Positions 1-64,000 of a stretch of 64,000 bases of DNA are shown in pieces. This DNA is from Pseudofrankia coriaricola. GTDB lineage: Bacteria; Actinomycetota; Actinomycetes; Frankiales; Frankiaceae. A program made the translations under genes and the position numbers. Within the stretch, counting starts at the first letter, position 1. Each line of letters opens with the position of its first letter. The stretch is from positions 62,001 through 126,000 of the forward strand of contig NZ_MBLO01000114.1 in NCBI RefSeq assembly GCF_001854805.1, in the 5' to 3' direction. The notes beneath the pieces were generated by a model. That model saw only the letters and a list, made by a program, of their open reading frames with translations. It searched no databases and had not been told where the DNA came from.

Positions 1-1257
1 TCCACGATCTTCGCGGAGGCGCAGAACCGGATCACCAAGCCGGCGCTGCTGGAGAAGCTGGTCAAGGATCTGATCGGCAGGGATGACTGGACGATCCAGG
101 GGACCGACCTCAAGGGCGACGCCTACGAGGGGCTGCTCGCCAAAGGCGGCGAGGACACCAAGACCGGCGCCGGGCAGTACTTCACCCCGCGGGCGCTGAT
201 CGACGCGATGGTCGCCGTCACCCAGCCACGGCCTGACGACACGATCTCGGACCCGGCCTGTGGCACCGGCGGCTTCCTCATCGCCGCGCACCACCACATC
301 CGGGAACACCACCTGGGTGATCTCTCGCGCGACGAGCGGCTCGCGCTCGGCGCCGGGCGGATCCGGGGCACCGAGCTGGTCACCGGCACCGCCCGGCTCG
401 CCGCGATGAACATGCTGCTCCACGGCATCGGCGATGCCGACGGCCCGTCGTTGATCACGGTGGACGACGCGCTCGCGGAGAAGCCCACGCGGCACGCATC
501 ACTGGTCCTGGCGAATCCGCCGTTCGGCCGGAAGTCCGCGATCACCGTCGTCGGCAACGACGGCAACGTGGAGAACGAGGACATCGCCTACGACCGCGAC
601 GACTTCCGCGCCACCACGACGAACAAGCAGCTGAACTTCCTGCAGCACATCATGTCGCTGCTGGCGATGAACGGCCGGGCGGCGGTCGTCCTGCCGGACA
701 ACGTGCTGTTCGAGGGCGGCGCCGGCGAGAAGGTGCGCCGGCGACTGCTCGACGAGTTCGACCTGCACACGATCCTGCGGCTGCCGACCGGCATCTTCTA
801 CGCCGGCGGCGTCAAGGCCAACGTGCTGTTCTTCGAGAAGAAGCCGCCGCGCGCGGACGGCGGCCCGAACACCTCGACCGTCTGGGTCTACGACTTCCGC
901 ACGGGCAAGCACTTCACGCTGCGCCAGCGCCCGCTCCGCCGGGACGATCTGGACGGCTTCGTCGAGAGCTACCTCCCCGGCAAGCCCCGCGCCGAGCGGG
1001 TCGAGTCCGAGCGCTTCCGCCCCTTCACCTATGCCGAGCTGATGGCCCGCGACAAGGTCAACCTCGACGTCACCTGGCTGCGAGACCCCTCTCTCGACGA
1101 CGCCGACAGCCTCCTTCCCCCAGCTGTCATCGCCCGCGAGATCGTCGAGGATCTTCAGGCGGCACTGGCCGAGTTCGCGGCAATAGCCGAATCGCTCGAC
1201 AACCCCGTGGGCGGGGCCTCCGAGCCAATCCCCCCTCGGCTGAGTCTCGCTGAGTAG
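1..1257 (+). CDS. hsdM: Type I restriction-modification N6-adenine DNA methylase, HsdM-like (5' end cut by window edge)
   Basis: Methylates adenine in a target sequence chosen by a partner specificity subunit. The frame is open from the first base of the window, so the N-terminus lies outside. Visible are the substrate-proximal GQYFTPR element, the SAM-binding motif I DPACGTGGFL, and the catalytic motif IV NPPFG typical of N6-adenine methylases. A C-terminal region of about 200 residues follows and ends at a TAG stop. The sequence differs clearly from the second hsdM at 16.2 kb, so this is a separate system. No hsdS follows: the next 250 bases are non-coding and the next gene is on the other strand. 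An S subunit, if any, must lie upstream. Family assignment is firm; completeness of the system is unknown. Confidence 0.93.
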   Translation, partial: STIFAEAQNRITKPALLEKLVKDLIGRDDWTIQGTDLKGDAYEGLLAKGGEDTKTGAGQYFTPRALIDAMVAVTQPRPDDTISDPACGTGGFLIAAHHHIREHHLGDLSRDERLALGAGRIRGTELVTGTARLAAMNMLLHGIGDADGPSLITVDDALAEKPTRHASLVLANPPFGRKSAITVVGNDGNVENEDIAYDRDDFRATTTNKQLNFLQHIMSLLAMNGRAAVVLPDNVLFEGGAGEKVRRRLLDEFDLHTILRLPTGIFYAGGVKANVLFFEKKPPRADGGPNTSTVWVYDFRTGKHFTLRQRPLRRDDLDGFVESYLPGKPRAERVESERFRPFTYAELMARDKVNLDVTWLRDPSLDDADSLLPPAVIAREIVEDLQAALAEFAAIAESLDNPVGGASEPIPPRLSLAE

Positions 1258-1321
1258 CCGTTCCGAAGGCTGAACGATCCGCGGTGGCACCGCTGGAGCG
1301 CTGGCCTGTTCGTCGGCTGGT

Positions 1322-1339
1322 CGCGCCGTTTATGGCGCG
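1322..1339. terminator. Possible stem-loop after the methylase gene
   Basis: Six-base arms CGCGCC and GGCGCG flank the loop GTTTAT, about 65 bases after the methylase stop and between two convergent genes. There is no clear T-run, so intrinsic termination is only a guess. Confidence 0.25.
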
Positions 1340-1511
1340 GCCAGCCCGATGAACTCGGAGGAACCTGGGCCCGACACGGCTGTCAGACCGCGAAGGGCGG
1401 TGGCAGGGCCGATGCGCGCCGCCAGGCCGCCGCCTGCTGCCGCGGGTATCGCGGTGGGGTGGTGCCAGTAGCCGGTGACGCCGGGACACGCTCAGCCCCT
1501 GTGGCTCGGTC

Positions 1512-2687
1512 TCACAGCCAGTCGTTGCGTTTGAAGACGAGGTAGAGCAGGGCGCTGACGGTGGCCATGAACGCCAGGGCGGCGGGATAGCCCCAGACCT
1601 GGCGTAGCTCGGGCATGTGCTCGAAGTTCATGCCGTAGATGCCCGCGGTCGCGGTGGGGACGGCGGCGATGGCCACCCACGCGCTGATCTTGCGCATGTC
1701 CTGGTTCTGGGCGACGGAGACCTGGGTGAGGGTGGCCTGCAGGAGGGAGCCGAGCAGGTCGTCGAATCCGGCGATCCGTTCGGTGACGCGGTGCAGATGG
1801 TCCTCGACATCGCGGAAGTAGCTGCGCACCTCGGGCGGGACCAGTCCGGCGGCGCCGTCCGGGTCGGCGAGGACGCGCAGCGGGGCGGCCAGCGGCAGCA
1901 CGGCGTGCTTGAACTCGACGACCTCCCGTTTGAGCAGGTAGACCGCTCCGGCGTCGGGAAACCGGGCCCGGTGATCGAACACGGCGCTTTCGAGCGCGTC
2001 GATGTCGGTTTCCATCAGGTCGGCGACCTTCAGATAGTCATCGACGATGTGGTCGGCGATGGCGTGCAGCACGATGGCCGGGCCGCGGGCGAGCAACTGG
2101 GGGCGGGCTTCCATCCGGGCGCGCAGCGTCTGCAGCTCGCCGTGCGCGCCGTGACGAACGGTGACCACGAAATCGCGGCCCAGGAAGACCATGATCTGCC
2201 CGGTCTCGACGATCTCCGCGGTCGTGGAGACGTTGTCATGGTCGACATAGCGGATGGTCTTCAACACGGCGAACAGGGTGTCGTCGTAGCGTTCCAGCTT
2301 GGGTCGGTCGTGGTTCTGGGCGGCGTCCTCCACCGCGAGCGGATGCAGCCCGAACGTGGCCGCCACCGCGGCCAGGTCATCCTCCGACGGCTCATACAGG
2401 CCGAGCCACAGGAAGCTGTCCCTCCCGGAGCGCACGGTGCGCAGCGCGGCGTCGAACCCGTGCGGATGCGGGTCGCGCTCGCCGTGGCGGTACACCCCGC
2501 ACGCCACGACCGCGTCGCGCGCGCCCAAGGGGGGTCCTTCCAGGCTGGACGTGCGACGTCGAGGATGGACCAGCGACACCGGCCTGCGCAGGGCGTCGCC
2601 TAACCGCGCGGCACCTTCTCTGACCGTCGTTGCCGGACCCGATATTGGACGACGCGACCTCGGCGGGCGGTCCTGCTCCCAGCTCAC
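1512..2687 (-). CDS. corA: CorA-family magnesium/divalent cation transporter
   Basis: 391-residue CorA-like channel for Mg2+ (possibly Co2+ or Ni2+) in the cytoplasmic membrane. The long N-terminal part is the cytoplasmic alpha/beta and helical funnel. The last about 60 residues form two membrane helices, with the family signature YGMNFEHMPEL at the end of the first and a basic C-terminal tail (FKRNDW). Length and C-terminal layout are normal for actinobacterial CorA. The GTG start at 2687 is the first in-frame start but has no good Shine-Dalgarno, so the protein may begin slightly later. It is monocistronic and convergent with the methylase gene. No Mg-responsive leader is visible. Confidence 0.93.
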   Translation of the reverse strand: MSWEQDRPPRSRRPISGPATTVREGAARLGDALRRPVSLVHPRRRTSSLEGPPLGARDAVVACGVYRHGERDPHPHGFDAALRTVRSGRDSFLWLGLYEPSEDDLAAVAATFGLHPLAVEDAAQNHDRPKLERYDDTLFAVLKTIRYVDHDNVSTTAEIVETGQIMVFLGRDFVVTVRHGAHGELQTLRARMEARPQLLARGPAIVLHAIADHIVDDYLKVADLMETDIDALESAVFDHRARFPDAGAVYLLKREVVEFKHAVLPLAAPLRVLADPDGAAGLVPPEVRSYFRDVEDHLHRVTERIAGFDDLLGSLLQATLTQVSVAQNQDMRKISAWVAIAAVPTATAGIYGMNFEHMPELRQVWGYPAALAFMATVSALLYLVFKRNDWL

Positions 2688-2893
2688 GCGGAAAGCCTAC
2701 GGCGGCCGGCCGGCCGGCCATATCGCCGCGACCGTCACATCCCAGCTTTTACCGGCGGTCATGTCGCGCGCCGCGAGCGCCAATCGACGCCGCGCGGCGC
2801 TCCCGACGTCGCACAGCGCCCGCCGACGTTGCCCGCCAACGTCGCCCGCCGACGTCGCCTGACGTCCGTGGATCGGGTCAGCCGAATATCGGG

Positions 2894-3448
2894 TCAGGCG
2901 AGCAGAAGCCGCGTCCGCGTCAGGGTCTCGCGCAGGTTGTCCTCGGCGGCGAGGTCCAGTGCCTCGGGCAGGCTGAGCCAGCGCAGGGGAGTGGTCGGCT
3001 TCTCCGGGCTGGCCTCGTCGGGGGTGGCCGTGGCCAGGACGAAGCGAAGGTCCGCGTGCTCATGCGCGGGTTCGCGAGGCGTCCCGGGCACCGAGACCAC
3101 GACCGCGTGCCGCAGCTCCCCGGTCGGCCAGGGGCGCAGATCCGCGAGGCCCGTCTCCTCGCGGCCCTCGCGCAGGACGACGCTCAGCGGGTCGCTCTCC
3201 CCGGGGTCGCCGTGGCCACCGACCTGCAGCCAGCTCCCCATCCTGTCGTGCCAGCGCAGCAGGACGCGCCCGGTCTCGGGATGCACGATCAGTGCCGACG
3301 CCGTGAGGTGCAGCGGAACGTCCCGCGACCACGGGTCGGGGGTGCTGGCGATCATCGCCCTGACCCTGGCGACGTCCTTCACCTCGGTCTCGCCAACGGG
3401 TAGGTAATCCGCGAGCAGGCCATCCGCGCTGTGGGGGGAGGAGCGCAT
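2894..3448 (-). CDS. NUDIX hydrolase
   Basis: Pyrophosphohydrolase of the NUDIX fold, acting on a nucleoside diphosphate linked to another moiety; the substrate cannot be told. The Nudix box reads GDPGESDPLSVVLREGREETGL in order, with the REGREE metal-binding core intact. There is one extra residue between the first Glu and the RE pair compared with the textbook consensus, as in several actinobacterial members. I chose the ATG at 3448 (MRSSPHS) because the open frame upstream to 3505 encodes unconserved-looking sequence. About 184 residues. It stands alone between CorA and an LLM oxidoreductase, both on the same strand but separated by about 100-200 bases. Confidence 0.88.
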   Translation of the reverse strand: MRSSPHSADGLLADYLPVGETEVKDVARVRAMIASTPDPWSRDVPLHLTASALIVHPETGRVLLRWHDRMGSWLQVGGHGDPGESDPLSVVLREGREETGLADLRPWPTGELRHAVVVSVPGTPREPAHEHADLRFVLATATPDEASPEKPTTPLRWLSLPEALDLAAEDNLRETLTRTRLLLA

Positions 3449-3553
3449 ACGAAGGGAGCCTAGAGGACACCGATCCCCGTACCCCGCCGGCGATCTTCGC
3501 GGCATTCGAGGGGTAACCGCCCGCCCCGAGGACCCTTTGCCCGGGCGAGCGGG

Positions 3554-4465
3554 TTACTCGGACGAGCGGGCCAGCGCGCCAACGACCTCGATCGTGCGGG
3601 CGCGGTCGGTGGCGCTGCCGCAGGCGATGATCTGGACCTCGGCCGCGCCGGCGTCGGCGAACTGTCGCAGCTGCCGTTCGACGTCGGCGGCGTCGCCGAC
3701 GACGGCCGTGTCGGCCGGGCCGTCGAGGCCCTGGCGGTCGAAGATCGCGCGATAGCTGGGCAGGCCGCGTGCCGCGCCGAACGCGTCGTCGATCCAGCGC
3801 CGCGCCCCCTCCGGGTCGGCGGTGACGCAGACGCAGACCCCGGCCACCACCGCCGGGGCCGGGCGTCCCGCCGCCGCGGCGGCCCGGGCCAGGGTGGGCA
3901 GGAAGTAGCTCTCGAGGAGGCCGGGTCCGGCCCAGGTGGTCAGGGTCCCGTCGGCCGCCTCGCCCGCCAGCCGGAGCATGGCCGGGCCGAGCGCGGACAG
4001 CAGCACGGCCGGTTCCTTCGCGCCGGGCACCGCCACCGTCCCCTCGGCCGCCCAGTGCCGCCCCCGGTACGAGACCGGCTCGCCGCGCAGAGCGGGCGTC
4101 AGGACGCGCAGGTAGTCACGCAGGTTCGCGACCGGCTCGGCGAACGGGTGGCCGTACCGGGTCTCGATGATCGGAGCGGGCCCCGGCCCCACTCCGAGCA
4201 CCAGCCGGTTCCCGGTCAGGGCCTGGACCGTCAGCGCCTGCGCGGCCAGCGCCACGGGGTGGCGCGGGTAGCTGCGGATGATCGAGGTGCCCAGGGTGGC
4301 GCCGGGCGCCGCCCGGCCGACCGCGGTCAGCAGGGTCAGCGGGTCCCAGCCGTCCCGCTCGCTCAGCCACAGCGAGCCGAATCCCGCCTCGGCCGCCCGC
4401 GCGGCGTCGTGCGCGAGGTCCCGCGCCGTCCGGTCACCGTCGTCGAGCCACAGCCCGATCCGCAT
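3554..4465 (-). CDS. LLM-class flavin/F420-dependent oxidoreductase
   Basis: 303-residue member of the luciferase-like monooxygenase superfamily, which in actinobacteria mostly uses F420. The start MRIGLWLDD, the FGSLWLSERDGWDPL segment, the GTSIIRSYPRHP strand and the LVLGVGPG segment follow the TIM-barrel fold of this family. The ATG at 4465 has a GGAGGAGC ribosome site a few bases upstream. The substrate is unknown. It is transcribed divergently from a LysR regulator that starts 140 bases away, so that regulator is the natural candidate for its control. Confidence 0.88.
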   Translation of the reverse strand: MRIGLWLDDGDRTARDLAHDAARAAEAGFGSLWLSERDGWDPLTLLTAVGRAAPGATLGTSIIRSYPRHPVALAAQALTVQALTGNRLVLGVGPGPAPIIETRYGHPFAEPVANLRDYLRVLTPALRGEPVSYRGRHWAAEGTVAVPGAKEPAVLLSALGPAMLRLAGEAADGTLTTWAGPGLLESYFLPTLARAAAAAGRPAPAVVAGVCVCVTADPEGARRWIDDAFGAARGLPSYRAIFDRQGLDGPADTAVVGDAADVERQLRQFADAGAAEVQIIACGSATDRARTIEVVGALARSSE

Positions 4466-4604
4466 GTGCTCCTCCGTCTTCCGTCTTCAGGCGTCGGGTC
4501 CCGCGCGTGCCAGGACCATCGCCAGTCAACGAGGCGCCGCGCGGCTGACCAAGGCCCGATTAGCCTGGGCAGCGATAACGAACGTTGATGGAGGGGGCGA
4601 CGGC

Positions 4605-5519
4605 GTGGAGCTTCGTCAGCTTCGCTACTTCGTGACCGTCGCCGAGGAACTGCATTTCGCCCGGGCGGCCGAGAAGCTGCACGTCGTCCAGCCCGCGGTG
4701 AGCCAGCAGGTCGCCCGGCTCGAGCGTGAGCTGGGGGTGCGCCTGCTGGACCGCTCCTCCCGCCATGTCCGGCTCACAGCGGAGGGGGCGCGGCTGCTCG
4801 TCGAGGCCCGGTCTGTGCTCGCCGCGGCGGACCGGACGTCGGCCGTGGCCGCCGAGCTGGTCGCGGCCGGCAGGGCCACGATGCGGGTCAGCGCCAGCCC
4901 GGGTCTCGGCCCGCGGCTCGAGCGGGCGCTTCGTGAGCTGCGGGAGGCGGCGGGCCAGCGCGAGGTGGCGGTCGAGCTGGTCAGTGTGCGGATCCCGGAC
5001 CAGGTGGCGGCGGTGGCGCGGGGCGAGGTCGACGTCGCGCTGGTGCGGGCCGCCCGCCCGAGCCCGGGCGTCCGGGTCGTGGAGCTGTGGCGCGAGCCGC
5101 TGCGGGTCGCGATGCCAGCCTGGCTCGAGACGGCACCCCGGCCCGCCGTGGACCTGGCCGCCCTGGCTGGCCTTCCGCTACGGATCCCGTCAGAAGCCTG
5201 TGACCCGTTCTTCCGGGCGTTCGTGCTCCGGGCGTGCCAGGTCGCCGGGTTCGAGCCCCGGCTGGGACGGCCGTCCGGCAGTGTCCAGGACACGCTGGTC
5301 GAGATCGGCGCCGCCCGCCCGGCGGCGACGGCGGAGGGACCGGGCGGTCCCACCTGGACGGTGCTGCACGGCGAGGCCGCGAAGGACCCGGCGGCCCAGC
5401 TCCGCTCGGTGGCCATCCGGCCGACCGACCCTCCGCTGGACGTCCCCGGCTGTCTCGTCGTCGCCGAGACAAAGACGCCGTCCTGCGTCGACGCCCTCGC
5501 CGCGGCCTTCGCCGCCTAG
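4605..5519 (+). CDS. LysR-family transcriptional regulator
   Basis: 304-residue LysR regulator. Residues 1-60 form the winged helix-turn-helix (ELRQLRYFVTVAEELHFARAAEKL, then QPAVSQQVARLERELG), followed by a linker helix and a periplasmic-binding-like effector domain. The GTG at 4605 is preferred because GGAGGGGG lies seven bases upstream and translation then begins exactly at the conserved helix; the frame is open further upstream but encodes nothing conserved. It is divergent from the LLM oxidoreductase gene, the usual arrangement for a LysR target. The effector-domain C-terminus (TPSCVDALAAAFAA) is complete. Confidence 0.93.
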   Translation: MELRQLRYFVTVAEELHFARAAEKLHVVQPAVSQQVARLERELGVRLLDRSSRHVRLTAEGARLLVEARSVLAAADRTSAVAAELVAAGRATMRVSASPGLGPRLERALRELREAAGQREVAVELVSVRIPDQVAAVARGEVDVALVRAARPSPGVRVVELWREPLRVAMPAWLETAPRPAVDLAALAGLPLRIPSEACDPFFRAFVLRACQVAGFEPRLGRPSGSVQDTLVEIGAARPAATAEGPGGPTWTVLHGEAAKDPAAQLRSVAIRPTDPPLDVPGCLVVAETKTPSCVDALAAAFAA

Positions 5520-5530
5520 CGCGGGCCTGC

Positions 5531-6097
5531 TCAGGGACGGGCGCGCAGCGCGTCCATGAGGAGGTCGAGCAGGCGGCCGGCCTGTGCGCGGTCCTGTCGG
5601 TCGGCCGTCGCCAGCGACAGGCCGCTGAGGCTCATCAGAAGGTCGTCGGGCGTCACGTCCGAGCGCAGCGTCCCGGCCGACGAACCTGCTCGCAGCAACG
5701 TCGTCACGGCGCCGGTCAGCCGGTCGCGGCTGCGGGAGAAGGGATCGCCGCCGGAGGCGATGAGCGCGCGCAGGGCGTCGCCCATGCCGCGCTTCGTGCT
5801 CATGTAGTCGATGAAGTGATCCATCCAGACCCGTAGAGCCTGATCGGGCGACATCGTGGCCAGCAGGTCGTCGACGGAGTCGCACAGCCGGTCGAGCTCG
5901 TTGCGGTACGCCGCGTCGACGAGTGCCTCGCGCGTCGGGAAGTGGCGGTAGAGCGTGCCGATACCCACGCCCGCCTCCTTCGCGATCGTCTCGAGCGCGA
6001 TGTCCGGACCGTCCTGCGAGAAGGCTCGGACAGCGACCTCGAGCAGCCGCTCCCGATTGCGCCGCGCGTCGGCACGCAGCGGCCGTGTGGTGGCCAT
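5531..6097 (-). CDS. TetR-family repressor
   Basis: 188-residue TetR regulator. The N-terminal HTH runs RERLLEVAVRAFSQDGPDIALETIAKEAGVGIGTLYRHFPTREALV in sequence; the C-terminal ligand domain has no recognisable specificity. The ATG at 6097 is chosen over a GTG one codon earlier because GGGAGG lies at a usable distance. The gene is divergent from a short-chain dehydrogenase, and the 100-base gap holds two copies of a near-palindromic site, so it most likely represses both itself and the dehydrogenase. Confidence 0.92.
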   Translation of the reverse strand: MATTRPLRADARRNRERLLEVAVRAFSQDGPDIALETIAKEAGVGIGTLYRHFPTREALVDAAYRNELDRLCDSVDDLLATMSPDQALRVWMDHFIDYMSTKRGMGDALRALIASGGDPFSRSRDRLTGAVTTLLRAGSSAGTLRSDVTPDDLLMSLSGLSLATADRQDRAQAGRLLDLLMDALRARP

Positions 6098-6121
6098 CAC
6101 ACCTCCCGCGCGGGAAAGATT

Positions 6122-6169
6122 CGGAGGTTCCTCCGGTTACTGTTCGACGAGCCGGAGGTTCCTCCGGTT
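6122..6169. promoter_or_regulatory. Tandem operator between TetR and SDR genes
   Basis: Two identical 17-base copies of CGGAGGTTCCTCCGGTT lie at 6122-6138 and 6153-6169, 31 bases apart (about three helical turns). Each contains the inverted arms CGGAGG and CCTCCG around a TT spacer. Such paired sites between divergent tetR and target genes are typical TetR operators. Function is inferred from position and symmetry. Confidence 0.7.
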
Positions 6170-6200
6170 GAGCCTACCGAGCATCGAGAGGGAACGCGTC

Positions 6201-7139
6201 ATGACCGATCGGATCATTACCCCGTTCACCGCCGAGTCGACGGCCGCCGAGGTGATCGACGGCATCGACCTCTCCGGCCGCCGGGCCGTCGTCACGGGCG
6301 GCGCCTCGGGCATCGGCATCGAGACGGCGCGCGCCCTGGCCGGCGCCGGCGCGGAGGTGACCCTGGCCGTCCGCAACGTCGAGGCGGGCGACCGCACCGC
6401 CGCCGACCTCATCGCCAGCACCGGCAACAAGCAGGTCCTCGTCGCTGCCCTCGACCTCGCTGACCAGGCATCGGTCGCGGCGTTCGTCGCCCAGTGGGAC
6501 GGCCCGCTGGACATCCTGGTCAACAACGCCGGCATCATGGCCCCGCCACTCCTGCGGACTCCCGAAGGCTGGGAGCTGCAGTTCGCCACGAACCACCTTG
6601 GCCACTTCGCCCTCGCCACCGGGCTGCACGGCGCGCTGGCCGCCGCCGGTGGTGCCCGGATCGTGTCGGTCAGCTCTAGCGCACACCACCGCTCGCCGGT
6701 CGTCTTCGACGACATCCACTTCGAGCGCCGCGAGTACGAGCCGTGGTCTGCCTATGGGCAGTCCAAGACCGCCAACGTGCTGTTCGCCGTCGAGGCCAGC
6801 AAGCGGTGGGCTGGTGACGGGATCACTGTCAACGCGCTGATGCCCGGCGGCATCCGGACCAACCTGCAGCGCTACGTGTCCGAGGAGGACCTGGAGCGTC
6901 TGCGAGCCGCCGCGGGCGGGGCCGACCTCAAGTGGAAGACCCCCGAGCAGGGCGCCGCCACGTCGATCCTCGTCGCGACGTCACCCCTGCTCGACGGCAT
7001 CGGCGGACGCTACTTCGAGGACTGCGGCGAGGCCGAGGTCGGCACCCTCAGCGCCCGCAGCGGCGTCGCGCCGTACGCCCTCGACCCCGAGGCCGCCGCG
7101 CGCCTGTGGGACGTCACTGTCACGACGCTGGCCGGCTGA
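6201..7139 (+). CDS. Short-chain dehydrogenase/reductase
   Basis: 312-residue classical SDR using NAD(P)(H). Seen are the Rossmann glycine motif TGGASGIG, the NNAG strand, the SSS of the catalytic serine region, and the active-site YGQSK (Tyr-x-x-x-Lys) motif. The C-terminal part resembles retinol-dehydrogenase or oxidoreductase-type SDRs of about 310 residues. The ATG at 6201 has GAGAGGGAA upstream; the frame is open well before it but runs through the neighbouring tetR gene and operator. The substrate is unknown. Expression is probably controlled by the adjacent TetR through the tandem operator. Confidence 0.92.
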   Translation: MTDRIITPFTAESTAAEVIDGIDLSGRRAVVTGGASGIGIETARALAGAGAEVTLAVRNVEAGDRTAADLIASTGNKQVLVAALDLADQASVAAFVAQWDGPLDILVNNAGIMAPPLLRTPEGWELQFATNHLGHFALATGLHGALAAAGGARIVSVSSSAHHRSPVVFDDIHFERREYEPWSAYGQSKTANVLFAVEASKRWAGDGITVNALMPGGIRTNLQRYVSEEDLERLRAAAGGADLKWKTPEQGAATSILVATSPLLDGIGGRYFEDCGEAEVGTLSARSGVAPYALDPEAAARLWDVTVTTLAG

Positions 7140-7269
7140 CAGGGTCTAGGCTTTCCCCCGCGGAGCGCCGGCAACGGCCCGTCAGGCCCGGTGTCGATGG
7201 GCCGGGCCTGGGCAGAACCATGCCGCACCGTGACATGAGTGGGCGGTGACACGGAGGGAGGACCTGGCC

Positions 7270-7683
7270 GTGGCGAAGCCCCCGTTGCCAGAGAAGGTCA
7301 GCGAACTGCTGGTGAAGCCGAATCCGAGCGTGATGACGACCATGCGACCGGATGGTCAGCCGGTTTCGGTGGCCACCTGGTACCTGTGGGAGGACGGCCG
7401 GGTGCTGGTCAACCTGGACGAAGGCCGCAAACGGCTCGAGTACCTGAGGTCCGACCCCCGGGTGTCGCTCACCGTGCTCAAGGCGGACGACTGGTACACG
7501 CACGTCAGCCTGCAGGGCCAGGTGGTGGAGCTGAAGGACGATCCGGACCTGGTCGACATCGACCGGATCGCCACGCACTACACCGGCCAGCCATACCCCG
7601 ACCGGGTCCGCGGGCGGGTGAGCGCGTGGATCGAGGTGGTGACCTGGCATGGCTGGGTGTCCGGCAGAAAGATGGCCACCTGA
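7270..7683 (+). CDS. PPOX-class F420-dependent oxidoreductase
   Basis: Small split-barrel flavin/F420-binding reductase of about 137 residues, of the pyridoxamine-phosphate-oxidase-like group that reduces biliverdin, quinones or other acceptors in actinobacteria. The order VMTTMRPDGQPVSVATWY, DGRVLVNLDEGRKRLEYLRSDPRVSL, then LQGQVVEL is characteristic. The GTG at 7270 has an ideal GGAGGGAGG eight bases upstream and gives the family start AKPPLPEKV; an in-frame GTG at 7246 lies upstream of that ribosome site and is unlikely. Monocistronic. The individual substrate cannot be deduced. Confidence 0.88.
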   Translation: MAKPPLPEKVSELLVKPNPSVMTTMRPDGQPVSVATWYLWEDGRVLVNLDEGRKRLEYLRSDPRVSLTVLKADDWYTHVSLQGQVVELKDDPDLVDIDRIATHYTGQPYPDRVRGRVSAWIEVVTWHGWVSGRKMAT

Positions 7684-7752
7684 TCCTTGCCTGGCCACCC
7701 GGCGCTGGCCACCGAGTACTGGCCACCGGGTACTGACCGCGATTGCTGACTG

Positions 7753-8754
7753 ATGGCGGCGGTGCGGGCGGTGCTGGTGACGGCGATGTCCGGGCCCCTG
7801 GCCGAGTACGGCCGGGCCGGCGCGGCCGCCCTCGCCCTCTGGGCAGAGGAGTTCGCCGGGCCGGACCGGGTGTCTCTCGAGGTGGTTGACGCCCATCCGG
7901 ATGCGCGCGCGGCGGCCCGCCGTGCCGAAGGCCTGCACCCGGACCTGTTCTTCGGTCCGTACGGGAGCCGCTCGGCCGCCGTCGCCGCCGCCGCCACCCG
8001 TCGGCTCGTCTGGAACCACGGTGGCGCCCTGGTTCCGCCACGGAACAACGTGGTGAGCATCCTCGCCCCGGCGGACACGTACTTCGCCGGCACGGTGGAG
8101 ATGATCCGTCGGGATTTCCCCGGCATCCGGACGGTCGGCGTGCTGCACGGCCCCACTGGATTCGCGCGCGGCGTCGCCGCCGGCGCGGTGGCGCGGGTGG
8201 AACGGCACGGCCTCGACGTCCGCCCGGCGGTCCTGCCCGCCGCGCCTCCGCGCGCCGGCGCACTGTTGGTGGCGGCTCGTTTCGACGAGGAGCTCGCGGT
8301 CGCCCGCACGGTGGACCGTGCGGGGTGGCGGGTGCTCGGTTTCGTCGCGGCCGGTGTGCGGGAGGTGCTCGCCGAGCTGGGTGACGCGCGGGAGGGCCTC
8401 GTGGGCCCGGCGCAGTGGCTGCCCGAGGCCGCGCCCGAGCCGGACGAGGGGCCCACCGCGGCGTCGTTCGTCGCCGCCTACCGGGCCCGCACCGGCTCTG
8501 AACCGCCGTACCCGGCCGCGCAGGCGTTCGCCGCGGGCCTCGTCGCCCTGCGCTGCCTGCGGGCGTCGGGTACCGCCGGTGACGACGCTCTGCGGGCGGC
8601 GGCCCAGCGCCTGACATGCACGACGCTGTTTGGCCCGTTCCGCGTCGACGCCTCCGGACGGCAGCTCGGGCACCAGGTGCTGACGGTGCAGTGGCAGAAC
8701 GGGCGACGGGTGGTCGTCTGGCCACCGGAACGAGCGAACGCCTCGCCACGCTGA
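7753..8754 (+). CDS. Type-1 periplasmic-binding-fold (branched-chain amino-acid receptor-like) protein without signal peptide
   Basis: 333 residues with the layout of the Peripla_BP_6 ligand-binding fold: VLVTAMSGPLAEYGRAGAAALALW at the start, then DLFFGPYGSRSAAVAAAATRRLVWNHGGA, RTVGVLHG and a C-terminal FGPFRVDASGRQLGHQVLTVQW. There is no signal peptide, lipobox or membrane segment, and no ABC permease or ATPase gene nearby, so it is probably a cytosolic binding or sensor protein and not a transporter component. It converges with a large LuxR-LAL regulator gene. A direct partnership is possible but unproven. The ligand is unknown. Confidence 0.8.
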   Translation: MAAVRAVLVTAMSGPLAEYGRAGAAALALWAEEFAGPDRVSLEVVDAHPDARAAARRAEGLHPDLFFGPYGSRSAAVAAAATRRLVWNHGGALVPPRNNVVSILAPADTYFAGTVEMIRRDFPGIRTVGVLHGPTGFARGVAAGAVARVERHGLDVRPAVLPAAPPRAGALLVAARFDEELAVARTVDRAGWRVLGFVAAGVREVLAELGDAREGLVGPAQWLPEAAPEPDEGPTAASFVAAYRARTGSEPPYPAAQAFAAGLVALRCLRASGTAGDDALRAAAQRLTCTTLFGPFRVDASGRQLGHQVLTVQWQNGRRVVVWPPERANASPR

Positions 8755-8808
8755 CCCAGTCCCCACATCGATACGCGCCGGCAGGGCGGGGAACACGTGG
8801 GCTGGCCG

Positions 8809-11800
8809 TCAGCGGGAGTGCTGTCCGTCTGTATCCGCCCGGGGCTGGAGGACGGCACCGAGCTGGGCCCGGGAGGAGACATCGAGCTTGCTGAAGATGT
8901 GGGTGAGGTGTCGTTCGACGGTTCGGGTGGACAGGAACAGCTCCGTCGCGATCTGGCTGTTGGTCCGGCCGGCGGCGGCCAGGGCGGCGATGGTGCGTTC
9001 CCGTGGGCTGAGGGCGTCGTCGTGCGTCCCCTGGCCGGATGCGCCCTGGGATGCGCCGCGCTGAGGCGTGGCCCCGGATCCGGTCCGGACGCCAAGTCTG
9101 CGCAGCTCGCGGGCCGCCTCGTCGCGGTAGCGCAGCGCTCCGTAGAGCTCGAGCTCGGTGCGGGCCCGCTCCAGAAGGTCGACGGTGCCTTCCCCGTCGG
9201 CGGTCCCACGGACGTTGGTTCCTCCGGGGGTCCCGTCGCCCGCGGTCTTGCGGCCGGCGGCGGCCAGGGCGCGTCCGGCCAGCAGCCGGGCGCGGGCGGC
9301 GTACAGCCGGGCGGAGATACGGTCGGCGGCGGCGGCGGAGACGAGCGCGGCCGACGCGGCGGCCTGGTATTTCCCCTGGGCGAGCAGGAGGTGCGCGCGT
9401 GCGCTTTCGGTCTCGGCGCGCGGCAGGCTGAACGGCGCGACGCCCGGCAAGGCGGCGTCGAGGCGTGCGATCCACTCCTGCGCGGCTGACAGGCGGCCGC
9501 GCTCGGTGTCGGCGCGGGCGAGCAGGTGCCAGGCGCGGCAGCGGTTGGCCCAGGGCAGGCGTTCGGCGTCGGGTCCGCCCGCGGCGTCGAGGACGACGGC
9601 GACGCAGCGGGCCGGCCGGCCGGCCTCCAGCTCCGCCTCGCCCAGGATCCAGGCATCGACGGCGGCGAGCATGGTGTGCGGGTTGCGCCGGGTGATCGCG
9701 CGGCTCTCCTGCCCGCTGGCCAGCGCGAGGTCCAGATCGCCGCGTGCCGTTGCCACCCAGGTGCGGGCCTGCAGCGCGAAGGCGATCAGGTTGTCGTGGC
9801 CGCCGAGCCGGGCGCTGTCGACAGCTTCCTCGGCCGACTGCGCGGCCTCGCTCAGCCGGCCGAGCAGGCGCAGCGCACCGCACTTCATGATGATCGTCTG
9901 TACCATGTACTGTCCCTGCCCGGTCGCGCGGGCAAGCGCCACGCCGCGGTCCGCGTGTCGGACGGCCTGCTCGAACTGTTCGAGGTTGAGCCCGGCCCCG
10001 GCCAGGTGAAAGGTGATGTCCAGGCGTCCAGCCACCTCGGCGTCGCTCATCGTGTCCGCGAGTGTCGCGGCTGTGCGCAGCGTGTCGTCGGCGAGTTCCG
10101 CGGTGCCCATGCCGAACTCGCTGAAGGCGACGAGCGTGAGCGCGGAGGCCTCGATGGCCTGGTCGCCGACGTGACGGGCGACCGCCGCGGCCTCGGCCGC
10201 CCAGCGTCGCTCCGCGGGCCAGTCCAGGCTCCAATGAGCGTCCGCGGCAAGTTCGATCATGAGGGTCGCCGCCTCCGCCGAGCGCCGGTCCGCCAGCGCG
10301 TCGAGGGCGAGTCGCAGCCGTCGGCGCGCCTGGTCGTGCAGGCCCAGCACGGTCTCCACCGCCGCGCAGAACGCCTGCAGGCGAGCCGCCATCCCCACCT
10401 CTCCCGCCGGGAGGTGGGCAAGGGCCAGTTCAAGCGCGCGGTGGCTGTCCTGGAACTGCCCGGCCGCGCCCAGCGAGGTCGCCAGCGCCACGAGCAGATC
10501 AAGCCGTGTCCGGGTATCAGCCGGACCCACGGGCAGCAGCCGCAGCGCCGCGTCGAAGCGGCGGGCGGCGACCAGCGGGGCCTGGCTGGCCACCGCGTGA
10601 CCGGCGGCGGTGAGCGCGGCCACGGCCTCGAGATCACCGGGCTGCGCGCAGGCCTGGACATGATGAGCGAGCTCCACGGCCGCCGCGCCCCGGGCGCGCA
10701 GCGCGTCGGCGAGGCGGCGGTGCGCCTCGATCCGCCACCCCGGCCCGGCCGACTCGTACACGGCGCGGCGGACCAGCGGGTGGCGGAAGGCGAAGCGGCG
10801 CGGCACGTCGGTCTGCGTGACCAGCCCGACGCTCGCCAGCTGGTCGACCAGGCTGAGGGCGTCCGAGTCGGCCATCCCGGCGGCGAGCGCCGCGAGTTGG
10901 ATGTCGAACGGTTCGCCGGCGACCGCCGCGCCGTGCACGAGGGTGCGCGCCGCGTCGGGCAGGGTGGCGATCTCCTGTCCGATCGCGGCGATGACAGCAG
11001 CGGGCACCGCGCCCGCGGAGGTGCCGCCGGAGACAACAGCGCCTCCTGAGACGACAGTGCCTCCTGAGACGATGCCGCCACGGACGGCGGTCCCGCCGGA
11101 GCTGGCGGTCCCATCGCGGTCGGCGGCCCGCGCCAGCTCCAGCAGGTAGAAGGGGTTGCCCCCGGACTCGGTATAGAGGTGCTCGAAGGTTCCGCGGCGC
11201 ACCGCCGCACCGGCGAGCAGCTCCGCGTCGGCTCGCCGCAGCGGGCCGAGCTCGATCGTCTCGACGTGCCCCGAGAGGTGCCCGCGGTCGAACGCGGCCC
11301 GGAGTCGATCCGGCAGGTGCGCCGGCCGGTAGCCGACCGCGATCAACACCGATCCGGTCGGGGGGTGCGCCAGCAGGTAGGTCAGCAGCTCGCCCGACGC
11401 GGTGTCGCTCCAGTGCACGTCGTCCAGCACGAGGACCAGGGGTGCCGGTTCAGCCAGCAGGCTCAGCAGCGCGCGGACCGCCCGGTGAATCCGGTACCGC
11501 TCGGCGGGCAGGGTGAGCACCGGTCCATCGGCCCGGTGTTCCAGCGCCGGAAAGACGGTTCCGAGATGGGCGAGGACGGCGGGAGCCAGCCGTTGCAGCG
11601 CGCGATCATCGAGCCCGGCGAGATAGTCGTCCAACGCATCCACGAAGACGGCGAACGCCAGGTCGTCGTCGAACTCCGCGGCGGCCCCCTCCACGACGAG
11701 GAAACCCCGCCGGTCAGCGCGACGGGTCGCCTCGGCGAGCAGCCGCGACTTGCCGATCCCCGGTTCGCCGACGACCCGCACGAACGCGGACCGGCGGGAA

Positions 11801-11874
11801 GCCCGCGCCGCGGTGAGTCCCCCCAGGACGGCGTCGATGGTGGCGAGCCCACCGTCGCGGCCTACCAGCCGCAT
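8809..11874 (-). CDS. Large LuxR-type (LAL) ATP-dependent transcriptional regulator
   Basis: About 1021-residue regulator of the LAL class. The N-terminus has an AAA/STAND ATPase with Walker A GEPGIGKS and Walker B VLVLDDVHW. A long helical repeat region follows, then a C-terminal LuxR HTH (LSPRERTIAALAAAGRTNSQIATELFLSTRTVERHLTHIFSKL in order). The ATG at 11874 begins the conserved MRLVGRD; the frame is open further upstream but without homology. A low-complexity insertion rich in SGGT repeats sits after the ATPase, around 11020-11110, and is encoded by degenerate tandem repeats. Such proteins are often pathway-specific activators; the target here is unknown. Confidence 0.92.
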   Translation of the reverse strand: MRLVGRDGGLATIDAVLGGLTAARASRRSAFVRVVGEPGIGKSRLLAEATRRADRRGFLVVEGAAAEFDDDLAFAVFVDALDDYLAGLDDRALQRLAPAVLAHLGTVFPALEHRADGPVLTLPAERYRIHRAVRALLSLLAEPAPLVLVLDDVHWSDTASGELLTYLLAHPPTGSVLIAVGYRPAHLPDRLRAAFDRGHLSGHVETIELGPLRRADAELLAGAAVRRGTFEHLYTESGGNPFYLLELARAADRDGTASSGGTAVRGGIVSGGTVVSGGAVVSGGTSAGAVPAAVIAAIGQEIATLPDAARTLVHGAAVAGEPFDIQLAALAAGMADSDALSLVDQLASVGLVTQTDVPRRFAFRHPLVRRAVYESAGPGWRIEAHRRLADALRARGAAAVELAHHVQACAQPGDLEAVAALTAAGHAVASQAPLVAARRFDAALRLLPVGPADTRTRLDLLVALATSLGAAGQFQDSHRALELALAHLPAGEVGMAARLQAFCAAVETVLGLHDQARRRLRLALDALADRRSAEAATLMIELAADAHWSLDWPAERRWAAEAAAVARHVGDQAIEASALTLVAFSEFGMGTAELADDTLRTAATLADTMSDAEVAGRLDITFHLAGAGLNLEQFEQAVRHADRGVALARATGQGQYMVQTIIMKCGALRLLGRLSEAAQSAEEAVDSARLGGHDNLIAFALQARTWVATARGDLDLALASGQESRAITRRNPHTMLAAVDAWILGEAELEAGRPARCVAVVLDAAGGPDAERLPWANRCRAWHLLARADTERGRLSAAQEWIARLDAALPGVAPFSLPRAETESARAHLLLAQGKYQAAASAALVSAAAADRISARLYAARARLLAGRALAAAGRKTAGDGTPGGTNVRGTADGEGTVDLLERARTELELYGALRYRDEAARELRRLGVRTGSGATPQRGASQGASGQGTHDDALSPRERTIAALAAAGRTNSQIATELFLSTRTVERHLTHIFSKLDVSSRAQLGAVLQPRADTDGQHSR
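11020..11110 (-). repeat. Degenerate in-frame repeats coding a Gly/Ser-rich insert
   Basis: Several imperfect copies of a unit like CCTCCTGAGACGACAGTG lie in tandem within the LAL regulator gene and encode SGGT(V/A)V-type repeats. They look like slippage-driven expansion in a loop between the ATPase and the helical region. Confidence 0.6.
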
Positions 11875-12017
11875 AGCCACCTGTCCAGAATAGTGGGCGG
11901 ATTCCCCGACGATGGCGGACGTCCGCCGCGAACGTGACGGACCGTCCCCCATCCGTGCGGGCATCTGGCGGAGGTCCCCGATGCCGCGACCTCCTACCGG
12001 TGCACATGATCGTCGGT

Positions 12018-12260
12018 ATGGCCACCTTCCGGCTCAGCCACCGGCACACCCCGCGGGAGTGCCCGGCGGCGTTCGCCTGCTGGCGCGGCTTCCCGAGTCC
12101 GCTGCGCCACCACCCGACCACCGGAAGCTGTCATCTCGACGACCACCAGCTCTGGTGGGACGTCGAGGCAGACGACGCCGACGCGGCGCTCGCCCTTCTG
12201 CCTCCCTTTGTCGCGGCTCGCACCACGGCAAGCCCCATCGGAGACGTGCGCATCCCATGA
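12018..12260 (+). CDS. Small conserved-looking hypothetical protein
   Basis: 80 residues from MATFRLSHRHTPRECPAAFACWRGF. Notable are the Cys/Trp pair in the first third, a His-rich middle (RHHPTTGSCHLDDHQLWWDVE), a DADAALALLPPFVAARTTA helix and a final RIP. The strand-helix pattern suggests a ferredoxin-like or sulfur-carrier-sized domain, but I cannot assign a family. An ATG four codons earlier (12006) is equally possible; neither has a good ribosome site. It lies between the LAL regulator and the kinase gene. Real on codon usage and composition, function unknown. Confidence 0.6.
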   Translation: MATFRLSHRHTPRECPAAFACWRGFPSPLRHHPTTGSCHLDDHQLWWDVEADDADAALALLPPFVAARTTASPIGDVRIP

Positions 12261-12407
12261 ACCCATCCCAGCTTCCTCGGGCCCGTCCGCCGGCTGCCGG
12301 ACCTTCACTCCAGGCACTTCCAGTCCTCCAGGCTCTCCAGCCGCCGGCGCCGGTGTCGTCGAGGTGTGCCTCGTTCCGCGGAGGCCGGACCGGATGCCAG
12401 GTGACCG

Positions 12408-14156
12408 ATGTCCAGTGATGGTGACGGCGACGGTGCGGGCGTGGCGGCAGGGGAACCAGAAATGATCGTGATGCCTGGCGAGCACCGCGTTCCGTTGCGG
12501 CCGTTGCGGTCCACGGATCCCCCGATGCTGGGACGCCACCGGCTCGTCGGCCGGCTGGGCAGTGGCGGAATGGGGGTCGTCTACCAGGCCGAAGGCCCGC
12601 GAGGCCGGGTCGCGCTCAAAATGATCCGCGCCGAGCTGGTCGACGACCCCGACTACCGAGTGCGGTTCCAGCGCGAGATCCAGGCATGTTTCCGGGTCGA
12701 GAGCGCCCACACGGCCCGACTGGTCGATTTCGAGCTGGATAGCGACCGGCCGTGGCTGGCGACCGAGTTCATCGACGCCACGGACCTGGAACGGTGGGTG
12801 CGTACCCACGGTCCGCTGCCCGATGCCGCCCAGCGGACCCTGGCCGCGGGGCTCGCCGAGGCGCTCGCGGCCATTCACGCGGTCGGGCTGGTGCACCGCG
12901 ACCTCAAGCCGTCCAACGTGTTGTGGACGGCCGACGGCCCCCAGGTCATCGACTTCGGGATCGCGGCGGCGGCCGACGCCCGTCCGTTGACCGCGACCGG
13001 CCAGTTCATCGGTACCCCCGCCTGGTTCTCCCCCGAGCAGGCGGCTGGCGGCGAGGCCACCACCGCCACGGACGTGTTCGGCTGGGGCGCACTGGTCTGC
13101 TTCGCCGCTTCCGGACGGCCGCCGTTCGGCGGCGGCCGGGCCGAGGTGGTCCTGGACCGCGTCCGGTCCGCCGAGCCCGACGTCGACTATGACCAGGTCG
13201 CGGCGCCGCTGCGAGCCCTCGTCCGCCGCGCGCTGGCCCGCGAGCCGGCATCGCGACCGACGGCCGAGGCGTTGCGCGACGAGCTCGCCGACCTCGTCGG
13301 CGGAGCCGTGGCGTTGACGGCTCCCCACGACGGTCCGACGACCGAGGTCACCCGGGTGCTGCCGCCTGACCTGATGGTTCCCGGCGGATCGACTCCGCCG
13401 CCGGCCTGGCCCCGATCTCCGACCCCGGTGCCGACCCCGATGCCGGTGGTGCGGCGGCGTCGGTGGCCGTATGCGGCGGCGGGGGCGCTGGCCCTCACGG
13501 TCACGGTGATCGTGGCCGGATCCCTCGCGGGCGGAGGGGACGGCGGCGGCCAGGATGTGAGCAGCACGGCACCAGGATCGACACCATCCGCGACACCGTC
13601 GACCGCGCAGACCACGACGCCGAGCCCGGCACCGACCACGCTGACATCCTCCTACCGGGCGGACGCGCCGTGGCGGATCGTCATCCGCAACACGGTCGAG
13701 AAGGCCGATCACGGCTGTGTGGTAACGCTGCGTGATGTCGACGCCGACGGCAAGGAAATCGGAAACGCGACGGACCTGTACGGAATGTGGACCTTCCAGA
13801 TTTCGACCAGTGGCAATTTCCAGTGGGAGGTGAACGACCCCGGTTGCCTGGTGATGGCGATCGCGGGCACAGGTGCGGTCACGCTGCCCTTCACCCAGCC
13901 GGCGAACGAGGGCGACACCGCCGCCTTCGCCGCCCCGGCCCGGGTGGCCGTGGAGGTCGTGGACTTCAACGGCACCGGGGACTGTTCCCCCACGCTGCAC
14001 GACGCCACCAACGGCGAGGAGCTGGATACCCGTGCGGTCCGGCACGGCGACGGCGCCGGCCCGGTGGTCCTGGACCCGAAGGGACGCACACAGGTGTACC
14101 TCAACGACAAGAGTGATCACGCCTGCGCCATGCGGGTATCCGCGGCTTCGGGGTGA
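12408..14156 (+). CDS. Membrane-anchored serine/threonine protein kinase (PknB-like) with Cys-containing extracellular domain
   Basis: 582 residues. The kinase domain is at residues about 40-300, with glycine loop LGSGGMGVVY, Lys71 (VALK), HRDLKPSN at 163-170, DFG at 182-184 and the GTPAWFSPEQ activation-loop end. All catalytic residues are present. A Pro/Thr-rich linker leads to one membrane helix at about 353-374. An exported domain of about 200 residues follows, with four cysteines (HGC, PGC, GDC, HAC) suggesting two disulfides. It has no PASTA repeats, so the sensed signal is something else. No phosphatase or partner gene is adjacent. Confidence 0.94.
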   Translation: MSSDGDGDGAGVAAGEPEMIVMPGEHRVPLRPLRSTDPPMLGRHRLVGRLGSGGMGVVYQAEGPRGRVALKMIRAELVDDPDYRVRFQREIQACFRVESAHTARLVDFELDSDRPWLATEFIDATDLERWVRTHGPLPDAAQRTLAAGLAEALAAIHAVGLVHRDLKPSNVLWTADGPQVIDFGIAAAADARPLTATGQFIGTPAWFSPEQAAGGEATTATDVFGWGALVCFAASGRPPFGGGRAEVVLDRVRSAEPDVDYDQVAAPLRALVRRALAREPASRPTAEALRDELADLVGGAVALTAPHDGPTTEVTRVLPPDLMVPGGSTPPPAWPRSPTPVPTPMPVVRRRRWPYAAAGALALTVTVIVAGSLAGGGDGGGQDVSSTAPGSTPSATPSTAQTTTPSPAPTTLTSSYRADAPWRIVIRNTVEKADHGCVVTLRDVDADGKEIGNATDLYGMWTFQISTSGNFQWEVNDPGCLVMAIAGTGAVTLPFTQPANEGDTAAFAAPARVAVEVVDFNGTGDCSPTLHDATNGEELDTRAVRHGDGAGPVVLDPKGRTQVYLNDKSDHACAMRVSAASG

Positions 14157-14278
14157 CCGGCGGTCGTTTTGCCGTCTGGACACGTCGCCGGCGACCCTCG
14201 ATCTCTGTGGCCGAGCCCAAACCGGCTCACTCGTCGATCGACGACCTGAGGTGATGCCCAGGGCTGCGCGAAGGTCGC

Positions 14279-14562
14279 CTAGCGTAGTGATCGATTACTT
14301 TGGGTGGCTAGGAACTGGAGTGCCCGGTTGCGGTCTCCGGCGATGTATTCGAGGGTCTCCTTGATCTTTGTGGCGCTGTGGAGGCGAAGGAGGGCGCGGC
14401 GCCAGCGAGTGTGGCGACGACCGCGACAGCGAGTACGAAATAGAGGTCGTACATCTTTCCGCGGGCTGCGCGGAAATCTTTCACCGGGCGCAGCATCTCG
14501 AGAAGTCTGCTGGTCTTGTTCTCACCGGTCTGGTGGCGGGACGCGGCGAGGATGCCTTCCAA
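14279..14562 (-). pseudogene. ISAs1-family transposase, N-terminal remnant with frameshift
   Basis: Reading the minus strand gives LLEMLRPVKDFRAARGKMYDL, then FVLAVAVVATLAGA and SFAS. This is the DDE_Tnp_1-associated N-terminal domain of ISAs1 transposases. At about 14380 the frame shifts: the original continuation ATKIKETLEYIAGDRNRALQFL is found in the next frame and ends at a TAG at 14279-14281. The rest of the transposase, including the DDE domain, is absent, and no terminal inverted repeats or target duplications are visible. A dead fragment of an old insertion. Confidence 0.75.
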
Positions 14563-14583
14563 AGCGGGTCGATGTGTTCGGGC

Positions 14584-15459
14584 CTATGGTTTGCGGGCTA
14601 CTCCGGCGTAGGCGAGGCGCCCGCCTTCTTCCGCCTCCGGGCTGTCCACGACGGTTGCGTCGGGACGCCACCGGTGTAGCGGGGTCACGCCGGGGTCGAC
14701 GACGTCGAGGCCGTCGAAGAACCGCAGGATCTCGTCGTGGGTGCGCGGATGGACCGGAATGTTCTGTGCGCGGTAAATGTCGACGGTCTTGGCGACCTGG
14801 TCCGGGCTGAAGTCGGTGGTGAGATAGGTGACGGTCAAGTAGCTACCCGACGGCAGGGCGTCGATCAACTGGCGAACGATGCCTTCGGGGTCGGCCTGCT
14901 CGGGGATGAACGGCAGGAGCGCACCGAGAGACAGCCCTATCGGACGGGTCAGGTCTAGCGTCTCCAACAGTTCCGGCGCTGTCAAGATGCGCTGGGGGTC
15001 GCGGAAGTCGGCGTCGAGGTACGCGGTTGCGCCCTCGGGACGGCTGGTCAGCAATGCCCGGGCGTGGGCCAGCACGATCGGGTCGTTGTCGACGTAGACC
15101 AGCCGCGAGGTCGGCGCGACCACTTGGGCGACTTCGTGCAGGTTCGGGCTGGTCGGTATTCCGGTGCCGATGTCGAGGAACTGGCGCAGGCCGGCCTCGG
15201 CGGCTAGATACCGGATCGCTCGGACCAGGAACGCCCGGTTCTGCACGGCCCCGTGGACGACCTCGGGCATGGTCGTGCGTACCTGCTCGGCCGCCTGCCG
15301 ATCAGCTGGGAAATTGTCCTTGCCGCCGAGGTAGTAGTCGTACATCCGGGCGGAATGGGCCACGTCCGTCTTCAGGTCCACTGGCGTTAGTGGCCCATCG
15401 ACCGCCGACTTCGGCCATTGCGTGAGCCCCGCCTCCCAGGCGCCACCGTCCGCGACCAC
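14584..15459 (-). CDS. DUF574-type SAM-dependent methyltransferase
   Basis: 291-residue member of the actinomycete-specific SAM methyltransferase family often called DUF574 or Methyltransf_19. Characteristic elements in order are ARMYDYYLGGKDNF near the N-terminus, LDIGTGIPTSPNLHEVAQ (SAM-binding loop), VYVDNDPIVLAHARALL, DADFRDP, and a C-terminal RWRPD segment with a final GVARKP. Full length. Substrates of this very large family are mostly unknown. It stands alone, just downstream of nothing and upstream of the transposase remnant, so genomic context gives no clue to its role. Confidence 0.9.
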   Translation of the reverse strand: MVADGGAWEAGLTQWPKSAVDGPLTPVDLKTDVAHSARMYDYYLGGKDNFPADRQAAEQVRTTMPEVVHGAVQNRAFLVRAIRYLAAEAGLRQFLDIGTGIPTSPNLHEVAQVVAPTSRLVYVDNDPIVLAHARALLTSRPEGATAYLDADFRDPQRILTAPELLETLDLTRPIGLSLGALLPFIPEQADPEGIVRQLIDALPSGSYLTVTYLTTDFSPDQVAKTVDIYRAQNIPVHPRTHDEILRFFDGLDVVDPGVTPLHRWRPDATVVDSPEAEEGGRLAYAGVARKP

Positions 15460-15759
15460 TACTAACCCCCTGTAGTCTCATGACCTGTCATGAGGCAGCT
15501 TAATTCACCCAGATCATCCCGCGGCTACGGCATGCGGTCCGCCCGGATCGTCCTGCCCGACCGACTTCACGAGGAACGCCGGCGGTCGATGCCAGCGCTG
15601 GTCGTGGCCGTGTCGCGATTGGCACCCGGCTGACAGAGGACCCGTCGCCCGTGACCGGCGTGATCGGCCTCAGTGAGGCCCGACACAGGCGAGCAAGGTA
15701 AGGTCGCCGCCCCAACCGGAGACGTCTCCCTCCATGGCATGCGGCACCGGCCAGCAACA

Positions 15760-16200
15760 GTACGCCTGACACCATCGACTGCACCGGGTCGTCGATTGCA
15801 CCGGGTCGTCGATGAGCAGGAAGCCGAACGGGCTGTCGGCGGTCCGCGCCCGCGGCGGGAACAGCGAGAGCGCGAGGGAGTGCTGTTCGCCCTGGCTCAT
15901 GACGGCCAGCGCCGGGGCCCGCTCGTCGTCGACGGAGACGTCCATGACGAGCCTGCGGACGTTGGCCTTCTCGCTGCCGTCGAGGCGGACCTCATTCAGG
16001 CTGACGTTGCTCTCCTGCCGCGGCTGTTCCCAGATCGCCTGGGCCTGGCCGCCGAAGGCGTCCATCCGCTGGCGACGCTCGCCCGGCTGAGCAATACCGT
16101 GATCGACCAGACGCTGCACGGGCTGACCGCCGGGATCCTGGCTCCCGGTCGGCAGGCTCCGGGCCAGCCCACGCCGCCGCGGGACGAAGGAACGAGGAGA
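15760..16200 (-). pseudogene. C-terminal remnant of an SMC/ABC-like AAA ATPase, frameshifted by a tandem duplication
   Basis: The minus strand encodes QESNVSLNEVRLDG, then MSQGEQHSLALSLF (ABC-type signature) and FGFLLIDDPVQS (Walker B). This is the nucleotide-binding C-terminal part of a RecN/SMC-like AAA ATPase of the kind found near restriction and defence genes. The N-terminal Walker A and coiled coil are missing. Immediately after IDDPVQS a 17-base tandem duplication (15781-15814) shifts the frame, and the next frame continues for only a few matching residues (QSM). The remnant is divergent from and only a few bases before the hsdM gene, so it was probably part of the same defence locus. 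Confidence 0.7.
15781..15814. repeat. 17-bp tandem duplication inside the ATPase remnant
   Basis: Two copies of GCACCGGGTCGTCGATT (the second differs only in its last base), at 15781-15797 and 15798-15814, follow each other directly. The duplicated part encodes the IDDPVQS Walker B on the minus strand. Seventeen is not a multiple of three, so it breaks the frame. Confidence 0.9.
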
Positions 16201-16204
16201 CGCT

Positions 16205-18184
16205 GTGAGCACGGTACCCAGTCACTCCCGGACCGCCGCCGACATCTGGTCGGTGGCCGACCTGCTGCGCGGCGACTACAAGCGGCACGAGTACGGCGGC
16301 GTCATTCTGCCGTTCACGCTGATGCGCCGCCTGGACGCCGTCATGGCCGAGAGCCGGCAGCCCGTGCGCGACAAGGACGCCTCGCTAGCCAACCAAAACA
16401 AGCACCCCCTTCTGGTGAGCGCTGCTGGGCGGCAGTTCTACAACGTGTCCAAGCAGGATTTCTCGACGATCGCCTCCGACTCCACCAACCAGGCAGTGGT
16501 GGCGAAGAACCTTCGGGACTACGTGAACGGCTTCTCGCCGAACGTGCGCGCCGTCCTGGAGGCCTTTGGTCTGGATAACCAGATCGGCAGGCTGGCAGGC
16601 TCCAAGCTGCTCTGCCAGGTCATCGGTCGGTTCACGAAGATGGACCTCGGCGGCCTGTCCAGCCACGACATGGGCTACGTCTTCGAGCACCTGATCCGCA
16701 AGTTCGCGGAGGACTCGAACGAGACCACCGGTGAGCACTTCACCCCGCGTGAGGTCATCGAGCTGATGGTCAACCTGCTGGTTGCCCCGGACGCGGACAC
16801 CGTCGCCGTGCCGGGCCAGGTGATCAACGTTTTCGACCCGGCCTGCGGGACCGGCGGCATGCTGACCGCCGCCGCGGACCATCTGCGGAACATGAACCCG
16901 GGCGCCAACGTGTTCCTCAACGGCCAGGAGGTCAACCCCGAGTCGTGGGCGATATGCCAGTCGGAGATGCTGCTGCGCGGCCAGCGCGGCGACATCGCGC
17001 TCGGCAACTCCTTCAGCCAGGACAGGTTCGCCGGCAAGCGGTTCGACTACATGCTCGCCAACCCGCCGTTCGGCGTGGAGTGGAAGAAGGTCAAGGACGA
17101 GGTCGAGCAGGAGGCCGAGCTGGGCCACGCCGGCCGGTTCGGTGCCGACCTGCCGCGGATCAACGACGGGTCGTTCCTCTTCCTGCAGCACATGATCTCG
17201 AAGATGGAGCGGGTCGAGGGCAAGGGCGCGCGGCTCGCGATCGTCTTCAACGGCTCGCCGCTGTTCACCGGCGCCGCCGAGTCCGGCGAGTCGAACATCC
17301 GCCGCTGGATCCTGGAGAACGACTGGCTGGAGGGCATCGTCGCCCTGCCCGACCAGCTCTTCTACAACACGGGCATCTCCACCTACTTCTGGATCCTGTC
17401 GAACCGCAAGGCGCCCGTGCTGCGGAACAAGGTGATCCTGCTCGACGCCCGCGACCAGTGGGCGAAGATGCGCAAGTCCCTGGGGGACAAGCGCAAGCTC
17501 ATCAGCGATGCCCAGATCAAGCACATCACGAGGCTCTACGAGCGGTCCGTCGACGTCGCCGTCAGCCCGGACGACCCCGACCACGGCAAGGTGAAGATCT
17601 TTGCGACGCGGGACTTCGGCTACCACCGCGTCACGGTGGAGCGGCCGCTCAAGCAGCGCTTCGAGATCACCGAGGACACCCTGCTCGCCCTGGCCGAGGC
17701 GAAGGCCCTCGCCCGATGGGACGGCAGGGAGAGCCTGGTCGAGGCCCTGCGCGGCGCGGTCGGCTCGGTCTGGTGGAGCAAGGATGAGGCGACCGCCGCG
17801 CTGCTCGGCATCGCCATGGGCGCAGGCGCCAGCCTGCCCGGCACGGCGGCGCTGCTCAAGGCCGTGTGGTCCGCCGTCGCGGTCTCCGACCCCGAGGGCG
17901 AGGTCCAGCGCGACAGGAGCGGGAGCCCGCTGCCCGACCCGGACCTGCGCGACTACGAGAACGTGCCCCTCGACGAGGACATCGAGGCCTACTTCGTCCG
18001 TGAGGTCACTCCCCATGTCGCCGACGCGTGGATCGACCGCGAGAAGACCAAGGTCGGCTACGAGATCCCCTTCACCCGCCACTTCTACGTCTACACGCCG
18101 CCCAGGCCGCTGGCCGAGATCGACGCCGAGCTCCGCGACCTCGAGGCCCAGATCCAGAAGCTCCTGGGCGAGGTCACGGCGTGA
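16205..18184 (+). CDS. hsdM: Type I restriction-modification methyltransferase subunit HsdM
   Basis: 659 residues. The N-terminal HsdM helical domain (DIWSVADLLRGDYKRHEYGGVILPFTLMRRLDAV in order) precedes the methylase domain. The latter has GEHFTPREVIELMV, SAM motif DPACGTGGML and catalytic NPPFGVEW. A C-terminal tail of about 200 residues ends in a helix ERPLAEIDAELRDLEAQIQKLLGEV-like, suited to contacting HsdS. The GTG at 16205 is preceded by GAGGAGA. The stop overlaps the GTG of hsdS (GTGA), so the two are translationally coupled. No hsdR is visible downstream; it may be lost or elsewhere, making this possibly a methylation-only pair. Confidence 0.95.
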   Translation: MSTVPSHSRTAADIWSVADLLRGDYKRHEYGGVILPFTLMRRLDAVMAESRQPVRDKDASLANQNKHPLLVSAAGRQFYNVSKQDFSTIASDSTNQAVVAKNLRDYVNGFSPNVRAVLEAFGLDNQIGRLAGSKLLCQVIGRFTKMDLGGLSSHDMGYVFEHLIRKFAEDSNETTGEHFTPREVIELMVNLLVAPDADTVAVPGQVINVFDPACGTGGMLTAAADHLRNMNPGANVFLNGQEVNPESWAICQSEMLLRGQRGDIALGNSFSQDRFAGKRFDYMLANPPFGVEWKKVKDEVEQEAELGHAGRFGADLPRINDGSFLFLQHMISKMERVEGKGARLAIVFNGSPLFTGAAESGESNIRRWILENDWLEGIVALPDQLFYNTGISTYFWILSNRKAPVLRNKVILLDARDQWAKMRKSLGDKRKLISDAQIKHITRLYERSVDVAVSPDDPDHGKVKIFATRDFGYHRVTVERPLKQRFEITEDTLLALAEAKALARWDGRESLVEALRGAVGSVWWSKDEATAALLGIAMGAGASLPGTAALLKAVWSAVAVSDPEGEVQRDRSGSPLPDPDLRDYENVPLDEDIEAYFVREVTPHVADAWIDREKTKVGYEIPFTRHFYVYTPPRPLAEIDAELRDLEAQIQKLLGEVTA

Positions 18185-19464
18185 GCGGTCCTCCTGCCTG
18201 GAGGTCGACGCGCGTCTATCGCGTGGCGACCGTCAATGCCCGGATCGGCTGGAAGGCGTTGACGGCGAGCGAGTACCAGCCGGACGGCTATGTCTTCCTC
18301 TCGACCCCGAACATCAAGTCCGGATCCATCGACTTCGAGAACGTCAACTACATCAGCGAGTTTCGGTACGAGGAGTCCCCGGAGCTGAAGCTGGCGGTCG
18401 GCGACGTCCTGCTCGCGAAGGACGGGAACACGCTCGGGATCACCAACGTCGTCCGCGAGCTGCCGAGACCGGCCACGGTGAACGGTTCCATCGCGGTCCT
18501 TCGGCCGTTCGGTGTCGGCTCGCGGTTCCTGCGTTACTCCCTGGCCAGCAGCCCGACCCAGAGCCTCATCGAGGAGCTCAAGGGGGGCATGGGCGTTCCG
18601 CATCTGTTCCAGTGGGACATCAACCGTCTCCCGGTCCCGCTGCCGCCACCCGACGAGCAGCGCCGTATCGCCGACTTCCTCGACGCCGAGACCGGTCGGA
18701 TCGACAGAATGATCGGGCTTCACAGGTCCCAGCTCGGCCTGGTCGCCTCGCGGACGCGCGCGCATCTTCATCAGCTGGCCGAGGACCTGAGCCGGGAGCA
18801 CGGCGTGGTGAAGGTCCGGCATGTGCTTCGGAAGATCGAGCAGGGATGGTCGCCGCTGTGCGAGGAGCGCCCGGTGGAGGGAGAGGAGTGGGGCGTCGTC
18901 AAGGCGGGCTGTGTGAACGGGGGCGCCTTCGACGCGAGCCAGCACAAGTCCCTCCCGGCCGGCATCCCACCGGACCCGCGTTTTCGCCTCGCGCCCGGCG
19001 ACCTTCTCATGTCGCGCGCCAGCGGGTCGGTCGAGCTGATCGGGAGCATCGCCGTCCTGCCGGAGGACCTGCCTCCCAGGCTCCTGCTGTGCGACAAGAT
19101 CTATCGGCTCCGGATGGATCGCACCCGCATGGCTCACGAGTTCGTCGCGTTCATGCTTACGACGCATCGGGTGCGCGAGCTGATCAGGATTGGGATATCC
19201 GGCGCCGATGGCATGGCGAACAACCTGCCGACGGCGACCGTCACCAACCTCCCGCTGCCAGATGTTCCCCTGGCGAAACAGGACGCCGTCATCCGCGAGC
19301 TGGCGGCTCGCCGCGGTATGGCGCAGGAGTCCGCGCGCGCCCTGACGCAGCAGATCAACCTCCTGGCGGAACGCCGACAGGCGCTCATCACCGCGGCCGT
19401 GACCGGCCAGATCGATGTGACAACCGCGCGTGGGCTGGTGCCAGATCAAAGGAATGCCGCATGA
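18181..19464 (+). CDS. hsdS: Type I restriction-modification specificity subunit HsdS
   Basis: 427 residues, starting at a GTG that overlaps the hsdM stop. It has two target-recognition domains in tandem. The first ends in GGMGVPHLFQWDINRLPVPLPP followed by the conserved helix DEQRRIADFLDAETGRIDRMI. The second ends in NNLPTATVTNLPLP followed by the second spacer helix and the typical terminal LLAERRQALITAAVTGQIDV. The paired halves and repeat helices are complete, so it should specify a bipartite recognition site. The sequence cannot tell which one. The short region after it (to 19630) shows no hsdR start. Confidence 0.93.
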   Translation: MSGPPAWRSTRVYRVATVNARIGWKALTASEYQPDGYVFLSTPNIKSGSIDFENVNYISEFRYEESPELKLAVGDVLLAKDGNTLGITNVVRELPRPATVNGSIAVLRPFGVGSRFLRYSLASSPTQSLIEELKGGMGVPHLFQWDINRLPVPLPPPDEQRRIADFLDAETGRIDRMIGLHRSQLGLVASRTRAHLHQLAEDLSREHGVVKVRHVLRKIEQGWSPLCEERPVEGEEWGVVKAGCVNGGAFDASQHKSLPAGIPPDPRFRLAPGDLLMSRASGSVELIGSIAVLPEDLPPRLLLCDKIYRLRMDRTRMAHEFVAFMLTTHRVRELIRIGISGADGMANNLPTATVTNLPLPDVPLAKQDAVIRELAARRGMAQESARALTQQINLLAERRQALITAAVTGQIDVTTARGLVPDQRNAA

Positions 19465-19630
19465 CGCCGGGGGCGCACACCATTCGGTAGGCGAGTCCAA
19501 CGCCTGGCGCCAGGCCGTCGACCGGAAACCGATCACCTTCACGACGCCGTCCTCCACCTCACCGCCGCGGCCCCCTGAGCCGCTCCGGACAGACGGCCGC
19601 CCGTCTCGGCGCCGCTGAACCGCGCGAGGA

Positions 19631-20680
19631 TCATGGGCGGCTCGCGAGATCGTCGAGGACGACGGGCAGGGATGCCTCGCACTCGGTGTCGTGGGGGGCG
19701 GGCGGTCTGGTCGGGGCGGGCAGGATCGCCAGGCGGGCGCGCAGCAGGAACGCCGCCGCGGTGTAGAGCGCCTCGTCCTCCTCGTCCTCCTCCTCGTCCT
19801 CCTCGTCGAAGAGGTCCTCGTCGTCGGACGGGCCGAACAGGTCCTCCTCGCCGTCGAACGGGCCGAACGGGCTGTCGTCCTCCAGGTCGAGGCCGGCGGG
19901 ATGGACGGCCTCCCCGTCGAGGTCCAGCTCGAGTTCCACGCGGTCATGGTCGGCCCGCGCGGTGAGCGCGTTCTCGGTTCGCCAACGGAAGTCCTCGGCG
20001 GTCAACGGCGTGGTGCGCAGCTCGATGCCGTCGGCGCGCGCGTCGGCGCGGATCTCGTCGAGGACACCGTCGATCTCGTCGGCGTCCATCGTGGCGATGT
20101 CGATCGCGGCGCCGCAGTCGTCGGGGTCGGCGCTGAGCAGGAACGCGTGCGCCCGGCCGGCCCGCTCGAAGACGCCGGTCAGGACGACCACGTCGGTCGG
20201 TTTCTCATCGGTGAGCAGCTGGAACCGCGTCGCGGTCAGCGGCTCGGCCAGGTCACCGGCCCAGCGGGGCAGGTGGGTCCCGGCGGCGGCGAGCCGGTCC
20301 GCGGTCGCGCCGAGGGCTTCGCGGACAGGACCGGGCGCGACGGCGCGCAGCGCGAGGGTCACCGCGAGGGCCTGCCTGCTCGGCTTGCGGGCGAAGCGCG
20401 GCAGGACCTTCTCGACGACGGTCCGCAGAAGCTCGCCGTCCGTCTGCTCGTCGACCGAGGCGAAGATCGCGCCGAGCATCTCGGCCTCAAGCGGGTCGTC
20501 GGTGCGCAGCAGGCTCCTTCCCGAAGTCAGAAGCTGGTCGCCAAGCTGGCGCACCCGGTTCTGCTCCTCCCGGCAGGCCGCGCAGCGGCAGCCTCCGGGT
20601 CGCTCCGGCTGGTGCGTCTCCTGGTGCGCACGGACCGCCGGCGACCTTGACGGCCCGGTGCGCTTCCGGGTGCGGCTCAT
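19631..20680 (-). CDS. Hypothetical protein with CxCxxC motif and strongly acidic tail region
   Basis: About 349 residues; family not recognised. After a basic N-terminus it has GGCRCAACREEQ, a possible metal-binding cluster. A helical region of about 100 residues follows, then a mixed domain (RFQLLTDEKPTDVVVLTGVFERAGRAHAFLLSADPDD in order). Near the C-terminus is a run of about 25 Asp/Glu residues (DDEDLFDEEDEEEDEEDEAL), and the end is VVLDDLASRP. The ATG at 20680 (MSRTRKRTG) is chosen; a GTG ten codons earlier is in frame but neither has a clear ribosome site. High GC third positions support a real gene. It follows the restriction locus on the opposite strand. Confidence 0.72.
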   Translation of the reverse strand: MSRTRKRTGPSRSPAVRAHQETHQPERPGGCRCAACREEQNRVRQLGDQLLTSGRSLLRTDDPLEAEMLGAIFASVDEQTDGELLRTVVEKVLPRFARKPSRQALAVTLALRAVAPGPVREALGATADRLAAAGTHLPRWAGDLAEPLTATRFQLLTDEKPTDVVVLTGVFERAGRAHAFLLSADPDDCGAAIDIATMDADEIDGVLDEIRADARADGIELRTTPLTAEDFRWRTENALTARADHDRVELELDLDGEAVHPAGLDLEDDSPFGPFDGEEDLFGPSDDEDLFDEEDEEEDEEDEALYTAAAFLLRARLAILPAPTRPPAPHDTECEASLPVVLDDLASRP

Positions 20681-20770
20681 AGATCCAGTGTGCCCGTTGC
20701 GGGCGGCCACCAGTCACCGGGCGCGGCCCGGGCAGGTGGGAGACGAGTGCCGCAGTATCCGGTCAGGAAC

Positions 20771-20956
20771 ATGGCAGATCGAACTCAGCCGAAGATGCCG
20801 GAGAAATGGTTCTCCGTCCGCTGGTCGGACGGTGCGCTGAAGTTCTTCGCCGTCCGGTCGGACCACACCATCAGCCCCGAGCGCCGGCCGGTCCCGTCGT
20901 CGGCGGATCAATCACGGCTTGGAGGTGCCGGGACGTCATGGTATGACTGCAATTAG
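20771..20956 (+). CDS. Possible small hypothetical protein
   Basis: 61 residues beginning MADRTQPKMPEKWFSVRWSDGALKFFAVRSDHTISPERRPVP. The sequence looks like a small beta-rich protein, but third-position GC falls towards the end and there is no clear ribosome site. No family recognised. Low confidence. Confidence 0.3.
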   Translation: MADRTQPKMPEKWFSVRWSDGALKFFAVRSDHTISPERRPVPSSADQSRLGGAGTSWYDCN

Positions 20957-21752
20957 TAGCCAGTTGCAGCTCGGCCTTGAGTGATCATGACGAGCGGCCT
21001 GGAAGCAGGATCTTTACCGTCTTGAGGCAGTGCGTTCCCCCGTCCTTCGGCCCCGACGCGGCTGGCCCTCAGGTGGTTCACCGGTCGGTACGGCGTGCGG
21101 ACAGTCATGCCGGCGGCACTCGGACAAGGCGGTACCGCACTGGAGTCATCCTGATCAACTCCACGTCACCCCTCGCGGCCGACCGGGCGCAGCCGTGGTT
21201 GGTCATAGTTGTGGGCGTCGATCGTTATCCGCCCAGTACATTCCCGGCCGCCCCTGACCGTCGGCAGGATCATGGAAATCGAACGGCTGATTGGAGATAG
21301 GTATTCTCCTTGCCGCCCGACGTGATCCCGTGATTCGCTTCCACCCGTTCCATCGACAACCGGGGCTTCCGAACTCATTCTCGTCTTGTTACCGACACTG
21401 TTGTTGACAGGATTCCTGGTGAGTGCTCCTCGGCGGGCGATGGGCGCGGGCGTCCGTCAGTGGGCACTTCTCGCCCTTCGAACTCGTGTAGCCGAACAAC
21501 TACGCAAATGTGCGGACCGGTGGCTTTTCCGCCACCGCGACGGGCCCTGACGCCTGGCCGGTCGTGGCGGGCCGGAGGAAACGGCTCGCGCCGACGGGCG
21601 TCGGCAGAGTGGCCACCGCCCCGCACTTCCGTCCTGCCTCCGCCCGGAGCGGCGCGCACTCGGGCCGCTCGGCGTCACACCGCTCGCCACCACCGGCAAG
21701 GTCGCCACCAGGCAGCCGTGGACCTCCACCAGCAGACCGTGAAGGACGCCCT
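20957..21752. other. About 800 bases without a supported gene, upstream of the N-N biosynthetic cluster
   Basis: Lower GC than its surroundings around 21170-21520, and all open frames here have poor codon bias or TTG starts. A TTGACA hexamer at 21404-21409 could be a -35 element, but no convincing -10 follows. The likely role is promoter and leader of the biosynthetic cluster. A stretch of about 25 codons before 21740 has coding-like bias but no start. No RNA gene or repeat was recognised. Confidence 0.5.
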
Positions 21753-21770
21753 ATGAGTCCCTGTGAGTAG
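21753..21770 (+). promoter_or_regulatory. Possible five-codon leader ORF overlapping the first cluster gene start
   Basis: ATG at 21753 with GAAGGA upstream reads MSPCE and stops at 21768-21770, overlapping the GTG (21763) of the transglutaminase-like gene. It may provide translational coupling for a gene with no ribosome site of its own. Could be chance. Confidence 0.3.
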
Positions 21771-22770
21771 GCAGACCCTCGAGGACCTGGGCCGCGGCCG
21801 CGCCGGTCAACCGGATCCCGGGTGGCGGCGCGCGCGGCTCGGTTTCGAGCCGACCCCGCCCGACCTGGCCGTCTTCGACACCACCCTCGCCGCCGCGGCC
21901 ACCGTGCTGTGCGCCGACGAGGCCGCGGTGGCCGCGCTCGGCCTTCCCCAGGTCGGTGGCCTGCTGGACTTCACGGACGTCGCCAACGCGGCGCTGCACT
22001 CCGGGACGGGCACCACACTGCCGGAAATGGCCAGGCGGCTGCTCATGCGGTTCGCGGCCGGCGAGCCCGACCGGTGGTACGCGCCTCTGGACTGGACGGT
22101 GGCGGTCCACCAGCCGCCCACCGGCGAGACCCTCCAGATGGCGGTGCCGGATCTGGACGCCGAGGGCGTGGAGCTCCTGGACGACCCGGCCGCCGACCAG
22201 CCGCGACCGGTCGTCCCGGATGGGCATCAGGCCGATCCGTACCAGGTGCGGGTCCGGCTGACCGGTGAGCGGTACGACGTCACCGACCGCCGGATCCACG
22301 CCGCGTTCGACGACGTTCTCGCGGCGCTCCACGGCGGCGCGGTGCACTACCAGGCGATCGCCGAGCCGCTGCGCGCCGACCACCGGCGGTCCTGGGAACT
22401 GGGTGTCGCCGACTGCGTCGTGGCCGGGAGGGTGCTCGCCGACCGGCTGCGGGCCGAGGGATTCCAGGCCAGGGCGCGCCGCGGCTTCCTGCTCGGCCTC
22501 ATCGGCAACGACCACGGCTGGTGCGAGGTTCACCTCGACGGCCAGTGGCGCCCGTTGGACCCCGTGTTCGCCTACCTCGCGGCCGAGCACGGTCGGGACA
22601 GCGCGGCGAGGTTCGAGACGGCCTGCCGCGGCGGCCGTTTCAACCGGGTGCTGCCGTGCGCGGTGGCCGAGTCGGCCGCGCTGTTCCTGTCGCCAGACGG
22701 CTCGCCCGCCCCGGCCTGGGCCGTCGCCGCCGTGTCCTCACGCCTGCGGCGCGCCGCCGCGCGGGCCTGA
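21763..22770 (+). CDS. Transglutaminase-like (papain-fold) enzyme, first gene of N-N biosynthetic cluster
   Basis: 335 residues. The C-terminal half carries a transglutaminase-like catalytic set: Cys218 in ELGVADCVVAGRVLADRLRAEGF, His251 in NDHGWCEVHLDGQW and Asp266 in RPLDPVF, the normal Cys-His-Asp order. The N-terminal half is unassigned. In secondary metabolism such folds form or cleave amides and thioesters on carrier proteins, so it may release or transfer the ACP-bound product here. No signal peptide. It lies 11 bases before the ferritin-like gene and on the same strand as the whole cluster. Fold assignment is good; reaction is inference. Confidence 0.75.
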   Translation: MSRQTLEDLGRGRAGQPDPGWRRARLGFEPTPPDLAVFDTTLAAAATVLCADEAAVAALGLPQVGGLLDFTDVANAALHSGTGTTLPEMARRLLMRFAAGEPDRWYAPLDWTVAVHQPPTGETLQMAVPDLDAEGVELLDDPAADQPRPVVPDGHQADPYQVRVRLTGERYDVTDRRIHAAFDDVLAALHGGAVHYQAIAEPLRADHRRSWELGVADCVVAGRVLADRLRAEGFQARARRGFLLGLIGNDHGWCEVHLDGQWRPLDPVFAYLAAEHGRDSAARFETACRGGRFNRVLPCAVAESAALFLSPDGSPAPAWAVAAVSSRLRRAAARA

Positions 22771-22781
22771 GGAGAATGGTC

Positions 22782-23891
22782 ATGGAGCCGGACACGATGG
22801 CGCGGCTGGCCGGGAACTGGGCCGTTCCGCTGGGTGGGGACGCGCTGTTCACCTGGGACTACAGCGCCGGCACCGAGCAGATGCTGGACCTGTACTCCCG
22901 CGGCAAACAGCGTCAGTGGGACGCCGAGCTGCGGCTGGACTGGAGCCACGACGTCGACCCGGACAACCCGCTCGGCCTGTCCGACGAGTTCGTCTGGATC
23001 GCCGGCTCGCCGGTGTGGGAGCGCCTGCCGGACGCGGAGCGGGTGACCGTCCGCCGGCACCTGGCTGGCTGGCTCTACTCACAGTTCCTGCACGGTGAGC
23101 AGGGCGCCCTGGTGTGCTCGGCGAAGGTCGTCCAGTCGGCGCCGGACATCGCCTCGAAGTTCTACGGCGCCACCCAGGTGATGGACGAGGCCAGGCACGT
23201 CGAGGCGTTCCAGCGCATGCTGCAGACCAAGATCAAGGTTGAGTATCCGATCTCGACGGCCCTGGGCGGCCTGCTCGAGACCATCATCGGGGACGGCCGG
23301 TGGGACATCACCTACCTCGGCATGCAGGTGATGATCGAGGGCCTCGCGCTGGCGTCGTTCAGCATCCAGCGCGACCGGATGCGCGATCCGCTGGCGCGGG
23401 CGCTCAACGCCTACGTGCTGCAGGACGAGGCGCGTCATGTCGCGTTCGGGCGGCTGGCGCTGCGTGACTACTACGGCCAGCTCAGCGCCGCCGAACTACG
23501 TGAGCGCGAGGACTTCGCGGCCGAGACGTGCTGGGTGCTCAAGGACCGGTTCACTGGCGAGGAGATGTGGCGCAACCTCGACCACGGCGCCGAGGAATGC
23601 ATCGCGGCGGCCAACCGCTCGCCGGCCCAGCGGGAGTTCCGGCGCCGGCTGTTCAGCCGGATCGTCCCGACGCTGAAGGACATCAACCTGTTCGGTCCCA
23701 GGATGCGGGAGACCCTGCGCGCGCTGGGCGTGCTCGGGTTCGGCAAGGTGGACGGGGCGGAGCTCTCCGCCGAGGACGAGCGGATCGCCGACGAGATCGC
23801 CGAGGCGGAGCTCGCCGCCCGGCGGCGGGAGGTCTCCTCGGCCGTCGCCCGCGGTGCCGGCCCCGCTGACGACGGCGAGGCCGCGGAATGA
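22782..23891 (+). CDS. Ferritin-like diiron oxygenase/oxidase
   Basis: 369 residues with a ferritin/RNR-R2-like four-helix bundle. Two E-x-x-H half-sites are visible (DEARHVE, Glu136/His139, and DEARHV, Glu216/His219), with additional ligands Glu106 (HGEQGAL) and Glu186 (MIEGLAL). This is the standard six-ligand diiron set. The ATG at 22782 is chosen for its GGAGA at a normal distance. It overlaps the SGNH gene by ATGA. Relatives act as N-oxygenases (AurF type), C-H oxygenases or long-chain oxidases. In a cluster that builds an N-N bond, oxidation of a hydrazine or hydrazone nitrogen is the attractive inference. Confidence 0.85.
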   Translation: MEPDTMARLAGNWAVPLGGDALFTWDYSAGTEQMLDLYSRGKQRQWDAELRLDWSHDVDPDNPLGLSDEFVWIAGSPVWERLPDAERVTVRRHLAGWLYSQFLHGEQGALVCSAKVVQSAPDIASKFYGATQVMDEARHVEAFQRMLQTKIKVEYPISTALGGLLETIIGDGRWDITYLGMQVMIEGLALASFSIQRDRMRDPLARALNAYVLQDEARHVAFGRLALRDYYGQLSAAELREREDFAAETCWVLKDRFTGEEMWRNLDHGAEECIAAANRSPAQREFRRRLFSRIVPTLKDINLFGPRMRETLRALGVLGFGKVDGAELSAEDERIADEIAEAELAARRREVSSAVARGAGPADDGEAAE

Positions 23892-24577
23892 CCGAGCCGA
23901 CCGAGGCCACCGACCCGTACGTCACCCCCACCGAGGCCGGCGTGCAGGTGCTGGCGGGCGCGCCGTGGAAGCGGATCGCCGTGATCGGCGACAGCATCTC
24001 CGCCGGAGTGCGCGAGGTCGTTCCCGGCTACCAGGACCTGTCCTGGGTGGACCGGATCAGCGCCGTGCTGCGCCGGATCCACCCCGACTTCGACGAGATA
24101 CGGCTAGCCCGGCGCGACGTGACGCTGGCCGAGATCCGCCGGGCGCAGCTGCCGCCCGCCCTGGACTTCGCGCCCGACCTGGTGTTCCTCTCGGGCGGGG
24201 GCAACGACTTCATCAGGCCGGGCTTCGACCCGGTCGTCGCCCGCGCCGAGCTCACCGAGATCGTCTCCGGGGTCCGGGGGAGCGGTGCCGACATCCTCAC
24301 CATCGGCATGCTCGACATCAGCCGGGCGGGCGTCGTCTCGGAGCGATTCGCGGGACCGATCGGCGAGGCGACGAGGATCCTCACCCGGATCACCCGCGAG
24401 GTGTCCCAGGAGCACGGCGCGATCTTCGTCTCGTTCACCGACCATCCGCTCTGCGCCGACCCGGGTCTCTACTGCGGCGACAAGCTGCACCTCAACTGCC
24501 GCGGCCAGGCCTTCGAGGCCACCGAGAAGATGTGCGCGCTCGCCGCCCACCTGGCCGCGAGGAGCCAGGTCTCATGA
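23888..24577 (+). CDS. Cytosolic SGNH/GDSL hydrolase
   Basis: 229 residues. SGNH blocks: GDSIS with Ser36, GGGND with Asn106, and the terminal Asp198-x-x-His201 in GDKLHLN. No signal peptide, so unlike most actinobacterial GDSL lipases it acts in the cytoplasm. It overlaps both neighbours by ATGA, which ties it to the biosynthetic cluster. Likely an esterase, thioesterase or acyltransferase acting on a pathway intermediate (for example product release or removal of a protecting group); the sequence cannot say which. Confidence 0.85.
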   Translation: MTEPTEATDPYVTPTEAGVQVLAGAPWKRIAVIGDSISAGVREVVPGYQDLSWVDRISAVLRRIHPDFDEIRLARRDVTLAEIRRAQLPPALDFAPDLVFLSGGGNDFIRPGFDPVVARAELTEIVSGVRGSGADILTIGMLDISRAGVVSERFAGPIGEATRILTRITREVSQEHGAIFVSFTDHPLCADPGLYCGDKLHLNCRGQAFEATEKMCALAAHLAARSQVS

Positions 24578-26709
24578 TCGACCCGACGACGTCGCTGCCG
24601 CCCGGGCCGCTCGAGTGCGGCCCGGCCGCCGCCGCGCAGGCGGCCGCGCTGGTCGCCGGGCCGCCGGGCGCGCTCTACCGGGTGCTGCTGGTCGAGCAGG
24701 AGTCCGAGGCGGCGCTGGTGGCCGCCCGCCGGGTGCTCGCCGCGTTCCTGCCGGATGGCGCGGGCCTGGACCGGGATCGGGTGCTCGCCGAGCTGGCCGA
24801 CGCCCGCGCCGCGATCGCGACGGCCGCCGCGCGGCTGCGCGCCGCGTCGGCGGAGACCCTGGCCGCCGTGCTGCGCGAGCGGGCCCCGCTCGCGCTGATC
24901 GAGGGCTGCTGGCTCGACGCCGTGTCGCAGCCGGCGACCCAGCCCGCCGTGATCGTCAACCGGCTGCTCGCCGAGCGACTGGAGATCCTGGGCCATGGCG
25001 TCGCCGAACACACCCTGGCCCAGCGCCGCCGCCGGCTGCTGGACGACCACGGCGTGCTGCTCCCCGGCCTGACGTCTCCCGACTTCCTGGCCGGGGCGCG
25101 GGCCCGGCCGCTCACCGCGGTGACAGGCGCCTTCTACCTGGCGCTGTCCCGGCTGCCGGCCACCTTCCTGCCGGAGGTGGTCGGCGCGCACTGCGCCTTC
25201 CGCGCACTGGGCACCGACACCGGCCTGTCCGGGATGAACGGCCCCGGGTACGACCCCGCGCCGCTGCTGTCGGAGTACCTGGCGCTCACCGAGCGGGCAC
25301 CCACGGGCCCGGCCGACAGGGCCCGGCTGCTCGCGGCCATCCAGCTCGTCGTGGGCCTGGAACGCGCGCACGTCGCCATGCTCGCCGAGCTCGCCGGCTG
25401 GCACGAGAGCCTCTCGCTCGACGACCGCATGGCGCTGATCGTCGCCAGGCACGCGCCGTACGCCGGCCGCCAGCACGACAACGTGCAAATCTCCGGTGTA
25501 GCGCTGCGCGATCTGCTCGCCGGCCCGGACTTCGACGCCGCGGCGCTCGTCCACCGCCTCCGCTCCGCCAGCCAGCTGAGACCGTCGCCGTCCGGCGGTT
25601 GCCGCTTCACCAGGGCGATCAGGTTCGGCGGACCGATGTTCGGGATCTTCGACGAGGTCGAGGCGCGCACGATCACGCGGTGGGCGTCGGCCGTTGCCAG
25701 CGGCGACGAACCACGCGCCACGCTCGCTCCCTGTACCGCGGGGGACGACGAGGCCGCCGCCTGGCGGCGCGCGCTCGTGGCCGCCGCTCCCGGCGACGTC
25801 GTCGTCGCCGAGCCGGCGGTTCTCGACGAACGCCGGTTCCTTTACCGCCTGGTCAACGTCGAGCGGTTCCCGGGCGTGCTGGCCGCGGCCAGGACCCGCG
25901 TCGAGCGGGTGCTCGCCCAGGCCGAGGCGCTGTTCGAGCTGGGCGCCGCCGGGCGCTACACCGACGCCACCTGGTTCGACTACAGCCCCGTGGCGCTGCG
26001 GCGACGGATGGACACCATCTACTGGACGAAGCTCGTCGAGCCGTTCCGGCCGCTGACCGACATCCCACCGCGGGACGAGGTGATCAACAACCAGAAGCGG
26101 TTCGCGCTGGGCAACCTCGTCGACGGCGCCTGCACACACCGGATCGGCGCTACCGGCCGTGACCGGCCTGGCGACGCCGCGCTGTTCGCGATCTACGCCG
26201 ACGAGATGGGCCGCGGAGACGTCGCCAAGAACCACATCACGCTGATCCACCAGGCCCTGGCCAGCATGGACATCCAGCTGCCGCACCTGCGCGCGCGGGA
26301 GTTCCTCACCCAGACCGAGCTGCCGGACCTGGGCTACCCCTACGCCACCTACCAGCTCAGCCTGGCGCTGTTCCCGGACTCCCACTACGAGGAGATCCTC
26401 GGCTACCACCTCGGCCTCGAGATGTTCGGCCTCGGCGAGCTACGGCTGCACGAGGTGCAGAAGCTGCGCCACCACCGTATGGACACCGCCTACGAGTCGG
26501 TGCACCTGTCGATCGACAACGTCTCGGCGGGCCACAGCCGCCAGGCGGCCGACCTGATAGTCGACCACCTCGACCACGTCGGCCGCGCCGCCGGTCCGGC
26601 CGCCGTCGAGCCAGCGTGGCGGCGGGTGTGGCGCGGCTACGCCTCGTTCGCGCTCTTCGTCGAGCCGCGGCTGGCCCGGCGCCTGCTCGCGGGGCGGGGG
26701 GCGCCGTGA
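24574..26709 (+). CDS. Haem-oxygenase-like diiron oxidase/oxygenase (HDO, Haem_oxygenas_2 type) with large N-terminal extension
   Basis: 711 residues. The C-terminal about 200 residues show an HDO metal pattern: Glu544 and His554 (DEMGRGDVAKNH), Glu616 (LGLEMFG), then His644, Asp648 and His654 (VHLSIDN and AGHSRQ). The spacings (E-x9-H, H-x3-D) resemble those I recall for SznF. The N-terminal about 500 residues are helical and unassigned, much larger than usual for a stand-alone HDO. The ATG overlaps the SGNH stop, and the gene ends overlapping the acyl-CoA dehydrogenase GTG. HDOs catalyse N-oxygenation, N-N formation, or C-C fragmentation; the role here is inferred to be N-oxidation. Confidence 0.75.
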   Translation: MIDPTTSLPPGPLECGPAAAAQAAALVAGPPGALYRVLLVEQESEAALVAARRVLAAFLPDGAGLDRDRVLAELADARAAIATAAARLRAASAETLAAVLRERAPLALIEGCWLDAVSQPATQPAVIVNRLLAERLEILGHGVAEHTLAQRRRRLLDDHGVLLPGLTSPDFLAGARARPLTAVTGAFYLALSRLPATFLPEVVGAHCAFRALGTDTGLSGMNGPGYDPAPLLSEYLALTERAPTGPADRARLLAAIQLVVGLERAHVAMLAELAGWHESLSLDDRMALIVARHAPYAGRQHDNVQISGVALRDLLAGPDFDAAALVHRLRSASQLRPSPSGGCRFTRAIRFGGPMFGIFDEVEARTITRWASAVASGDEPRATLAPCTAGDDEAAAWRRALVAAAPGDVVVAEPAVLDERRFLYRLVNVERFPGVLAAARTRVERVLAQAEALFELGAAGRYTDATWFDYSPVALRRRMDTIYWTKLVEPFRPLTDIPPRDEVINNQKRFALGNLVDGACTHRIGATGRDRPGDAALFAIYADEMGRGDVAKNHITLIHQALASMDIQLPHLRAREFLTQTELPDLGYPYATYQLSLALFPDSHYEEILGYHLGLEMFGLGELRLHEVQKLRHHRMDTAYESVHLSIDNVSAGHSRQAADLIVDHLDHVGRAAGPAAVEPAWRRVWRGYASFALFVEPRLARRLLAGRGAP

Positions 26710-27857
26710 GCCTGGACGCGGAACTGGTGGCGCTGCCGTTCTACGAGCAGCGGCACCGAGAGCTGGCCGAGTCGCTGCGCGGGTTCTGCGACACCCACCC
26801 GGAGCTCGTGGTGACGGCCCGCGCCGACGCGCCGGAGAAGTACGCCGCCCGCGTCCTGCGTGCGCTGGGGGCCGCGGGGCTGCTCGACCCCGCCGACCTG
26901 CGCAGCCTGTGCCTCATCAGGGAGGCTCTTGCCTACACCGAGGACCTGGCCGACTTCGCGTTCTCCATCCAGGTCCTCGCCGCCTGGCCGATCCGGCGCC
27001 ATGGCACCGACGAGCAGCGGCGGCGCTGGCTTCCCGGGATGGCGCGCGGCGAGCTGGCCGGTGCGTTCGCGCTGTCCGAGGAGCAGGCCGGCTCGGACGT
27101 CGGGGCACTCGCCCTGCGCGCCGTGCCCGAGGGCGACGGGTATGTCCTGGACGGGCACAAGACGTGGATCGCCGGCGCCGCGGGAGCCGACGTCTTCTGC
27201 GTGGTGGCCCGCACCGGCGAGGGCCCGGCCGCGCTGGGCCTGACCGCCCTGCTCGTGCCGGCCGGCACACGGGGGCTGCGGATCGAGCCGATCGACCTGG
27301 TCGCGCCGCGTGACATCGCCCGGTTGGAGTTCGACGGCTGCCGGGTCCCGGCCGACGCGGTGCTGGGCGCCCGTGGCGGCGGGTTCGTCGTGGCCATGGA
27401 ACTGCTCGAACGGTTCCGCCTCACCGTCGGCGCCGCGGCGCTCGGCTTCGCGCGCCGGGCCGCCGACGCCGCCCTGGTGAGGGCCCGGCAGCGGGCGGCG
27501 TACGGCGGGCGGCTGTTCGACCTGCCGACGGTGAAGGCCACCTTCGGCGACATCGAGGTAAGGCTCAACGCCGCCGCGCTCCTGGTGGCCAGGGCCGCCT
27601 GGGAGGCCGACCGGGGCGCCCCGCTGGCGAGGCACTCCAGCATCGCGAAGCTGTACGCCACCGAGGCCGCCCAGCAGGTCGTGGACGCCGCGGTGCAGGT
27701 GTACGGCGCGGCGGGGCTGGTGCGCGACAGCCTGCCCGAACGGCTGTACCGGCAGATCCGGTCGCTACGGATCTACGAGGGCGCCTCCGAGGTGCTGCGG
27801 CTAGCCGTCGCCGACGCGCTGGGGCCGCGCGGCCGGGACGGTGCGCTCGCCCGATGA
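26706..27857 (+). CDS. Acyl-CoA dehydrogenase-like flavoprotein
   Basis: 383 residues, normal family length. Seen are FALSEEQAGSDVGALALRA (FAD and substrate site), DGHKTWIAGA, and the C-terminal RIYEGASEVLRL with the catalytic-base glutamate position of the acyl-CoA dehydrogenase family. The GTG overlaps the previous stop (GTGA). In triacsin biosynthesis an enzyme of this class oxidises an ACP-bound acylated hydrazinoacetyl group to the hydrazone. With a ligase, an ACP and a GNAT in the same cluster, that is the most likely job here. The alternative is ordinary desaturation of an acyl-ACP. Confidence 0.9.
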   Translation: MSLDAELVALPFYEQRHRELAESLRGFCDTHPELVVTARADAPEKYAARVLRALGAAGLLDPADLRSLCLIREALAYTEDLADFAFSIQVLAAWPIRRHGTDEQRRRWLPGMARGELAGAFALSEEQAGSDVGALALRAVPEGDGYVLDGHKTWIAGAAGADVFCVVARTGEGPAALGLTALLVPAGTRGLRIEPIDLVAPRDIARLEFDGCRVPADAVLGARGGGFVVAMELLERFRLTVGAAALGFARRAADAALVRARQRAAYGGRLFDLPTVKATFGDIEVRLNAAALLVARAAWEADRGAPLARHSSIAKLYATEAAQQVVDAAVQVYGAAGLVRDSLPERLYRQIRSLRIYEGASEVLRLAVADALGPRGRDGALAR

Positions 27858-27886
27858 CACCGCCGGACCGTCCGGACCGCTACCCA

Positions 27887-27950
27887 CCCTGCCCACACCG
27901 CTCCCTGCCCACACCGCTCCCTGCCCGTAACACTCCCTGCCCGTAACACC
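27887..27950. repeat. Four tandem 16-bp repeats between the two halves of the cluster
   Basis: Units at 27887, 27903, 27919 and 27935: two copies of CCCTGCCCACACCGCT and then CCCTGCCCGTAACACT and CCCTGCCCGTAACACC. They occupy the only sizeable gap in the biosynthetic cluster, just after the acyl-CoA dehydrogenase stop. Possibly a slippage array or a spacer that splits transcription units. Confidence 0.9.
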
Positions 27951-28065
27951 CCTCTCCGTCCGCACCACCCCCCTTCGACGCCGGGTGGTCGGCGAACCCG
28001 CCGCCGGTCGACGTGACCGCGCTCGACGACCTGATCTCGCCAGACGCTGAAAGCGAGCTCTACTC

Positions 28066-29361
28066 ATGGGGAGTACGTCTCCGCGGTACCGCTGTGTCGG
28101 AATCGGCGCCGGACCAGCGAACCTGAGCCTCGCCGCCCTGCTGCACGGTGACCCGGCGACGCCAAACCTGATCATCGACCGGAAGGCCGAGTTCAGCTGG
28201 CACGACGACCAGCTCGTCCCGGGCGCGACCCTCCAGGTGTCCTTGTTCAAGGACCTGGTCAGCCTGTCCGACCCGACCAGCCCGTTCTCGTTCATGGCCT
28301 ACCTGCACGACCGCGGGCGGATCTACCACTACCTCAACGCGCGGTTCGACAACGTGCCCCGCGAGGAGTTCCGCAACTACCTGCGCTGGGCCTGCGGCCG
28401 CAACGAGAACGTCGTCTTCGGCGAGGAGGCGCGGTCCGTCGACTTCGTCGACGACGCGTTCGTGGTGCGAACCGGCCGGCGCACCCTCCGGTCGGACAAC
28501 GTGGTGGTCGGCGTCGGAACCGCGCCGTGGGTGCCGCCGTTCGCCCGGCGGCACCTGGGCGGCGCCACCCAGTTCCACGTCAGCGAGTTCCGGTCGAAGG
28601 CCGTCGGCCTGCGCGACCGGCGGGTGGCGGTGATCGGCGGCGGGCAGTCCGGGGCCGAGGCGTTCCTCGACCTGATCTCCAGGCCGGAGGGCGAGCTGCC
28701 TCACCGGGTGTCGTGGCTGTCCCGGCGGCGCAACTACTTCCCGATGGACGACTCGCCGTTCACCAACGAGTTCTACATGCCCTGCCACTCCGACTACTTC
28801 GCCGACCTCGACCCGGCGGTGCGGACCGAGTTCAACATCCAGCACGTGCTGACCAGCGACGGCATCTCCGAGGCCACCGCGCGCAGGATCTACCAGCAGG
28901 TCTACGTCCACCGGTTCATCACCGGCGCCCCGCAGCTCGCCGGGCTCTACCCCAACCGTGAGGTGGTCAGCGTCGAGGCGTGCTCGCCCGACGGCTGGAG
29001 CATCTCCGCCCAGCACAACGACCTGGCGGGCGGGCTGGAGATCTTCGAGGCCGATGTGATCATCTGGGCCACCGGTTTCCGGCCGGCTCGGATGGACTTC
29101 CTGGCGCCCCTGGAAGGGCGCCTGGAGCGGGAGGGCGACGAGTACCGGGTCGACGCCGACTTCGCCGCCCGCTGGGACGGCCCGGCCGACCGGAACCTGT
29201 TCCTGCAGAACGCCACCCGCGCGCAGCGCGGCCTCGCCGAGGTGAACCTCAGCCTCAACGCCTGGCGCAGCCAGCGCATCGTGGACCGGATCCGTGGCGT
29301 CCGGGCCAGGGCACAGGACCCGGCGTTCGTCGAGTGGTCACCGAAGACGGGAGCCCACTGA
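28066..29361 (+). CDS. L-lysine/L-ornithine N-hydroxylase (SidA/IucD family)
   Basis: 431 residues. FAD-binding GIGAGPAN at residues 12-19, substrate-region FSWHDDQLVPGATLQ in order, NADPH-binding GGGQSGAE near residue 190, MDDSPFTNEFYMP, and the ATGFRP box near residue 335 mark a flavin amino-acid N-monooxygenase. It should make N6-hydroxylysine or N5-hydroxyornithine in the cytosol. No siderophore NRPS or NIS synthetase is present. Instead the next two genes encode a DAO-type oxidase and a cupin-MetRS fusion, the trio known to turn N6-hydroxylysine plus glycine into hydrazinoacetate. Lysine is therefore the favoured substrate. The stop overlaps the next ATG (TGATG). Confidence 0.95.
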   Translation: MGSTSPRYRCVGIGAGPANLSLAALLHGDPATPNLIIDRKAEFSWHDDQLVPGATLQVSLFKDLVSLSDPTSPFSFMAYLHDRGRIYHYLNARFDNVPREEFRNYLRWACGRNENVVFGEEARSVDFVDDAFVVRTGRRTLRSDNVVVGVGTAPWVPPFARRHLGGATQFHVSEFRSKAVGLRDRRVAVIGGGQSGAEAFLDLISRPEGELPHRVSWLSRRRNYFPMDDSPFTNEFYMPCHSDYFADLDPAVRTEFNIQHVLTSDGISEATARRIYQQVYVHRFITGAPQLAGLYPNREVVSVEACSPDGWSISAQHNDLAGGLEIFEADVIIWATGFRPARMDFLAPLEGRLEREGDEYRVDADFAARWDGPADRNLFLQNATRAQRGLAEVNLSLNAWRSQRIVDRIRGVRARAQDPAFVEWSPKTGAH

Positions 29362-30425
29362 TGGGCCAAGGGGCGTGCGATCATGGCGAAGCCGCGCGCC
29401 CGGAGGCCGCCGCCCAGGCGACGCCGACCGTGGACGCCGACATCGTGGTGGTCGGTGCCGGAGTGGTCGGCTGCCTGGTGGCCACCGAGGCGATGGCCCG
29501 CGAGCCCCGGCGGCGGGTGACGGTGATCGACAAGGGGCTGGTCGGGGGAGGGGCCTCCCGGTTCTCCGCCGGCCTGCACTTCCCCCGCGGGGCCTCCGCG
29601 CGGGTGCGGGCCATGGCCGCCTACAGCGGGCGCTGGTACGAGGAGCTGCGCCGGCGAGACCCACAGATGCCCATCCACCCGGTCGGCATGACCGTGGTCA
29701 GCGCCGACGAGGCCTCGGTCCGGGAGCACTATCTCGCCGAGGTCCGGCTGCGCCCGGTCGACGGCGGCTGGGACTGCGACGGGGCGCAGTACGCCGACGT
29801 CGGCGCGCTGACCCAGCTGCTGGCCGCCCGGCTGCGCGACCGGGTGACGATCCGTGAGGGCACGGCGGTCACCTCCGTGAGTCCGACCGCGGACGGCGTC
29901 GTTCTCACGCTGGGCACCGGCGCGCGGCTCACCGCCAGCCGGGTCGTGCTGGCGCCCGGCCCCTGGCTCGCCTGGCCGGAGCTGCTCGCCCCGCTCGGCA
30001 TCCGCGTCAAGAAGGTCGTCGCCCTGCACGTCGAACGACCCGCCTCCCTGACTGACCGCGCGACCGTCTTCCACGACGAGGACGCGTTCCTGCTCCCGCT
30101 CGCCCACCGTCGCCACTGGCTGTTCAGCTACACCTCGACCGACTGGGACGTCACACCCGACGCGCTGGCCGGCGGGCTGTCCGCCGAAGACCTCGACCGC
30201 GGTCGGGCGCTCCTGGCGCACCACGCCCCGGCGCTGCGCCCGCACTGCGTCTCGGGCCGGGTCTTCTGCGACGCGTACAGCCCTGACCGTGCGCCGATCG
30301 TGCGCCCGATCACCGCCGACGGCCGGGTGATGTTCGCCGGGGCGGCGGGCGGTTCCGGCTACCGGCTGGCCCCCGCGATCGCCGCCGAGTGCGCCGACTG
30401 GCTCGACGAGGAGGACAGTGCATGA
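29361..30425 (+). CDS. DAO-type FAD-dependent amine oxidase (hydrazine-releasing step)
   Basis: 354 residues of the glycine-oxidase/D-amino-acid-oxidase family: dinucleotide motif VVVGAGVVGCLVATEA near residue 30, the GGGASRFSAGLHFPRG loop, and the C-terminal SPDRAPIVRPI and FAGAAGGSGYRLAPAIA FAD contacts. In the s56-p1 and triacsin pathways the homologous enzyme oxidatively cleaves the lysine-glycine hydrazine to free hydrazinoacetic acid. The first about 23 residues are an unconserved extension, encoded by a diverged copy of the same repeat that is duplicated in the ACP gene. The stop overlaps the next ATG (ATGA). Confidence 0.9.
   Translation: MGQGACDHGEAARPEAAAQATPTVDADIVVVGAGVVGCLVATEAMAREPRRRVTVIDKGLVGGGASRFSAGLHFPRGASARVRAMAAYSGRWYEELRRRDPQMPIHPVGMTVVSADEASVREHYLAEVRLRPVDGGWDCDGAQYADVGALTQLLAARLRDRVTIREGTAVTSVSPTADGVVLTLGTGARLTASRVVLAPGPWLAWPELLAPLGIRVKKVVALHVERPASLTDRATVFHDEDAFLLPLAHRRHWLFSYTSTDWDVTPDALAGGLSAEDLDRGRALLAHHAPALRPHCVSGRVFCDAYSPDRAPIVRPITADGRVMFAGAAGGSGYRLAPAIAAECADWLDEEDSA
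29363..29407 (+). repeat. Diverged copy of the ATGGCGAAGCC repeat
   Basis: The start of the oxidase gene (around GCGTGCGATCATGGCGAAGC, then CGGAGGC) resembles the 45-base element found twice in the ACP gene at 33968 and 34028, with the same core ATGGCGAAGCC and CCGGAGGC. It codes the non-conserved N-terminal extension of the oxidase. Confidence 0.55.
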
Positions 30426-32410
30426 TCATCGAGCGCTATGACGCCGCCGCGCTCTCCCAGGCCTTCGGGATCGACATGGCCTCGGTCGACGGGCTGGGCT
30501 CCGCCGCCGCCTGGGGCCGCGTCGCGCCCCACAGCGTCTCGATGCACCACCGGCACGACGAGACCGAGCTGATCGTCGTCGTCGCCGGCCGCGGTGAGGT
30601 CGTCGTGGGCGCGGGGCACCACCCGGTCGAGGCGGGTACCGCCCTGCTGTTCGAACCGTTCGAGGACCACGTCGTGCGCAACACGGGGGACCGGGATCTG
30701 GTCTTCCTCAGCCAGTACTGGCGCGACGGCGCCCGCGCGGTGTCCTCGGCCGCGCCGGTGACCAGCGAGCATCGCGGCCGGCCGGTGTTCGTCTTCTCGA
30801 CGCCGCCCACCCCGAACGGCGACCTTCACCTCGGCCACCTCGCCGGGCCCTACCTGGGCGCCGACGTCTACGTCCGGTTCCAGCGGATGCACGGCGCCCG
30901 CGTCTGGCACCTGACGGGCAGCGACGACTTCCAGTCCTACGTGGTCGACCGCGCTCGCCGGGAAGGCAGGTCGAACGCCGAGACGGCGGCGCACTACAGC
31001 GCCGAGATCGCGGAAACCCTGCGGCTGATGGACATCTCGCCCGACCAGTACACCGCGACGAGCACCGACCCCACCTACGTCCCCGTGCTGAGGGACTTCT
31101 TCACCGGGCTGGTCGAGCGCGGCGCGATCGCCGCGGCGGACGGCCCCGCGCTGTTCGACCCGCGGACCGGCCAGTACCTCTACGAGGTGGACGTCCGCGG
31201 CCGCTGCCCCGGCTGCGGCCAGACCACCGGCGGCAACATCTGCGAGGAGTGCGGCGAGCCGAACACCGTGGCCGACCTGGCCGACCCGGTCGCCGCGCCG
31301 TCCGGCCAGGCACCGACCGCCGGCACGGCCCGTCGCTACCTGCTCGGGCTGCACGAGCACGCCGGCACGGTGCTCGACCACCACCGCCGGGGCCGCGTCC
31401 CGGCCCGGTTGCGGGAGCTCGCCGCGCGGCTGTTCCGCCGGGAACGCATCGACCTCCCCGTGAGCCACCCCAGCGACTGGGGCGTCACCCCGCGCGAGGC
31501 GGACGGCGCCGGCCAGGTGATCTGGGTGTGGCCGGAGATGGCCTTCGGTTTCCTGTATGGCATCCAGAAGCTGGGCGAGCGGCTCGGCCACGGCTGGACG
31601 GCAGCCGAGCCGGCCGACGACTGGAAGATCGTCCATTTCTTTGGCTACGACAACAGCTTCTACCACGCGATTCTCTACCCGGTGCTCTACCGGCTCGCCC
31701 TGCCCGGCTGGACACCGGACATCGACTACCACGTCAACGAGTTCCTCCTCTACGACGGCCAGAAGTTCTCGACCAGCCGCCGGCACGCCATCTGGGGCAA
31801 GCAGATCCTCGACGCCGACAGCGTGGACGCCGTGCGGTACTTCCTCGCCCGTAACCGCCCCGAAGTGGAGCGGACGAACTTCACGCTCGCCGACTACGAA
31901 CACACGCTGTCGACCAGCCTGATCGGTACCTGGCAGTCCTGGCTGAACGACCTCGGCTGGCGGGTCGCCGACCGCCACGGCGGTGTGGCGCCCGACGCCG
32001 GCAACTGGACGCCCGAGCACGCCGGGTTTCTCGGCCGGCTGGAGGCCCGGCTCCGCGCGCTCACCGCCAGCCTGCGGCCCGGCGGGTTCTCCCTCAACCA
32101 GGCCGCCGCCGAACTGGACGCGCTGGTGGCGGACGCGTCGCGGTTCAGCCGCGCGGAGGATGGGCTGGCGCGGGCCGGCGGCATGCCGGACGAGACGCGC
32201 ACGGCCACGGCGCTCGAGCTGGCCGCCGCCGCGCTGCTCGCGCGCGGCGCCGCGCCGGTGATGCCGCGCTTCGCCGGCCGGCTGGCCGAGGCCCTCGGCC
32301 AGCCGCCGCCCGACCGGTGGCCGAGCACCGTCGAGCTGATACCGCCGGGCAGCAAGCTCACCCTCGCCGACGCCACGTTCTTCCGCCCGACCAGCGGGAA
32401 CCTCTCGTGA
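30422..32410 (+). CDS. Cupin-methionyl-tRNA-synthetase-like fusion: hydrazine synthetase
   Basis: 662 residues. Residues 1-100 are a cupin with His43, His45, Glu49 and His83 as metal ligands (MHHRHDETE and EDHVVRN). Residues about 120-660 are MetRS-like: class I HLGH at 136-139 (TPPTPNGDLHLGHLAGPYLG), a zinc knuckle with Cys262, 265, 274 and 277, and a KMSKS variant KFSTS at 448-452. This two-domain architecture is that of Spb40/Tri28-type hydrazine synthetases. They activate an amino acid (glycine in known cases), esterify the hydroxylamine of N6-hydroxylysine and rearrange it to an N-N bond. It is flanked by the matching hydroxylase and oxidase, overlapping by ATGA, so it is not a housekeeping MetRS. 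Confidence 0.94.
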   Translation: MIIERYDAAALSQAFGIDMASVDGLGSAAAWGRVAPHSVSMHHRHDETELIVVVAGRGEVVVGAGHHPVEAGTALLFEPFEDHVVRNTGDRDLVFLSQYWRDGARAVSSAAPVTSEHRGRPVFVFSTPPTPNGDLHLGHLAGPYLGADVYVRFQRMHGARVWHLTGSDDFQSYVVDRARREGRSNAETAAHYSAEIAETLRLMDISPDQYTATSTDPTYVPVLRDFFTGLVERGAIAAADGPALFDPRTGQYLYEVDVRGRCPGCGQTTGGNICEECGEPNTVADLADPVAAPSGQAPTAGTARRYLLGLHEHAGTVLDHHRRGRVPARLRELAARLFRRERIDLPVSHPSDWGVTPREADGAGQVIWVWPEMAFGFLYGIQKLGERLGHGWTAAEPADDWKIVHFFGYDNSFYHAILYPVLYRLALPGWTPDIDYHVNEFLLYDGQKFSTSRRHAIWGKQILDADSVDAVRYFLARNRPEVERTNFTLADYEHTLSTSLIGTWQSWLNDLGWRVADRHGGVAPDAGNWTPEHAGFLGRLEARLRALTASLRPGGFSLNQAAAELDALVADASRFSRAEDGLARAGGMPDETRTATALELAAAALLARGAAPVMPRFAGRLAEALGQPPPDRWPSTVELIPPGSKLTLADATFFRPTSGNLS

Positions 32411-33909
32411 TCAACGAGCTCCTGGCGTCCACGCCGGACCGCGGGACCCTGCACATCAGCAGGCTGGCCGGCACCCGCGAGGTCCCGCTCGCCGAGGTCT
32501 GGCGGTTGTCCGGTCTGGTCGCGGCCGGCCTGCGTGCCCGCGGCCTCGGCGCGGGCGACCGGATCGGCATCCTCGGCGCCAACAGCCTCGAATGGGTAGT
32601 GCTCGACCTGGCCGCCCTGCGCAGCAAGGTCGAGACCGCCGGCCTGGAACCAGGCAAGTTCATGCCCACGCGCGAGCTCATGCGCCGCTACGGCCTGTCC
32701 CTCCTCTTCACCGACCGGCCGTGCGACGAGCCCGGCGTCGAGCAGCTCGGGACGCTGCTCGACGACCTGACCGACCTGACCGGCGCGGCGCAACCGGCGC
32801 CGGCGACGTACGCCCCGGACGAGGTCACCACGATCAAGTTCACCTCGGGAAGCACCGGCACACCCAAGGGCCTGGGCGCCACCATCGGCAGCGTCGACAG
32901 TTCGCTGAACGCCGTCCAGGACATGTTCGGCCATGGCCCCGGCGACAACCTGCTCGTGTTCCTGCCGTTGTCGTTGCTCCAGCAGCGCTACTGGGTGTAC
33001 TCGGCGCTGCGGTACGGCCATGACGTGACGGTGTGCACCTACGAGGCGGCCTTCGCGGCGCTCACCCAGGTACGCCCGACCGTCGTGATGGGCGTGCCCG
33101 GCTTCTTCGAGGGCGCCCGCAGCCAGATCGAGCGCCGCGCCCGGCGCACCGGCCTGGACCTCGCCGAGGTGGCTCGCGACCTGTTCGGCGACCGCATCCG
33201 CTACCTGTGGACCGGCTCGGCCCCCGCCGATCCCGCCACCCTCGCCTTCTTCAACCGGCTCGGGCTGCCGATCTACGAGGGCTACGGTCTCAACGAGACC
33301 TGCATCGTGGCCAAGAACCACCCGGCGGCGCACCGCGAGGGCAGCGTGGGCCGGGTGCTGCCGGGCAAGCAGGTGATCGTCGACGACGACGGGGTCATCC
33401 ACGTGCGCGCCGAGCACCCGGTGAACCGGCGGTACGCCTACTGCGAGCCCGGCGACTCCGAACGCGTCTTCGGCCCTGATGGCACGGTCCGCACCGGCGA
33501 CCTCGGATATCTCGACCCCGACGGCTTCCTTTTCATCCTCGGCCGCGCCGATGACACGATCGTGCTCGACAACGGCAAGAAAGTCATTGTCCGGCAGATC
33601 GAGGAACACCTGAAGGCCAGCCCGGCCATCGCGGAATGCGTGCTCTACTGCCCCGCCCAGACGGAGCTGGTGGCGGTCGTCTCGCCCGCGTCGGCGCCGG
33701 CGGACACGGCCGCCATTTCGGCGCAGCTCACGGCCACGAACCGCGCGCTCAGCGGTGACCAGTACATCCACCGCGTCGTGGTGGCCGACGAGCCGTTCAG
33801 CATCGACAACGGCCTGCTCACCTCGCAGTACAAGCCCAGGCGGAAGCAGATCCGGGCGCGCTACCTGCGCGAGATCGGCGACCCGAGGAAGGGAATCCAT
33901 GCTGCCTGA
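32407..33909 (+). CDS. Acyl-AMP ligase (AMP-binding enzyme) loading the cluster ACP
   Basis: 500 residues of the ANL adenylating family. A3 motif FTSGSTGTPKG near residue 150, A5 YEGYGLNET, A7 RTGDLGYLDPDG, hinge ILGRADDTIVLDNGKKV and the terminal catalytic-lysine region YKPRRKQI are all present. The GTG overlaps the hydrazine-synthetase stop. The gene overlaps the ACP start by 11 bases, so the two are a natural ligase-carrier pair. Likely substrate: an N-acylated hydrazinoacetic acid, as in triacsin biosynthesis (inference). No condensation or ketosynthase domain is attached. Confidence 0.92.
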   Translation: MINELLASTPDRGTLHISRLAGTREVPLAEVWRLSGLVAAGLRARGLGAGDRIGILGANSLEWVVLDLAALRSKVETAGLEPGKFMPTRELMRRYGLSLLFTDRPCDEPGVEQLGTLLDDLTDLTGAAQPAPATYAPDEVTTIKFTSGSTGTPKGLGATIGSVDSSLNAVQDMFGHGPGDNLLVFLPLSLLQQRYWVYSALRYGHDVTVCTYEAAFAALTQVRPTVVMGVPGFFEGARSQIERRARRTGLDLAEVARDLFGDRIRYLWTGSAPADPATLAFFNRLGLPIYEGYGLNETCIVAKNHPAAHREGSVGRVLPGKQVIVDDDGVIHVRAEHPVNRRYAYCEPGDSERVFGPDGTVRTGDLGYLDPDGFLFILGRADDTIVLDNGKKVIVRQIEEHLKASPAIAECVLYCPAQTELVAVVSPASAPADTAAISAQLTATNRALSGDQYIHRVVVADEPFSIDNGLLTSQYKPRRKQIRARYLREIGDPRKGIHAA

Positions 33910-34324
33910 CCCAGCCAAAGACGCTCCCCCAAAGATCGGCTGGCGCCGATCTTTGGGGACCCCGGCGGCGACAATGGCGAAGCCTTGCGCGGCCGGAGGC
34001 GTACCAGCCGACCCAGCCAAAGGCCGCGCGACAATGGCGAAGCCTTGCGCGGCCGGAGGCGTGCCAGCCGACATCGAGGCCGCGGCCCGGGAGAACCTGG
34101 CGGCGGTGCTGACGTTCGACGTCGCCCCCGCCGACCTGGCGAGCGACGTCGACCTGACCGGCACCTATGGGCTCACCTCACTGAACAAGGTTCTTTTCCT
34201 GACCTCGCTGTGCAGGGACACGGGCGTCGACATCGCGCGCCTCACCGAGGACGATCTGGCGGGAATGCACACGCTGCGCGACTGCGTGGACATCCTGTCG
34301 CCGCACCTTCCGGCCGGGACCTGA
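33899..34324 (+). CDS. Acyl carrier protein with repeat-derived N-terminal extension
   Basis: The carrier domain is residues about 58-141 (IEAAARENLAAVLTFDV, then DLTGTYGLTSLNKVLFL). Ser94 in GLTSLNK sits at the phosphopantetheine position, with Thr in place of the usual Asp. The first about 57 residues are not ACP-like: they are coded by a perfect 14-bp-arm hairpin and two copies of a 45-base repeat, giving ATMAKPCAAGGVPAD twice. Translation may start at ATG 33899 (overlapping the ligase end) or at the internal ATG 34034, which would give a normal about 96-residue ACP. It presumably carries the hydrazinoacetyl/hydrazonoacetyl group. Confidence 0.85.
   Translation: MLPDPAKDAPPKIGWRRSLGTPAATMAKPCAAGGVPADPAKGRATMAKPCAAGGVPADIEAAARENLAAVLTFDVAPADLASDVDLTGTYGLTSLNKVLFLTSLCRDTGVDIARLTEDDLAGMHTLRDCVDILSPHLPAGT
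33927..33958. repeat. Perfect hairpin in the 5' part of the ACP gene
   Basis: Arms CCCCAAAGATCGGC and GCCGATCTTTGGGG (14 bp, no mismatch) around the loop TGGC, just after the ligase stop. It could be an inserted palindromic element, an attenuator, or an RNA-processing/stability site that alters ligase to ACP stoichiometry. Confidence 0.9.
33968..34072 (+). repeat. Two direct copies of a 45-bp element, 60-bp period
   Basis: Copies at 33968-34012 and 34028-34072 differ at one base. Each begins GCGACAATGGCGAAGCCTTG and ends CCAGCCGAC. The 15-base linker GCCAAAG-type sequence also occurs before the hairpin at 33911. The period is a multiple of three, so the ACP frame is preserved. Confidence 0.95.
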
Positions 34325-34327
34325 CCG

Positions 34328-34927
34328 GTGGCCTGGAGCACGGACGGTCCGGCCGTCCTGGGTAACGACCATGTCCGCCTCGCGCCCGTCACCGAGCCCG
34401 ACCGGGAACCATTGCGGGCGATCGCCCTTGACCCGGACATCTGGCGGTACTTCGTGTCCCGGGTGGAATCCGACCCCGACTTCGACGCGTTCTTCGACGC
34501 CACGCTGGCCGATCACCGAGCCGGCCGGCGATGTGTCTTCGTCATCACCGACAGGCGCACCGGCCGGGCCGCGGGCAGCATGAGCTACGGCAACCTGTCC
34601 GAACCGGACTCCAGGCTGGAGATCGGCTGGTCCTGGCTCGGCCGCGACTTCCGCGGCGCGGGGATCAACCGGTGGGCCAAGTTGCTGCTGCTGGAGCACG
34701 CCTTCGAACGCCTGGGCGCGTTGCGGGTGGAGTTCAAGACCGACGTGCTCAACACCCAGGCCCGGCGCGGCCTACGCAACATCGGCGCCGTCGAGGAGGG
34801 CGTGCTCCGCAGCTACAACCCCATGCCGGACGGGCGCCGCCGCGACGCGGTCTACTACAGCGTCCTGGCCGAGGAATGGCCGAGCCTGAAGAAGACACTC
34901 AGCGAGCACCCGAAGGTGCGCCCGTGA
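34328..34927 (+). CDS. GNAT-family N-acyltransferase
   Basis: 199 residues, RimJ/RimL-like GNAT: LRLAPVT-type start (VRLAPVTEPDREPLRAI), the acyl-CoA pyrophosphate-loop region GWSWLGRDFRGAGINRWAKLLLL and the helix after it, then RVEFKTDVLNTQARRGLRNIGAVEEG, typical of N-terminal or amine acetyltransferases. In triacsin biosynthesis a GNAT succinylates hydrazinoacetate as temporary protection before loading on the ACP; a similar role is inferred here. A self-resistance acetyltransferase is the alternative. It starts three bases after the ACP stop, and its own stop overlaps the next GTG. Confidence 0.88.
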   Translation: MAWSTDGPAVLGNDHVRLAPVTEPDREPLRAIALDPDIWRYFVSRVESDPDFDAFFDATLADHRAGRRCVFVITDRRTGRAAGSMSYGNLSEPDSRLEIGWSWLGRDFRGAGINRWAKLLLLEHAFERLGALRVEFKTDVLNTQARRGLRNIGAVEEGVLRSYNPMPDGRRRDAVYYSVLAEEWPSLKKTLSEHPKVRP

Positions 34928-35982
34928 CGGTGCTGGTCAGGGCCGACGGGGAGCCGGCGGAGCTGGGCAGGGCTCACGGGGCGGCACTCGCGGGCCGGCT
35001 GCGGTCGTTCATCGACGACGACGCCTGCCGGCTTGGCCGGCTGCTCCCCGAGCCGGTGACGGTCGACGGCCTGCGCCCGACGATCGCCCGGTACCGCGCC
35101 CAGATCGAGCGCGCCACACCGCGGCTCGCCGAGGAGGTCGCCGGGCTCGCGGCCGGCGCCGGCCTGGACGAGGACGAGGCCTGGCTGCTCCAGCTTCGAC
35201 GCGAGATCCTCGGCTACACCAAGATCCCCACCTCGGGAGACTGCACCACCTACGCGCGGGACGCCGGCCCTCTGCTCGCCCAGACCCCTCTGCTCGCCCA
35301 GACCCCTCTGCTCGCCCAGACCGTCGACCTCAACGGCGGCCTGGACGACCAGATCGCCGTGCTCGACCTCGCCTCGCCGATCGGCCGCTCGCTCGTGCTG
35401 AGCTTCGGGGGCCTGCTCGGATACCTCGGCCTCAACAGCCGCGGCCTCGCCGTCGGGCTCAACCTCGTCCTCGGCGGCGACTGGCGGGCAGGCCTGCCCC
35501 CGTACCTGGCGATCCGGCACCTTCTCGACACGGCGGCGAGCGTCGAGGAAGCACTCGACGTCCTGGGCGGTCTGCGGCTGGCTAGCTCGCGGTCGCTGAC
35601 CCTCTGCGATGCCACCCAGGCCGTCTGTGTGGAGATCCTCGGAGACGAGCAGCGGACCATGCGGGCGCCACAGACCGTGCACACCAACCACTTCCTGCAC
35701 CCGGACCTCGCCGCCCACGACGAGATCAACGTGTTCGCCCGCAACTCCTCCGTCCGCCGGCTCGAGGCGGCCAGGGCGGCGCTCGCGAGCGCGGGGACGG
35801 AGCCCGAGGAGCACCTGGCGCTGCTGTCCGCACCGCCGATCCGAGTACCGGACAGCCGCGACATCCGGCGCGAGCGCACGGTCGCGGCGGCGGTCCTGCT
35901 GCCGGGGCTTGGCGAACTACGCCTTCGGCCCGGTGACCCCGCGCTGTCCACGACCGAGACATTCCGGCTGGAGCGGCGGTAG
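34924..35982 (+). CDS. C45-type Ntn hydrolase (acyl-CoA:6-APA acyltransferase/IAT family)
   Basis: 352 residues. The predicted autocatalytic nucleophile is Cys107 in TSGDCTTYARDAGPLLAQT, at the normal depth for C45 proenzymes, followed by LNGGLDDQIAVLDL and the GLLGYLGLNSRGLAVGLNLV strand region. Such enzymes hydrolyse or transfer acyl groups on amines. Here it may remove the GNAT-installed acyl group (the amidase step of triacsin biosynthesis is done by an unrelated hydrolase, as I recall) or transfer the product acyl. The hexapeptide PLLAQT is triplicated right after the nucleophile by an 18-bp tandem repeat. Last gene of the cluster. Confidence 0.85.
   Translation: MTVLVRADGEPAELGRAHGAALAGRLRSFIDDDACRLGRLLPEPVTVDGLRPTIARYRAQIERATPRLAEEVAGLAAGAGLDEDEAWLLQLRREILGYTKIPTSGDCTTYARDAGPLLAQTPLLAQTPLLAQTVDLNGGLDDQIAVLDLASPIGRSLVLSFGGLLGYLGLNSRGLAVGLNLVLGGDWRAGLPPYLAIRHLLDTAASVEEALDVLGGLRLASSRSLTLCDATQAVCVEILGDEQRTMRAPQTVHTNHFLHPDLAAHDEINVFARNSSVRRLEAARAALASAGTEPEEHLALLSAPPIRVPDSRDIRRERTVAAAVLLPGLGELRLRPGDPALSTTETFRLERR
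35269..35322 (+). repeat. Three perfect 18-bp tandem repeats in the Ntn hydrolase gene
   Basis: CCTCTGCTCGCCCAGACC occurs at 35269, 35287 and 35305 without mismatch, coding PLLAQT three times. Family members normally have one such strand (GPLLxQ) after the nucleophilic Cys, so two copies are an in-frame expansion. Confidence 0.95.
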
Positions 35983-36085
35983 GGGCGGCGCCCCGGCACT
36001 CCTCCGGCGCGTCCGGCGCGTCCGGAGGGGTCGCGGACCGTGGCCGACGCGGCCTCGGGCGCGTCCGCGTACGGGTGGGGCGCGG

Positions 36086-36541
36086 TCAGGTCGAGCGGGG
36101 GGCCAGGCGGATGACCGGGAGTTCGCGGTCGGTCTTCTGCTGGTATTGGGCGAAGCGGGGGGAGTTGGCGGTGATCCGCTGCCACGCGTCATCACGCGCC
36201 CCGCCGTGGAGCTGCTCGGCGGTCACGGCCACCTTGCGGCCGGCCGTCTCGATCTGGACCTCGTCCGGGTGCGCGGCGAGGTTGTAGTACCAGGCCGGGT
36301 TGCGGGGCGCGCCAGCGGCCGACGCCACGATCAGCCAGCTGCCCTCGTCGCCGGGGAAACAGGCGACCGGGGTCTCGCGCGCGGTTCCGGTCCTGCGACC
36401 GACGGTGGTCAGGACCAGGGCGTCGGATCCGCCCGCCTGGCCGCCCTTGCGGATCCTCTTCGCCATCAGTTTGTTCGGCAGGTTGACCCACTTGCCGGGC
36501 TGCCGGGCGCCGCGGGTGCCGTTCTGCGTGTCGAAGCTCAT
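36086..36541 (-). CDS. DDN-like F420H2-dependent nitroreductase/quinone reductase
   Basis: 151-residue deazaflavin-dependent oxidoreductase: KLMAKRIRKGGQAGGSDALVLTTVGRRTGTARETPVACF in order, then GAPRNPAWYYNLAAHPDEVQIE, both hallmarks of the DDN family. The ATG at 36541 has GGAGG seven bases upstream. These enzymes reduce quinones or nitro compounds with F420H2. It is convergent with the biosynthetic cluster, and its orientation suggests it is not part of that cluster; a role in redox defence is possible. Confidence 0.9.
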   Translation of the reverse strand: MSFDTQNGTRGARQPGKWVNLPNKLMAKRIRKGGQAGGSDALVLTTVGRRTGTARETPVACFPGDEGSWLIVASAAGAPRNPAWYYNLAAHPDEVQIETAGRKVAVTAEQLHGGARDDAWQRITANSPRFAQYQQKTDRELPVIRLAPRST

Positions 36542-36601
36542 CTGACTACCTCCACAGGGCCTGTGTCGTCCTGACAAGACCTGTGCCCATCATCACGCGA
36601 T

Positions 36602-37225
36602 TCACCGCGCGGCTGTTCGGTGACCTAGGGGATGGCGCGTCGACGGGGCGGGAATGCCCAGCGCGCCGCACGCGGCGGCGAGTGTCGCGGCGCGGACGGC
36701 GGTCGGGTCGTCGTCCGGGTCGGCGTGGACAAGCCCGGCCCAGATGGCGCCGACGGCGGCCCGGGCCCTGGCCCGGGCCGCCGTGTCCGGCTCGGCCTGG
36801 CCGGACAGCAGCTGCAGTATCCGCCGGGACAGGTCGGCATGCTCGGCGGTCGCGGGGCGGTGGGTGACGGACGGGTCCTGGGTGAGGACACGGATCAGGT
36901 CCAGGTCCGCGCCGGCGATGTCGACGTAGGCGGCGAGCAGCGCGCGGCGGGCGGAGGGGGCGGCGCTCAGTGGCGTCCCGGTGACCAGCGCGCGCATCTG
37001 CTCGACGAAGGGGGCGGCCAGCGCCTTCAGCAGGTCGTCCTTGGTACGGAAGTGGTAGTACAGGGCGGCCTTGGTGAACCCGAGCCGCTCGGCGAGCTCG
37101 CGGGTCGTGGTGGCCGCGAAGCCCTGGGAGACGAACAGCTCCCGCGCCGTGCTGAGGATCTGCTCTCGGGTGCCCGCCGGCGGGGTCACGCCGCCCGTCA
37201 GAGCCGTGGCGGCAGTGCTGGCCAT
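36602..37225 (-). CDS. TetR-family repressor of the adjacent MMPL gene
   Basis: 207 residues with N-terminal HTH (TREQILSTARELFVSQGFAATTTRELAERLGFTKAALYYHFRTKDDLL in order) and a C-terminal dimer/ligand domain. The ATG at 37225 has GAGGAGAAA seven bases upstream; the open frame continues upstream but is not conserved. Divergent from an MMPL transporter, with AT-richer DNA and repeated half-sites between them, a standard repressor-exporter pair. Confidence 0.92.
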   Translation of the reverse strand: MASTAATALTGGVTPPAGTREQILSTARELFVSQGFAATTTRELAERLGFTKAALYYHFRTKDDLLKALAAPFVEQMRALVTGTPLSAAPSARRALLAAYVDIAGADLDLIRVLTQDPSVTHRPATAEHADLSRRILQLLSGQAEPDTAARARARAAVGAIWAGLVHADPDDDPTAVRAATLAAACGALGIPAPSTRHPLGHRTAAR

Positions 37226-37315
37226 ACGGGCTTTCTCCTCATCGCAGTGTCCGTCGCCCGGATCATTCGGGCCGGGACGGGGGGCTTGATTGTAGGCGTT
37301 GACATCCTCACATTC

Positions 37316-37384
37316 ACTTGACGTGCGCCCGGTCGGACGTCCAGCGCACCTCCGTGGACGCACGGAATCTACTTGACGGGCGCC
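37316..37384. promoter_or_regulatory. Direct repeats between TetR and MMPL genes
   Basis: ACTTGACGTGCGCC at 37316-37329 and ACTTGACGGGCGCC at 37371-37384 differ at one base and each contains a TTGACG hexamer. They may be duplicated -35/operator sites read by the TetR protein. Which promoter they serve cannot be told. Confidence 0.5.
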
Positions 37385-37514
37385 TAGTAAGTCCCTTGTC
37401 GGGCGACAGGTATGCTGCCTTCCGTTGGCGCGGTCGGTTCGACCGCTTCGCGACCCGGGACCGGCAGCCGGCCAGGCACGGCCGGACCTCCCGAGCTCGG
37501 AAAAGGAGCCGCAC

Positions 37515-39674
37515 ATGTTCGCCGCGCTCGGCCGATTCGTGGTGCGTCGCCGGTGGTGGGTGATCGCCGCGTGGGTCGTGGCGGCGGTCGCGATCGTGGC
37601 GAGCGCGCCGAAGCTGAAGTCGACCAGCGACGAGGCGTCCTTCCTGCCGAGCCACTACGAGTCGATCCAGGCGCAGAACGTGCAGCAGGAGGCGTTCCCG
37701 CAGGCGGCGACACCGGCGGCGATCGTGGTGCTCGAACGCGCCGACGGCGCGGCGCTGACCGCGGCCGACTCGGCGAAGGTGGCCGAGATCGGCGCGGCGC
37801 TGACGGCGGCCAAGGTGCCGAACGTGACCGCGGTCCAGACCGGTAAGCCGTCCCCGAACAAGTTGATCCAGACGATCGGCGTGCAGATGACCGAGCTCTC
37901 CGGCGCGAACGACAAGCGCCAGAGCGACGCGGCCAAGGTCCTGCGCGCAGACCTTCAGGACAAGCTGGCGGGCACCGGGCTGAAGGGCGGCATCACCGGC
38001 ACCGCCGCGCAGGCGCTCGACTCGGAGAAGTCCGGCAACCGGGCCGAGGCGATCATCGGCGTGGCCACGATCGGCCTGATCATCATCCTGCTGCTGGTGA
38101 TCTTCCGTAGCCCGATCATCGCGCTGCTGCCGATCGTGACCATCGGCCTGGTCTCGCAGATCGCGACCGGGTTCATCGGCTGGGCCAACGAGGCGTTCAA
38201 CCTCAAGACCGACAGCTCCGTGACGTCGCTGCTGATCGTGGTGCTTTTCGGCGTCGGTACGGACTACATCCTGTTCCTGATGTTCCGCTACCGGGAACGC
38301 CTACGCGCAGGCGAGGACCCGAAGACGGCGATGATCGCCGCCGTCACCCGGGTGGGCGAGGCGATCACCTCGGCCGCCGGCGCCGTCATCATCGCCTTCC
38401 TGATCCTCAGCCTGTCCACGCTCGGGCTGTTCAAGTCGCTCGGCCCGGCGTTGGCCATCGCCGTAGCGGTCACCCTGCTCGCCGGGCTCACGCTCATCCC
38501 GGCCATCGTGTCCCTGCTGGGAACCCGCGTGTTCTGGCCGTCGAAGAGCTGGCGGCGCGAGCCGACCGGTGCCCGCTTCGCCGCGATCGGCACCGCGATG
38601 GGCCGCCACCCCGGCCGGTTCGCCCTCGCCTCGGGCGGCGTCCTCGTGGCGCTGTCCATCGCCGCGCTCGGTTTCCACCCGAACTTCGACCTCAGCGGCG
38701 GCTCCACCACGAGTGACGCGGAGTCCAGCGTCTACAGCAACGAGCTCCTCAAGGGCCTGCCGGCGGGCGCCACCGAGCCCACCCAGATCTACCTGCGCTC
38801 CACCGGGCACACGGCCCTGACCGACACCGAGACCGCCGCCTACCACGACGCGCTGGCCAAGGTCGGCGGCGTCGGCCAGGTCGCCCCCGCCGAGCTGTCC
38901 CCGGACAGGACCGTCGCGTACTACCAGGTCACGCTCGCCGACAAGCCCGAGTCGAGCACGGCGATCGACACCGTCGACGGCCCGCTGCGCTCCACCGCCC
39001 ACACCGCGGCACCGCCCGGCACCACCGCAATCGTCGGCGGCATCACCGCCGTCTATGTCGACATCCAGAAGGCCGTCAACCACGACTACACGGTCGTCTT
39101 CCCCATCGCCGCCGTTCTGATCATGCTGATACTCGGCCTGTTGCTGCGCAGCGTCGTCGCCCCGCTGTACCTGATGCTCTCCGTCGGGCTCGGCTTCGCC
39201 GCGACCCTGGGCGCCACGGTGCTGATCTTCCAGAACGCCGGCGGGGAGCCCGGCCTGATCTTCATGCTGCCGATCATCATGTACCTGTTCGTCGTCGCCC
39301 TCGGCACCGACTACAACATCCTGATGATCGCCCGGCTTCGAGAGGAGGCCCGCGAGGGCCGCAACCCCCGCGAGGCCGCCGCGATGTCGCTGCGCCACAC
39401 CGGCCCCACGGTCGCCGCGGCCGGAGTCATCCTGGCCGGGACGTTCGCCTCGCTGATGCTCGCCGGCAACTCCACCCTCACCCAGATGGGATTCGCGATC
39501 TCCTTCGGCATCGCCGTCGCGGCCTTCGTCATGGCGATGTTCTTCACCCCGTCGCTGACAGCGCTCATCGGCCACGCCGCCTGGTGGCCCGGCCACGCCG
39601 ACGCTGGCCCGCCCGCCGAGGGCGGCACCGTCGAGATCCCTCACCAGGGCTCGCATCGGCGAACCCGCGTCTGA
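37515..39674 (+). CDS. MMPL/RND-family transporter
   Basis: 719 residues: two similar halves, each with one helix, a large exported domain and a five-helix bundle. The MMPL box with Asp-Tyr is seen twice (FGVGTDYILFLMFRYRERL and LGTDYNILMIARLREE). The start MFAALGRFVVRRRWWVIAAW has AAAGGAG upstream. Substrates of actinobacterial MMPLs are lipids or small lipophilic metabolites. It is controlled by the divergent TetR. It lies 1.5 kb from the N-N cluster and could export its product, but the direct evidence is only proximity. Confidence 0.93.
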   Translation: MFAALGRFVVRRRWWVIAAWVVAAVAIVASAPKLKSTSDEASFLPSHYESIQAQNVQQEAFPQAATPAAIVVLERADGAALTAADSAKVAEIGAALTAAKVPNVTAVQTGKPSPNKLIQTIGVQMTELSGANDKRQSDAAKVLRADLQDKLAGTGLKGGITGTAAQALDSEKSGNRAEAIIGVATIGLIIILLLVIFRSPIIALLPIVTIGLVSQIATGFIGWANEAFNLKTDSSVTSLLIVVLFGVGTDYILFLMFRYRERLRAGEDPKTAMIAAVTRVGEAITSAAGAVIIAFLILSLSTLGLFKSLGPALAIAVAVTLLAGLTLIPAIVSLLGTRVFWPSKSWRREPTGARFAAIGTAMGRHPGRFALASGGVLVALSIAALGFHPNFDLSGGSTTSDAESSVYSNELLKGLPAGATEPTQIYLRSTGHTALTDTETAAYHDALAKVGGVGQVAPAELSPDRTVAYYQVTLADKPESSTAIDTVDGPLRSTAHTAAPPGTTAIVGGITAVYVDIQKAVNHDYTVVFPIAAVLIMLILGLLLRSVVAPLYLMLSVGLGFAATLGATVLIFQNAGGEPGLIFMLPIIMYLFVVALGTDYNILMIARLREEAREGRNPREAAAMSLRHTGPTVAAAGVILAGTFASLMLAGNSTLTQMGFAISFGIAVAAFVMAMFFTPSLTALIGHAAWWPGHADAGPPAEGGTVEIPHQGSHRRTRV

Positions 39675-39759
39675 TCCCGGCGCCCGCCGGATGACCTGAT
39701 CAGCCGTGGTGCACCTACGCATCATGACTGATCAGGTCGGCGGCGCGTTCGGCGGTAGC

Positions 39760-40296
39760 TCAGGCGTCGAGCTCAGGCTCAGGCCGGTCGGTCCTCGGTG
39801 GCTGGGCGGGCGCGCGGCGGATGATCGCCTGGAGCTGCCCGCGCAGCGCCGGGTCGCAGTGCGCGTCGACCGTCCGGTTCAGTGAGACGCCGCCCGCCCA
39901 GAGAACCTGGAGGATCTCCATCAGCGGGCCGATCTGCCCACTCAGGTCGTAGGTCGTGTCGTCCTCGGCCAGGGTGAACAGCGCCGGAACGAGCCCGTTG
40001 ACCAGCGCGCTGCGGGCCCAGTCGATCTGGATGGCGTGCGTGGACGGATCGACGAGCACCACGATCTTTCCGGCGTCTAAGCTCGCCCTGCGGCTCTCGC
40101 CGGCGAGCAGCCTGGCCGCCGTGTCGAACGCGAAGCCCGATCCCGTGACGTGCAGACTGACCCTGACCTCCGGATGGCCGCCGGCACCCGTGCCCGTCTC
40201 GGTCAGGCCGGTCACCAGGGCGAGCGCCAGCGCCCCCCGCCGATCGGTGATCGTGGACCCGGTGGTCGCCTGCGTCTGGGGAGAGCGCCCGGACAT
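39760..40296 (-). CDS. Hypothetical protein
   Basis: 178 residues; no family recognised. It contains RRGALALALVTGLTETG, VRVSLHVTGSGFAFDTAARLL, an Asp-rich strand AGKIVVLVDPSTHAIQIDWARSALVNGLVPALFTLAEDD, and a C-terminal Cys/Arg region. ATG 40296 is favoured over ATG 40302 because AGGAG then lies seven bases upstream. Mixed alpha/beta, soluble, no signal peptide. High third-position GC supports a real gene. Confidence 0.7.
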   Translation of the reverse strand: MSGRSPQTQATTGSTITDRRGALALALVTGLTETGTGAGGHPEVRVSLHVTGSGFAFDTAARLLAGESRRASLDAGKIVVLVDPSTHAIQIDWARSALVNGLVPALFTLAEDDTTYDLSGQIGPLMEILQVLWAGGVSLNRTVDAHCDPALRGQLQAIIRRAPAQPPRTDRPEPELDA

Positions 40297-40665
40297 CAGC
40301 ATGCTCCTGTCTCGGAATTGCGTGTCGTCGGCAGGGACCACAGCTCCGCCGAGTCCGGGGTGACCTCTCACCCGCTCCCGTGCGCTCTGCCCACCGTGCC
40401 TGACGACCGCCCGAAGGCTGGAATCGTATCTGTTCGGTTCGTCACAGGCCTTCTTTGCACACCGGCGCTCTCGGTGCTCCGGTTGTGATCATCCGGCCTC
40501 CTGTGGGCGGTGCCTCAGCCCGACGGTCCCAGCCGTACCGGCTACCAGACTCACACGTACCCGAGTACCAGTCAGCCGCGGGCGGCAATACCAGTCTCAC
40601 GCAGCACTCGGTACCAGTTCACCGCACATGACGGTTGGACCGCTACGGGGGCGCGTCTCCGTAGC

Positions 40666-40990
40666 TCAGTAGCGGACGGCGCTCTGCAGCAAGGGTGGAT
40701 ACACCGTGGAGGTCTCGCCGTCGACGGTGGTGCCGGCGAACTGCAGCATCGCCCGCTGCGCGCCGTGCATGGGTGCCGGGTAGTCCCGGGTAGTCCAGGT
40801 CGGGGGCCGAGACCTCGTCCAGCAGGCGGAGGTGGTCCGGGCCGAGCCGCACTTCCAGGCCGGTGAGGTTGGTCTCGAGGTGGTCCACGCGCCTGGCGCC
40901 GAGGATGCTCCCGTGCGAGCTGGAATGATCTCGGAAGTGGTCGATGACATCGAAGCGCGAGCCGGGTGTCCCGCGGTAGGCCAATCCGCG
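40666..40990 (-). pseudogene. Aldo/keto reductase C-terminal remnant with tandem-duplication frameshift
   Basis: On the minus strand, SRFDVIDHFRDHSSSHGSILGARRVDHLETNLTG then LRLLDEVSAPDLDYP is the C-terminal end of an aldo/keto reductase (Ile-Gly-Ala-Arg cofactor motif). A 10-base direct duplication CGGGTAGTCC at 40777-40796 shifts the frame. Removing one copy restores DYPAPMHGAQRAMLQFAGTT and the natural end PLLQSAVRY. The N-terminal barrel is missing, so the gene is dead. Confidence 0.75.
40777..40796. repeat. 10-bp tandem duplication breaking the AKR remnant
   Basis: Two adjacent copies of CGGGTAGTCC. The copy number change of +1 (10 bases) produces the frameshift described for the overlapping pseudogene. 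Confidence 0.9.
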
Positions 40991-40997
40991 CGGCGCC

Positions 40998-41627
40998 TTG
41001 CCTAATCCTCTCGACTTCGCCCGGATCAGGCTTGCCTCGCGGCTGGAGGCCCCGGCCGGGCGGTGGTCGCGCACCACGGCCGGGCTTCCCGCCATCGCGA
41101 CCAGCGACGCCGATATCGACCTGCTTGACGCCGTGGCGCGGATGCTGCGGCTGCTCGACCACCCCGCGGACGCGTCCGTGCTCGCCCCGCTGACCGAGCG
41201 GGAGATCCTCTGGCGGCTGCTCACCGGCCCGCACGGCGCCGTGATCCGCCAGGCCGGCCTGACCGACAGCAGCCTGTCCCACGTCAGCCGGGCGATCCGG
41301 TGGATCCGCGACAACTATGCCGAGCCCGCGCGGATCCCCGACCTCGCCCGGCTGGCCGGGATGAGCCCGTCCGCGTTCCACCGGCACTTCCGCGAGGTCA
41401 CCACGATGAGCCCGCTGCAGTTCCAGAAACGCATCCGCCTCCAGGAGGCCCGCTCCCTGCTGCTCTCCCGCGCGGGCGACGTCGCCGGCGTGGGACATCT
41501 CGTCGGCTACGACAGCCCCACCCAGTTCAGCCGCGAGTACCGCCGCCTGTTCGGCGCCCCACCGGGCCAGGACGCCGCGCGCCTGCGCGCGGACACCCAC
41601 CCGGGCGGCACTCGACACCTGCCCTGA
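40998..41627 (+). pseudogene. AraC-family regulator, N-terminally truncated
   Basis: Up to 209 residues. The C-terminal AraC double HTH is complete (AIRWIRDNYAEPARIPDLARLAGMSPSAFHRHFREVTTMSPLQFQKRIRLQEARSLLL in order, then VGYDSPTQFSREYRRLFGAPP). It is preceded by the end of an AraC_N cupin-type domain (VLAPLTEREILWRLLTGPHG). About 100 residues of the N-terminal sensor domain are absent, and the only start is a TTG without ribosome site. It abuts the AKR remnant head to head, as if a deletion joined the 5' ends of two divergent genes. A short functional DNA-binding protein cannot be excluded. Confidence 0.65.
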
Positions 41628-42066
41628 CCCGCTCGTGTACCTGCCGTGACCTGCTCCTGTCCGCTCCGCCACCTCGGCCACCCCGCGCGGGAGCCCGCCG
41701 GTTGACACGCCGTTTTTCGACGAACGCCACCGGCTCGTAACGACGGTGGCGGAGAGTCGGGTAGCTCCGTGGCCGGATGGCCCCGCGGACGGAAGGAGGT
41801 GTGCCGGATGAGGATGAGGATGAGGCAGGACCGTCGCGTGGACGTGCGCCGCCATGTCCACCGGCATGCCTGGACCCGCGGGCGGATCGCGCACGGCGCC
41901 TGACGCCGACGACGCCGACGACCAGACCTCCGGTCGGCCCCGTTCCGGGTGCCGCCTCGTCATGCCGCGTCCGGTGCCAGCCCACCAGTCCCTCTTGCGT
42001 GCCCGGCGGCACGCGATCCCCGCCCTTCCGAACTTTCTGGACCCTCCGAACCTTCCGAGGCTTCCG
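41628..42066. other. 440-base intergenic stretch upstream of the Rieske gene
   Basis: No supported gene. It holds short simple repeats (ATGAGG units at 41810-41828 and GACGCC/GACGAC units near 41905-41925) and the probable ribosome site CGAGG before 42067. Promoter elements were not recognised. Confidence 0.5.
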
Positions 42067-43137
42067 ATGGCTGACGCACCCGCCGCGCTCGCCGCTCCGG
42101 TGACGCTTCCCACTGACTGCTCCTTCGACCCGGACGACTGGGCGATCCTCGCCCGGCAGTGGTATCCGGTCGCGCTGTCCCGCGAGGTCCGCGACCAGCC
42201 GGTCGCGGCTCGCCTGCTCGACGAGCGGCTCGTCGTGTACCGGGCCGGCGACGCGGTCGTCGTCGCCCGCGACCTGTGCCCCCACCGCGGCGTCCCGCTG
42301 ACCCTGGGCAACGGCGACGGCGAGACCATCGCCTGCGCCTACCACGGCCTGCGGTTCGGTCCCGCCGGCGCCTGCGTCGCGATACCCGCGCACCCGCAGG
42401 CGAAGATCCCGGCCCGGATGACCCTGACGACCTACCCCGCCGTCGAGCGGTACGGGCTGGTCTGGACCTGCCTACGCCCAGATCCGGACCCGGCCCCAGG
42501 CGGACCGCCGGCGGCGGTCATCCCGCGGATGCCGCACTGGGATGACCCCGGATACCAGCGGGTGACCTGCCCGCCCTTCGACGTGGCCGCGTTCGCCGGC
42601 CGGCAGATGGAAGGCTTCTTCGACGTCGCGCACTTCGCCTTCGTACACACCGCCACCTTTGCCGACCCGGACAACGCCCAGGTCCCCGAGTACTCGCCCA
42701 CCCCGACCGAACACGGCTTCGTCGCCGACTACTGGAGCACCGTCGCCAACTACCCCCGCGGCGGCCGGCAAGGTGACCCCGGATTTCGCTGGCTGCGCCA
42801 CTTCGAGGCCCACCTGCCGTTCACCGGCACGCTCGTCGTGCACTTCCCGAACGACGGCCGCCTTGTGATCATGAACGCCGCGTCGCCCGTCTCCGCCCGG
42901 CGAACCAGGATGTTCGCGCCGATCGCGAAGAACGTCGATACCGACCAGCCCGACGAGGAGATCTACGACTTCAACCTGCGGATCTTCGAGGAAGACCGGG
43001 CCATCGTCGAAGCCCAGCGGCCCGAAAACCTCCCGCTCGACCCCCGCATCGAGGTCAACATCGCCGCCGACCGCAGCTCCGTCGCCTACCGACGCGGCCT
43101 GCGCGCCCTCGGTCTGAGCCACTTCTTCACCGCCTGA
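42067..43137 (+). CDS. Rieske non-haem iron oxygenase, alpha-subunit type
   Basis: 356 residues. The Rieske [2Fe-2S] ligands are Cys71-x-His73 (CPHRG) and Cys90-x-x-His93 (CAYHG). The mononuclear iron site is Asp186, His189, His194 (FFDVAHFAFVH). The size and single-subunit form resemble VanA or oxygenase-demethylase-type enzymes that need a separate reductase; none is adjacent. The ATG at 42067 follows GAGG. The stop is 18 bases before a nucleoside deaminase gene, so both are probably co-transcribed, which hints at an N-heterocyclic or purine-like substrate (inference). Confidence 0.92.
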   Translation: MADAPAALAAPVTLPTDCSFDPDDWAILARQWYPVALSREVRDQPVAARLLDERLVVYRAGDAVVVARDLCPHRGVPLTLGNGDGETIACAYHGLRFGPAGACVAIPAHPQAKIPARMTLTTYPAVERYGLVWTCLRPDPDPAPGGPPAAVIPRMPHWDDPGYQRVTCPPFDVAAFAGRQMEGFFDVAHFAFVHTATFADPDNAQVPEYSPTPTEHGFVADYWSTVANYPRGGRQGDPGFRWLRHFEAHLPFTGTLVVHFPNDGRLVIMNAASPVSARRTRMFAPIAKNVDTDQPDEEIYDFNLRIFEEDRAIVEAQRPENLPLDPRIEVNIAADRSSVAYRRGLRALGLSHFFTA

Positions 43138-43155
43138 ACAGGAAGCCCAGCCCTG

Positions 43156-45225
<2,070 letters not shown>

Positions 45226-45325
45226 TCACCGACTCTGGCGTCAGCCGCGGCGCCCGGGGAGTGCCTGGCTTTCCAGGTAACGGCGGTACCTCCTTCCGGC
45301 CGTCGGGCGCGCCTACCGTGGAGGC

Positions 45326-46213
45326 ATGGACAGCTACGCGGACAACCGGGCCCAGGCCCGCGAGTTCCTCGTCTCGCGGCGGGAGCGGATCACCCCCGAG
45401 CAGGCCGGGCTGCCCGCGTACGGCGGCGGCAACCGCCGCGTCAAGGGCCTACGTCGCGAGGAGGTCGCGCTGCTGGCGGGGGTGAGCATCGACTACTACG
45501 TCCGGATGGAGCGCGGGAACCTCGCCGGCGCCTCCGACGCGGTCCTCGACGGCCTCGCGACCGCGCTGCAGCTCGACGAGGCCGAGCGGGAGCACCTGTT
45601 CGACCTCGCCCGCGCGGCAGCGCCCGCTCCTGCCCGGCAGCGGCGGACGAAGACCACCGGTGTCACCGACGGAATCGAGCAGGTCCTCGACGCCATCACC
45701 GACGCCCCGGCCTGGGTCCGCAACGCCCGCCACGACCTGCTCGCCGCCAACCGACTGGCCCGCGCCCTGTACGCACCCGTGCTCGCGGACCCGAGGCGGC
45801 CGGCCAACACCGCCCGCTTCGTCTACCTCGACTCCGCCGCGCGTGCTTTCTTCGTCGACTGGGAACGCGCCGCCGACGACATCGCCGCGATGCTGCGCTC
45901 CGAAGCGGGCCGCAACCCCCAGGACAAGCAGCTCATCGAACTGATCGGCGAGCTGTCCACCCGCAGTGAGGACTTCAGCGCCCGCTGGGCCGCCCACAAC
46001 GTCCGCTTCCACCGTGCCGGCCACAAGAAACTCCACCACCCGGTGGTCGGCGCGCTCGACCTCACCTTCGAGGCCATGGAGTTCCCGTCACACCCAGGGC
46101 TCACCCTCCTCGTCTACACCGCGCCAGCCGGCACCCCGACCGCGGACGGGCTCAAGCTCCTCGCCAGCTGGGCCGCCACCGCCGAAGCCACCGGTGAACT
46201 CGCACACCACTGA
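45326..46213 (+). CDS. XRE-family regulator with MmyB-like ligand domain
   Basis: 295 residues. N-terminal HTH (LPAYGGGNRRVKGLRREEVALLAGVSIDYYVRMERGNL in order) and a C-terminal MmyB-like PAS-type ligand domain (VRNARHDLLAANRLARALYAPV, then FHRAGHKKLHHPVVGALDLTFEAMEFPSHPGLTLLVYTA). Regulators of this type commonly sit divergently from oxidoreductase genes that they control. Here those are the broken MDR gene and the intact AKR behind it. Confidence 0.92.
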   Translation: MDSYADNRAQAREFLVSRRERITPEQAGLPAYGGGNRRVKGLRREEVALLAGVSIDYYVRMERGNLAGASDAVLDGLATALQLDEAEREHLFDLARAAAPAPARQRRTKTTGVTDGIEQVLDAITDAPAWVRNARHDLLAANRLARALYAPVLADPRRPANTARFVYLDSAARAFFVDWERAADDIAAMLRSEAGRNPQDKQLIELIGELSTRSEDFSARWAAHNVRFHRAGHKKLHHPVVGALDLTFEAMEFPSHPGLTLLVYTAPAGTPTADGLKLLASWAATAEATGELAHH

Positions 46214-46290
46214 TCAACTCGCTGCGCCGGTGCCCCCTCGGACGGCCTGCTCGCGCGGCGGGACATCATCGGCGACGGTGTCGACCTGTT

Positions 46291-46356
46291 AGTGATCCTG
46301 GGGACAACGGCCGCCGGGTGTGCGAAGGAAGATCCTTTTCGCACACCCTTTGGCCC
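46291..46356 (-). repeat. 66-bp palindromic repeat, copy A
   Basis: It is the reverse complement of 55142-55207 with 65 of 66 bases identical. The core is an 11-bp-arm hairpin (GGGTGTGCGAA and TTCGCACACCC, 11-base loop). It begins one base after the stop of the subunit-IV-like gene when read on that gene's strand. A possible mobile REP-like element or terminator. Confidence 0.93.
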
Positions 46357-46357
46357 G

Positions 46358-46651
46358 TTAGGCGGCCGCCTTTCCCACGAAATACATGCCGAGCAGGGCG
46401 GCTGCCATGAGCACGACCCAGAGATCCGTGAGGCGGCAGAGCAGCGGAGGCGCGTGCCGCACCTCCATGAACTCCCGCATGATGATCCTGACCTTGACCA
46501 GGGCGAGGGTGATCGCGCTGACGGTGACGACGGTGCTCGCCGTCGGGGCGCCGCGGTCGTCGGCCGAGCGGTCGATCCAGAGGTAGATCACCGTGATGGC
46601 TGACAGGACGAGCCAGACGGCGAGGAGTCTTTTGTTGAATGTAGTTCCCAC
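46358..46651 (-). CDS. Cytochrome c oxidase subunit IV-like small membrane protein
   Basis: 97 residues with three predicted helices: KRLLAVWLVLSAITVIYLW, STVVTVSAITLALVKVRIIMREFMEVRHAPPLL and LWVVLMAAALLGMYFV. The KVRIIMREFMEVRHAP segment between helices two and three is characteristic of the prokaryotic COX4/NorF-like family. It follows the subunit III-like gene after three bases. It is the last gene of a membrane operon that lacks a haem-copper catalytic subunit. Confidence 0.85.
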   Translation of the reverse strand: MGTTFNKRLLAVWLVLSAITVIYLWIDRSADDRGAPTASTVVTVSAITLALVKVRIIMREFMEVRHAPPLLCRLTDLWVVLMAAALLGMYFVGKAAA

Positions 46652-46654
46652 GGC

Positions 46655-47245
46655 TCACCTCGCGACGTAGAGCAGAGCGAAGATCAGAACCCAGAGGAAG
46701 TCGACCGTGTGCCAATACGTGGCGCAGGTCTCGACGATCTCCTGGGATCGTCTTCTCGGACTTGCGAGCTGATAGGCGAGGACACCGAGAGCGACGAAGC
46801 CGATCAGCAGGTGGACGCAGTGAATCGCGGTGAAGAAGAAGTAATACTGGAAGAAGTCGCCGCTGGTGAACGTGTTTCCCATGTGGATCTGCCGGGCCCA
46901 CTCGATGCTTTTGAGGGTCAGGAAGACCGCGCCGAAGCCCGCGGTGAGGGCCGCGTCCCGCAGTGCGAGCCGGTAGCGCCCGACGCGCGCCGTCTGGACG
47001 CAGCGGGCCACCGACCACGAGCTCGTCAGCAGGGCGATCGTGCCGAGGACTCCGAGCCAGAGGTCGAGGTGCGACTGGGCCCGCAGGAATGCGGCCTCGT
47101 GCTGAGCGCGGTAGTAGAGATAGACACCGAAGTACGAGGTGAAGACAAGGGACTCGAAGAGGACGAAGAACCACATGCCCGATTCGCCGGGCACCCGCCT
47201 TGGCGTCTTCTCCGTCGGCGCGGTCACCGTCTGCGTGGTCGTCAT
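46655..47245 (-). CDS. Cytochrome c oxidase subunit III/NorE-like membrane protein
   Basis: 196 residues, five predicted helices. It contains the signature region GESGMWFFVLFESLVFTSYF, the SIEWARQIHMGNTFTSGDFFQYYFFFTAIHCVHLLIG segment and TCATYWHTVDFLWVLIFALLYV, typical of CoxC/NorE proteins. The start overlaps the upstream stop by four bases. NorE proteins support NO reductases in proteobacteria; without subunit I nearby the partner is unknown. Confidence 0.88.
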   Translation of the reverse strand: MTTTQTVTAPTEKTPRRVPGESGMWFFVLFESLVFTSYFGVYLYYRAQHEAAFLRAQSHLDLWLGVLGTIALLTSSWSVARCVQTARVGRYRLALRDAALTAGFGAVFLTLKSIEWARQIHMGNTFTSGDFFQYYFFFTAIHCVHLLIGFVALGVLAYQLASPRRRSQEIVETCATYWHTVDFLWVLIFALLYVAR

Positions 47246-48024
47246 GACGCCACCTCCGCCACCTCCGCCGCGGCGCGCTGGCGCGGTTTCCTCGGCGGGA
47301 GGTCAGGTAGCGGACCGGTACCGAAGTCCTCACGGATGATCATATTGCGCAGCAAGGTGATGAAGACGCCGGTGTACATGCCGAAGACGGCCACGTTGAT
47401 CCACCAGGCGATGGTGCCGTTCCAGGAGAAGGCACCGCGATCGAGGATCCAGGCCGGCGAGACGACGACCTCGGTGAGGGCGTTGCAGAGGTTCAGGTAG
47501 CCGAACCACCTGGGGAGGACGCGGTTCTTGTCGAGCAGGATCGCGGCCATCCAGATCAGCGAGCCGACGAGGAAGACGCCCATCGTGCCGGAAAACGACA
47601 GGAACCCGAAGTCGTAGAGCCAGTGCTGTATCGCGGGGTCCCGGTCGGGCCGCATGGCGCCGACCGTCATCGCCAGGCAGATGAGCAGAAGCCCGGGGAC
47701 CGCGCTGACCGCGTACAGGATCAGGTAGGAGTAGGCGAAGGCACGGCTGACCGACATCCGCCGGATCGAGTATGTGATCAGCGCGGTGGACGTCATCGAG
47801 AGACCACCCAGCGCGAACATCAGGGCGAACCCGACAAGCAGGCCCTGATGGCGGTGCGCGAACCACGCGGTCGCCTGGTCGGCGTCATACCACGGGGGCG
47901 CCGGGGGCTGGGTACGTGTGAGCACGAAGAAGACGACCGTGAACACGTTGTAGAAGATGAGAGTCGCGTACCACATAAGCCACAGCTCGCGCTTCGGGTC
48001 CCCGCGCCAGGCGAGACGCTTCAT
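47242..48024 (-). CDS. Multi-pass membrane protein of the subunit III/IV operon
   Basis: 260 residues with about seven predicted helices: LWLMWYATLIFYNVFTVVFFVL, LLVGFALMFALGGLSMTSTALITYSI, AYSYLILYAVSAVPGLLLICLAMTV, FLSFSGTMGVFLVGSLIWMAAILL and others. DPAIQHWLYDFGF and WFGYLNLCNALTE lie between them. No family name assigned. It resembles the protein encoded upstream in length and helix order, suggesting an ancient duplication. The ATG overlaps the upstream stop (ATGA), and the stop overlaps the start of the subunit III gene. Confidence 0.82.
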   Translation of the reverse strand: MKRLAWRGDPKRELWLMWYATLIFYNVFTVVFFVLTRTQPPAPPWYDADQATAWFAHRHQGLLVGFALMFALGGLSMTSTALITYSIRRMSVSRAFAYSYLILYAVSAVPGLLLICLAMTVGAMRPDRDPAIQHWLYDFGFLSFSGTMGVFLVGSLIWMAAILLDKNRVLPRWFGYLNLCNALTEVVVSPAWILDRGAFSWNGTIAWWINVAVFGMYTGVFITLLRNMIIREDFGTGPLPDLPPRKPRQRAAAEVAEVAS

Positions 48025-48746
48025 GCGGCGGCCTCGGCGGCCTCGGCGGCCTCGGCGGCGGCGCTGTCGCGCCGCAGTGACCGGCCCAGAACGACGGACA
48101 TCACGACGATCCAGATCGCGATGGCGACGTTCCTGACCCAGAACGACAGGAACCCGTCCCAGGCAAGCACGCCGCTCAGCGTCAGCCCGGCAAACCCGGC
48201 CGGCACAAGCGCGGCCGCGACGAGGACATTGAAGTGCGCGACCCACCGCCGGAACACCGGCTCTTCCTGCTCATCGAGATAGATCGCCAGGGCCAGGAAA
48301 AGGCTCTGTGCGACGAGAAAAGGAACGCCGCACGTGAACGTGACCCATCCGAGATCGTTGAAAAGCAGCGTGAGGTCGGGCGACCGATCTGGCCGGAACG
48401 CCGCCAGCAGCCAGAAGACGGTCGCGGTCAGGAACGTGATGGGGGCGGCTCCCGCGCAACCGATCATGCAGTAGCGCAGGACCGGGGTGCGGTGAGTCAT
48501 ATCGCGCATCCGCTCCACGATCAGCATCAGGATCGGGACCAACGCCACGCAGAACCAGTTGAGAAGGATCATGCTGTAGCGGACGCGGGCGGTGTGGTCG
48601 AGATAGAAATCCGCGACCTCCGCGGCCGGCGCCCGCGGAGACATTGGTGGCAGAAATCCAGGGAAGAGGAAGAACGCCGCGACCCAGATAACCGCCACCG
48701 CGGGTAATGTCCAGAAGATGATCGTCTCGCCGGTAGTTCGTCGCAT
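48021..48746 (-). CDS. Multi-pass membrane protein, first gene of the operon
   Basis: 241 residues with about seven predicted helices, starting MRRTTGETIIFWTLPAVAVIWVAAFFLFPGFLPP, then DFYLDHTARVRYSMILLNWFC, PVLRYCMIGCAGAAPITFLTATVFWLLAAF, and an Ala/Glu tail. The ATG at 48746 is preferred: earlier in-frame starts would run through the duplicated operator. Related in layout to the next gene. The cluster is TetR-controlled and divergent from tetR. Function unknown; the operon context suggests a membrane complex linked to respiration or oxidation. Confidence 0.8.
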   Translation of the reverse strand: MRRTTGETIIFWTLPAVAVIWVAAFFLFPGFLPPMSPRAPAAEVADFYLDHTARVRYSMILLNWFCVALVPILMLIVERMRDMTHRTPVLRYCMIGCAGAAPITFLTATVFWLLAAFRPDRSPDLTLLFNDLGWVTFTCGVPFLVAQSLFLALAIYLDEQEEPVFRRWVAHFNVLVAAALVPAGFAGLTLSGVLAWDGFLSFWVRNVAIAIWIVVMSVVLGRSLRRDSAAAEAAEAAEAAA

Positions 48747-48758
48747 GAGGGGCGAGGA

Positions 48759-48796
48759 TAGCCGATCGGCTACTCTACGGTCTAGCCGATCGGCTA
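48759..48796. promoter_or_regulatory. Two perfect 14-bp palindromes: TetR operator
   Basis: TAGCCGATCGGCTA occurs at 48759-48772 and again at 48783-48796, both perfectly self-complementary and 24 bases apart. They lie between the start of the membrane operon and the divergent tetR gene, within 15 bases of both. Almost certainly the binding sites of that TetR protein. Confidence 0.85.
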
Positions 48797-48807
48797 TCCT
48801 GTCGTCC

Positions 48808-49398
48808 ATGGCTTCGACGACGCCGTTCCGCTCGGGCACGCGCCTGGCAGAGATCAGGCACACCCCGGCCCAGGTGCGCGTGATCACCGCCGCGTTCGGG
48901 CTCTTCGCCGAGTACGGCGTGGCCGGAACATCGCTGCAGATGATCGCCGACGCGATGGGCGTCACCAAGGCGGCGGTCTACCACCAGTTCAAGACCAAGG
49001 ACGAGATCGTCATCGCGACCGCCGACCACGAGCTGGTCACCCTCGAGGCGGCCGTCGAGAACGCCGAGGCGGCGCCCAGCCGCGTCGAGGCGCGCCGGGT
49101 CCTCCTACTTCAGCTGGTCGATTTCTCCGTGCGCAACCGCGCGCAGGTCCGGGCCTGGCAGGGTGACCCCGCGATGATGCGGGTCCTCGCGAAGCACGAG
49201 CCGTTCAGCGGCCTCACCAAGCGCATGTTCGCCCTGCTCGCCGACGACGACAGCGACACCGACTGGAGCATCCCGGCCGCGATGCTCGCCGCCGCCATCA
49301 CTGCCGTCGGCCAGCCCGCGCTCGCGGCGCTCGACCCAGAGGTCTTGCGGCAGCGGGTCTTCCACTACGCATGCCGCCTGCTCGACCTGCACGACTGA
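48808..49398 (+). CDS. TetR-family repressor of the membrane operon
   Basis: 196 residues with an HTH (HTPAQVRVITAAFGLFAEYGVAGTSLQMIADAMGVTKAAVYHQFKTKDEIV in order) and a C-terminal domain ending VFHYACRLLDLHD. The ATG at 48808 (MASTTPFRSG) starts just after the twin palindromes; an upstream in-frame start would include the operator and overlap the divergent gene. The likely ligand is an inducer of the adjacent membrane operon, unknown. Confidence 0.93.
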   Translation: MASTTPFRSGTRLAEIRHTPAQVRVITAAFGLFAEYGVAGTSLQMIADAMGVTKAAVYHQFKTKDEIVIATADHELVTLEAAVENAEAAPSRVEARRVLLLQLVDFSVRNRAQVRAWQGDPAMMRVLAKHEPFSGLTKRMFALLADDDSDTDWSIPAAMLAAAITAVGQPALAALDPEVLRQRVFHYACRLLDLHD

Positions 49399-50019
49399 GC
49401 CCGACGGCCGGCGCGTGACCTGGACGCCAGCGGGACAGCCTGTCCGACGGCGTTCCGGGCGGAGCCTCACCTGCGCTGCACAGAGAGTGTTCGCGTGCGC
49501 ACGGCTGAAACGGCCGTGGAAGGACGACCGCGGCCGGGGCGGGTACTCGCCCCAGTCCGCGCGGCCCGGGACGGGATGGTGTCCGCCGGGGCACCGGCCC
49601 AAGCGCGGATCGTGTCAGATCAGCATGTCCCCAGGCTTGCCCATCTGCCACACATCGAAAGGCCCGAGGCGAACTGTGGCGGACTGGCCAGCCTATGGAC
49701 GTGCCCAGATGCCACGTTCCGGGGTCGGAGGCCGCTCCAGCAGCGGCTGGCACCGCGCGGGACGGTCGTCCAGGAGCGTGTCAGGTGCCGACGAGCGCAG
49801 GGGCTGGCGGGCTGGGGAAACACGTCGGTCCTCGTTGCCTGGGGACTCTGGCTCGATCGGAGACTGAACGCCTGCACTGTGCTGGAGCTCCGATTCGGCT
49901 TGCCAATGTGCTGGCGCTCGGGCCGAGGTTGGGAGTGCCGGTGTGTGGCGCGTCGTTGGTCGCGCCGGCGCGGATCGTTGGCTTGCCTCGCCGTTTCGAC
50001 GACCCCCGCACCGGTGGTG
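49399..50019. other. 620 bases without a supported gene
   Basis: No open frame here has convincing start, codon bias or family match on either strand. GC is lower than in neighbouring genes. It may hold a decayed gene. No RNA gene, repeat or promoter pattern was recognised. Confidence 0.5.
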
Positions 50020-50169
50020 CTATTCGCCGTAGCTGGGCCCGGAGGGCTTGGCGGTGAGGGGTGCGTAGGCGCGGACGAAGAGGGCGACGTTGGCGCGGAT
50101 GGCGGCGTCCAGGCCCGGGGCGTCGAGGTCCGGGGGCGCGGAGAGGGCGAAGGTGCCGAGTTCGGTCAT
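50020..50169 (-). CDS. Small 49-residue ORF coupled to tetR
   Basis: Reads MTELGTFALSAPPDLDAPGL, then DAAIRANVALFVRAYAPLTA, and ends PSGPSYGE. It begins three bases after the TetR stop, with GGAG upstream. Codon bias is strongly GC-ending, as in real genes here. Soluble with one amphipathic helix; no family recognised. It may be a small partner of the regulator or the remaining start of a lost gene. Confidence 0.5.
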   Translation of the reverse strand: MTELGTFALSAPPDLDAPGLDAAIRANVALFVRAYAPLTAKPSGPSYGE

Positions 50170-50172
50170 CTG

Positions 50173-50736
50173 TCAGGAGGCTCCGGTGACCAGGGTGACG
50201 AACTGGCCAGCGGCGCGGGCCGGGTCGTCGATGGACAGCGCGCCGGCGTGGGCGATGCGGGCGAGGCTGCCGATAGGGGCTGGCCATACGGGTGTGGCGA
50301 CGCGAGAACGCCACAGAGCCAGAAGCTGTGGGTGGCGGGGTGCCTCGGTCTGGACGAGCAGGCGTAGGGACGTGGTGCTCGGACTGGCGTAGACCCTGGT
50401 GAGCCGGCGGGCGAGGTCGAGGAGGTAGGCGGCCGCGTCGTCGACACCGTCTATCCGGTTGGGGAAAGCGTCCGTCGCGTCGCGCAGCGCGTCGAGGTTC
50501 GCCGAGATCCGCTCGTCGACGACGGCCAGGAAGAGCTTCTCCTTGTCGCCGAAGTGGTTGTAGACGGTCTGGCGGGAGACCGGGGTGGCGGAGGCGATGT
50601 CGTCGAGGCTTGTCGCCGCATAGCCCTGCCGCGCGAAGACCTCGAATGCGGTCCTCATGATCGCTTCGCGTTTGGCCAGCCGGCCACGGGCCGGCACGGC
50701 GGCGCTCGTACCCGCTGTGTCGGTGGCCACGAGCAC
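50173..50736 (-). CDS. TetR-family regulator
   Basis: 187 residues; HTH region AIMRTAFEVFARQGYAATSLDDIASATPVSRQTVYNHFGDKEKLF in order, and a C-terminal domain of the AefR-like type (PSTTSLRLLVQTEAPRHPQLLALWRSR). GTG at 50736 follows GAGGG. An imperfect palindrome upstream (50769-50788) is a likely autoregulatory operator. Its target gene is not evident; the divergent neighbour is an AraC gene. Confidence 0.9.
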   Translation of the reverse strand: MLVATDTAGTSAAVPARGRLAKREAIMRTAFEVFARQGYAATSLDDIASATPVSRQTVYNHFGDKEKLFLAVVDERISANLDALRDATDAFPNRIDGVDDAAAYLLDLARRLTRVYASPSTTSLRLLVQTEAPRHPQLLALWRSRVATPVWPAPIGSLARIAHAGALSIDDPARAAGQFVTLVTGAS

Positions 50737-50768
50737 ACGCTACCCTCATGGACTCATGCGGCTAGAAA

Positions 50769-50788
50769 GTTATACATCAGCGTCTAAC
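50769..50788. promoter_or_regulatory. Candidate TetR operator/promoter
   Basis: GTTATAC and GTCTAAC face each other around a six-base spacer (six of seven arm bases pair) in an AT-rich stretch between the tetR and araC genes. Shape and place fit a TetR operator. Confidence 0.5.
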
Positions 50789-50935
50789 TAGATGGACTGG
50801 TGAGTCTCGTATGGCCGCGGTTGGTATCCCAGCTCGGTGATTCCCCGGCCGCCCACTGCTCCGCTGGGATGGCATGCCCCACCTGCAGCTCGATCGCACG
50901 CGTCGCCGGGCACCGGTCCGGGTGATACTTCGGAT

Positions 50936-51352
50936 GTGGTGCCCCGTTCTCGTCACCTGCTGCGGGCCAGGGACCTCGCCGACGGCCGGTATTTCGAAGC
51001 GCTCACCGTGGCGGATCTGGCGCGTGCCGCGGGGCTGTCGCCCGCGTACTTCAGCCGGGAGTTCCGGCGGGTGTTCGGCGAGTCGCCGCACCAGTACCTG
51101 CTGACCCGCCGCCTGGAGCGGGCGGCGGCGCTGTTGCGCAACACGGACCGTCCCGTGACCGACGTCTGCTTCGACGTCGGGCTCACCAGCGTCGGCTCGT
51201 TCACGACCAGCTTCCGCCGGGTGTACGGCGCCACGCCGACGGCGTACCGCGCGAGCTTCCCGCCCGCGCGCCGCCACATCCGGATTCCGGACTGTGTCGC
51301 CCGGGCCTACGGCCGGCCCGAACACCGCACGTTTGGAGAAGCCGGCACCTGA
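50936..51352 (+). CDS. AraC-family DNA-binding regulator (short form)
   Basis: About 138 residues consisting essentially of an AraC double HTH: RYFEALTVADLARAAGLSPAYFSREFRRVFGESPHQYLLTRRLERAAALL in order, then DVCFDVGLTSVGSFTTSFRRVYGATPTAYR, and a conserved tail IPDCVARAYGRPEHRTF. Short AraC proteins of this kind normally precede a glyoxalase-fold gene, as here, 52 bases downstream. GTG 50936 or 50939 is the likely start. No ligand domain, so it may act constitutively or with the downstream protein. Confidence 0.85.
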   Translation: MVPRSRHLLRARDLADGRYFEALTVADLARAAGLSPAYFSREFRRVFGESPHQYLLTRRLERAAALLRNTDRPVTDVCFDVGLTSVGSFTTSFRRVYGATPTAYRASFPPARRHIRIPDCVARAYGRPEHRTFGEAGT

Positions 51353-51404
51353 CCCCGGCGCATAGCGTCGCGCCCAGCCGACGCGTCGACCAGGGGAGTC
51401 CGCA

Positions 51405-51836
51405 GTGATCAAGATAGCCAACGCGCAGTTCTGGGTGCACGACCAGGACGAGGCGGCCGCCTTCTATACGAAGAAGCTCGGCTGGGAGGTGCGCGCGGAC
51501 GTCAGCATGGCGGAATGGTCGTTCCGCTGGCTCCTCGTCGGGCCGCGCGACCAGCCCGACGTCGGGCTGGTTCTGATGCCCGTCCCCGGGCCGCCGATGA
51601 TCGACGCGGGCAGCAGTGAGGCGCTCGCGGAGCTGGTCGCCAAGGGCGCCGGCGGCACCCTGTTCCTGGAGACCGACGACTGCCAGGCCGCCTACGACGA
51701 GCTGTCCGCCAGGGGCGTCGTCTTCAACGACCCGCCGACACCGCAGCCCTACGGCATCGACACGTCCTTCCGTGACCCGTCGGGCAACAACGTCCGCCTC
51801 ACCCAGGTCCTCGAGTTCTCCCCGGACCGACACTGA
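51405..51836 (+). CDS. Glyoxalase/VOC-superfamily protein
   Basis: 143 residues with a paired beta-alpha-beta-beta-beta fold: IKIANAQFWVHDQDEAAAFYTKKLGWEVRADV at the start and GIDTSFRDPSGNNVRLTQ near the end, with His/Glu-type metal positions partly present. Possible roles are glyoxalase, dioxygenase or antibiotic-binding protein. The linked AraC gene suggests inducible expression. Starts at GTG 51405 after a GGGGAG ribosome site. Confidence 0.87.
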   Translation: MIKIANAQFWVHDQDEAAAFYTKKLGWEVRADVSMAEWSFRWLLVGPRDQPDVGLVLMPVPGPPMIDAGSSEALAELVAKGAGGTLFLETDDCQAAYDELSARGVVFNDPPTPQPYGIDTSFRDPSGNNVRLTQVLEFSPDRH

Positions 51837-51857
51837 GACGCCGCACGGGGGAGCGAG

Positions 51858-52034
51858 TGCGGCATCCATGCCACCGGCCGCTTCCTGAGCGCCACCGACC
51901 TCGACTGGTCGTCCGGTGCCGGCCGGCCGCTGCGAGGGCCGGCCGAGGAGCTCGCCCTGGTGCTCGGCGGCCGGAAGCTCCCGAACCCTCGCCTGGTCGG
52001 CGACCCTCTTCAGGGCCTAGATCAGGAGTCCTGA
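51858..52034 (+). pseudogene. Maleylpyruvate-isomerase-fold (TIGR03083-like) C-terminal remnant
   Basis: About 58 codons reading FLSATDLDWSSGAGRP, then GPAEELALVLGGRK. This corresponds to the typical end of actinobacterial mycothiol-dependent maleylpyruvate-isomerase-like proteins. The first about 150 residues are absent, no start precedes it, and the frame stops at 52032. Confidence 0.5.
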
Positions 52035-52140
52035 GACTCACAAGTCGAAGACCCAGAAGTTCTGAAGACCCGGAAGCTCGGAGACGGCCCGCGGAAGGAG
52101 AGTACGTACTCCTCGCCACTCCTAACGTATAGCGCACCGG

Positions 52141-52159
52141 GGGGCTTGCGGCAAGACCC
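52141..52159. promoter_or_regulatory. Rifamycin-associated element (RAE)-like inverted repeat
   Basis: GGGGCTTGCGGCAAGACCC is a 19-base inverted repeat that matches, as I recall it, the RAE consensus (GGGGCTTGCGGCAAGGCCC) at 18 of 19 positions. RAEs lie in promoters of rifamycin-inducible genes in actinobacteria. This one is 172 bases before a helicase gene of the HelD/HelR type, a known RAE-controlled class. Confidence 0.8.
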
Positions 52160-52330
52160 GGGTCATGCCGCAGAATCGCTGGCCGAGGCCAGGACCAGCG
52201 GAAATGGGAGTCGCTAGGTGCGTGTGTTGTTGTCGAAGTATGGGTCGCGCAGGGACGTCGAACCGCTGGGGCGAGCCGCGGTGCGGTCGCGGGCACTTGT
52301 CGCGGGCGGCCTTCGACCGGAGCTGATGGC

Positions 52331-54499
52331 GTGAATCCCCTCGCTACCAGCGCGTTCGACCTGCCCGACCGCCTCGCCGCGAAGGCCGAGCCGGCGCTGA
52401 TCGCCGGCGACGAGCAGCACTTCGCGGCCATCGCGGAAAGCCTCGAACAGTCGATCGCCGACCTGTCCGACCGTCTCGATGCCGAGCGTCAGGCGCCCGG
52501 CGGCCTGGGCCAGGCGGCGATGGACCGAGACCTGGAGATCCACCGGCTGACCGCTCGCCTGCGCGTCCTGCGTCGCTTCGGTCTCGACCTGTGCCTCGGA
52601 CGCATCGTCAGCGCGGACAGTCCCGAGCCCGTGTACATCGGGCGGCTTGGCCTCACGGACAGCGCGGGTCGTCGGCTGCTGCTCGACTGGCGGTCCCCAG
52701 CCGCCGAGCCGTTCTTCGGAGCGACTCACGCCAACCCGATGGGTCTGGCGAGCCGCCGCAGGTATCGCTGGATCCGCGGCCGGATCAGGGACTACTGGGA
52801 CGAGGTGTTCACCTCCGACGGGTTCGAGGGGCACGCCGCGCTCGACGACCAGTCCGCCTTCATCGCCAGCCTGGGCAGCAACCGGACGGACCGGATGCGC
52901 GACGTGCTCGGCACCATCCAGGCCGACCAGGACGCCATCATCCGCGCGGGATCCCGCGGCGCGCTCGTCGTCGACGGCGGCCCGGGCACGGGGAAGACCG
53001 TCGTCGCGCTGCACCGCTCCGCCTACCTGCTCTACTCCGACCCCCGCCTCGGCCACCACCGGGGCGGCGTGCTGTTCGTCGGCCCGCACCAGCCCTACCT
53101 GGCCTACGTCGCCGACGTCCTGCCCAGCCTCGGCGAGGAGGGTGCGCAGACCTGCACCCTGCGGGACCTCGTCGCCGAGGGATCCGCGGCGGCGATCGAG
53201 ACCGACCCGGCCGTGGCCCGCCTGAAGTCGTCCGCGGACCTGGTGAAGGCGATCGAGACGGCCGTCAGGTTCTACGAGGAGCCACCCGCCAAAGGGATGA
53301 CGGTCACGGCCGACGGGTCCGAGATCTCGCTGAGCGCCGGTGACTGGGCCGAGGCGTTCGAGGCACCCGATCCCGGTACGGCGCACAACGACGCGCGCGA
53401 CCTGATCCTGGCGGAGCTGCTCACGATCCTGACGGACAAGTACGACGGCGACACCCCGGCGCACCTGCTGCGCAGGTCGCTGCTGCGCAACAGGGAGCTG
53501 CTCACGACCCTCAACAACGCGTGGCCGCTGCTCGAGGCGGCCGACCTCGTCGGGGACCTGTGGTCGGTACCTGCCTACCTGCGCAAGTGCGCTCCCTGGC
53601 TCACCCCCGACGAGGTGCGGGCCCTGCAGCGCCCGGATGCCCAGGCCTGGACGGTGTCCGACCTGCCGCTCCTGGACGCGGCCCGCCAGCGGCTCGGCGA
53701 CCCGGAGGCGTCCCGACGCAGGCGTCGGCAGCACGCCGCCGCCGCCGCCGAACGCGAGGGCAGGGCCAGGGTCGTCGACAACCTGATCGACGTCACCGGC
53801 GACGAATACGGCGTGGGCCTGGTGACGATGCTTCGCGGCGAGGACTTCCAGGACGCCCTGGTCGACGAGACGGCGCTACCCAGCACCGACCCGGACCTGC
53901 TCGCCGGCCCGTTCGCGCACATCGTCGTGGACGAGGCCCAGGAACTGACCGACGCGGAGTGGCAGATGCTGCTGCTGCGCTGCCCGTCCCGGAGCTTCAC
54001 CATCGTGGGGGACCGTGCCCAGGCCCGGCACGGGTTCACGGAGTCGTGGCAGGAGCGGCTCAGGCGGGTCGGGCTCGACCAGGTGAGGCTGGCCTCCCTG
54101 AGCATCAACTACCGGACGCCGGAGGAGGTCATGGCGGAAGCCGAGCCGGTCATCCGGGCCGTGCTCCCGGACGCCAACGTGCCGACCTCCATCCGCGCCG
54201 GCGGCATCCCTGTCGCCCACGGATCCACGTCTGATCTGGGCTCGATCCTCGACGCCTGGCTCGCCGCGCATGCCGACGGGATCGCCTGCGTCATCGGCAC
54301 TGGTGACATCGAGGACGCAACCGTCCGGGCGACGTCCCGCGTCCGGTACCTGCCCCCGGAGCTGTCGAAGGGGCTCGAGTTCGACCTGGTCGTCCTCATC
54401 GACCCGCAGGAGTTCGGCGAGGGCATCGAAGGAGCGGTCGACCGCTACGTCGCGATGACCAGGGCGACCCAGCAGCTCGTCATCCTCACGAGTTCCTGA
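52331..54499 (+). CDS. helR: HelD/HelR-type RNA polymerase recycling ATPase (UvrD-like)
   Basis: 722 residues of the UvrD/HelD superfamily. An N-terminal helical arm (residues about 20-85) could reach into the RNA polymerase channel. Walker A GGPGTGKTVVALHR lies near residue 217 and Walker B VDEAQELTDAEWQML near 533. Motifs GDRAQARHG and the C-terminal KGLEFDLVVLIDPQEF and AMTRATQQLVIL complete the helicase set. No 2B or DNA-repair accessory domains. Relatives remove stalled or rifamycin-blocked RNA polymerase. The upstream RAE-like site strongly supports the HelR subtype and rifamycin-inducible expression. GTG start at 52331 with GGAG upstream. Confidence 0.88.
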   Translation: MNPLATSAFDLPDRLAAKAEPALIAGDEQHFAAIAESLEQSIADLSDRLDAERQAPGGLGQAAMDRDLEIHRLTARLRVLRRFGLDLCLGRIVSADSPEPVYIGRLGLTDSAGRRLLLDWRSPAAEPFFGATHANPMGLASRRRYRWIRGRIRDYWDEVFTSDGFEGHAALDDQSAFIASLGSNRTDRMRDVLGTIQADQDAIIRAGSRGALVVDGGPGTGKTVVALHRSAYLLYSDPRLGHHRGGVLFVGPHQPYLAYVADVLPSLGEEGAQTCTLRDLVAEGSAAAIETDPAVARLKSSADLVKAIETAVRFYEEPPAKGMTVTADGSEISLSAGDWAEAFEAPDPGTAHNDARDLILAELLTILTDKYDGDTPAHLLRRSLLRNRELLTTLNNAWPLLEAADLVGDLWSVPAYLRKCAPWLTPDEVRALQRPDAQAWTVSDLPLLDAARQRLGDPEASRRRRRQHAAAAAEREGRARVVDNLIDVTGDEYGVGLVTMLRGEDFQDALVDETALPSTDPDLLAGPFAHIVVDEAQELTDAEWQMLLLRCPSRSFTIVGDRAQARHGFTESWQERLRRVGLDQVRLASLSINYRTPEEVMAEAEPVIRAVLPDANVPTSIRAGGIPVAHGSTSDLGSILDAWLAAHADGIACVIGTGDIEDATVRATSRVRYLPPELSKGLEFDLVVLIDPQEFGEGIEGAVDRYVAMTRATQQLVILTSS

Positions 54500-54627
54500 C
54501 ATCAGCTGGGAGCTCGCGGGGGCAGCAGAGCGCGCGCCGCCTCGGCGACGGCCGGCGGCACGAGGTACCAGGATGATGCTCGCGGCCGGCGGACGACCAG
54601 AGCTGACGACCAGAGAGGACTACCGAG

Positions 54628-55140
54628 ATGACGACGCTGAGTGTCGTGGTGGGCAACCCGAAGGCCGAGTCGCGGACGCTTGCGGTCGCCGAGGCGCTCG
54701 CCGACCGGCTCCGCCCGCTGCTCGGTGCCGAGAAGGGGCTGCGGCTGGACCTCGCCGAGCACGCCGGCGACGTCTTCACCTGGCCGCACCCCGGGCTCGA
54801 CGCCCTGACCGAGCAGGTGGCCGCAAGCCGCTTCCTCGTCGTCGCGAGCCCCACCTACAAGGCCGCCTACACGGGGCTGCTCAAGGCGTTCCTGGACCGG
54901 TACCCCACCGCCGGGCTGCGGGGGGTCACCGCGTTCCCCGTGTTCACCATCGGCTCGCCGGCGCACACGCTCGCGGTCGAGTTCACCCTGCGGCCGCTGC
55001 TGGTCGAGCTCGGCGCGAGCGTCCCCACCCAGGGGCTGAGCTTCCCGACGGACGAGCTGCCCCGGCTCGACGAGATCCTCGACGGGTGGCTGGAGCGCAA
55101 CCGGCCCGCGCTGCCCGCGGTCGGCTCACCCAGCCGCTAG
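54628..55140 (+). CDS. NADPH-dependent FMN reductase
   Basis: 170-residue flavodoxin-like reductase (SsuE/MsuE-like): VVVGNPKAESRTLAVAEAL phosphate loop, FLVVASPTYKAAYTGLLKAFLDRY and the C-terminal strand VPTQGLSFPTDELP. It supplies FMNH2 to a monooxygenase or reduces quinones. ATG 54628 follows GAGAGGAC. It ends one base before repeat copy B. No flavin monooxygenase gene is adjacent. Confidence 0.9.
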   Translation: MTTLSVVVGNPKAESRTLAVAEALADRLRPLLGAEKGLRLDLAEHAGDVFTWPHPGLDALTEQVAASRFLVVASPTYKAAYTGLLKAFLDRYPTAGLRGVTAFPVFTIGSPAHTLAVEFTLRPLLVELGASVPTQGLSFPTDELPRLDEILDGWLERNRPALPAVGSPSR

Positions 55141-55141
55141 A

Positions 55142-55207
55142 GGGCCAAAGGGTGTGCGAAAATGATCTTCCTTCGCACACCCGGCGGCCGTTGTCCCCAG
55201 GATCACT
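55142..55207 (+). repeat. 66-bp palindromic repeat, copy B
   Basis: Inverted relative to copy A at 46291-46356, one mismatch in 66. Hairpin arms 55150-55160 and 55172-55182 with an 11-base loop. It starts two bases after the FMN reductase stop, the same place and orientation relative to its gene as copy A. Confidence 0.93.
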
Positions 55208-55450
55208 GACGAGCTGACGCGCGCGCCACAATCGCGGCCGGCCGGGCGCTGGCCAGGGACGATGACGCGGGTGGCTGACGCGGGTGGGCTGGGTCGGGCG
55301 CGCTGTCCGGAGCAGGACACGTCGCGACCGGCCCGGCTCGGGGCCGCTAGGGTACCGCCACGAACGTGTACGCATCAGGCGTGGCGACTGGTGCGACAGC
55401 GCCGTCGGCGGGACAGCGCCGCCGGTCGGCCAGAGCTAAGGGCGGCGGCA

Positions 55451-56596
55451 GACGTGGGGCTGATGGACCGGGTCCGCGGCGAGTTCATCGACATCATCGA
55501 ATGGACCGATGACAGCCGGGACACCATCGTGTGGCGCTTCCCGCGCTACGAGAACGAGATCAAGATGGGCGCCAAGCTCACCGTCCGCGAGTCGCAGGCG
55601 GCGGTGTTCGTCAACGAGGGGCAGGTCGCCGACGCCTTCGGGCCGGGCATGTACACCCTCGAGACGCAGAACATGCCCATCCTGTCCACCCTCAAGGGCT
55701 GGAAGTACGGGTTCCACTCACCGTTCAAGGCCGAGGTGTACTTCGTCAACACCCGGCAGTTCACCGATCTCAAGTGGGGCACGCAGAACCCGGTCATCGT
55801 CCGGGACGCGGAGTTCGGCATGGTCCGGCTGCGGGCGTTCGGCGCCTACTCGATCCGGGTGGTCGACCCGCCGGCGCTGCTGCGCGAGCTCGCCGGCACC
55901 GACCCGCAGTTCCGCACCGAGGAGGTCTCCGAGTTCCTGCGCCAGCTCATCGTCGGCCGGCTCGGCAACGCGCTGGCGACCTCCGGGGTGCCGGTTCTGG
56001 ACATCGCCACCCGCCAGGACGTGATCGGCGCGACGCTCGGCGAGGCGCTGACCAAGGAACTCGCCGCGGTCGGCATCGCGATCCCGAAGTTCGTCATCGA
56101 GAACATCTCGCTGCCACCCGAGGTCGAGGAGGCCATCGACAAGCGCAGCCAGATGGGCATTCTCGGGAACCTCAACCAGTACACCCAGTTCCAGACCGCG
56201 CAGGCGATCGAGGCGGCCGCGAACAACCAGGGCGGAGCGGGCGAGGGCCTGGGTATCGGCCTCGGCATGGCGCTCGGTCAGCGCGCCGCGGGTGGCATGC
56301 CGCAGCCCGGCTACCAGCCCCAGCAGGGATACCCGCCGCCCGGCTACCAGCAGCCGCCGGGCGCGCCGACGCCACCGCCCCTGCCGCAGGCCGCGCAGTG
56401 GTTCATCGGTGTCGGCGGCCAGCAGCAGGGCCCGTTCGACGCGGCCGGCCTGGCTCAGCGGGTCGCGGCGGGCGAGCTGCGCCACGACACGCTGGTGTGG
56501 AAGGCCGGCATGGCCGCCTGGACGGCCGCCGGCCAGGTGCCCGAGGTCGCGCCGCTGTTCGCCAACGTCCCGCCGCCGCTGCCGCCGCAGGCCTGA
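55451..56596 (+). CDS. SPFH-domain protein with C-terminal GYF_2 domain
   Basis: 381 residues. The SPFH (stomatin/prohibitin-like, YdjI-type) core opens GLMDRVRGEFIDIIEW and includes MGAKLTVRESQAAVFVNEGQVADAFGPG and KAEVYFVNTRQFTDLKWGT. A Pro/Gln/Tyr-rich linker follows (GYQPQQGYPPPGYQQPPG), then a GYF_2 domain of about 55 residues (QWFIGVGGQQQGPFD, then LVWKAGMAAW). GTG 55451 is chosen for the family start (M/V)GLMDR. Likely a membrane-surface scaffold. It is followed 25 bases later by a zinc-ribbon membrane protein, a frequent pairing. Confidence 0.9.
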   Translation, partial: DVGLMDRVRGEFIDIIEWTDDSRDTIVWRFPRYENEIKMGAKLTVRESQAAVFVNEGQVADAFGPGMYTLETQNMPILSTLKGWKYGFHSPFKAEVYFVNTRQFTDLKWGTQNPVIVRDAEFGMVRLRAFGAYSIRVVDPPALLRELAGTDPQFRTEEVSEFLRQLIVGRLGNALATSGVPVLDIATRQDVIGATLGEALTKELAAVGIAIPKFVIENISLPPEVEEAIDKRSQMGILGNLNQYTQFQTAQAIEAAANNQGGAGEGLGIGLGMALGQRAAGGMPQPGYQPQQGYPPPGYQQPPGAPTPPPLPQAAQWFIGVGGQQQGPFDAAGLAQRVAAGELRHDTLVWKAGMAAWTAAGQVPEVAPLFANVPPPLPPQA

Positions 56597-56621
56597 CGGC
56601 GCCGGCCCGGGAGCCAACACG

Positions 56622-57752
56622 ATGACTGAACCGACGTACCAGCAGGCTCCGGTCGCCGCGACGACCTACCCGTGCGGTGGCTGCGGGGCGCGCCTGGAGT
56701 TCGCGCCCGGTTCGACCGGCATGCAGTGCCCGTACTGCGGGTTCCGCCAGGAGATCGCCGCGGGCGGCCGGGAGATCCATGAGATCGCGTACGGGGAGCT
56801 GGCGACGCTTCCCCGCAAACCCGTCGGCAGCATCGGGGCGTATGTCTTCGTCTGCCAGCGCTGCGCCGCGAGAACCGAGACGAACGAGACCGCCAGCGTC
56901 TGCCAGTTCTGCGGGGCGCCACTGGTGATCGACGCGGCGGCGTCCGGGCAGATCGTGCCCGAGGGCGTGCTGCCGTTCGCCCTCGACCGGGCCAAGGTCC
57001 GGGATGCGATGCGTTCCTGGGTGAAGTCGCGGTGGTTCGCCCCCTCCGGCCTGAAGAAGGTCAGCGAGACCGAGTCGATGAAGAGCACGTACGTCCCGCA
57101 CTGGACGTTCGACTCCCAGACGGTCTCCGACTACAGCGGCCAGCGTGGCGAGCACTACTGGGTGACCGAGACATACACGGACAGCGAGGGCAAGACCCAG
57201 ACGCGCCGTGTACAGCGGACCCGTTGGCACCCGGCGGGTGGCACGGTCAACCGGGCGTTCGACGACGTGCTGGTGCCGGCCAGCGCCGTGCTGCCGCCCA
57301 AGAAGGTCGACGACCTCGCGCCGTGGCCGGTCCAGCAGGCACAGCCCTACCAGCCGGAGTTCCTCGCCGGGCATTTCGCGCTGCGCTACGACGTCGAGCC
57401 GGAGAACGGCTTCACCGAGGCGCGGGGCAGGATGGCGCCCGTCATCGAACAGGACTGCCGCCACGACATCGGCGGTGACGAGCAGCGGGTCACCTCGGTC
57501 AACACCCGACACAACGACGTCACCTTCAAGCTGATGCTGCTGCCGGTGTGGATCGCGACTTTCATCTACGCGGGCAAGAACTGGCAGATCCTCGTCAACG
57601 GCCTGACCGGCGAGGTCCACGGCGAGCGCCCGTGGAGCAGGCTGAAGATCGCCCTCGCCGTGATCGCCGTGCTGGTCGTCGTCGCGGTCGTCGTCTACTT
57701 CGTGGCCGGCCACGGTCACGGTTCCGGCAGCGCCGGGACGACGTCCGGTTAG
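56622..57752 (+). CDS. Zinc-ribbon membrane protein, partner of the SPFH protein
   Basis: 376 residues. Two zinc ribbons at the N-terminus (YPCGGCGARLEF with MQCPYCGF, and VFVCQRCAAR with SVCQFCGAPL). A beta-rich middle contains YVPHWTFDSQTVSDYSGQRG and HYWVTETYTDSEGKTQTRRV. The C-terminus has two helices (FKLMLLPVWIATFIYAG, then IALAVIAVLVVVAVVVYFVAG) and a Gly/His tail. Function unknown; the family occurs with SPFH proteins and may act in membrane quality control or virion-core-like assemblies (inference). Co-transcribed with the preceding gene. Confidence 0.85.
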   Translation: MTEPTYQQAPVAATTYPCGGCGARLEFAPGSTGMQCPYCGFRQEIAAGGREIHEIAYGELATLPRKPVGSIGAYVFVCQRCAARTETNETASVCQFCGAPLVIDAAASGQIVPEGVLPFALDRAKVRDAMRSWVKSRWFAPSGLKKVSETESMKSTYVPHWTFDSQTVSDYSGQRGEHYWVTETYTDSEGKTQTRRVQRTRWHPAGGTVNRAFDDVLVPASAVLPPKKVDDLAPWPVQQAQPYQPEFLAGHFALRYDVEPENGFTEARGRMAPVIEQDCRHDIGGDEQRVTSVNTRHNDVTFKLMLLPVWIATFIYAGKNWQILVNGLTGEVHGERPWSRLKIALAVIAVLVVVAVVVYFVAGHGHGSGSAGTTSG

Positions 57753-57836
57753 CGGCACTCGAACGGCTCGACGCCGCCCGCTCGCGCGCGGCGTCGAGCC
57801 ACGCTCGGTGCGTAGGTGACCGGGGCGCGTGGATGA

Positions 57837-58166
57837 TCAGGCGGCCGCGACGAACGTCCAGACCTGGGAATCCGGTGTGGGAGACAGCCCGGCTCGGTAG
57901 TCGGCGTGCACGGTGACGGCGGTGAAGCCGGCCTCCCGAAGCAGGGCGGCGAACCCATCCAGGTCGTACCGCTGGAGGCTGAGGTTCTGTAGCTCGGTCT
58001 CGACCAGCCGGCCGTCGCGCGAGCGCTCATAGCGCAGCCAGCTGGTCACGACACCCTCGTCCGGATGCGCCGCGGGAACGGCGCTGAGCGTCAGCAGGTC
58101 GTCGCCGAGCCACCAGTGGTTCAGCGGCCCCGGGCGAGTCGCCCGCCCGTTTCGGCCGCCGGTCAT
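57837..58166 (-). CDS. Truncated SAM-methyltransferase-like protein
   Basis: 109 residues. It matches only the C-terminal third of class I methyltransferases (LQNLSLQRYDLDGFAALLREAGFTAVTVHADYRAG, then SQVWTFVAA). The SAM-binding Rossmann half is missing. Its ATG overlaps the stop of the upstream phosphotransferase gene (ATGA), so it would still be translated, but it cannot be a working methyltransferase. Probably a relic fused by deletion. Confidence 0.6.
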   Translation of the reverse strand: MTGGRNGRATRPGPLNHWWLGDDLLTLSAVPAAHPDEGVVTSWLRYERSRDGRLVETELQNLSLQRYDLDGFAALLREAGFTAVTVHADYRAGLSPTPDSQVWTFVAAA

Positions 58167-59410
58167 GCTTCGGCCGTGGTGGCCACGGCGGTTGCGTGGC
58201 GGAGCGCCGCGCGAACGGTCACGGCCGGGTCACCGGCGTGGTACACGCGCTCGCTGGGCTCGATGTTGTCCAGGAACTCCTGGTACCGGACCGCGTAGGA
58301 GAGGTGGCCGAGGGGCTCGGCGACGGCCAGCGCGCGGGCCGGGTCGCTGCCGGGCAGCGCCGTCCGCCAGGCCGTCACCCACGTGTCGGTGGCGTGCGCC
58401 CGTAGCTGGCGGTCGGCCAGGAAGTCGCGGACGCGCAGGCCGTCCAGGACCGGGTTGCCCAGGTGGCTGTCGGCGAAGTCGAGGATGGTCGTGCGCCGCC
58501 CGTCCGATCTCCAGTTTCGCGGGTGCAGGTCGCCGTGCACGACGGTGTCCGGCAGCCCGCAGGCGGCCAGCTGGGCGACCAGGTCTGGCAGGTGCCCGGT
58601 GAGTTCCCGGGCGGTGGCCAGCTCGTCGGGAGTGAGCTCGTCGGCCGCCTCGCCGTCGAGCAGTTCGGCGGCCTGGCCGATCAGCGCCGGCATCGTCCGG
58701 TCCGGCAGGCCGCGGGGTATCGCCGCCGGGTCGCGGGCCAGCACCGCCTGGGCGTTCACCAGCCGGCTCACCGCCGCGTGGATGGCGACCGGCGACTTCT
58801 CCCACGTGTCGGCGCCGGGCGCGTGATCCAGCAACAGGCGGCCGCCGACGGAGTCCGCCGCGATCACATCCGGTACCAGCTCCGCGTCCACCCGCCCAAA
58901 GGCGTCGATCACGGCGGCCTCGGGAGCGGCGAACGGGGGAGTGGCCTTCAGCCAGACCGGCCCGCGCGCGGTCGGGAACCGGAACAGCCCCGCCAGGTTC
59001 CAGGTTCTGACCTGTTCCGCCGGCCCGCTTGCCGGCCGGCCCGCGGCGCGCAGCGCCGCCCGCGCCCAGTCCAGGATCTCGGCGAGGCCGACCGACGTCG
59101 CCCAGTTCGCCCGCAGCGGGACCGGGCGGACCAGCTCGTCTGGGTCGCCCGGCCAGGGCGCGAGCCGCCGGGCCGCGGGCCGGCCGAAGGCCTCGACGTG
59201 GTAGCGCACATGCCCGTCCCGGGCGCCGTCACTTCCGTCGACGCCCAGCAGGCGCAGCACCATCACCGGCACGCCGAGCTCCCGGCGCAGCCGGGCGACG
59301 ACCGGCTCGACGTCGGCCCACCACGGCGTCGCTGCCGGGTAGGGCCCGCAGGTCCCGAGGCAGTCGCCGCCCGCGGTCACCACCGCGCTGAACGTCCGCC
59401 CCCGTGTCAC
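58163..59410 (-). CDS. Aminoglycoside-phosphotransferase-fold kinase
   Basis: 415 residues. The N-terminal part is family-specific (SAVVTAGGDCLG, then an RLLGVDG region resembling NUDIX-associated or APH-like actinobacterial proteins). The C-terminal half is an APH kinase: catalytic HGDLHPRNW and metal-binding ILDFADSHLG, with an ATP lobe upstream. Such proteins phosphorylate small hydroxylated metabolites; few are real resistance enzymes. Starts with ATG 59410 in front of the ArsR-fusion promoter region. Confidence 0.82.
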   Translation of the reverse strand: MTRGRTFSAVVTAGGDCLGTCGPYPAATPWWADVEPVVARLRRELGVPVMVLRLLGVDGSDGARDGHVRYHVEAFGRPAARRLAPWPGDPDELVRPVPLRANWATSVGLAEILDWARAALRAAGRPASGPAEQVRTWNLAGLFRFPTARGPVWLKATPPFAAPEAAVIDAFGRVDAELVPDVIAADSVGGRLLLDHAPGADTWEKSPVAIHAAVSRLVNAQAVLARDPAAIPRGLPDRTMPALIGQAAELLDGEAADELTPDELATARELTGHLPDLVAQLAACGLPDTVVHGDLHPRNWRSDGRRTTILDFADSHLGNPVLDGLRVRDFLADRQLRAHATDTWVTAWRTALPGSDPARALAVAEPLGHLSYAVRYQEFLDNIEPSERVYHAGDPAVTVRAALRHATAVATTAEA

Positions 59411-59560
59411 CGGCCCAGTGTCACGGCTTCCCGATCATCCGGGCAAAGCATTTTCGGCGCGGTGCCATCCTCCGGCCCATGCCGTGACCGTCCGGCACGG
59501 CCGGTGTCGCCGATGCCGCTCGCGCAGCCGTTCGCCCGGCAGGACGTGGCCGGTCGTCGC

Positions 59561-59591
59561 TTGACGTTATGCAGGCAGATACCTGCATAAT
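59561..59591 (+). promoter_or_regulatory. Promoter with embedded palindromic operator
   Basis: TTGACG (59561-59566) and CATAAT (59586-59591) form -35 and -10 boxes 19 bases apart. The arms TATGCAGG (59568-59575) and CCTGCATA (59582-59589) form a perfect 8-bp palindrome with a six-base spacer between and over them. The GTG start lies seven bases after the -10, so the transcript is probably leaderless. Confidence 0.7.
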
Positions 59592-59597
59592 TGCGGT

Positions 59598-60407
59598 GTG
59601 GATGCGGACATGGTGTTCAAGGCCCTCGCGGACCCGACGCGGCGTCGCCTGCTCGACGTCCTGCACGAGCGGGCTGGCCTGACTCTCGGCGAGCTCTGCG
59701 ACGGACTGGAGATGCGCCGCCAGTCGGTCAGTGAGCATCTGGGCCTGCTGGAGGCGGCCGGTCTCGTCACGGTCGTGCGCAGCGGCCGGCGCAGGCTCCA
59801 CTACCTGAACCCCGTGCCCATCCACGACATCCGGACCCGATGGATCTGGAAGTTCGAGGAGTCCAGCCTGGGCTTTCTCGACCAGGTCAAAGCCCGAGCT
59901 CAGGAGATCACGATGATCGAACCGGTTCCCGCCTACGTGTACACGACATACATCCACAGCACGCCCGACGATGTGTGGCGGGCGCTGACGAGCCCGGATC
60001 TCACCGGCCGGTTCTGGGGCCACGCCCAGGTCTCCGACTGGGCGGTGGGCAGTCGTGTCGAGCACGTGCGGGTGGACGGCTCGGATGTCGTCGACGCCGT
60101 CGGCAGGGTGCTGGAGGTCGCCCCGCCGTTGCGGCTCGTGTTCGGTTTCGACACGCCCACGCGCTTCGACGACCCGACCTTCGAGCCGTCCGTCGTCACC
60201 TTCACGATCGAGCCGTACGCGGAGATCGTGCGCCTGACCGTCACCCACACGAACCTGCCCGACGCCGCCGGGCGTGAGTCGATCTCCCTCGGCTGGCCGG
60301 CCGTCTTCGCGAACCTCAAGACCCTGCTGGAGACAGGCGACGTCCTCCCACAGGACCCCTGGACGATGCACGCCCCTGACCGCGAGAGGACCATGCAGGG
60401 CAACTGA
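59598..60407 (+). CDS. ArsR-type HTH fused to an SRPBCC (AHSA1-like) domain
   Basis: 269 residues. Residues 1-95 are an ArsR winged helix (MVFKALADPTRRRLLDVLHERAGLTLGELCDGLEMRRQSVSEHLGLLEAAGLV in order). Residues about 108-255 are an SRPBCC/START-like lipid- or hydrophobic-ligand-binding fold (VYTTYIHSTPDDVWRALTSPDLTGRFWGH, ending SLGWPAVFANLKTLLETG). Usually these are two neighbouring genes; here they are one chain, so ligand binding could directly control DNA binding. The operator inside its own promoter implies autoregulation. Confidence 0.92.
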   Translation: MDADMVFKALADPTRRRLLDVLHERAGLTLGELCDGLEMRRQSVSEHLGLLEAAGLVTVVRSGRRRLHYLNPVPIHDIRTRWIWKFEESSLGFLDQVKARAQEITMIEPVPAYVYTTYIHSTPDDVWRALTSPDLTGRFWGHAQVSDWAVGSRVEHVRVDGSDVVDAVGRVLEVAPPLRLVFGFDTPTRFDDPTFEPSVVTFTIEPYAEIVRLTVTHTNLPDAAGRESISLGWPAVFANLKTLLETGDVLPQDPWTMHAPDRERTMQGN

Positions 60408-60499
60408 GTCCCTGCCGGCCGGTCATCGTCACCTGGCGAGGCCGGGGAAGCGGTGACCGCCGACCGCGAGGAAGGGGCCGGTGTGGAGGGCCGCCGGCG

Positions 60500-60952
60500 T
60501 CAGGAGCGGAGGGACCTCAGCGGAGCCTCCCAGTCGGGGCTGCCTCCGGTGGTGAGCATGCGGACGAGGTGGAAGGCACGCCTGCTGATGCGCCAGCCGT
60601 CGGCGGTGCGGACGAGGACGTCGTCGTAGCTGCCGATGACGTCGATGAAGGCGTTCGGGTCGTCCGGGCGGATCATGAGGACGGCGTGCACATAGGAACG
60701 GGCGGTCGCCCGGTCGCCGGCCACGTCGATGACCAGGTTCGACAGCTGGTGACGCGTGTCGCCCATGTCCCGGTGGGCCGCGGTCATGTAGTCCGTGATC
60801 GCGTCGGCGCCGGAGAGGCGCAGCCCGTAGTCCGCCTCCACGTCGTCGGTCCAGCAGGTCCGGAACAGCGTCCAGTCCCGCTGGTCGATCCCGGTCGCGT
60901 ACCGGATCAGCACCTCGCTGATCTGCGCATGATCCTCCCGTAACCCGTCCAC
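60500..60952 (-). CDS. SnoaL-like/NTF2-fold protein
   Basis: 150 residues with the cone-shaped alpha+beta fold used by polyketide cyclases, dehydratases and ring hydrolases: ISEVLIRYATGIDQRDWTLFRTCWTDDVEADYG at the start and VRTADGWRISRRAFHLVRM at the end. GTG 60952 follows AAGGAGA at seven bases; the open frame upstream passes through a simple repeat and is not conserved. Substrate unknown, no polyketide genes nearby. Confidence 0.88.
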   Translation of the reverse strand: MDGLREDHAQISEVLIRYATGIDQRDWTLFRTCWTDDVEADYGLRLSGADAITDYMTAAHRDMGDTRHQLSNLVIDVAGDRATARSYVHAVLMIRPDDPNAFIDVIGSYDDVLVRTADGWRISRRAFHLVRMLTTGGSPDWEAPLRSLRS

Positions 60953-61066
60953 CGCCCGCTCTCCTTCGGTTCGTGGCCCGCTCGCCCGGCCAGGTCGTCC
61001 ACCTCGTCGGCCCACCACACTCCACGTGACACCGCGCCGGTCGCAAGCGATATCGGTGCCCGCGGC

Positions 61067-61120
61067 GCGAGAACCGCGAGAACCGCGGGAAGCGCCAAAA
61101 CCGCGAGAACCGCAAGAACC
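61067..61120. repeat. Six imperfect 9-bp tandem repeats
   Basis: Units of the type GCGAGAACC follow each other from 61067 (three of six perfect). Located about 115 bases upstream of the SnoaL-like gene start. Nine-base period; too short for CRISPR. Confidence 0.85.
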
Positions 61121-61189
61121 GGCCGTCCCGGCCATGGCCGTCTGGGCACGGCGTGGCCGGGACGGCGGGGGCGCACAGTCAGGGCGTGG

Positions 61190-62146
61190 TCAGCCGCCGA
61201 TGGCGGGGAGGACCGGGACGCAGATCAGCGGCCTCGGGTGCTGGGGGTCCAGCGCGTTCTGGACGTGGCGCAGCGCCACCCGGTCATAGGCGACCGAGAT
61301 GTGGTCGGAGCCGTCGAGGATGCAGCTGTCCTGGAGGGTGATGTTCCGGACGTTCGGGCCGGGCAGGAATGCCGAGGTGTAGGGGGTGACGATCTCGTCG
61401 TAGCGAGTCTCGATCACGGTGTAGCGCACGCCGGGCCGGGTGCCGCCGCCGGCGTTGAGGGCGGTGAGGAACGGCGAGCCGGCGATCTGCTGGGCGCACG
61501 ACTGGCAGATCGACTCGATGGGCCCGGTGAGGCCGAAGACGTCGGCGAGTTTCGTCAGGCCCAGGAGCGTCGTGCCGTGGTTGGACGGCGCGAGCCCGAT
61601 CAGGGCGTTGACCTTCGCCTCTCCGCCCAGGTTGTTGATGTAGTAGCGGGGCAGCATCCCGCCCTGGGAGTGGCCGACGATGTCGACCTTGGACGCGCCG
61701 GTGGCGGCGAGTACCTGGTCGACGAAGGTGGCGAGCTGCGCGGAGCTTTCCTCGATGGGCCTGGTCCCCTGGAGGTAGTCGGTCGGCGAGGCGCCGCCGA
61801 TGTTCGGGGCGAACACGCAGTAGCCGTCGTTCTTCAGCAGCGGCGACAGTGCCTGCCACTCGTTGGTCTTGTCCGCCAGCGTTCCGTGGACGAGGACGAC
61901 GGGCCGCGGGTGCGCGGCGCTGGGCCGGCAGGAGAAGTCGTTCGCGCCGGGCGGGTCGGCGTTCGGGTGCGCCAGCGAGATGACGACCGCCGCCGGGAAG
62001 TTGTAAATGACCGGGAGGGGTGCCGCGGCCGACGCGGGCGCGGCCGTGGCGACGGCGCCGGTCACCAGGCCGGCCGTCAGCAGGGCTGGCAGCGCGGCGA
62101 GCGCGGTGCCGCGGGTTAATCGGTTGCGGAGACGGGTGAGCTGCAC
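61190..62146 (-). CDS. Secreted lipase/esterase (alpha/beta hydrolase)
   Basis: 318 residues. The signal peptide covers residues about 1-40 (basic start, TALAALPALLTAGLVTGAVATAAPASA-type core ending at an Ala-x-Ala site). The mature part has the oxyanion region VVLVHGT, the nucleophile elbow GHSQGG, and a C-terminal acid/His region (YDEIVTPYTSAF and ILDGSDHISVAYD). Cysteines near the C-terminus suggest disulfides. It resembles the actinobacterial class 2 lipase / EstA-type triacylglycerol lipases. GTG 62146 has a strong AAGGAGG. A palindrome upstream may be its operator. Confidence 0.92.
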   Translation of the reverse strand: MQLTRLRNRLTRGTALAALPALLTAGLVTGAVATAAPASAAAPLPVIYNFPAAVVISLAHPNADPPGANDFSCRPSAAHPRPVVLVHGTLADKTNEWQALSPLLKNDGYCVFAPNIGGASPTDYLQGTRPIEESSAQLATFVDQVLAATGASKVDIVGHSQGGMLPRYYINNLGGEAKVNALIGLAPSNHGTTLLGLTKLADVFGLTGPIESICQSCAQQIAGSPFLTALNAGGGTRPGVRYTVIETRYDEIVTPYTSAFLPGPNVRNITLQDSCILDGSDHISVAYDRVALRHVQNALDPQHPRPLICVPVLPAIGG

Positions 62147-62236
62147 GGGACTACCTCCTTGGTGCCGCCGCCGGTCTGCTCCGTGTGCCTGCCGGGCCCG
62201 GGCCGGCTGAGATCGGAGAGGGCGGGTGGAGATAGT

Positions 62237-62252
62237 TACCTACTGGTAGGTA
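62237..62252. promoter_or_regulatory. Candidate operator upstream of lipase gene
   Basis: Perfect inverted repeat TACCTAC and GTAGGTA around TG, in an AT-richer patch (flanked by GATAGT and CGTAATG). No repressor gene is adjacent. Confidence 0.5.
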
Positions 62253-62407
62253 CGTAATGCGACAGAAACGTCGCCGTTGCGGCTCGACTCTTGAATGCGG
62301 TGGCTGCGAGCGCTAAGCATGGTCGCGAGCTGGGCAGGGAAACCCTCCGGTCGGCCATCCCAGGCCCTCTCGTCGCGCAACAGTCATCAATGGATGGCAC
62401 TTCAGTG

Positions 62408-62425
62408 CCGGCACCGAGGTGCCGG
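62408..62425. terminator. Hairpin that may end the MATE transcript
   Basis: Eight-bp perfect arms CCGGCACC and GGTGCCGG with a GA loop, 133 bases beyond the MATE stop, next to a second six-bp hairpin (62396-62409). No T-run. Confidence 0.3.
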
Positions 62426-62558
62426 CCGGTCATCGCCATTGCCCGTGTCCGGGATGGCGACTGCGCCAGAGTTCGCCGGAATGGCGCGGACGAGGTCTCC
62501 TCACCGCCGAAGCCGTCCGTCCGCGGCGGGAAGGCCGGGCGCGGATCGGGCCGGTCCG

Positions 62559-63920
62559 TCAGCGGGTGGCACCGGCGACGAGCCAGCGACTGCCGCGGAC
62601 GCGCAGGCTGAGGGTGGCGGCGCGGGCGGCGAGGTAGCCGCCCGCGAACGCGCCCATGAGGCAGCCGACGCCCGTCGCACCGCTCGGCCGCCACAGCAGG
62701 ACCGCTCCCGCCAGCACGGCGAACACGGCCAGGTTGAGCAGACCGGTCCAGGCGAGGTAGCGGTTGTCGCCCGCGCCGATGAGGACGCCGTCGAGCACGA
62801 AGACCAGCCCGCTCAGCGGCGCGGTGGCGGCGAGCACCAGCACCGCGGGAACGACCAGTTCGGCGACGTCGGCCGCGTTGGTGAAGGCCGGGCCGATCAC
62901 CCAGGCCAGGGCCGCGAACACGGCCCCCAGCGCGAGGCCGCCGCCGATCCCCCAGACGACGCAGCGACGCAGCACGACGCGCGCGGCGCCCACGTCGCCG
63001 GCGCCGAGCCGGTCGCCGACGAGCACCTGGGCGGCGACGGCGAGGGCGTCGAGGGCGAAGACCGCGGTGAAGTACAGCGTCATCGCGATCTGGAACGCGG
63101 CGAGCTCGTTCGAGCCGAGCGCGGTCGCGACATAGGTGACGAGCAGCAGGGCGGCGCGCAGGCTCGCCGTGCGCAGGAGCAGCCAGAACCCGGTATGCGC
63201 GCCGCGCAGCACGCCGACGAGACGGGGAGCGCCGCTCGCCCCGACGCGGCGCGCATGGCGGGCGACCATCACCAGGTAGGCGGCGACCATGCCCCACTGG
63301 GCGAGGACCGTGCCCACGGCCGAGCCGGCTATGCCCCAGCCCGCGCCGTAGATGAGGGTGCCGTTGAGCACCGCGTTGGCCGCGAAGCCCGCCCCCGCGA
63401 CGACGAGCGGGGTGCGGGTGTCCTGCAGGCCGCGCAGCAGCCCGGCCGCGGCGTAGACCAGCAGCATCGCCGGCAGGCCGGCCATCGAGATCCGCAGGTA
63501 GACGGACGCCTCATGCGCCACCGAGGCGCCCGCCCCGAAGGCGCGCAGCAGCGCCGGGGTCACCCACCAGCCGACGGCGGCCAGGGCCACTCCCAGCGCC
63601 GTGGCCAGCCACAGCCCGTCGATGCCCGCGGACACCGCGCCGCGCAGGTCGCCGGCGCCGCGCAGCCGGGCGACCGTCGGTGTGGTCGCGTAGGCGAGGA
63701 AGACCATGAGCCCTACGGCAGTCTGCAGCACCGACGCCGCGAGGCTCAGGCCGCCGAGGGCGGACGCGCCGAGATGGCCGACCATCGCGGTGTCGGCGAG
63801 CAGGAACAGGGGTTCGGCTATCAGCGCGCCGAGCGCCGGGGCGGCGAGCGCGATGATCGCGCGGTCGAGGCTCCGGTCCCCCCGCCCCTCAAGGGAGCCA
63901 ACGGAGCCTTCCGACGTCAC
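62559..63920 (-). CDS. MATE-family efflux protein (DinF-like)
   Basis: 453 residues, twelve predicted helices in two bundles. Typical opening helix ALAAPALGALIAEPLFLLADTAMVGHLG, then LSLAASVLQTAVGLMVFLAYATTPTVARL and the symmetric second half ELAAFQIAMTLYFTAVFALDALAVAAQVLVGDRLG. It exports cationic or aromatic small molecules using Na+ or H+. GTG 63920 has GGAGG upstream and is chosen over a TTG at the window edge. The open frame continues to the edge, so a longer N-terminus cannot be fully excluded. Confidence 0.93.
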   Translation of the reverse strand: MTSEGSVGSLEGRGDRSLDRAIIALAAPALGALIAEPLFLLADTAMVGHLGASALGGLSLAASVLQTAVGLMVFLAYATTPTVARLRGAGDLRGAVSAGIDGLWLATALGVALAAVGWWVTPALLRAFGAGASVAHEASVYLRISMAGLPAMLLVYAAAGLLRGLQDTRTPLVVAGAGFAANAVLNGTLIYGAGWGIAGSAVGTVLAQWGMVAAYLVMVARHARRVGASGAPRLVGVLRGAHTGFWLLLRTASLRAALLLVTYVATALGSNELAAFQIAMTLYFTAVFALDALAVAAQVLVGDRLGAGDVGAARVVLRRCVVWGIGGGLALGAVFAALAWVIGPAFTNAADVAELVVPAVLVLAATAPLSGLVFVLDGVLIGAGDNRYLAWTGLLNLAVFAVLAGAVLLWRPSGATGVGCLMGAFAGGYLAARAATLSLRVRGSRWLVAGATR

Positions 63921-64000
63921 CAGCGCACCTCCGAGGGCCGGCGAGCGTCCAGCCGCAGCGGTGACCGCCGCCGCGTCCGTCGGGCACGCCGCCCGCAAAC

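What the first reader, a model, noticed from the sequence alone, without database searches (positions are those of the whole stretch)
21763..35982. Compact gene cluster for an N-N bonded natural product, with hydrazine-synthetase core and two diiron enzymes
Seen: twelve genes on one strand, most overlapping by 4 bp, encoding lysine N-hydroxylase, DAO-type oxidase, cupin-MetRS fusion, acyl-AMP ligase, ACP, GNAT, acyl-CoA dehydrogenase, Ntn hydrolase, ferritin-like diiron protein, HDO protein, transglutaminase-like protein and SGNH hydrolase. Known: the first three make hydrazinoacetic acid in the s56-p1 and triacsin pathways. In triacsin biosynthesis a GNAT, ligase, ACP and acyl-CoA dehydrogenase then yield the hydrazonoacetyl unit, and azaserine is built from a similar unit. 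Inferred: the two diiron enzymes oxidise this unit further, to a diazo, azoxy or related group. No NRPS or PKS module is present, so the final product should be very small. I do not know a described cluster with this exact set.
Basis: partly seen in the sequence, partly recalled or inferred. Interest (0 to 1): 0.92.

Follow-up and report, generated by a model that had tools for sequence, protein, structure and literature searches.

The report
Hydrazone gene cluster missing two genes
This Frankia-family bacterium carries a compact gene set that builds a nitrogen–nitrogen (hydrazone) unit; the same set, with two extra acid-loading genes that are lost here, recurs in other Frankia-family, Nocardia and Actinomadura strains and its product is unknown, so it is a real but partly eroded member of a cluster type that has been named but not characterised.

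Summary
In detail: twelve same-strand genes at 21763–35982, including all eight homologues of the azaserine/DOBA hydrazonoacetyl cassette. The gene order recurs in nine other genomes (three Frankiaceae, four Nocardia, two Actinomadura), including N. ninae, where it is probably the uncharacterised "nin" cluster of a 2026 Nature paper. All nine begin with two more genes, a fatty-acyl-AMP ligase (FAAL) and a second carrier protein (ACP2). The window has lost both and keeps only decayed relics at 21268–21814. Some relatives also adjoin a PUFA-type PKS. So "no assembly line, very small product" misreads the family.

The 711-aa HDO is a close relative (56%) of azaserine's HDO. The ferritin-like protein has no detectable similarity to the hydrazone oxidase Dob3, lacks the seventh histidine of N-oxygenases, belongs to a widespread family, and occurs with ligase, ACP2 and transglutaminase-like genes in a cluster without hydrazine genes.

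Best reading: hydrazonoacetyl-ACP, probably N-oxidised by the HDO, is joined to an acyl chain by the transglutaminase-like enzyme; the ferritin-like enzyme likely acts on the acyl partner. In the window strain the genes that load the acyl partner are missing.

The parts
21268..21343 (+). Relic of the region just upstream of the lost FAAL gene (promoter-proximal)
   Evidence: 75% identity over 76 bp to the stretch upstream of the CcI3 FAAL gene (L107:2902-2828), E 8e-9
21680..21762 (+). Relic of the 3' end of the deleted FAAL (ligase 2) gene, frameshifted
   Evidence: blastn 74% with indels to the CcI3 FAAL C-terminus; the same stretch is 90-92% between CcI3 and Protofrankia
21763..21837 (+). 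Relic of the 5' end of the deleted second carrier-protein gene (ACP2), now fused in frame to the TG-like gene
   Evidence: GTGAGTAGGCAGACCCTCGAGGAC aligns with the ACP2 start ATGAGTATGCAGACCGTCGAGGAC of CcI3; ACP2 absent from G000, present in 5 of 5 relatives
21838..22770 (+). Transglutaminase-like protein (homologous part)
   Evidence: PF01841; C/H/D triad invariant; AF2 pLDDT 72.8, Foldseek best hits TGase-like/cysteine-protease folds E 2e-5, GdmF amide synthase lower down
22776..23891 (+). Ferritin-like diiron protein (FDO), not Dob3-like
   Evidence: PF11583; six putative ligands E108, E138, H141, E188, E218, H221, Val214 where Dob3 has the seventh His; no BLAST similarity to Dob3
23888..24577 (+). 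SGNH/GDSL hydrolase
   Evidence: PF13472; S36, N106, D198, H201 invariant in 7 orthologues
24574..26709 (+). 711-aa protein with C-terminal HDO domain, azaserine-type (AzsE/NngH relative)
   Evidence: PF14518 at 531-688; 56% to the azs HDO over its length; HDOs of this cluster type form one clade, support 97/99
26706..27857 (+). Acyl-ACP dehydrogenase (AzsF/DobM/Tri22 homologue)
   Evidence: PF00441/PF02770/PF02771; 62% to azs homologue, 64% to dob homologue
28066..29361 (+). Lysine N6-hydroxylase (AzsL/DobG homologue)
   Evidence: PF13434 1e-83; 61% to azs homologue
29430..30425 (+). FAD-dependent DAO-type oxidase (AzsM/DobF type)
   Evidence: PF01266; 55% to azs homologue
30422..32410 (+). 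Cupin-MetRS hydrazine synthetase, 662 aa, without the C-terminal carrier domain of AzsN
   Evidence: PF07883 + PF09334; 66% to AzsN (764 aa) over 1-655
32407..33909 (+). AMP ligase 1 (AzsP/DobC homologue)
   Evidence: PF00501; 65% to azs homologue
34061..34324 (+). Carrier protein 1 (AzsQ/DobQ homologue)
   Evidence: 56% to the azs carrier protein, 51% to dob
34328..34927 (+). GNAT, HAA succinyltransferase type (AzsS/DobB)
   Evidence: PF13302; 69% to azs, 73% to dob homologue
34924..35982 (+). C45-type Ntn hydrolase (AzsT/DobA, desuccinylase)
   Evidence: NF040521 above cut-off; Cys107 invariant; carries a 12-aa in-frame repeat expansion nearby

Best explanation
The locus is a member of a conserved, uncharacterised hydrazone cluster type ('nin-type'), and the window copy has lost the two genes that load its acyl partner. 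Intact pathway: (1) N6-hydroxylysine and glycine are joined by the cupin-MetRS enzyme and cleaved by the DAO oxidase to hydrazinoacetic acid; the GNAT succinylates it, ligase 1 loads it on ACP1, and the dehydrogenase and C45 hydrolase give hydrazonoacetyl-ACP1 (by homology to characterised enzymes; ~0.9). (2) The azaserine-type HDO N-oxidises the hydrazone, before or after condensation, towards a diazo or N-nitroso/nitramine-level group (inferred; ~0.6). (3) The FAAL loads an acyl chain on ACP2 (in Protofrankia and Nocardia perhaps from the adjacent PUFA-type PKS), the ferritin-like enzyme oxidises that acyl partner (inferred; ~0.55), and the transglutaminase-like Cys-His-Asp enzyme acts as the condensation catalyst in place of an NRPS, as AdmF does in andrimid (inferred; ~0.5). 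(4) The SGNH hydrolase trims or releases the product (inferred; ~0.4). In the window strain FAAL and ACP2 are gone, so it either makes a shorter product, borrows an acyl-ACP from another locus, or no longer makes the compound.
For: Full cassette with 55-69% identity to the azs cluster and 51-73% to the dob cluster, whose enzymes were reconstituted (PMC10445470, PMC13061610, PMC12154687). Conserved order FAAL-ACP2-tgl-fdo-sgnh-hdo-acad...ntn in relatives, with P450 and saccharopine-DH-like genes inserted in Actinomadura. Ligase 2 is FAAL-type (NF006624, 320 bits; best PDB hit 3pbk fatty acyl-adenylate ligase). PKS with AT, ACPs, KR, FabA-like DH and PfaD-like domains upstream in Protofrankia and Nocardia. 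Ligase-ACP2-tgl-FDO without hydrazine genes in G723 (L184): a separable module. HDO clade and AzsE relationship. Relics of FAAL and ACP2 in the window and no orthologues elsewhere in the genome.
Against: No enzyme of this cluster type has been assayed. The TG-like assignment rests on a sub-threshold Pfam hit, a conserved triad and a medium-confidence model. The AF2 model of the ferritin-like protein failed (pLDDT 41). In the window strain the twelve remaining genes show dN/dS 0.19-0.44 against CcI3, no higher than CcI3 against Protofrankia, which argues that the shortened cluster still does something useful without FAAL/ACP2. CcI3 and Actinomadura have no PKS next to the FAAL, so the acyl partner is undefined.
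Confidence: 0.55

Rival explanations
1. One reading: both diiron enzymes act in series on the hydrazonoacetyl unit and the cluster makes a very small diazo/azoxy compound without any acyl partner; in the window strain the FAAL/ACP2 pair is dispensable.
For: FDO-fold enzymes can oxidise hydrazones (Dob3, PMC13061610) and hydrazines (VlmB); a VlmB homologue is among the few weak PDB hits of the FDO profile (6d9f, E 0.0012). The twelve genes stay under purifying selection although FAAL/ACP2 decayed. NNG needs two metalloenzymes after hydrazone formation (PMC13274452).
Against: The FDO has no detectable similarity to Dob3, lacks the seventh His, and its ~50% identical relatives are common in Actinomycetota (51 of 396 genomes; 182 of 300 in one family). 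It occurs with ligase, ACP2 and tgl where no hydrazine gene is present. FAAL and ACP2 are present in 9 of 9 other loci.
Confidence: 0.2
2. The window copy is a decaying, non-producing remnant: loss of FAAL and ACP2 removed an essential building block, and the remaining genes are on the way out. (A claim about this copy only; compatible with the best explanation for the family.)
For: Relics of both genes; slight excess of unique replacements in the window lineage (71 vs 52 and 58), most visible next to the deletion (tgl 6/3/3, fdo 10/6/8, sgnh 6/1/3); 12-aa repeat expansion in the Ntn hydrolase.
Against: All twelve reading frames are intact, catalytic residues are kept, dN/dS is low, and the relic divergence (18.5% substitutions in 124 aligned bases against about 11% in the neighbouring tgl coding DNA) does not look brand-new.
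Confidence: 0.3
3. It is simply an azaserine, N-nitroglycine, triacsin or DOBA cluster variant making one of those known products.
For: Same hydrazonoacetyl cassette and, for azaserine/NNG, the same HDO type.
Against: No homologue of the azs NRPS (only the shared AMP-ligase similarity), KASIII, thioesterase or P450 in the cluster; cupin-MetRS lacks the AzsN carrier domain; no Dob2 PKS or Dob3 homologue.
Confidence: 0.05

Closest known systems
'nin' cluster of Nocardia ninae (named, not characterised; Pfeifer et al. 2026, PMC13061610)
   Same: N. ninae contig sequence100 (L050) carries tgl-fdo-sgnh-hdo-acad-lysNOH-dao-cupMetRS-ligase-acp-gnat-ntn in the same order, proteins 51-72% identical; the other HYAA locus found in that genome (L052) is dob
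   Different: N. ninae also has FAAL and ACP2 upstream; the window lacks both. L050 = nin is by elimination; the paper's supplementary figure was not readable here
Azaserine cluster (azs/aza)
   Same: All eight cassette genes and the ~700-aa C-terminal-HDO protein (AzsE), 55-69% identity
   Different: No NRPS AzsO, KASIII AzsD, thioesterase AzsB, P450 AzsG, saccharopine DHs or AzsN carrier domain; adds tgl, FDO, SGNH (and in relatives FAAL, ACP2)
N-nitroglycine cluster (nng), S. noursei L076
   Same: HYAA cassette and HDO NngH (54% to the window HDO)
   Different: nng uses an NRPS and P450 NngS; neither is here
DOBA/diazoacetone cluster (dob), N. ninae L052
   Same: HYAA cassette; one AurF-family protein
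   Different: Dob3 has the seven-ligand motif and no sequence similarity to this FDO; Dob2 PKS is absent here; no HDO, tgl or SGNH homologue was found in L052
AdmF of andrimid (transglutaminase homologue as condensation catalyst, Fortin et al. 2007, doi 10.1038/nature06068, cited via PMC5216899)
   Same: A TG-like protein with a Cys-His-Asp triad beside free-standing ligases and carrier proteins
   Different: Function here untested; no AdmF sequence was available for comparison

Membership tests
Hydrazonoacetyl (HYAA) cassette pathways | Lys N-hydroxylase, DAO oxidase, cupin-MetRS, AMP ligase, ACP, GNAT, acyl-ACP dehydrogenase, C45 hydrolase together | tested here: met
   All eight present in one run, 55-69% to azs
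Hydrazonoacetyl (HYAA) cassette pathways | Cupin-MetRS actually forms the N-N bond with glycine | not testable with these tools
   Conserved motifs and 66% identity to AzsN only
Azaserine biosynthesis | NRPS AzsO (Cy-A-CP) and KASIII AzsD | tested here: not met
   tblastn of both against the window and the 62 kb upstream on the contig: only ligase cross-similarity
Azaserine biosynthesis | AzsE-type HDO of ~700 aa | tested here: met
   56% over the full length
Azaserine biosynthesis | C-terminal carrier domain on the cupin-MetRS protein | tested here: not met
   662 aa versus 764 aa; match ends at AzsN residue 666
DOBA (dob) biosynthesis | Dob3-type FDO hydrazone oxidase with seventh His | tested here: not met
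   BLASTP E = 0.54; Val214 at the His position in 9 of 9 orthologues
DOBA (dob) biosynthesis | Dob2 type I PKS (TE-KS-AT-ACP) | tested here: not met
   no tblastn hit
nin-type clusters (grouping made here) | Ordered tgl-fdo-sgnh-hdo joined to the HYAA cassette | tested here: met
   10 genomes including the window; HDO monophyletic 97/99 in the subset tested
nin-type clusters (grouping made here) | FAAL and ACP2 immediately upstream of tgl | tested here: not met
   Deleted in the window, relics only; present in all nine others
AdmF-like condensing transglutaminase homologues | TG fold with Cys-His-Asp triad | tested here: met
   Triad invariant; TG-like fold by Foldseek on a medium-confidence model
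AdmF-like condensing transglutaminase homologues | Catalyses amide formation between two carrier-bound substrates | not testable with these tools
   needs an enzyme assay

The most novel reading that the evidence does not exclude
A transglutaminase-like enzyme joins an FAAL-loaded acyl chain, oxidised by the ferritin-like enzyme, to a carrier-bound hydrazonoacetyl unit that an azaserine-type HDO oxidises, giving a lipid-tailed diazo or other N-N compound by an NRPS-free route in Frankia-family bacteria, Nocardia and Actinomadura, while the window lineage has shed the acyl-loading genes and kept a selected, shortened version of the pathway.
Probability: 0.25. Interest if true: 0.8.

Novelty: new variant of a known kind. 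Interest (0 to 1): 0.55.

Why it matters
N-N natural products such as azaserine and the DOBA diazo compounds are reactive and hard to find by normal isolation, and their biosynthetic enzymes are wanted as biocatalysts. This cluster type combines the hydrazone cassette and azaserine's still-unassigned HDO with an NRPS-free set of FAAL, carrier protein and transglutaminase-like enzyme, so it offers a clean place to test what the HDO does and whether a transglutaminase homologue can build an N-N compound. It is also found in Frankia-family bacteria; a full-text search for Frankia plus hydrazine listed no paper on such a pathway. The finding that the window copy has lost two genes present in every relative warns against predicting its product from this copy alone.

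Tried and rejected
AlphaFold of the ferritin-like protein failed (pLDDT 41), so no fold comparison was made for it. PDB searches with the HDO and TG-like profiles gave no sequence hit. An azaserine, NNG, triacsin or DOBA product was considered and rejected because their condensing enzymes are missing (triacsin PKS genes were not tested directly). Dob3 homology of the FDO was tested and rejected. An assembly artefact as the cause of the missing FAAL/ACP2 was considered; a simple deletion in assembly would leave clean ends, whereas the relics carry substitutions and frameshifts, but no reads were available. A trans-acting replacement was looked for: two paralogous FAAL-thioesterase-ACP-methyltransferase loci exist in the genome (40-45% FAAL identity) but they are not orthologues. 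Supplementary files of the Nature 2026 paper could not be read, so Extended Data Fig. 5 and the nin gene map were not checked.
Full report
WHAT IS THERE. Six of eleven junctions overlap by 4 bp; the others are gaps of 3-208 bp. The genome belongs to the same family as G024, whose contig 106 has the same length (114,152 bp) as the Protofrankia coriariae contig NZ_JWIO01000007.1, so it is a member of Frankiaceae. G003 has a single 5,433,628-bp contig, which from memory is the size of Frankia casuarinae CcI3; that name is inferred, not shown by a record title. The window's own genus is neither of these and is probably Pseudofrankia (inference).

THE CASSETTE. Lys N-hydroxylase, DAO oxidase, cupin-MetRS, AMP ligase, ACP, GNAT, acyl-ACP dehydrogenase and C45 hydrolase are all present and 55-69% identical to the azaserine-type cluster on the S. 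lavendulae plasmid pSA3239 and 51-73% to dob in N. ninae. Homologous enzymes have been reconstituted: AzsS/P/T/F make hydrazonoacetyl-AzsQ (PMC10445470) and DobB/C/M/A/Q make hydrazonoacetyl-DobQ (PMC13061610, PMC12154687). This part of the reading is well supported by homology.

THE CLUSTER TYPE. tblastn of the window proteins shows the same twelve genes in the same order in the CcI3-like genome and two Protofrankia genomes (mostly 64-90% identity). The one genome-wide scan for the cupin-MetRS protein kept 80 of 356 loci. The FDO and SGNH genes occur in six of the 80: P. coriariae, Nocardia ninae, N. inohanensis, N. uniformis, Actinomadura flavalba and A. sp. KC06, and all six also have the HDO; tgl lies beyond the locus edge in the two Actinomadura and was found. 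A fourth Nocardia (G471, L187) has the set too. N. ninae has two such hydrazone loci among those fetched: L052 is dob, with the PKS and Dob3 (Dob3 carries the His four residues before its second ExxH); L050 is this type. The Nature 2026 paper reports two clusters in N. ninae, dob and an uncharacterised 'nin', so L050 is nin by elimination. The same paper counted five new architectures among 129 mined clusters and labels FDO and HDO genes in Extended Data Fig. 5; the figure itself could not be read. The architecture is therefore known to exist, with no product assigned.

TWO MISSING GENES. In all nine other loci the gene immediately 5' of tgl is a second carrier protein (77-79 aa; PF00550 in the one tested) and before it an AMP ligase. 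The ligase is FAAL-type: best NCBIfam model 'fatty acyl-AMP ligase' at 300-322 bits (below that model's 600-bit cut-off), best PDB sequence hit 3pbk, fatty acyl-adenylate ligase, 1e-60. In the window only remnants exist: 76 bp upstream of the FAAL start at 75% identity (21268-21343) and a 136-column stretch spanning the FAAL 3' end and ACP2 5' end at 74% with 12 gaps (21680-21814), where CcI3 and Protofrankia share 90-92%. The annotated tgl start at 21763 is the old ACP2 start, fused in frame. ACP2 is absent from the window genome while the same search finds it in five of five relatives; the best FAAL in the genome is 43% identical and lies in a different FAAL-thioesterase-ACP-methyltransferase locus. 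In P. coriariae and in N. uniformis and N. inohanensis PUFA-synthase-like PKS parts (AT, ACP domains, KR, FabA-like DH, PfaD-like protein) with acyl-CoA-carboxylase-like genes lie just upstream; G027's short contig shows the carboxylase-like gene there, CcI3 has kdp-like genes and Actinomadura an MFS transporter.

IS THE SHORT VERSION ALIVE? All twelve frames are open, dN/dS against CcI3 is 0.19-0.44, no higher overall than CcI3 against Protofrankia, and lineage-specific replacements are 71 (window), 52 and 58. The relic divergence (23 substitutions in 124 aligned bases) is above that of the neighbouring tgl coding DNA (25 in 221), so the loss does not look brand-new, though the estimate rests on few bases. 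The window HDO branch is the longest of the three Frankiaceae HDOs (0.18 vs 0.06 and 0.15), and its Ntn hydrolase has a perfect three-copy 18-bp repeat adding about 12 residues near the catalytic Cys. The evidence leans towards a still-selected short version but does not settle it. Cluster dS between genera (mostly 0.2-0.35) is well below recA dS (0.55-0.79), so the cluster probably moved between Frankiaceae genera by horizontal transfer.

THE TWO DIIRON ENZYMES. The 711-aa HDO matches AzsE over its length (56%), the same layout reported for AzsE with an HDO at the C-terminus; HDOs of seven nin-type clusters form one clade next to azaserine and NNG HDOs (support 97/99). In NNG an HDO (NngH) is needed after hydrazone formation (citing He and co-workers), so hydrazone N-oxidation is the best guess for this HDO. 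The ferritin-like protein is different. It has no BLAST similarity to Dob3 (E 0.54); it has the six ferritin-type ligands by motif but Val at the seventh-His position that the Dob3 paper calls characteristic of FDO N-oxygenases. Its family is widespread: 51 of 396 sampled Actinomycetota genomes and 182 of 300 in the Actinomadura family have a member, mostly ~50% identical; three such loci inspected, including a paralogue in the window genome, show none of the cluster's core genes nearby. At 62-63% identity it sits in lipid-like clusters with ACPs, FAAL and desaturase-like genes (L182, L183), and in G723 (L184) it sits with AMP ligase, ACP2 and tgl without any hydrazine gene. This points to action on a carrier-bound acyl partner. 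The weak PDB hits of its profile are aldehyde-deformylating oxygenases and a VlmB homologue, which leaves N-oxidation open.

THE CONDENSING STEP. With no NRPS, the TG-like protein is the best candidate to join the two halves. Its Cys-His-Asp residues are invariant in seven orthologues, its model (pLDDT 72.8) matches transglutaminase-like folds first and arylamine N-acyltransferases and the geldanamycin amide synthase lower down, and it is adjacent to ACP2 in every intact locus. Precedent: the AdmF transglutaminase homologue in andrimid (Fortin et al. 2007, reference listed in PMC5216899) and a TG-like gene in butuanimide biosynthesis (PMC13151354). This is an inference.

VERDICT. Observation confirmed; the N-N interpretation holds; the claims that both diiron enzymes act on the N-N unit and that the product must be very small are not supported for the cluster family. 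The locus is a new variant, lacking FAAL and ACP2, of a recognised but uncharacterised cluster type.

Noticed in passing
35268-35322: Perfect three-copy 18-bp repeat (PLLAQT x3) in the C45/Ntn hydrolase, shortly after the conserved Cys; most relatives have one copy.
   Followed up: partly
33910-34060: The 151-bp gap between ligase 1 and ACP1 contains repeated GACAATGGCGAAGCCTTGCGCGGCCGGAGGCG units (sequence); relatives have almost no gap there.
   Followed up: no
16253-19464: Type I restriction-modification hsdM and hsdS-like genes directly upstream of the cluster.
   Followed up: no
L184 (G723:C133:9000-28900): Cluster with AMP ligase, ACP2-like, TG-like and ferritin-like genes plus aminotransferase- and amine-oxidase-like genes but no hydrazine genes: an orphan cluster using the same module.
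   Followed up: partly
L182, L183: Two related lipid-type clusters in the Actinomadura family with a 62-63% identical ferritin-like protein, two ACPs, FAAL, desaturase-like and cyclopropane-synthase-like genes.
   Followed up: no
L201 (G000:C54:22000-36000) and L202 (G000:C243:143000-160000): Two paralogous FAAL-thioesterase-ACP-methyltransferase loci in the window genome, each next to ABC-transporter-like genes; possible trans source of acyl-ACP.
   Followed up: partly
L021 (Sinorhizobium meliloti pMl3): HYAA cassette plus azaserine-type HDO and an NRPS on a conjugative Sinorhizobium plasmid; its acyl-CoA dehydrogenase is annotated as two pieces.
   Followed up: no
L035 and L041 (Actinomadura), 4.2-7.6 kb: nin-type clusters with a P450 and two saccharopine-dehydrogenase-like genes inserted, as in azaserine clusters.
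   Followed up: no
L017 (G019:C30:76000-95900): A different set with separate Lys N-hydroxylase, cupin, DAO and MetRS-like genes at 32-37% identity, possibly another hydrazine pathway in the same family.
   Followed up: no

Follow-up and report, generated by a model that had tools for sequence, protein, structure and literature searches.

Two unrelated diiron proteins encoded in an apparently 5'-truncated hydrazone operon of Pseudofrankia coriaricola

Introduction

Where two unrelated diiron proteins are encoded almost side by side, do they oxidise the same nitrogen in succession, or does each serve a different part of the pathway? The question is raised by a 64,000-nucleotide stretch of Pseudofrankia coriaricola DNA (contig NZ_MBLO01000114.1, forward-strand positions 62,001 to 126,000; 'the window', in whose own numbering all coordinates are given). 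An earlier note had proposed successive nitrogen oxidations of one hydrazine by a ferritin-like diiron protein (FDO) and a heme-oxygenase-like one (HDO). The presence of two unrelated diiron oxygenases in one operon is borne out by Pfam matches and invariant ligands.

The operon and its hydrazone cassette

Twelve genes, all on the + strand, are involved. The first, for a transglutaminase-like protein (TGase, 21763..22770), has a PF01841 match of 22.4 bits, slightly below the cut-off of 23, and its codons for Cys (22414-22416), His (22513-22515) and Asp (22558-22560) specify residues invariant in 6/6 sequences. Then come FDO (22776..23891), assigned by PF11583, alignment and model, a GDSL/SGNH hydrolase (23888..24577; PF13472, 70 bits) kept in 6/6 clusters of nin type, the 711-residue HDO of AzsE/NngH type (24574..26709; PF14518), and an acyl-CoA dehydrogenase-like protein (26706..27857; PF02770 and others) in the AzsF/DobM place, which would convert hydrazine to hydrazone on a carrier. 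Each of the three junctions from FDO to the last of these is a 4-base overlap, and the small hydrolase gene earlier described as separating FDO from HDO while overlapping both does share 4 bases with each.

Downstream are a lysine N6-monooxygenase in the AzsL/DobG place (28066..29361; PF13434, 282 bits), an FAD amine oxidase in the AzsM/Tri27 place for hydrazinoacetate release (29430..30425; PF01266, 111 bits), a cupin-MetRS hydrazine synthetase in the AzsN/Tri28/DobE place (30422..32410; PF09334 and PF07883), an AMP ligase in the AzsP/DobC place (32407..33909; PF00501), a carrier protein, ACP1, in the AzsQ/DobQ place (34061..34324), recognised by position and conservation in relatives and devoid of a match in the Pfam scan, a GNAT succinyltransferase in the AzsS/DobB place (34328..34927; PF13302) and a C45 acyltransferase/hydrolase in the AzsT/DobA place (34924..35982; PF03417; NF040521, 204 bits). 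PMC13061610 gives PF02770, PF13434, PF01266, PF00501, PF13302 and PF03417 in one neighbourhood as the marks of a hydrazone cluster; 6/6 are above cut-off in the window operon, whose predicted hydrazinoacetate/hydrazonoacetyl-ACP cassette is complete.

The heme-oxygenase-like protein

The six HDO ligands, E544, H554, E616, H644, D648 and H654, are present exactly as earlier noted, and are invariant in 41/41 sequences down to 23% identity. With a PF14518 (Haem_oxygenas_2) score of 54 bits against a cut-off of 28.9 and a fold Z of 20, the protein combines an invariant 3H/3C set of ligands with a heme-oxygenase-like fold, the mark of the HDO superfamily. The model (pLDDT 90.3, pTM 0.91) has its nearest solved folds among N-oxygenases, RohS (Z 20.3), HrmI (Z 20.1) and SznF (Z 19.7), over residues ~414-700 (25813..26673, + strand), a C-terminal HDO domain plus SznF-type helical part that holds all six ligands, with the E and first H aligning with those of HrmI and RohS. 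The likening of the ligand spacings to SznF stands in part: 10 and 4 are shared, but the overall series is 10/62/28/4/6 as against 10/56/30/4/3 for SznF, whose ligands are given in PMC11705231 as E215-H225-E281-H311-D315-H318, so that the last ligand is at D+6 and not D+3. SznF also has a C-terminal cupin that the window protein lacks, and the latter has an additional half not found in SznF, RohS or HrmI.

That N-terminal half (residues ~14-284; 24613..25425, + strand) has I139, L148 and R210 in ligand positions, matches the C-terminal half in hhalign with a probability of 99.3 (E 2.9e-20), and matches FlcD with Z 16.4 (245 aligned, 3.2 A). From sequence and model, it is a degenerate second HDO domain, predicted to be metal-free by ligand loss. 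In SznF-type 3H/4C HDOs an additional carboxylate comes from an auxiliary helix, and D517, at least 90% conserved, is at about the spacing of SznF E189, a likeness in sequence position.

Identity is 46-79% to the HDOs of 47 of 48 named loci and 30% to the last. Orthologues are present in the known azaserine producers Glycomyces harbinensis (L114) and S. fragilis (L122; 54.5%) and in S. noursei (L100; 53%), and the HemeO-like domain spans 531-688 here and 528-706 in AzsE. By sequence comparison, the window HDO is an orthologue of AzsE and of the N-nitroglycine HDOs, placed beside a putative hydrazine dehydrogenase in a hydrazinoacetate cluster. Work on both compounds has made the HDO a candidate hydrazone N-oxidase, and nitrogen oxidation by the window protein is, by analogy, likely. 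The azaserine clusters (azs/aza) share with the window the adjoining dehydrogenase and the hydrazinoacetate cassette, but where the window has FDO, TGase and GDSL they encode an NRPS, the P450 AzsG and a 3-oxoacyl-ACP synthase. The N-nitroglycine cluster (nng) likewise has the cassette, and differs in its P450s NngJ and NngS; no FDO, TGase or GDSL match was found at the S. noursei locus. Among the few candidates so far put forward as oxidiser of the azaserine and N-nitroglycine hydrazones is the HDO, which gives pertinence to a cluster type where an AzsE-type HDO occurs without P450 and NRPS: it separates the job of the HDO from that of the P450, in a small testable set.

The ferritin-like protein

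FDO is an AurF-family ferritin-like diiron protein by profile (PF11583, 62.2 bits against a cut-off of 29.6), with ligands E108, E138/H141, E188 and E218/H221, numbered from the ATG at 22776, that are invariant in 13/13 aligned sequences. The same six had been reported with numbers 2 lower (E106, E136/H139, E186, E216/H219) because counting had begun at 22782. What is missing is the seventh ligand, a His four residues ahead of the fifth ligand Glu (H225 in Dob3), which marks FDO N-oxygenases of the AurF/CmlI/Dob3 kind. Its place is taken by V214, and Val is present there in 16/16 of the window FDO group, while His is found in 6/6 other AurF-family proteins, authentic Dob3 included. In a five-genome set with 23 places, 2 of which were dropped as below cut-off and 20 of the remaining 21 read (L217 being left out), the count is His 13 and Val 7. 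On this sequence evidence FDO belongs to a little-studied branch without the residue typical of nitrogen oxidisers.

Structure is less discriminating. The model (pLDDT 77.5) matches R2lox (Z 22.0), AurF (Z 21.6) and the aldehyde-deformylating oxygenases (ADOs; Z 21.6), and since many ferritin-like enzymes (R2lox, R2, AurF) tie within Z 1, fold cannot settle function. Among PDB sequences the FDO profile has its top hit, a weak one (E 4.6e-6), in 6d9f, the Kitasatospora setae homologue of VlmB from valanimycin biosynthesis, which likewise keeps the six ligands and lacks the seventh His, though identity in the fold alignment is only ~17%. The VlmB type is marked by hydrazine-to-azoxy oxidation with a VlmO partner; no VlmO-like gene was recognised among the Pfam-scanned operon proteins. 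PMC11705231 reports conversion by VlmB of a hydrazine to an azoxy product, and to the extent of that report N-N bonds are open to attack by an FDO with six ligands.

Relatives and linkage

The twelve genes from TGase to C45 are in the same order in genomes G088, G260 and G300, N. ninae and N. uniformis; in 5/5 of these a fatty-acyl-AMP ligase gene (FAAL) is upstream of TGase, with a second carrier protein gene, ACP2, between the two. Intact copies of the cluster belong to Frankia, Protofrankia, Nocardia uniformis and N. ninae. According to PMC13061610, N. ninae has a pair of hydrazone clusters: dob and an uncharacterised one, nin. Locus L239 has a TE-KS-AT-ACP synthase, hydrazone cassette genes and a Dob3 in which each of the seven published ligands is found at offset 0; with L239 as dob, L084, which has the same 12 genes in order as the window but keeps FAAL and ACP2, is nin by elimination. 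'FDO in a hydrazone cluster' is therefore not one thing, N. ninae having a Dob3-type protein in dob and an unrelated one without the seventh His in the nin-type cluster.

FDO travels with the FAAL/ACP/TGase module, not with HDO. Among 48 HDO loci, 4 have FDO, 30 an azsG-type P450, none both and 14 neither; at least 8 with 22 kb of sequence have neither, from which it follows that some pathways do without a second oxygenase. In the FDO tree the six FDOs of hydrazone clusters join five from Streptomyces, its nearest kin, with support of 93/98, with weaker branches uniting the six (86/73) and parting the 'para' group (69/43). All five Streptomyces FDOs sit in AMPlig-FAAL-(ACP)-TGase-AMPlig-FDO runs, and 3/5 (L068, L204, L206) have CreE/CreD alongside; these are absent within the 20 kb of L205, and the L207 sequence ends early. 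The FDO module next to nitrite genes suggests a coupling step common to two N-N chemistries. As 4/5 of these loci were reached via TGase, their TGase linkage is circular, and the independent cases are only the four in-cluster FDO genes and G293:C15, five places from a search of 10 genomes with FDO, each with TGase no more than a few genes away.

Loss of FAAL and ACP2 in the window

The complete nin-type set, FAAL and ACP2 upstream of TGase-FDO-GDSL-HDO, was not found in the window. Both genes, intact in relatives, are represented by a remnant (21680..21814, + strand) of the decayed FAAL 3' end and the ACP2 start that runs into the TGase gene, with the ACP2 interior, ~190 bases, deleted; it is 74% identical over 136 bases (E 1.6e-17) to the corresponding Frankia G088 sequence. 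The homologous part of TGase begins at 21844, and its first residues probably derive from the lost ACP2. With FAAL and ACP2 gone, the full product could therefore not be made in this strain unless they are supplied from elsewhere.

Proposed pathway and alternatives

We lean, with modest confidence, to the window being a 5'-truncated nin-type hydrazone pathway in which each diiron enzyme probably has its own half of the route, as opposed to successive rounds on one nitrogen. By comparison with characterised triacsin, azaserine and dob enzymes, lysine and glycine would yield hydrazinoacetate; succinylation, transfer to ACP1, dehydrogenation and removal of the succinyl group would then give hydrazonoacetyl-ACP1. 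In intact relatives FAAL would load a second acid on ACP2, and TGase would join the two building blocks. HDO, as proposed for its azaserine and N-nitroglycine orthologues, would N-oxygenate the terminal hydrazone nitrogen. FDO, perceived as a VlmB-like six-ligand oxidase of the FAAL/ACP2/TGase module and not as Dob3-like, would most likely oxidise either the joined product or the acyl moiety carried by ACP2, with the GDSL hydrolase then perhaps releasing or trimming.

Of the successive oxidations originally proposed, the hydrazine/hydrazone setting (six Pfams) and the orthology of HDO to a candidate N-oxidase hold up, but FDO as second N-oxygenase on the same hydrazine does not fit the missing seventh His, the lack of a significant BLASTP match to Dob3 (E 3.3), or its phylogeny and module linkage. 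In its fuller form, in which HDO gives, for instance, an N-hydroxy or nitrosamine product and FDO, in the place of the P450 (NngS/AzsG), a nitramine, azoxy or diazo one, action on one nitrogen draws on the mutual exclusion of FDO and P450 among HDO loci, the reported essentiality of both NngH and NngS for N-nitroglycine, the match to a VlmB homologue with the hydrazine oxidation reported for VlmB, and the operon coupling of FDO, GDSL and HDO. Given that the FDO subfamily also occurs in clusters without a hydrazinoacetate cassette alongside, that the seventh His is lacking and that at least 8 HDO loci have neither partner, we regard it as rather unlikely. Very improbable is a diazo-forming FDO like Dob3, with HDO doing another step: Dob3, in the second hydrazone cluster of N. 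ninae, is an AurF-family FDO with six ligands in common, but apart from the absence of significant pairwise similarity and the Val in place of His, the dob stretch (20 kb) has no HDO, TGase or GDSL match.

Action on carbon, with ADO-like desaturation, hydroxylation or deformylation of an acyl group bound to FAAL/ACP2, is on the unlikely side, though less so. ADOs are the top Foldseek matches (E 1.2e-4), and linkage to FAAL/ACP and a six-ligand set without additional His are as it would have them; the tie with R2lox, R2 and AurF, and the lack of FDO from 8/12 TGase clusters analysed, count against it. More credible, if somewhat short of an even chance, and compatible with any reading for the relatives, is that the operon is dead in this strain, the pathway having ended with the FAAL/ACP2 loss and the rest having yet to decay. 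Besides the remnant and deletion, the best FAAL elsewhere in the genome, at 45%, is at the level of the relatives' paralogues (42-44%) and not of true counterparts (55-62% to the same query). Simple decay is nevertheless argued against by 11 window genes without stops relative to G088 and with dN/dS of 0.20-0.44, the values for TGase, FDO and GDSL (0.27-0.33) being no laxer than those of cassette genes, and another ligase could stand in.

A broader proposal, quite doubtful as it stands, is that FAAL-ACP2-TGase-FDO is an exchangeable cassette, served by either of two unrelated N-N sources, hydrazonoacetyl-ACP (from lysine/glycine) or a CreE/CreD nitrite supply, with FDO a new six-ligand class of N-N oxidase that, where a hydrazinoacetate cassette is alongside, works after an AzsE-type HDO; if so, a single N-N unit would pass through two unrelated diiron enzymes, one after the other, in one pathway. 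The two-halves reading has against it the hydrazine oxidation reported for VlmB-type FDOs lacking the seventh His, and the translational coupling of FDO to GDSL-HDO, a possible sign of one common substrate.

Operon and hydrazone cassette

The 11.2 Mb draft genome that hosts the window has, on the + strand at window 21763-35982, a run of twelve genes (gene calls and Pfam scan). In order, these encode a transglutaminase-like protein (TGase), a ferritin-like diiron protein (FDO; 22776-23891), a GDSL hydrolase and a 711-residue heme-oxygenase-like diiron protein (HDO; 24574-26709), then an acyl-CoA dehydrogenase-like protein, a lysine N6-monooxygenase, an FAD amine oxidase, a cupin-MetRS protein, an AMP ligase, a carrier protein, a GNAT protein and a C45 hydrolase. 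The last eight are the counterpart of the cassette that leads from hydrazinoacetate to hydrazonoacetyl-ACP in triacsin, azaserine and dob biosynthesis, and a Pfam scan of the operon finds each of the six marker Pfams of PMC13061610. That two diiron proteins, with the ligand residues named for them in the earlier note, are encoded in one operon is confirmed, though the FDO numbering is shifted by two. In the reading to which we commit, each of these putative oxygenases serves a different half of a single assembly, and this strain has a 5'-truncated copy of a cluster of the type termed nin.

Type I restriction-modification genes, hsdM and hsdS, are present at 16205-19464, upstream of the truncated 5' end, and an F420-dependent quinone reductase, a TetR regulator and an MMPL transporter are encoded after the operon (36086-39674). 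An Rfam search of the window gave no match.

The HDO and its degenerate N-terminal half

Relatives of the HDO were recovered at 48 named loci, including Glycomyces harbinensis, Streptomyces fragilis and S. noursei, by a genome scan with an alignment as query; the same kind of scan with the single HDO sequence gave no match. The HDOs of the azaserine and N-nitroglycine clusters are orthologous to the 711-residue protein. Full-length HDO occurs in 4 of 35 family genomes (that of the window, G088 of Frankia, G260 and G300), with the window alone in its genus. Six ligands are invariant in all 41 aligned sequences, from which the G300/L120 HDO was excluded, being in pieces in the draft sequence.

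The predicted structure (pLDDT 90.3, pTM 0.91) has a C-terminal part, about residues 414-700, that matches RohS in fold (Z 20.3, 249 aligned, 3.5 Å), with HrmI and SznF, likewise N-oxygenases, also among its fold matches. In sequence comparison with PDB, phmmer of the HDO gave nothing up to E 1 and its profile two marginal matches only. Two differences from SznF are pertinent. In SznF the last histidine is at Asp+3 and in the window HDO at Asp+6, so that the pattern at 25813-26673 is H-x3-D-x5-H rather than H-x3-D-x2-H, again without exception in 41 sequences; in the predicted model there is a helix break at residues 648-653. The other is the N-terminal half, a second HDO-like domain: window 24613-25425 aligns to the HDO domain (hhalign 99.3, E 2.9e-20), with Ile, Leu and Arg at ligand positions. 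On sequence and model, an HDO that looks active follows a pseudo-HDO in one polypeptide, the N-half being degenerate and predicted to be metal-free, and the 41-sequence alignment suggests that the AzsE-type HDO family is such a tandem in general. An SznF-like HDO-cupin architecture was ruled out, there being no Pfam cupin match and the extra half being the pseudo-HDO.

The FDO and the missing seventh histidine

The FDO is in the AurF Pfam family, on a separate branch. The six common FDO ligands are kept in all 22 aligned proteins, but at the position of the seventh histidine (H225 of Dob3) Val is found in 16/16 of the window FDO group and His in 6/6 of the others. In a separate five-genome set the position was read at 20 of 21 AurF-family loci (L217 was left out, as were two weak places), and the L076 FDO was excluded because of a stop within the range taken. 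Dob3 itself could be placed: the protein encoded at 9451-10452 of L239, a Nocardia ninae locus, matches the published ligands of Dob3 at all seven positions with offset 0, and its gene adjoins that for a TE-KS-AT-ACP synthase (Dob2-like) and cassette genes. With that synthase and the seven-ligand FDO, L239, a second hydrazone cluster of N. ninae, can be identified by sequence as dob. The window FDO had no significant BLASTP match to Dob3, which together with Val for the seventh histidine rules it out as a Dob3 orthologue.

Its best PDB profile match is a solved VlmB homologue, likewise without the seventh histidine in the printed alignment. Fold matches of the predicted model are tied (R2lox, Z 22.0; AurF, 21.6; ADO, 21.6), and with many ferritin-like families at the same level no function is read from the fold. 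PDB entries for AurF and CmlI, though matched by fold, are not within E 1 of the FDO sequence profile. In three genomes from a single genus (G293:C94, G039:C14 and G483:C300), widespread FDO paralogues, about 50% identical, each have a second AurF-family gene as divergent neighbour.

Co-occurrence and the upstream flank

FDO, TGase and GDSL hydrolase genes are together at 4 of the 48 HDO loci, those of Frankia CiP1, Protofrankia coriariae, N. ninae and N. uniformis; counting the window and G088, six distinct hydrazone clusters with FDO are known here. An azsG-type P450 is present at 30/48, and P450 and FDO occur together at none. The available flank has neither at 14, several of which are on short contigs. 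Eight loci (L088, L089, L097, L099, L105, L110, L113 and L117), for which about 22 kb each is available, have neither and possibly constitute a further cluster type with HDO perhaps the sole oxygenase.

In the five other FDO-containing hydrazone clusters a fatty-acyl-AMP ligase gene (FAAL) precedes TGase, and between the two is a small ACP with a (D/E)-S motif (read by eye). Neither an intact FAAL nor this second carrier (ACP2) was found upstream of TGase in the window. Window 21680-21814, however, aligns to the G088 FAAL end and ACP2 start (74% over 136 bases, E 1.6e-17), beyond which ACP2 lacks about 190 bases before TGase resumes at 88% to G088. Searched with the FAAL of N. ninae, the rest of the strain's genome gives a best FAAL of 45% identity, the distance of relatives' paralogues, true counterparts being 55-62%. 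Eleven window genes compared with G088 have zero stops and dN/dS of 0.20-0.44, and to judge from sequence the remaining operon genes look maintained.

Acetyl-CoA carboxylase subunit genes are upstream of the cluster in Protofrankia (L120, 895-4809) and N. uniformis (L086, 19-3547). Their candidacy as cluster core was dropped, the G088 gene beside FAAL being unrelated (KdpD-like by eye). Further upstream in Protofrankia is a large polyketide-synthase-like region (by eye, locus L166).

An acyl module with and without the hydrazinoacetate cassette

In Streptomyces sp. NRRL S-87 (G293) the HDO cluster has a P450, and an FDO-TGase pair is on another contig without the hydrazinoacetate cassette. The gene order there is AMP ligase, FAAL, ACP, TGase, AMP ligase, FDO, hotdog thioesterase, dehydrogenase, CreE-like and CreD-like. 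The lyase scores 436 bits against CreD, and the flavoprotein, by position a probable CreE, 704 bits against PDB 8cp2. Four more Streptomyces loci, all found through TGase, share the order (L204-L207); CreE/CreD are present at L204 and L206, with none at L205 within its 20 kb, and L207 is cut by a contig end. Among L068 and these four, CreE/CreD are thus in 3/5 clusters; a chorismate-binding/GATase protein is encoded in 4/5. The FDOs of the six hydrazone and five Streptomyces clusters form one tree group (support 93/98). FDO was present at 4 of the 12 TGase loci fetched, out of 24 + 11 places listed, and absent from 8.

The proposal that HDO and FDO carry out successive nitrogen oxidations of one hydrazine is accordingly divided in its fate. 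The HDO part is sustained by orthology and fold. The FDO part is not upheld, because the FDO is linked to an acyl-loading/joining module also found without the hydrazinoacetate cassette, and because the residue marking known FDO N-oxygenases is absent. The FDO may nonetheless carry out N-N oxidation, given that VlmB-type FDOs, in which the same residue is absent, are reported in PMC11705231 to oxidise a hydrazine. We prefer assignment of the two putative oxygenases to separate halves of one assembly. Going by its legend, Extended Data Fig. 5 of PMC13061610 has FDO and HDO cluster types drawn, so their pairing may have been published there in drawn form. A literature search found no paper on the product of the Frankia or nin cluster, and one on TGase with nitrite or diazo genes found none bearing on the cluster product. 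Frankia G088 has, in addition, a second TGase cluster (L213; G088:C1:2400001-2420000) with FAAL and AMP ligases and no FDO.
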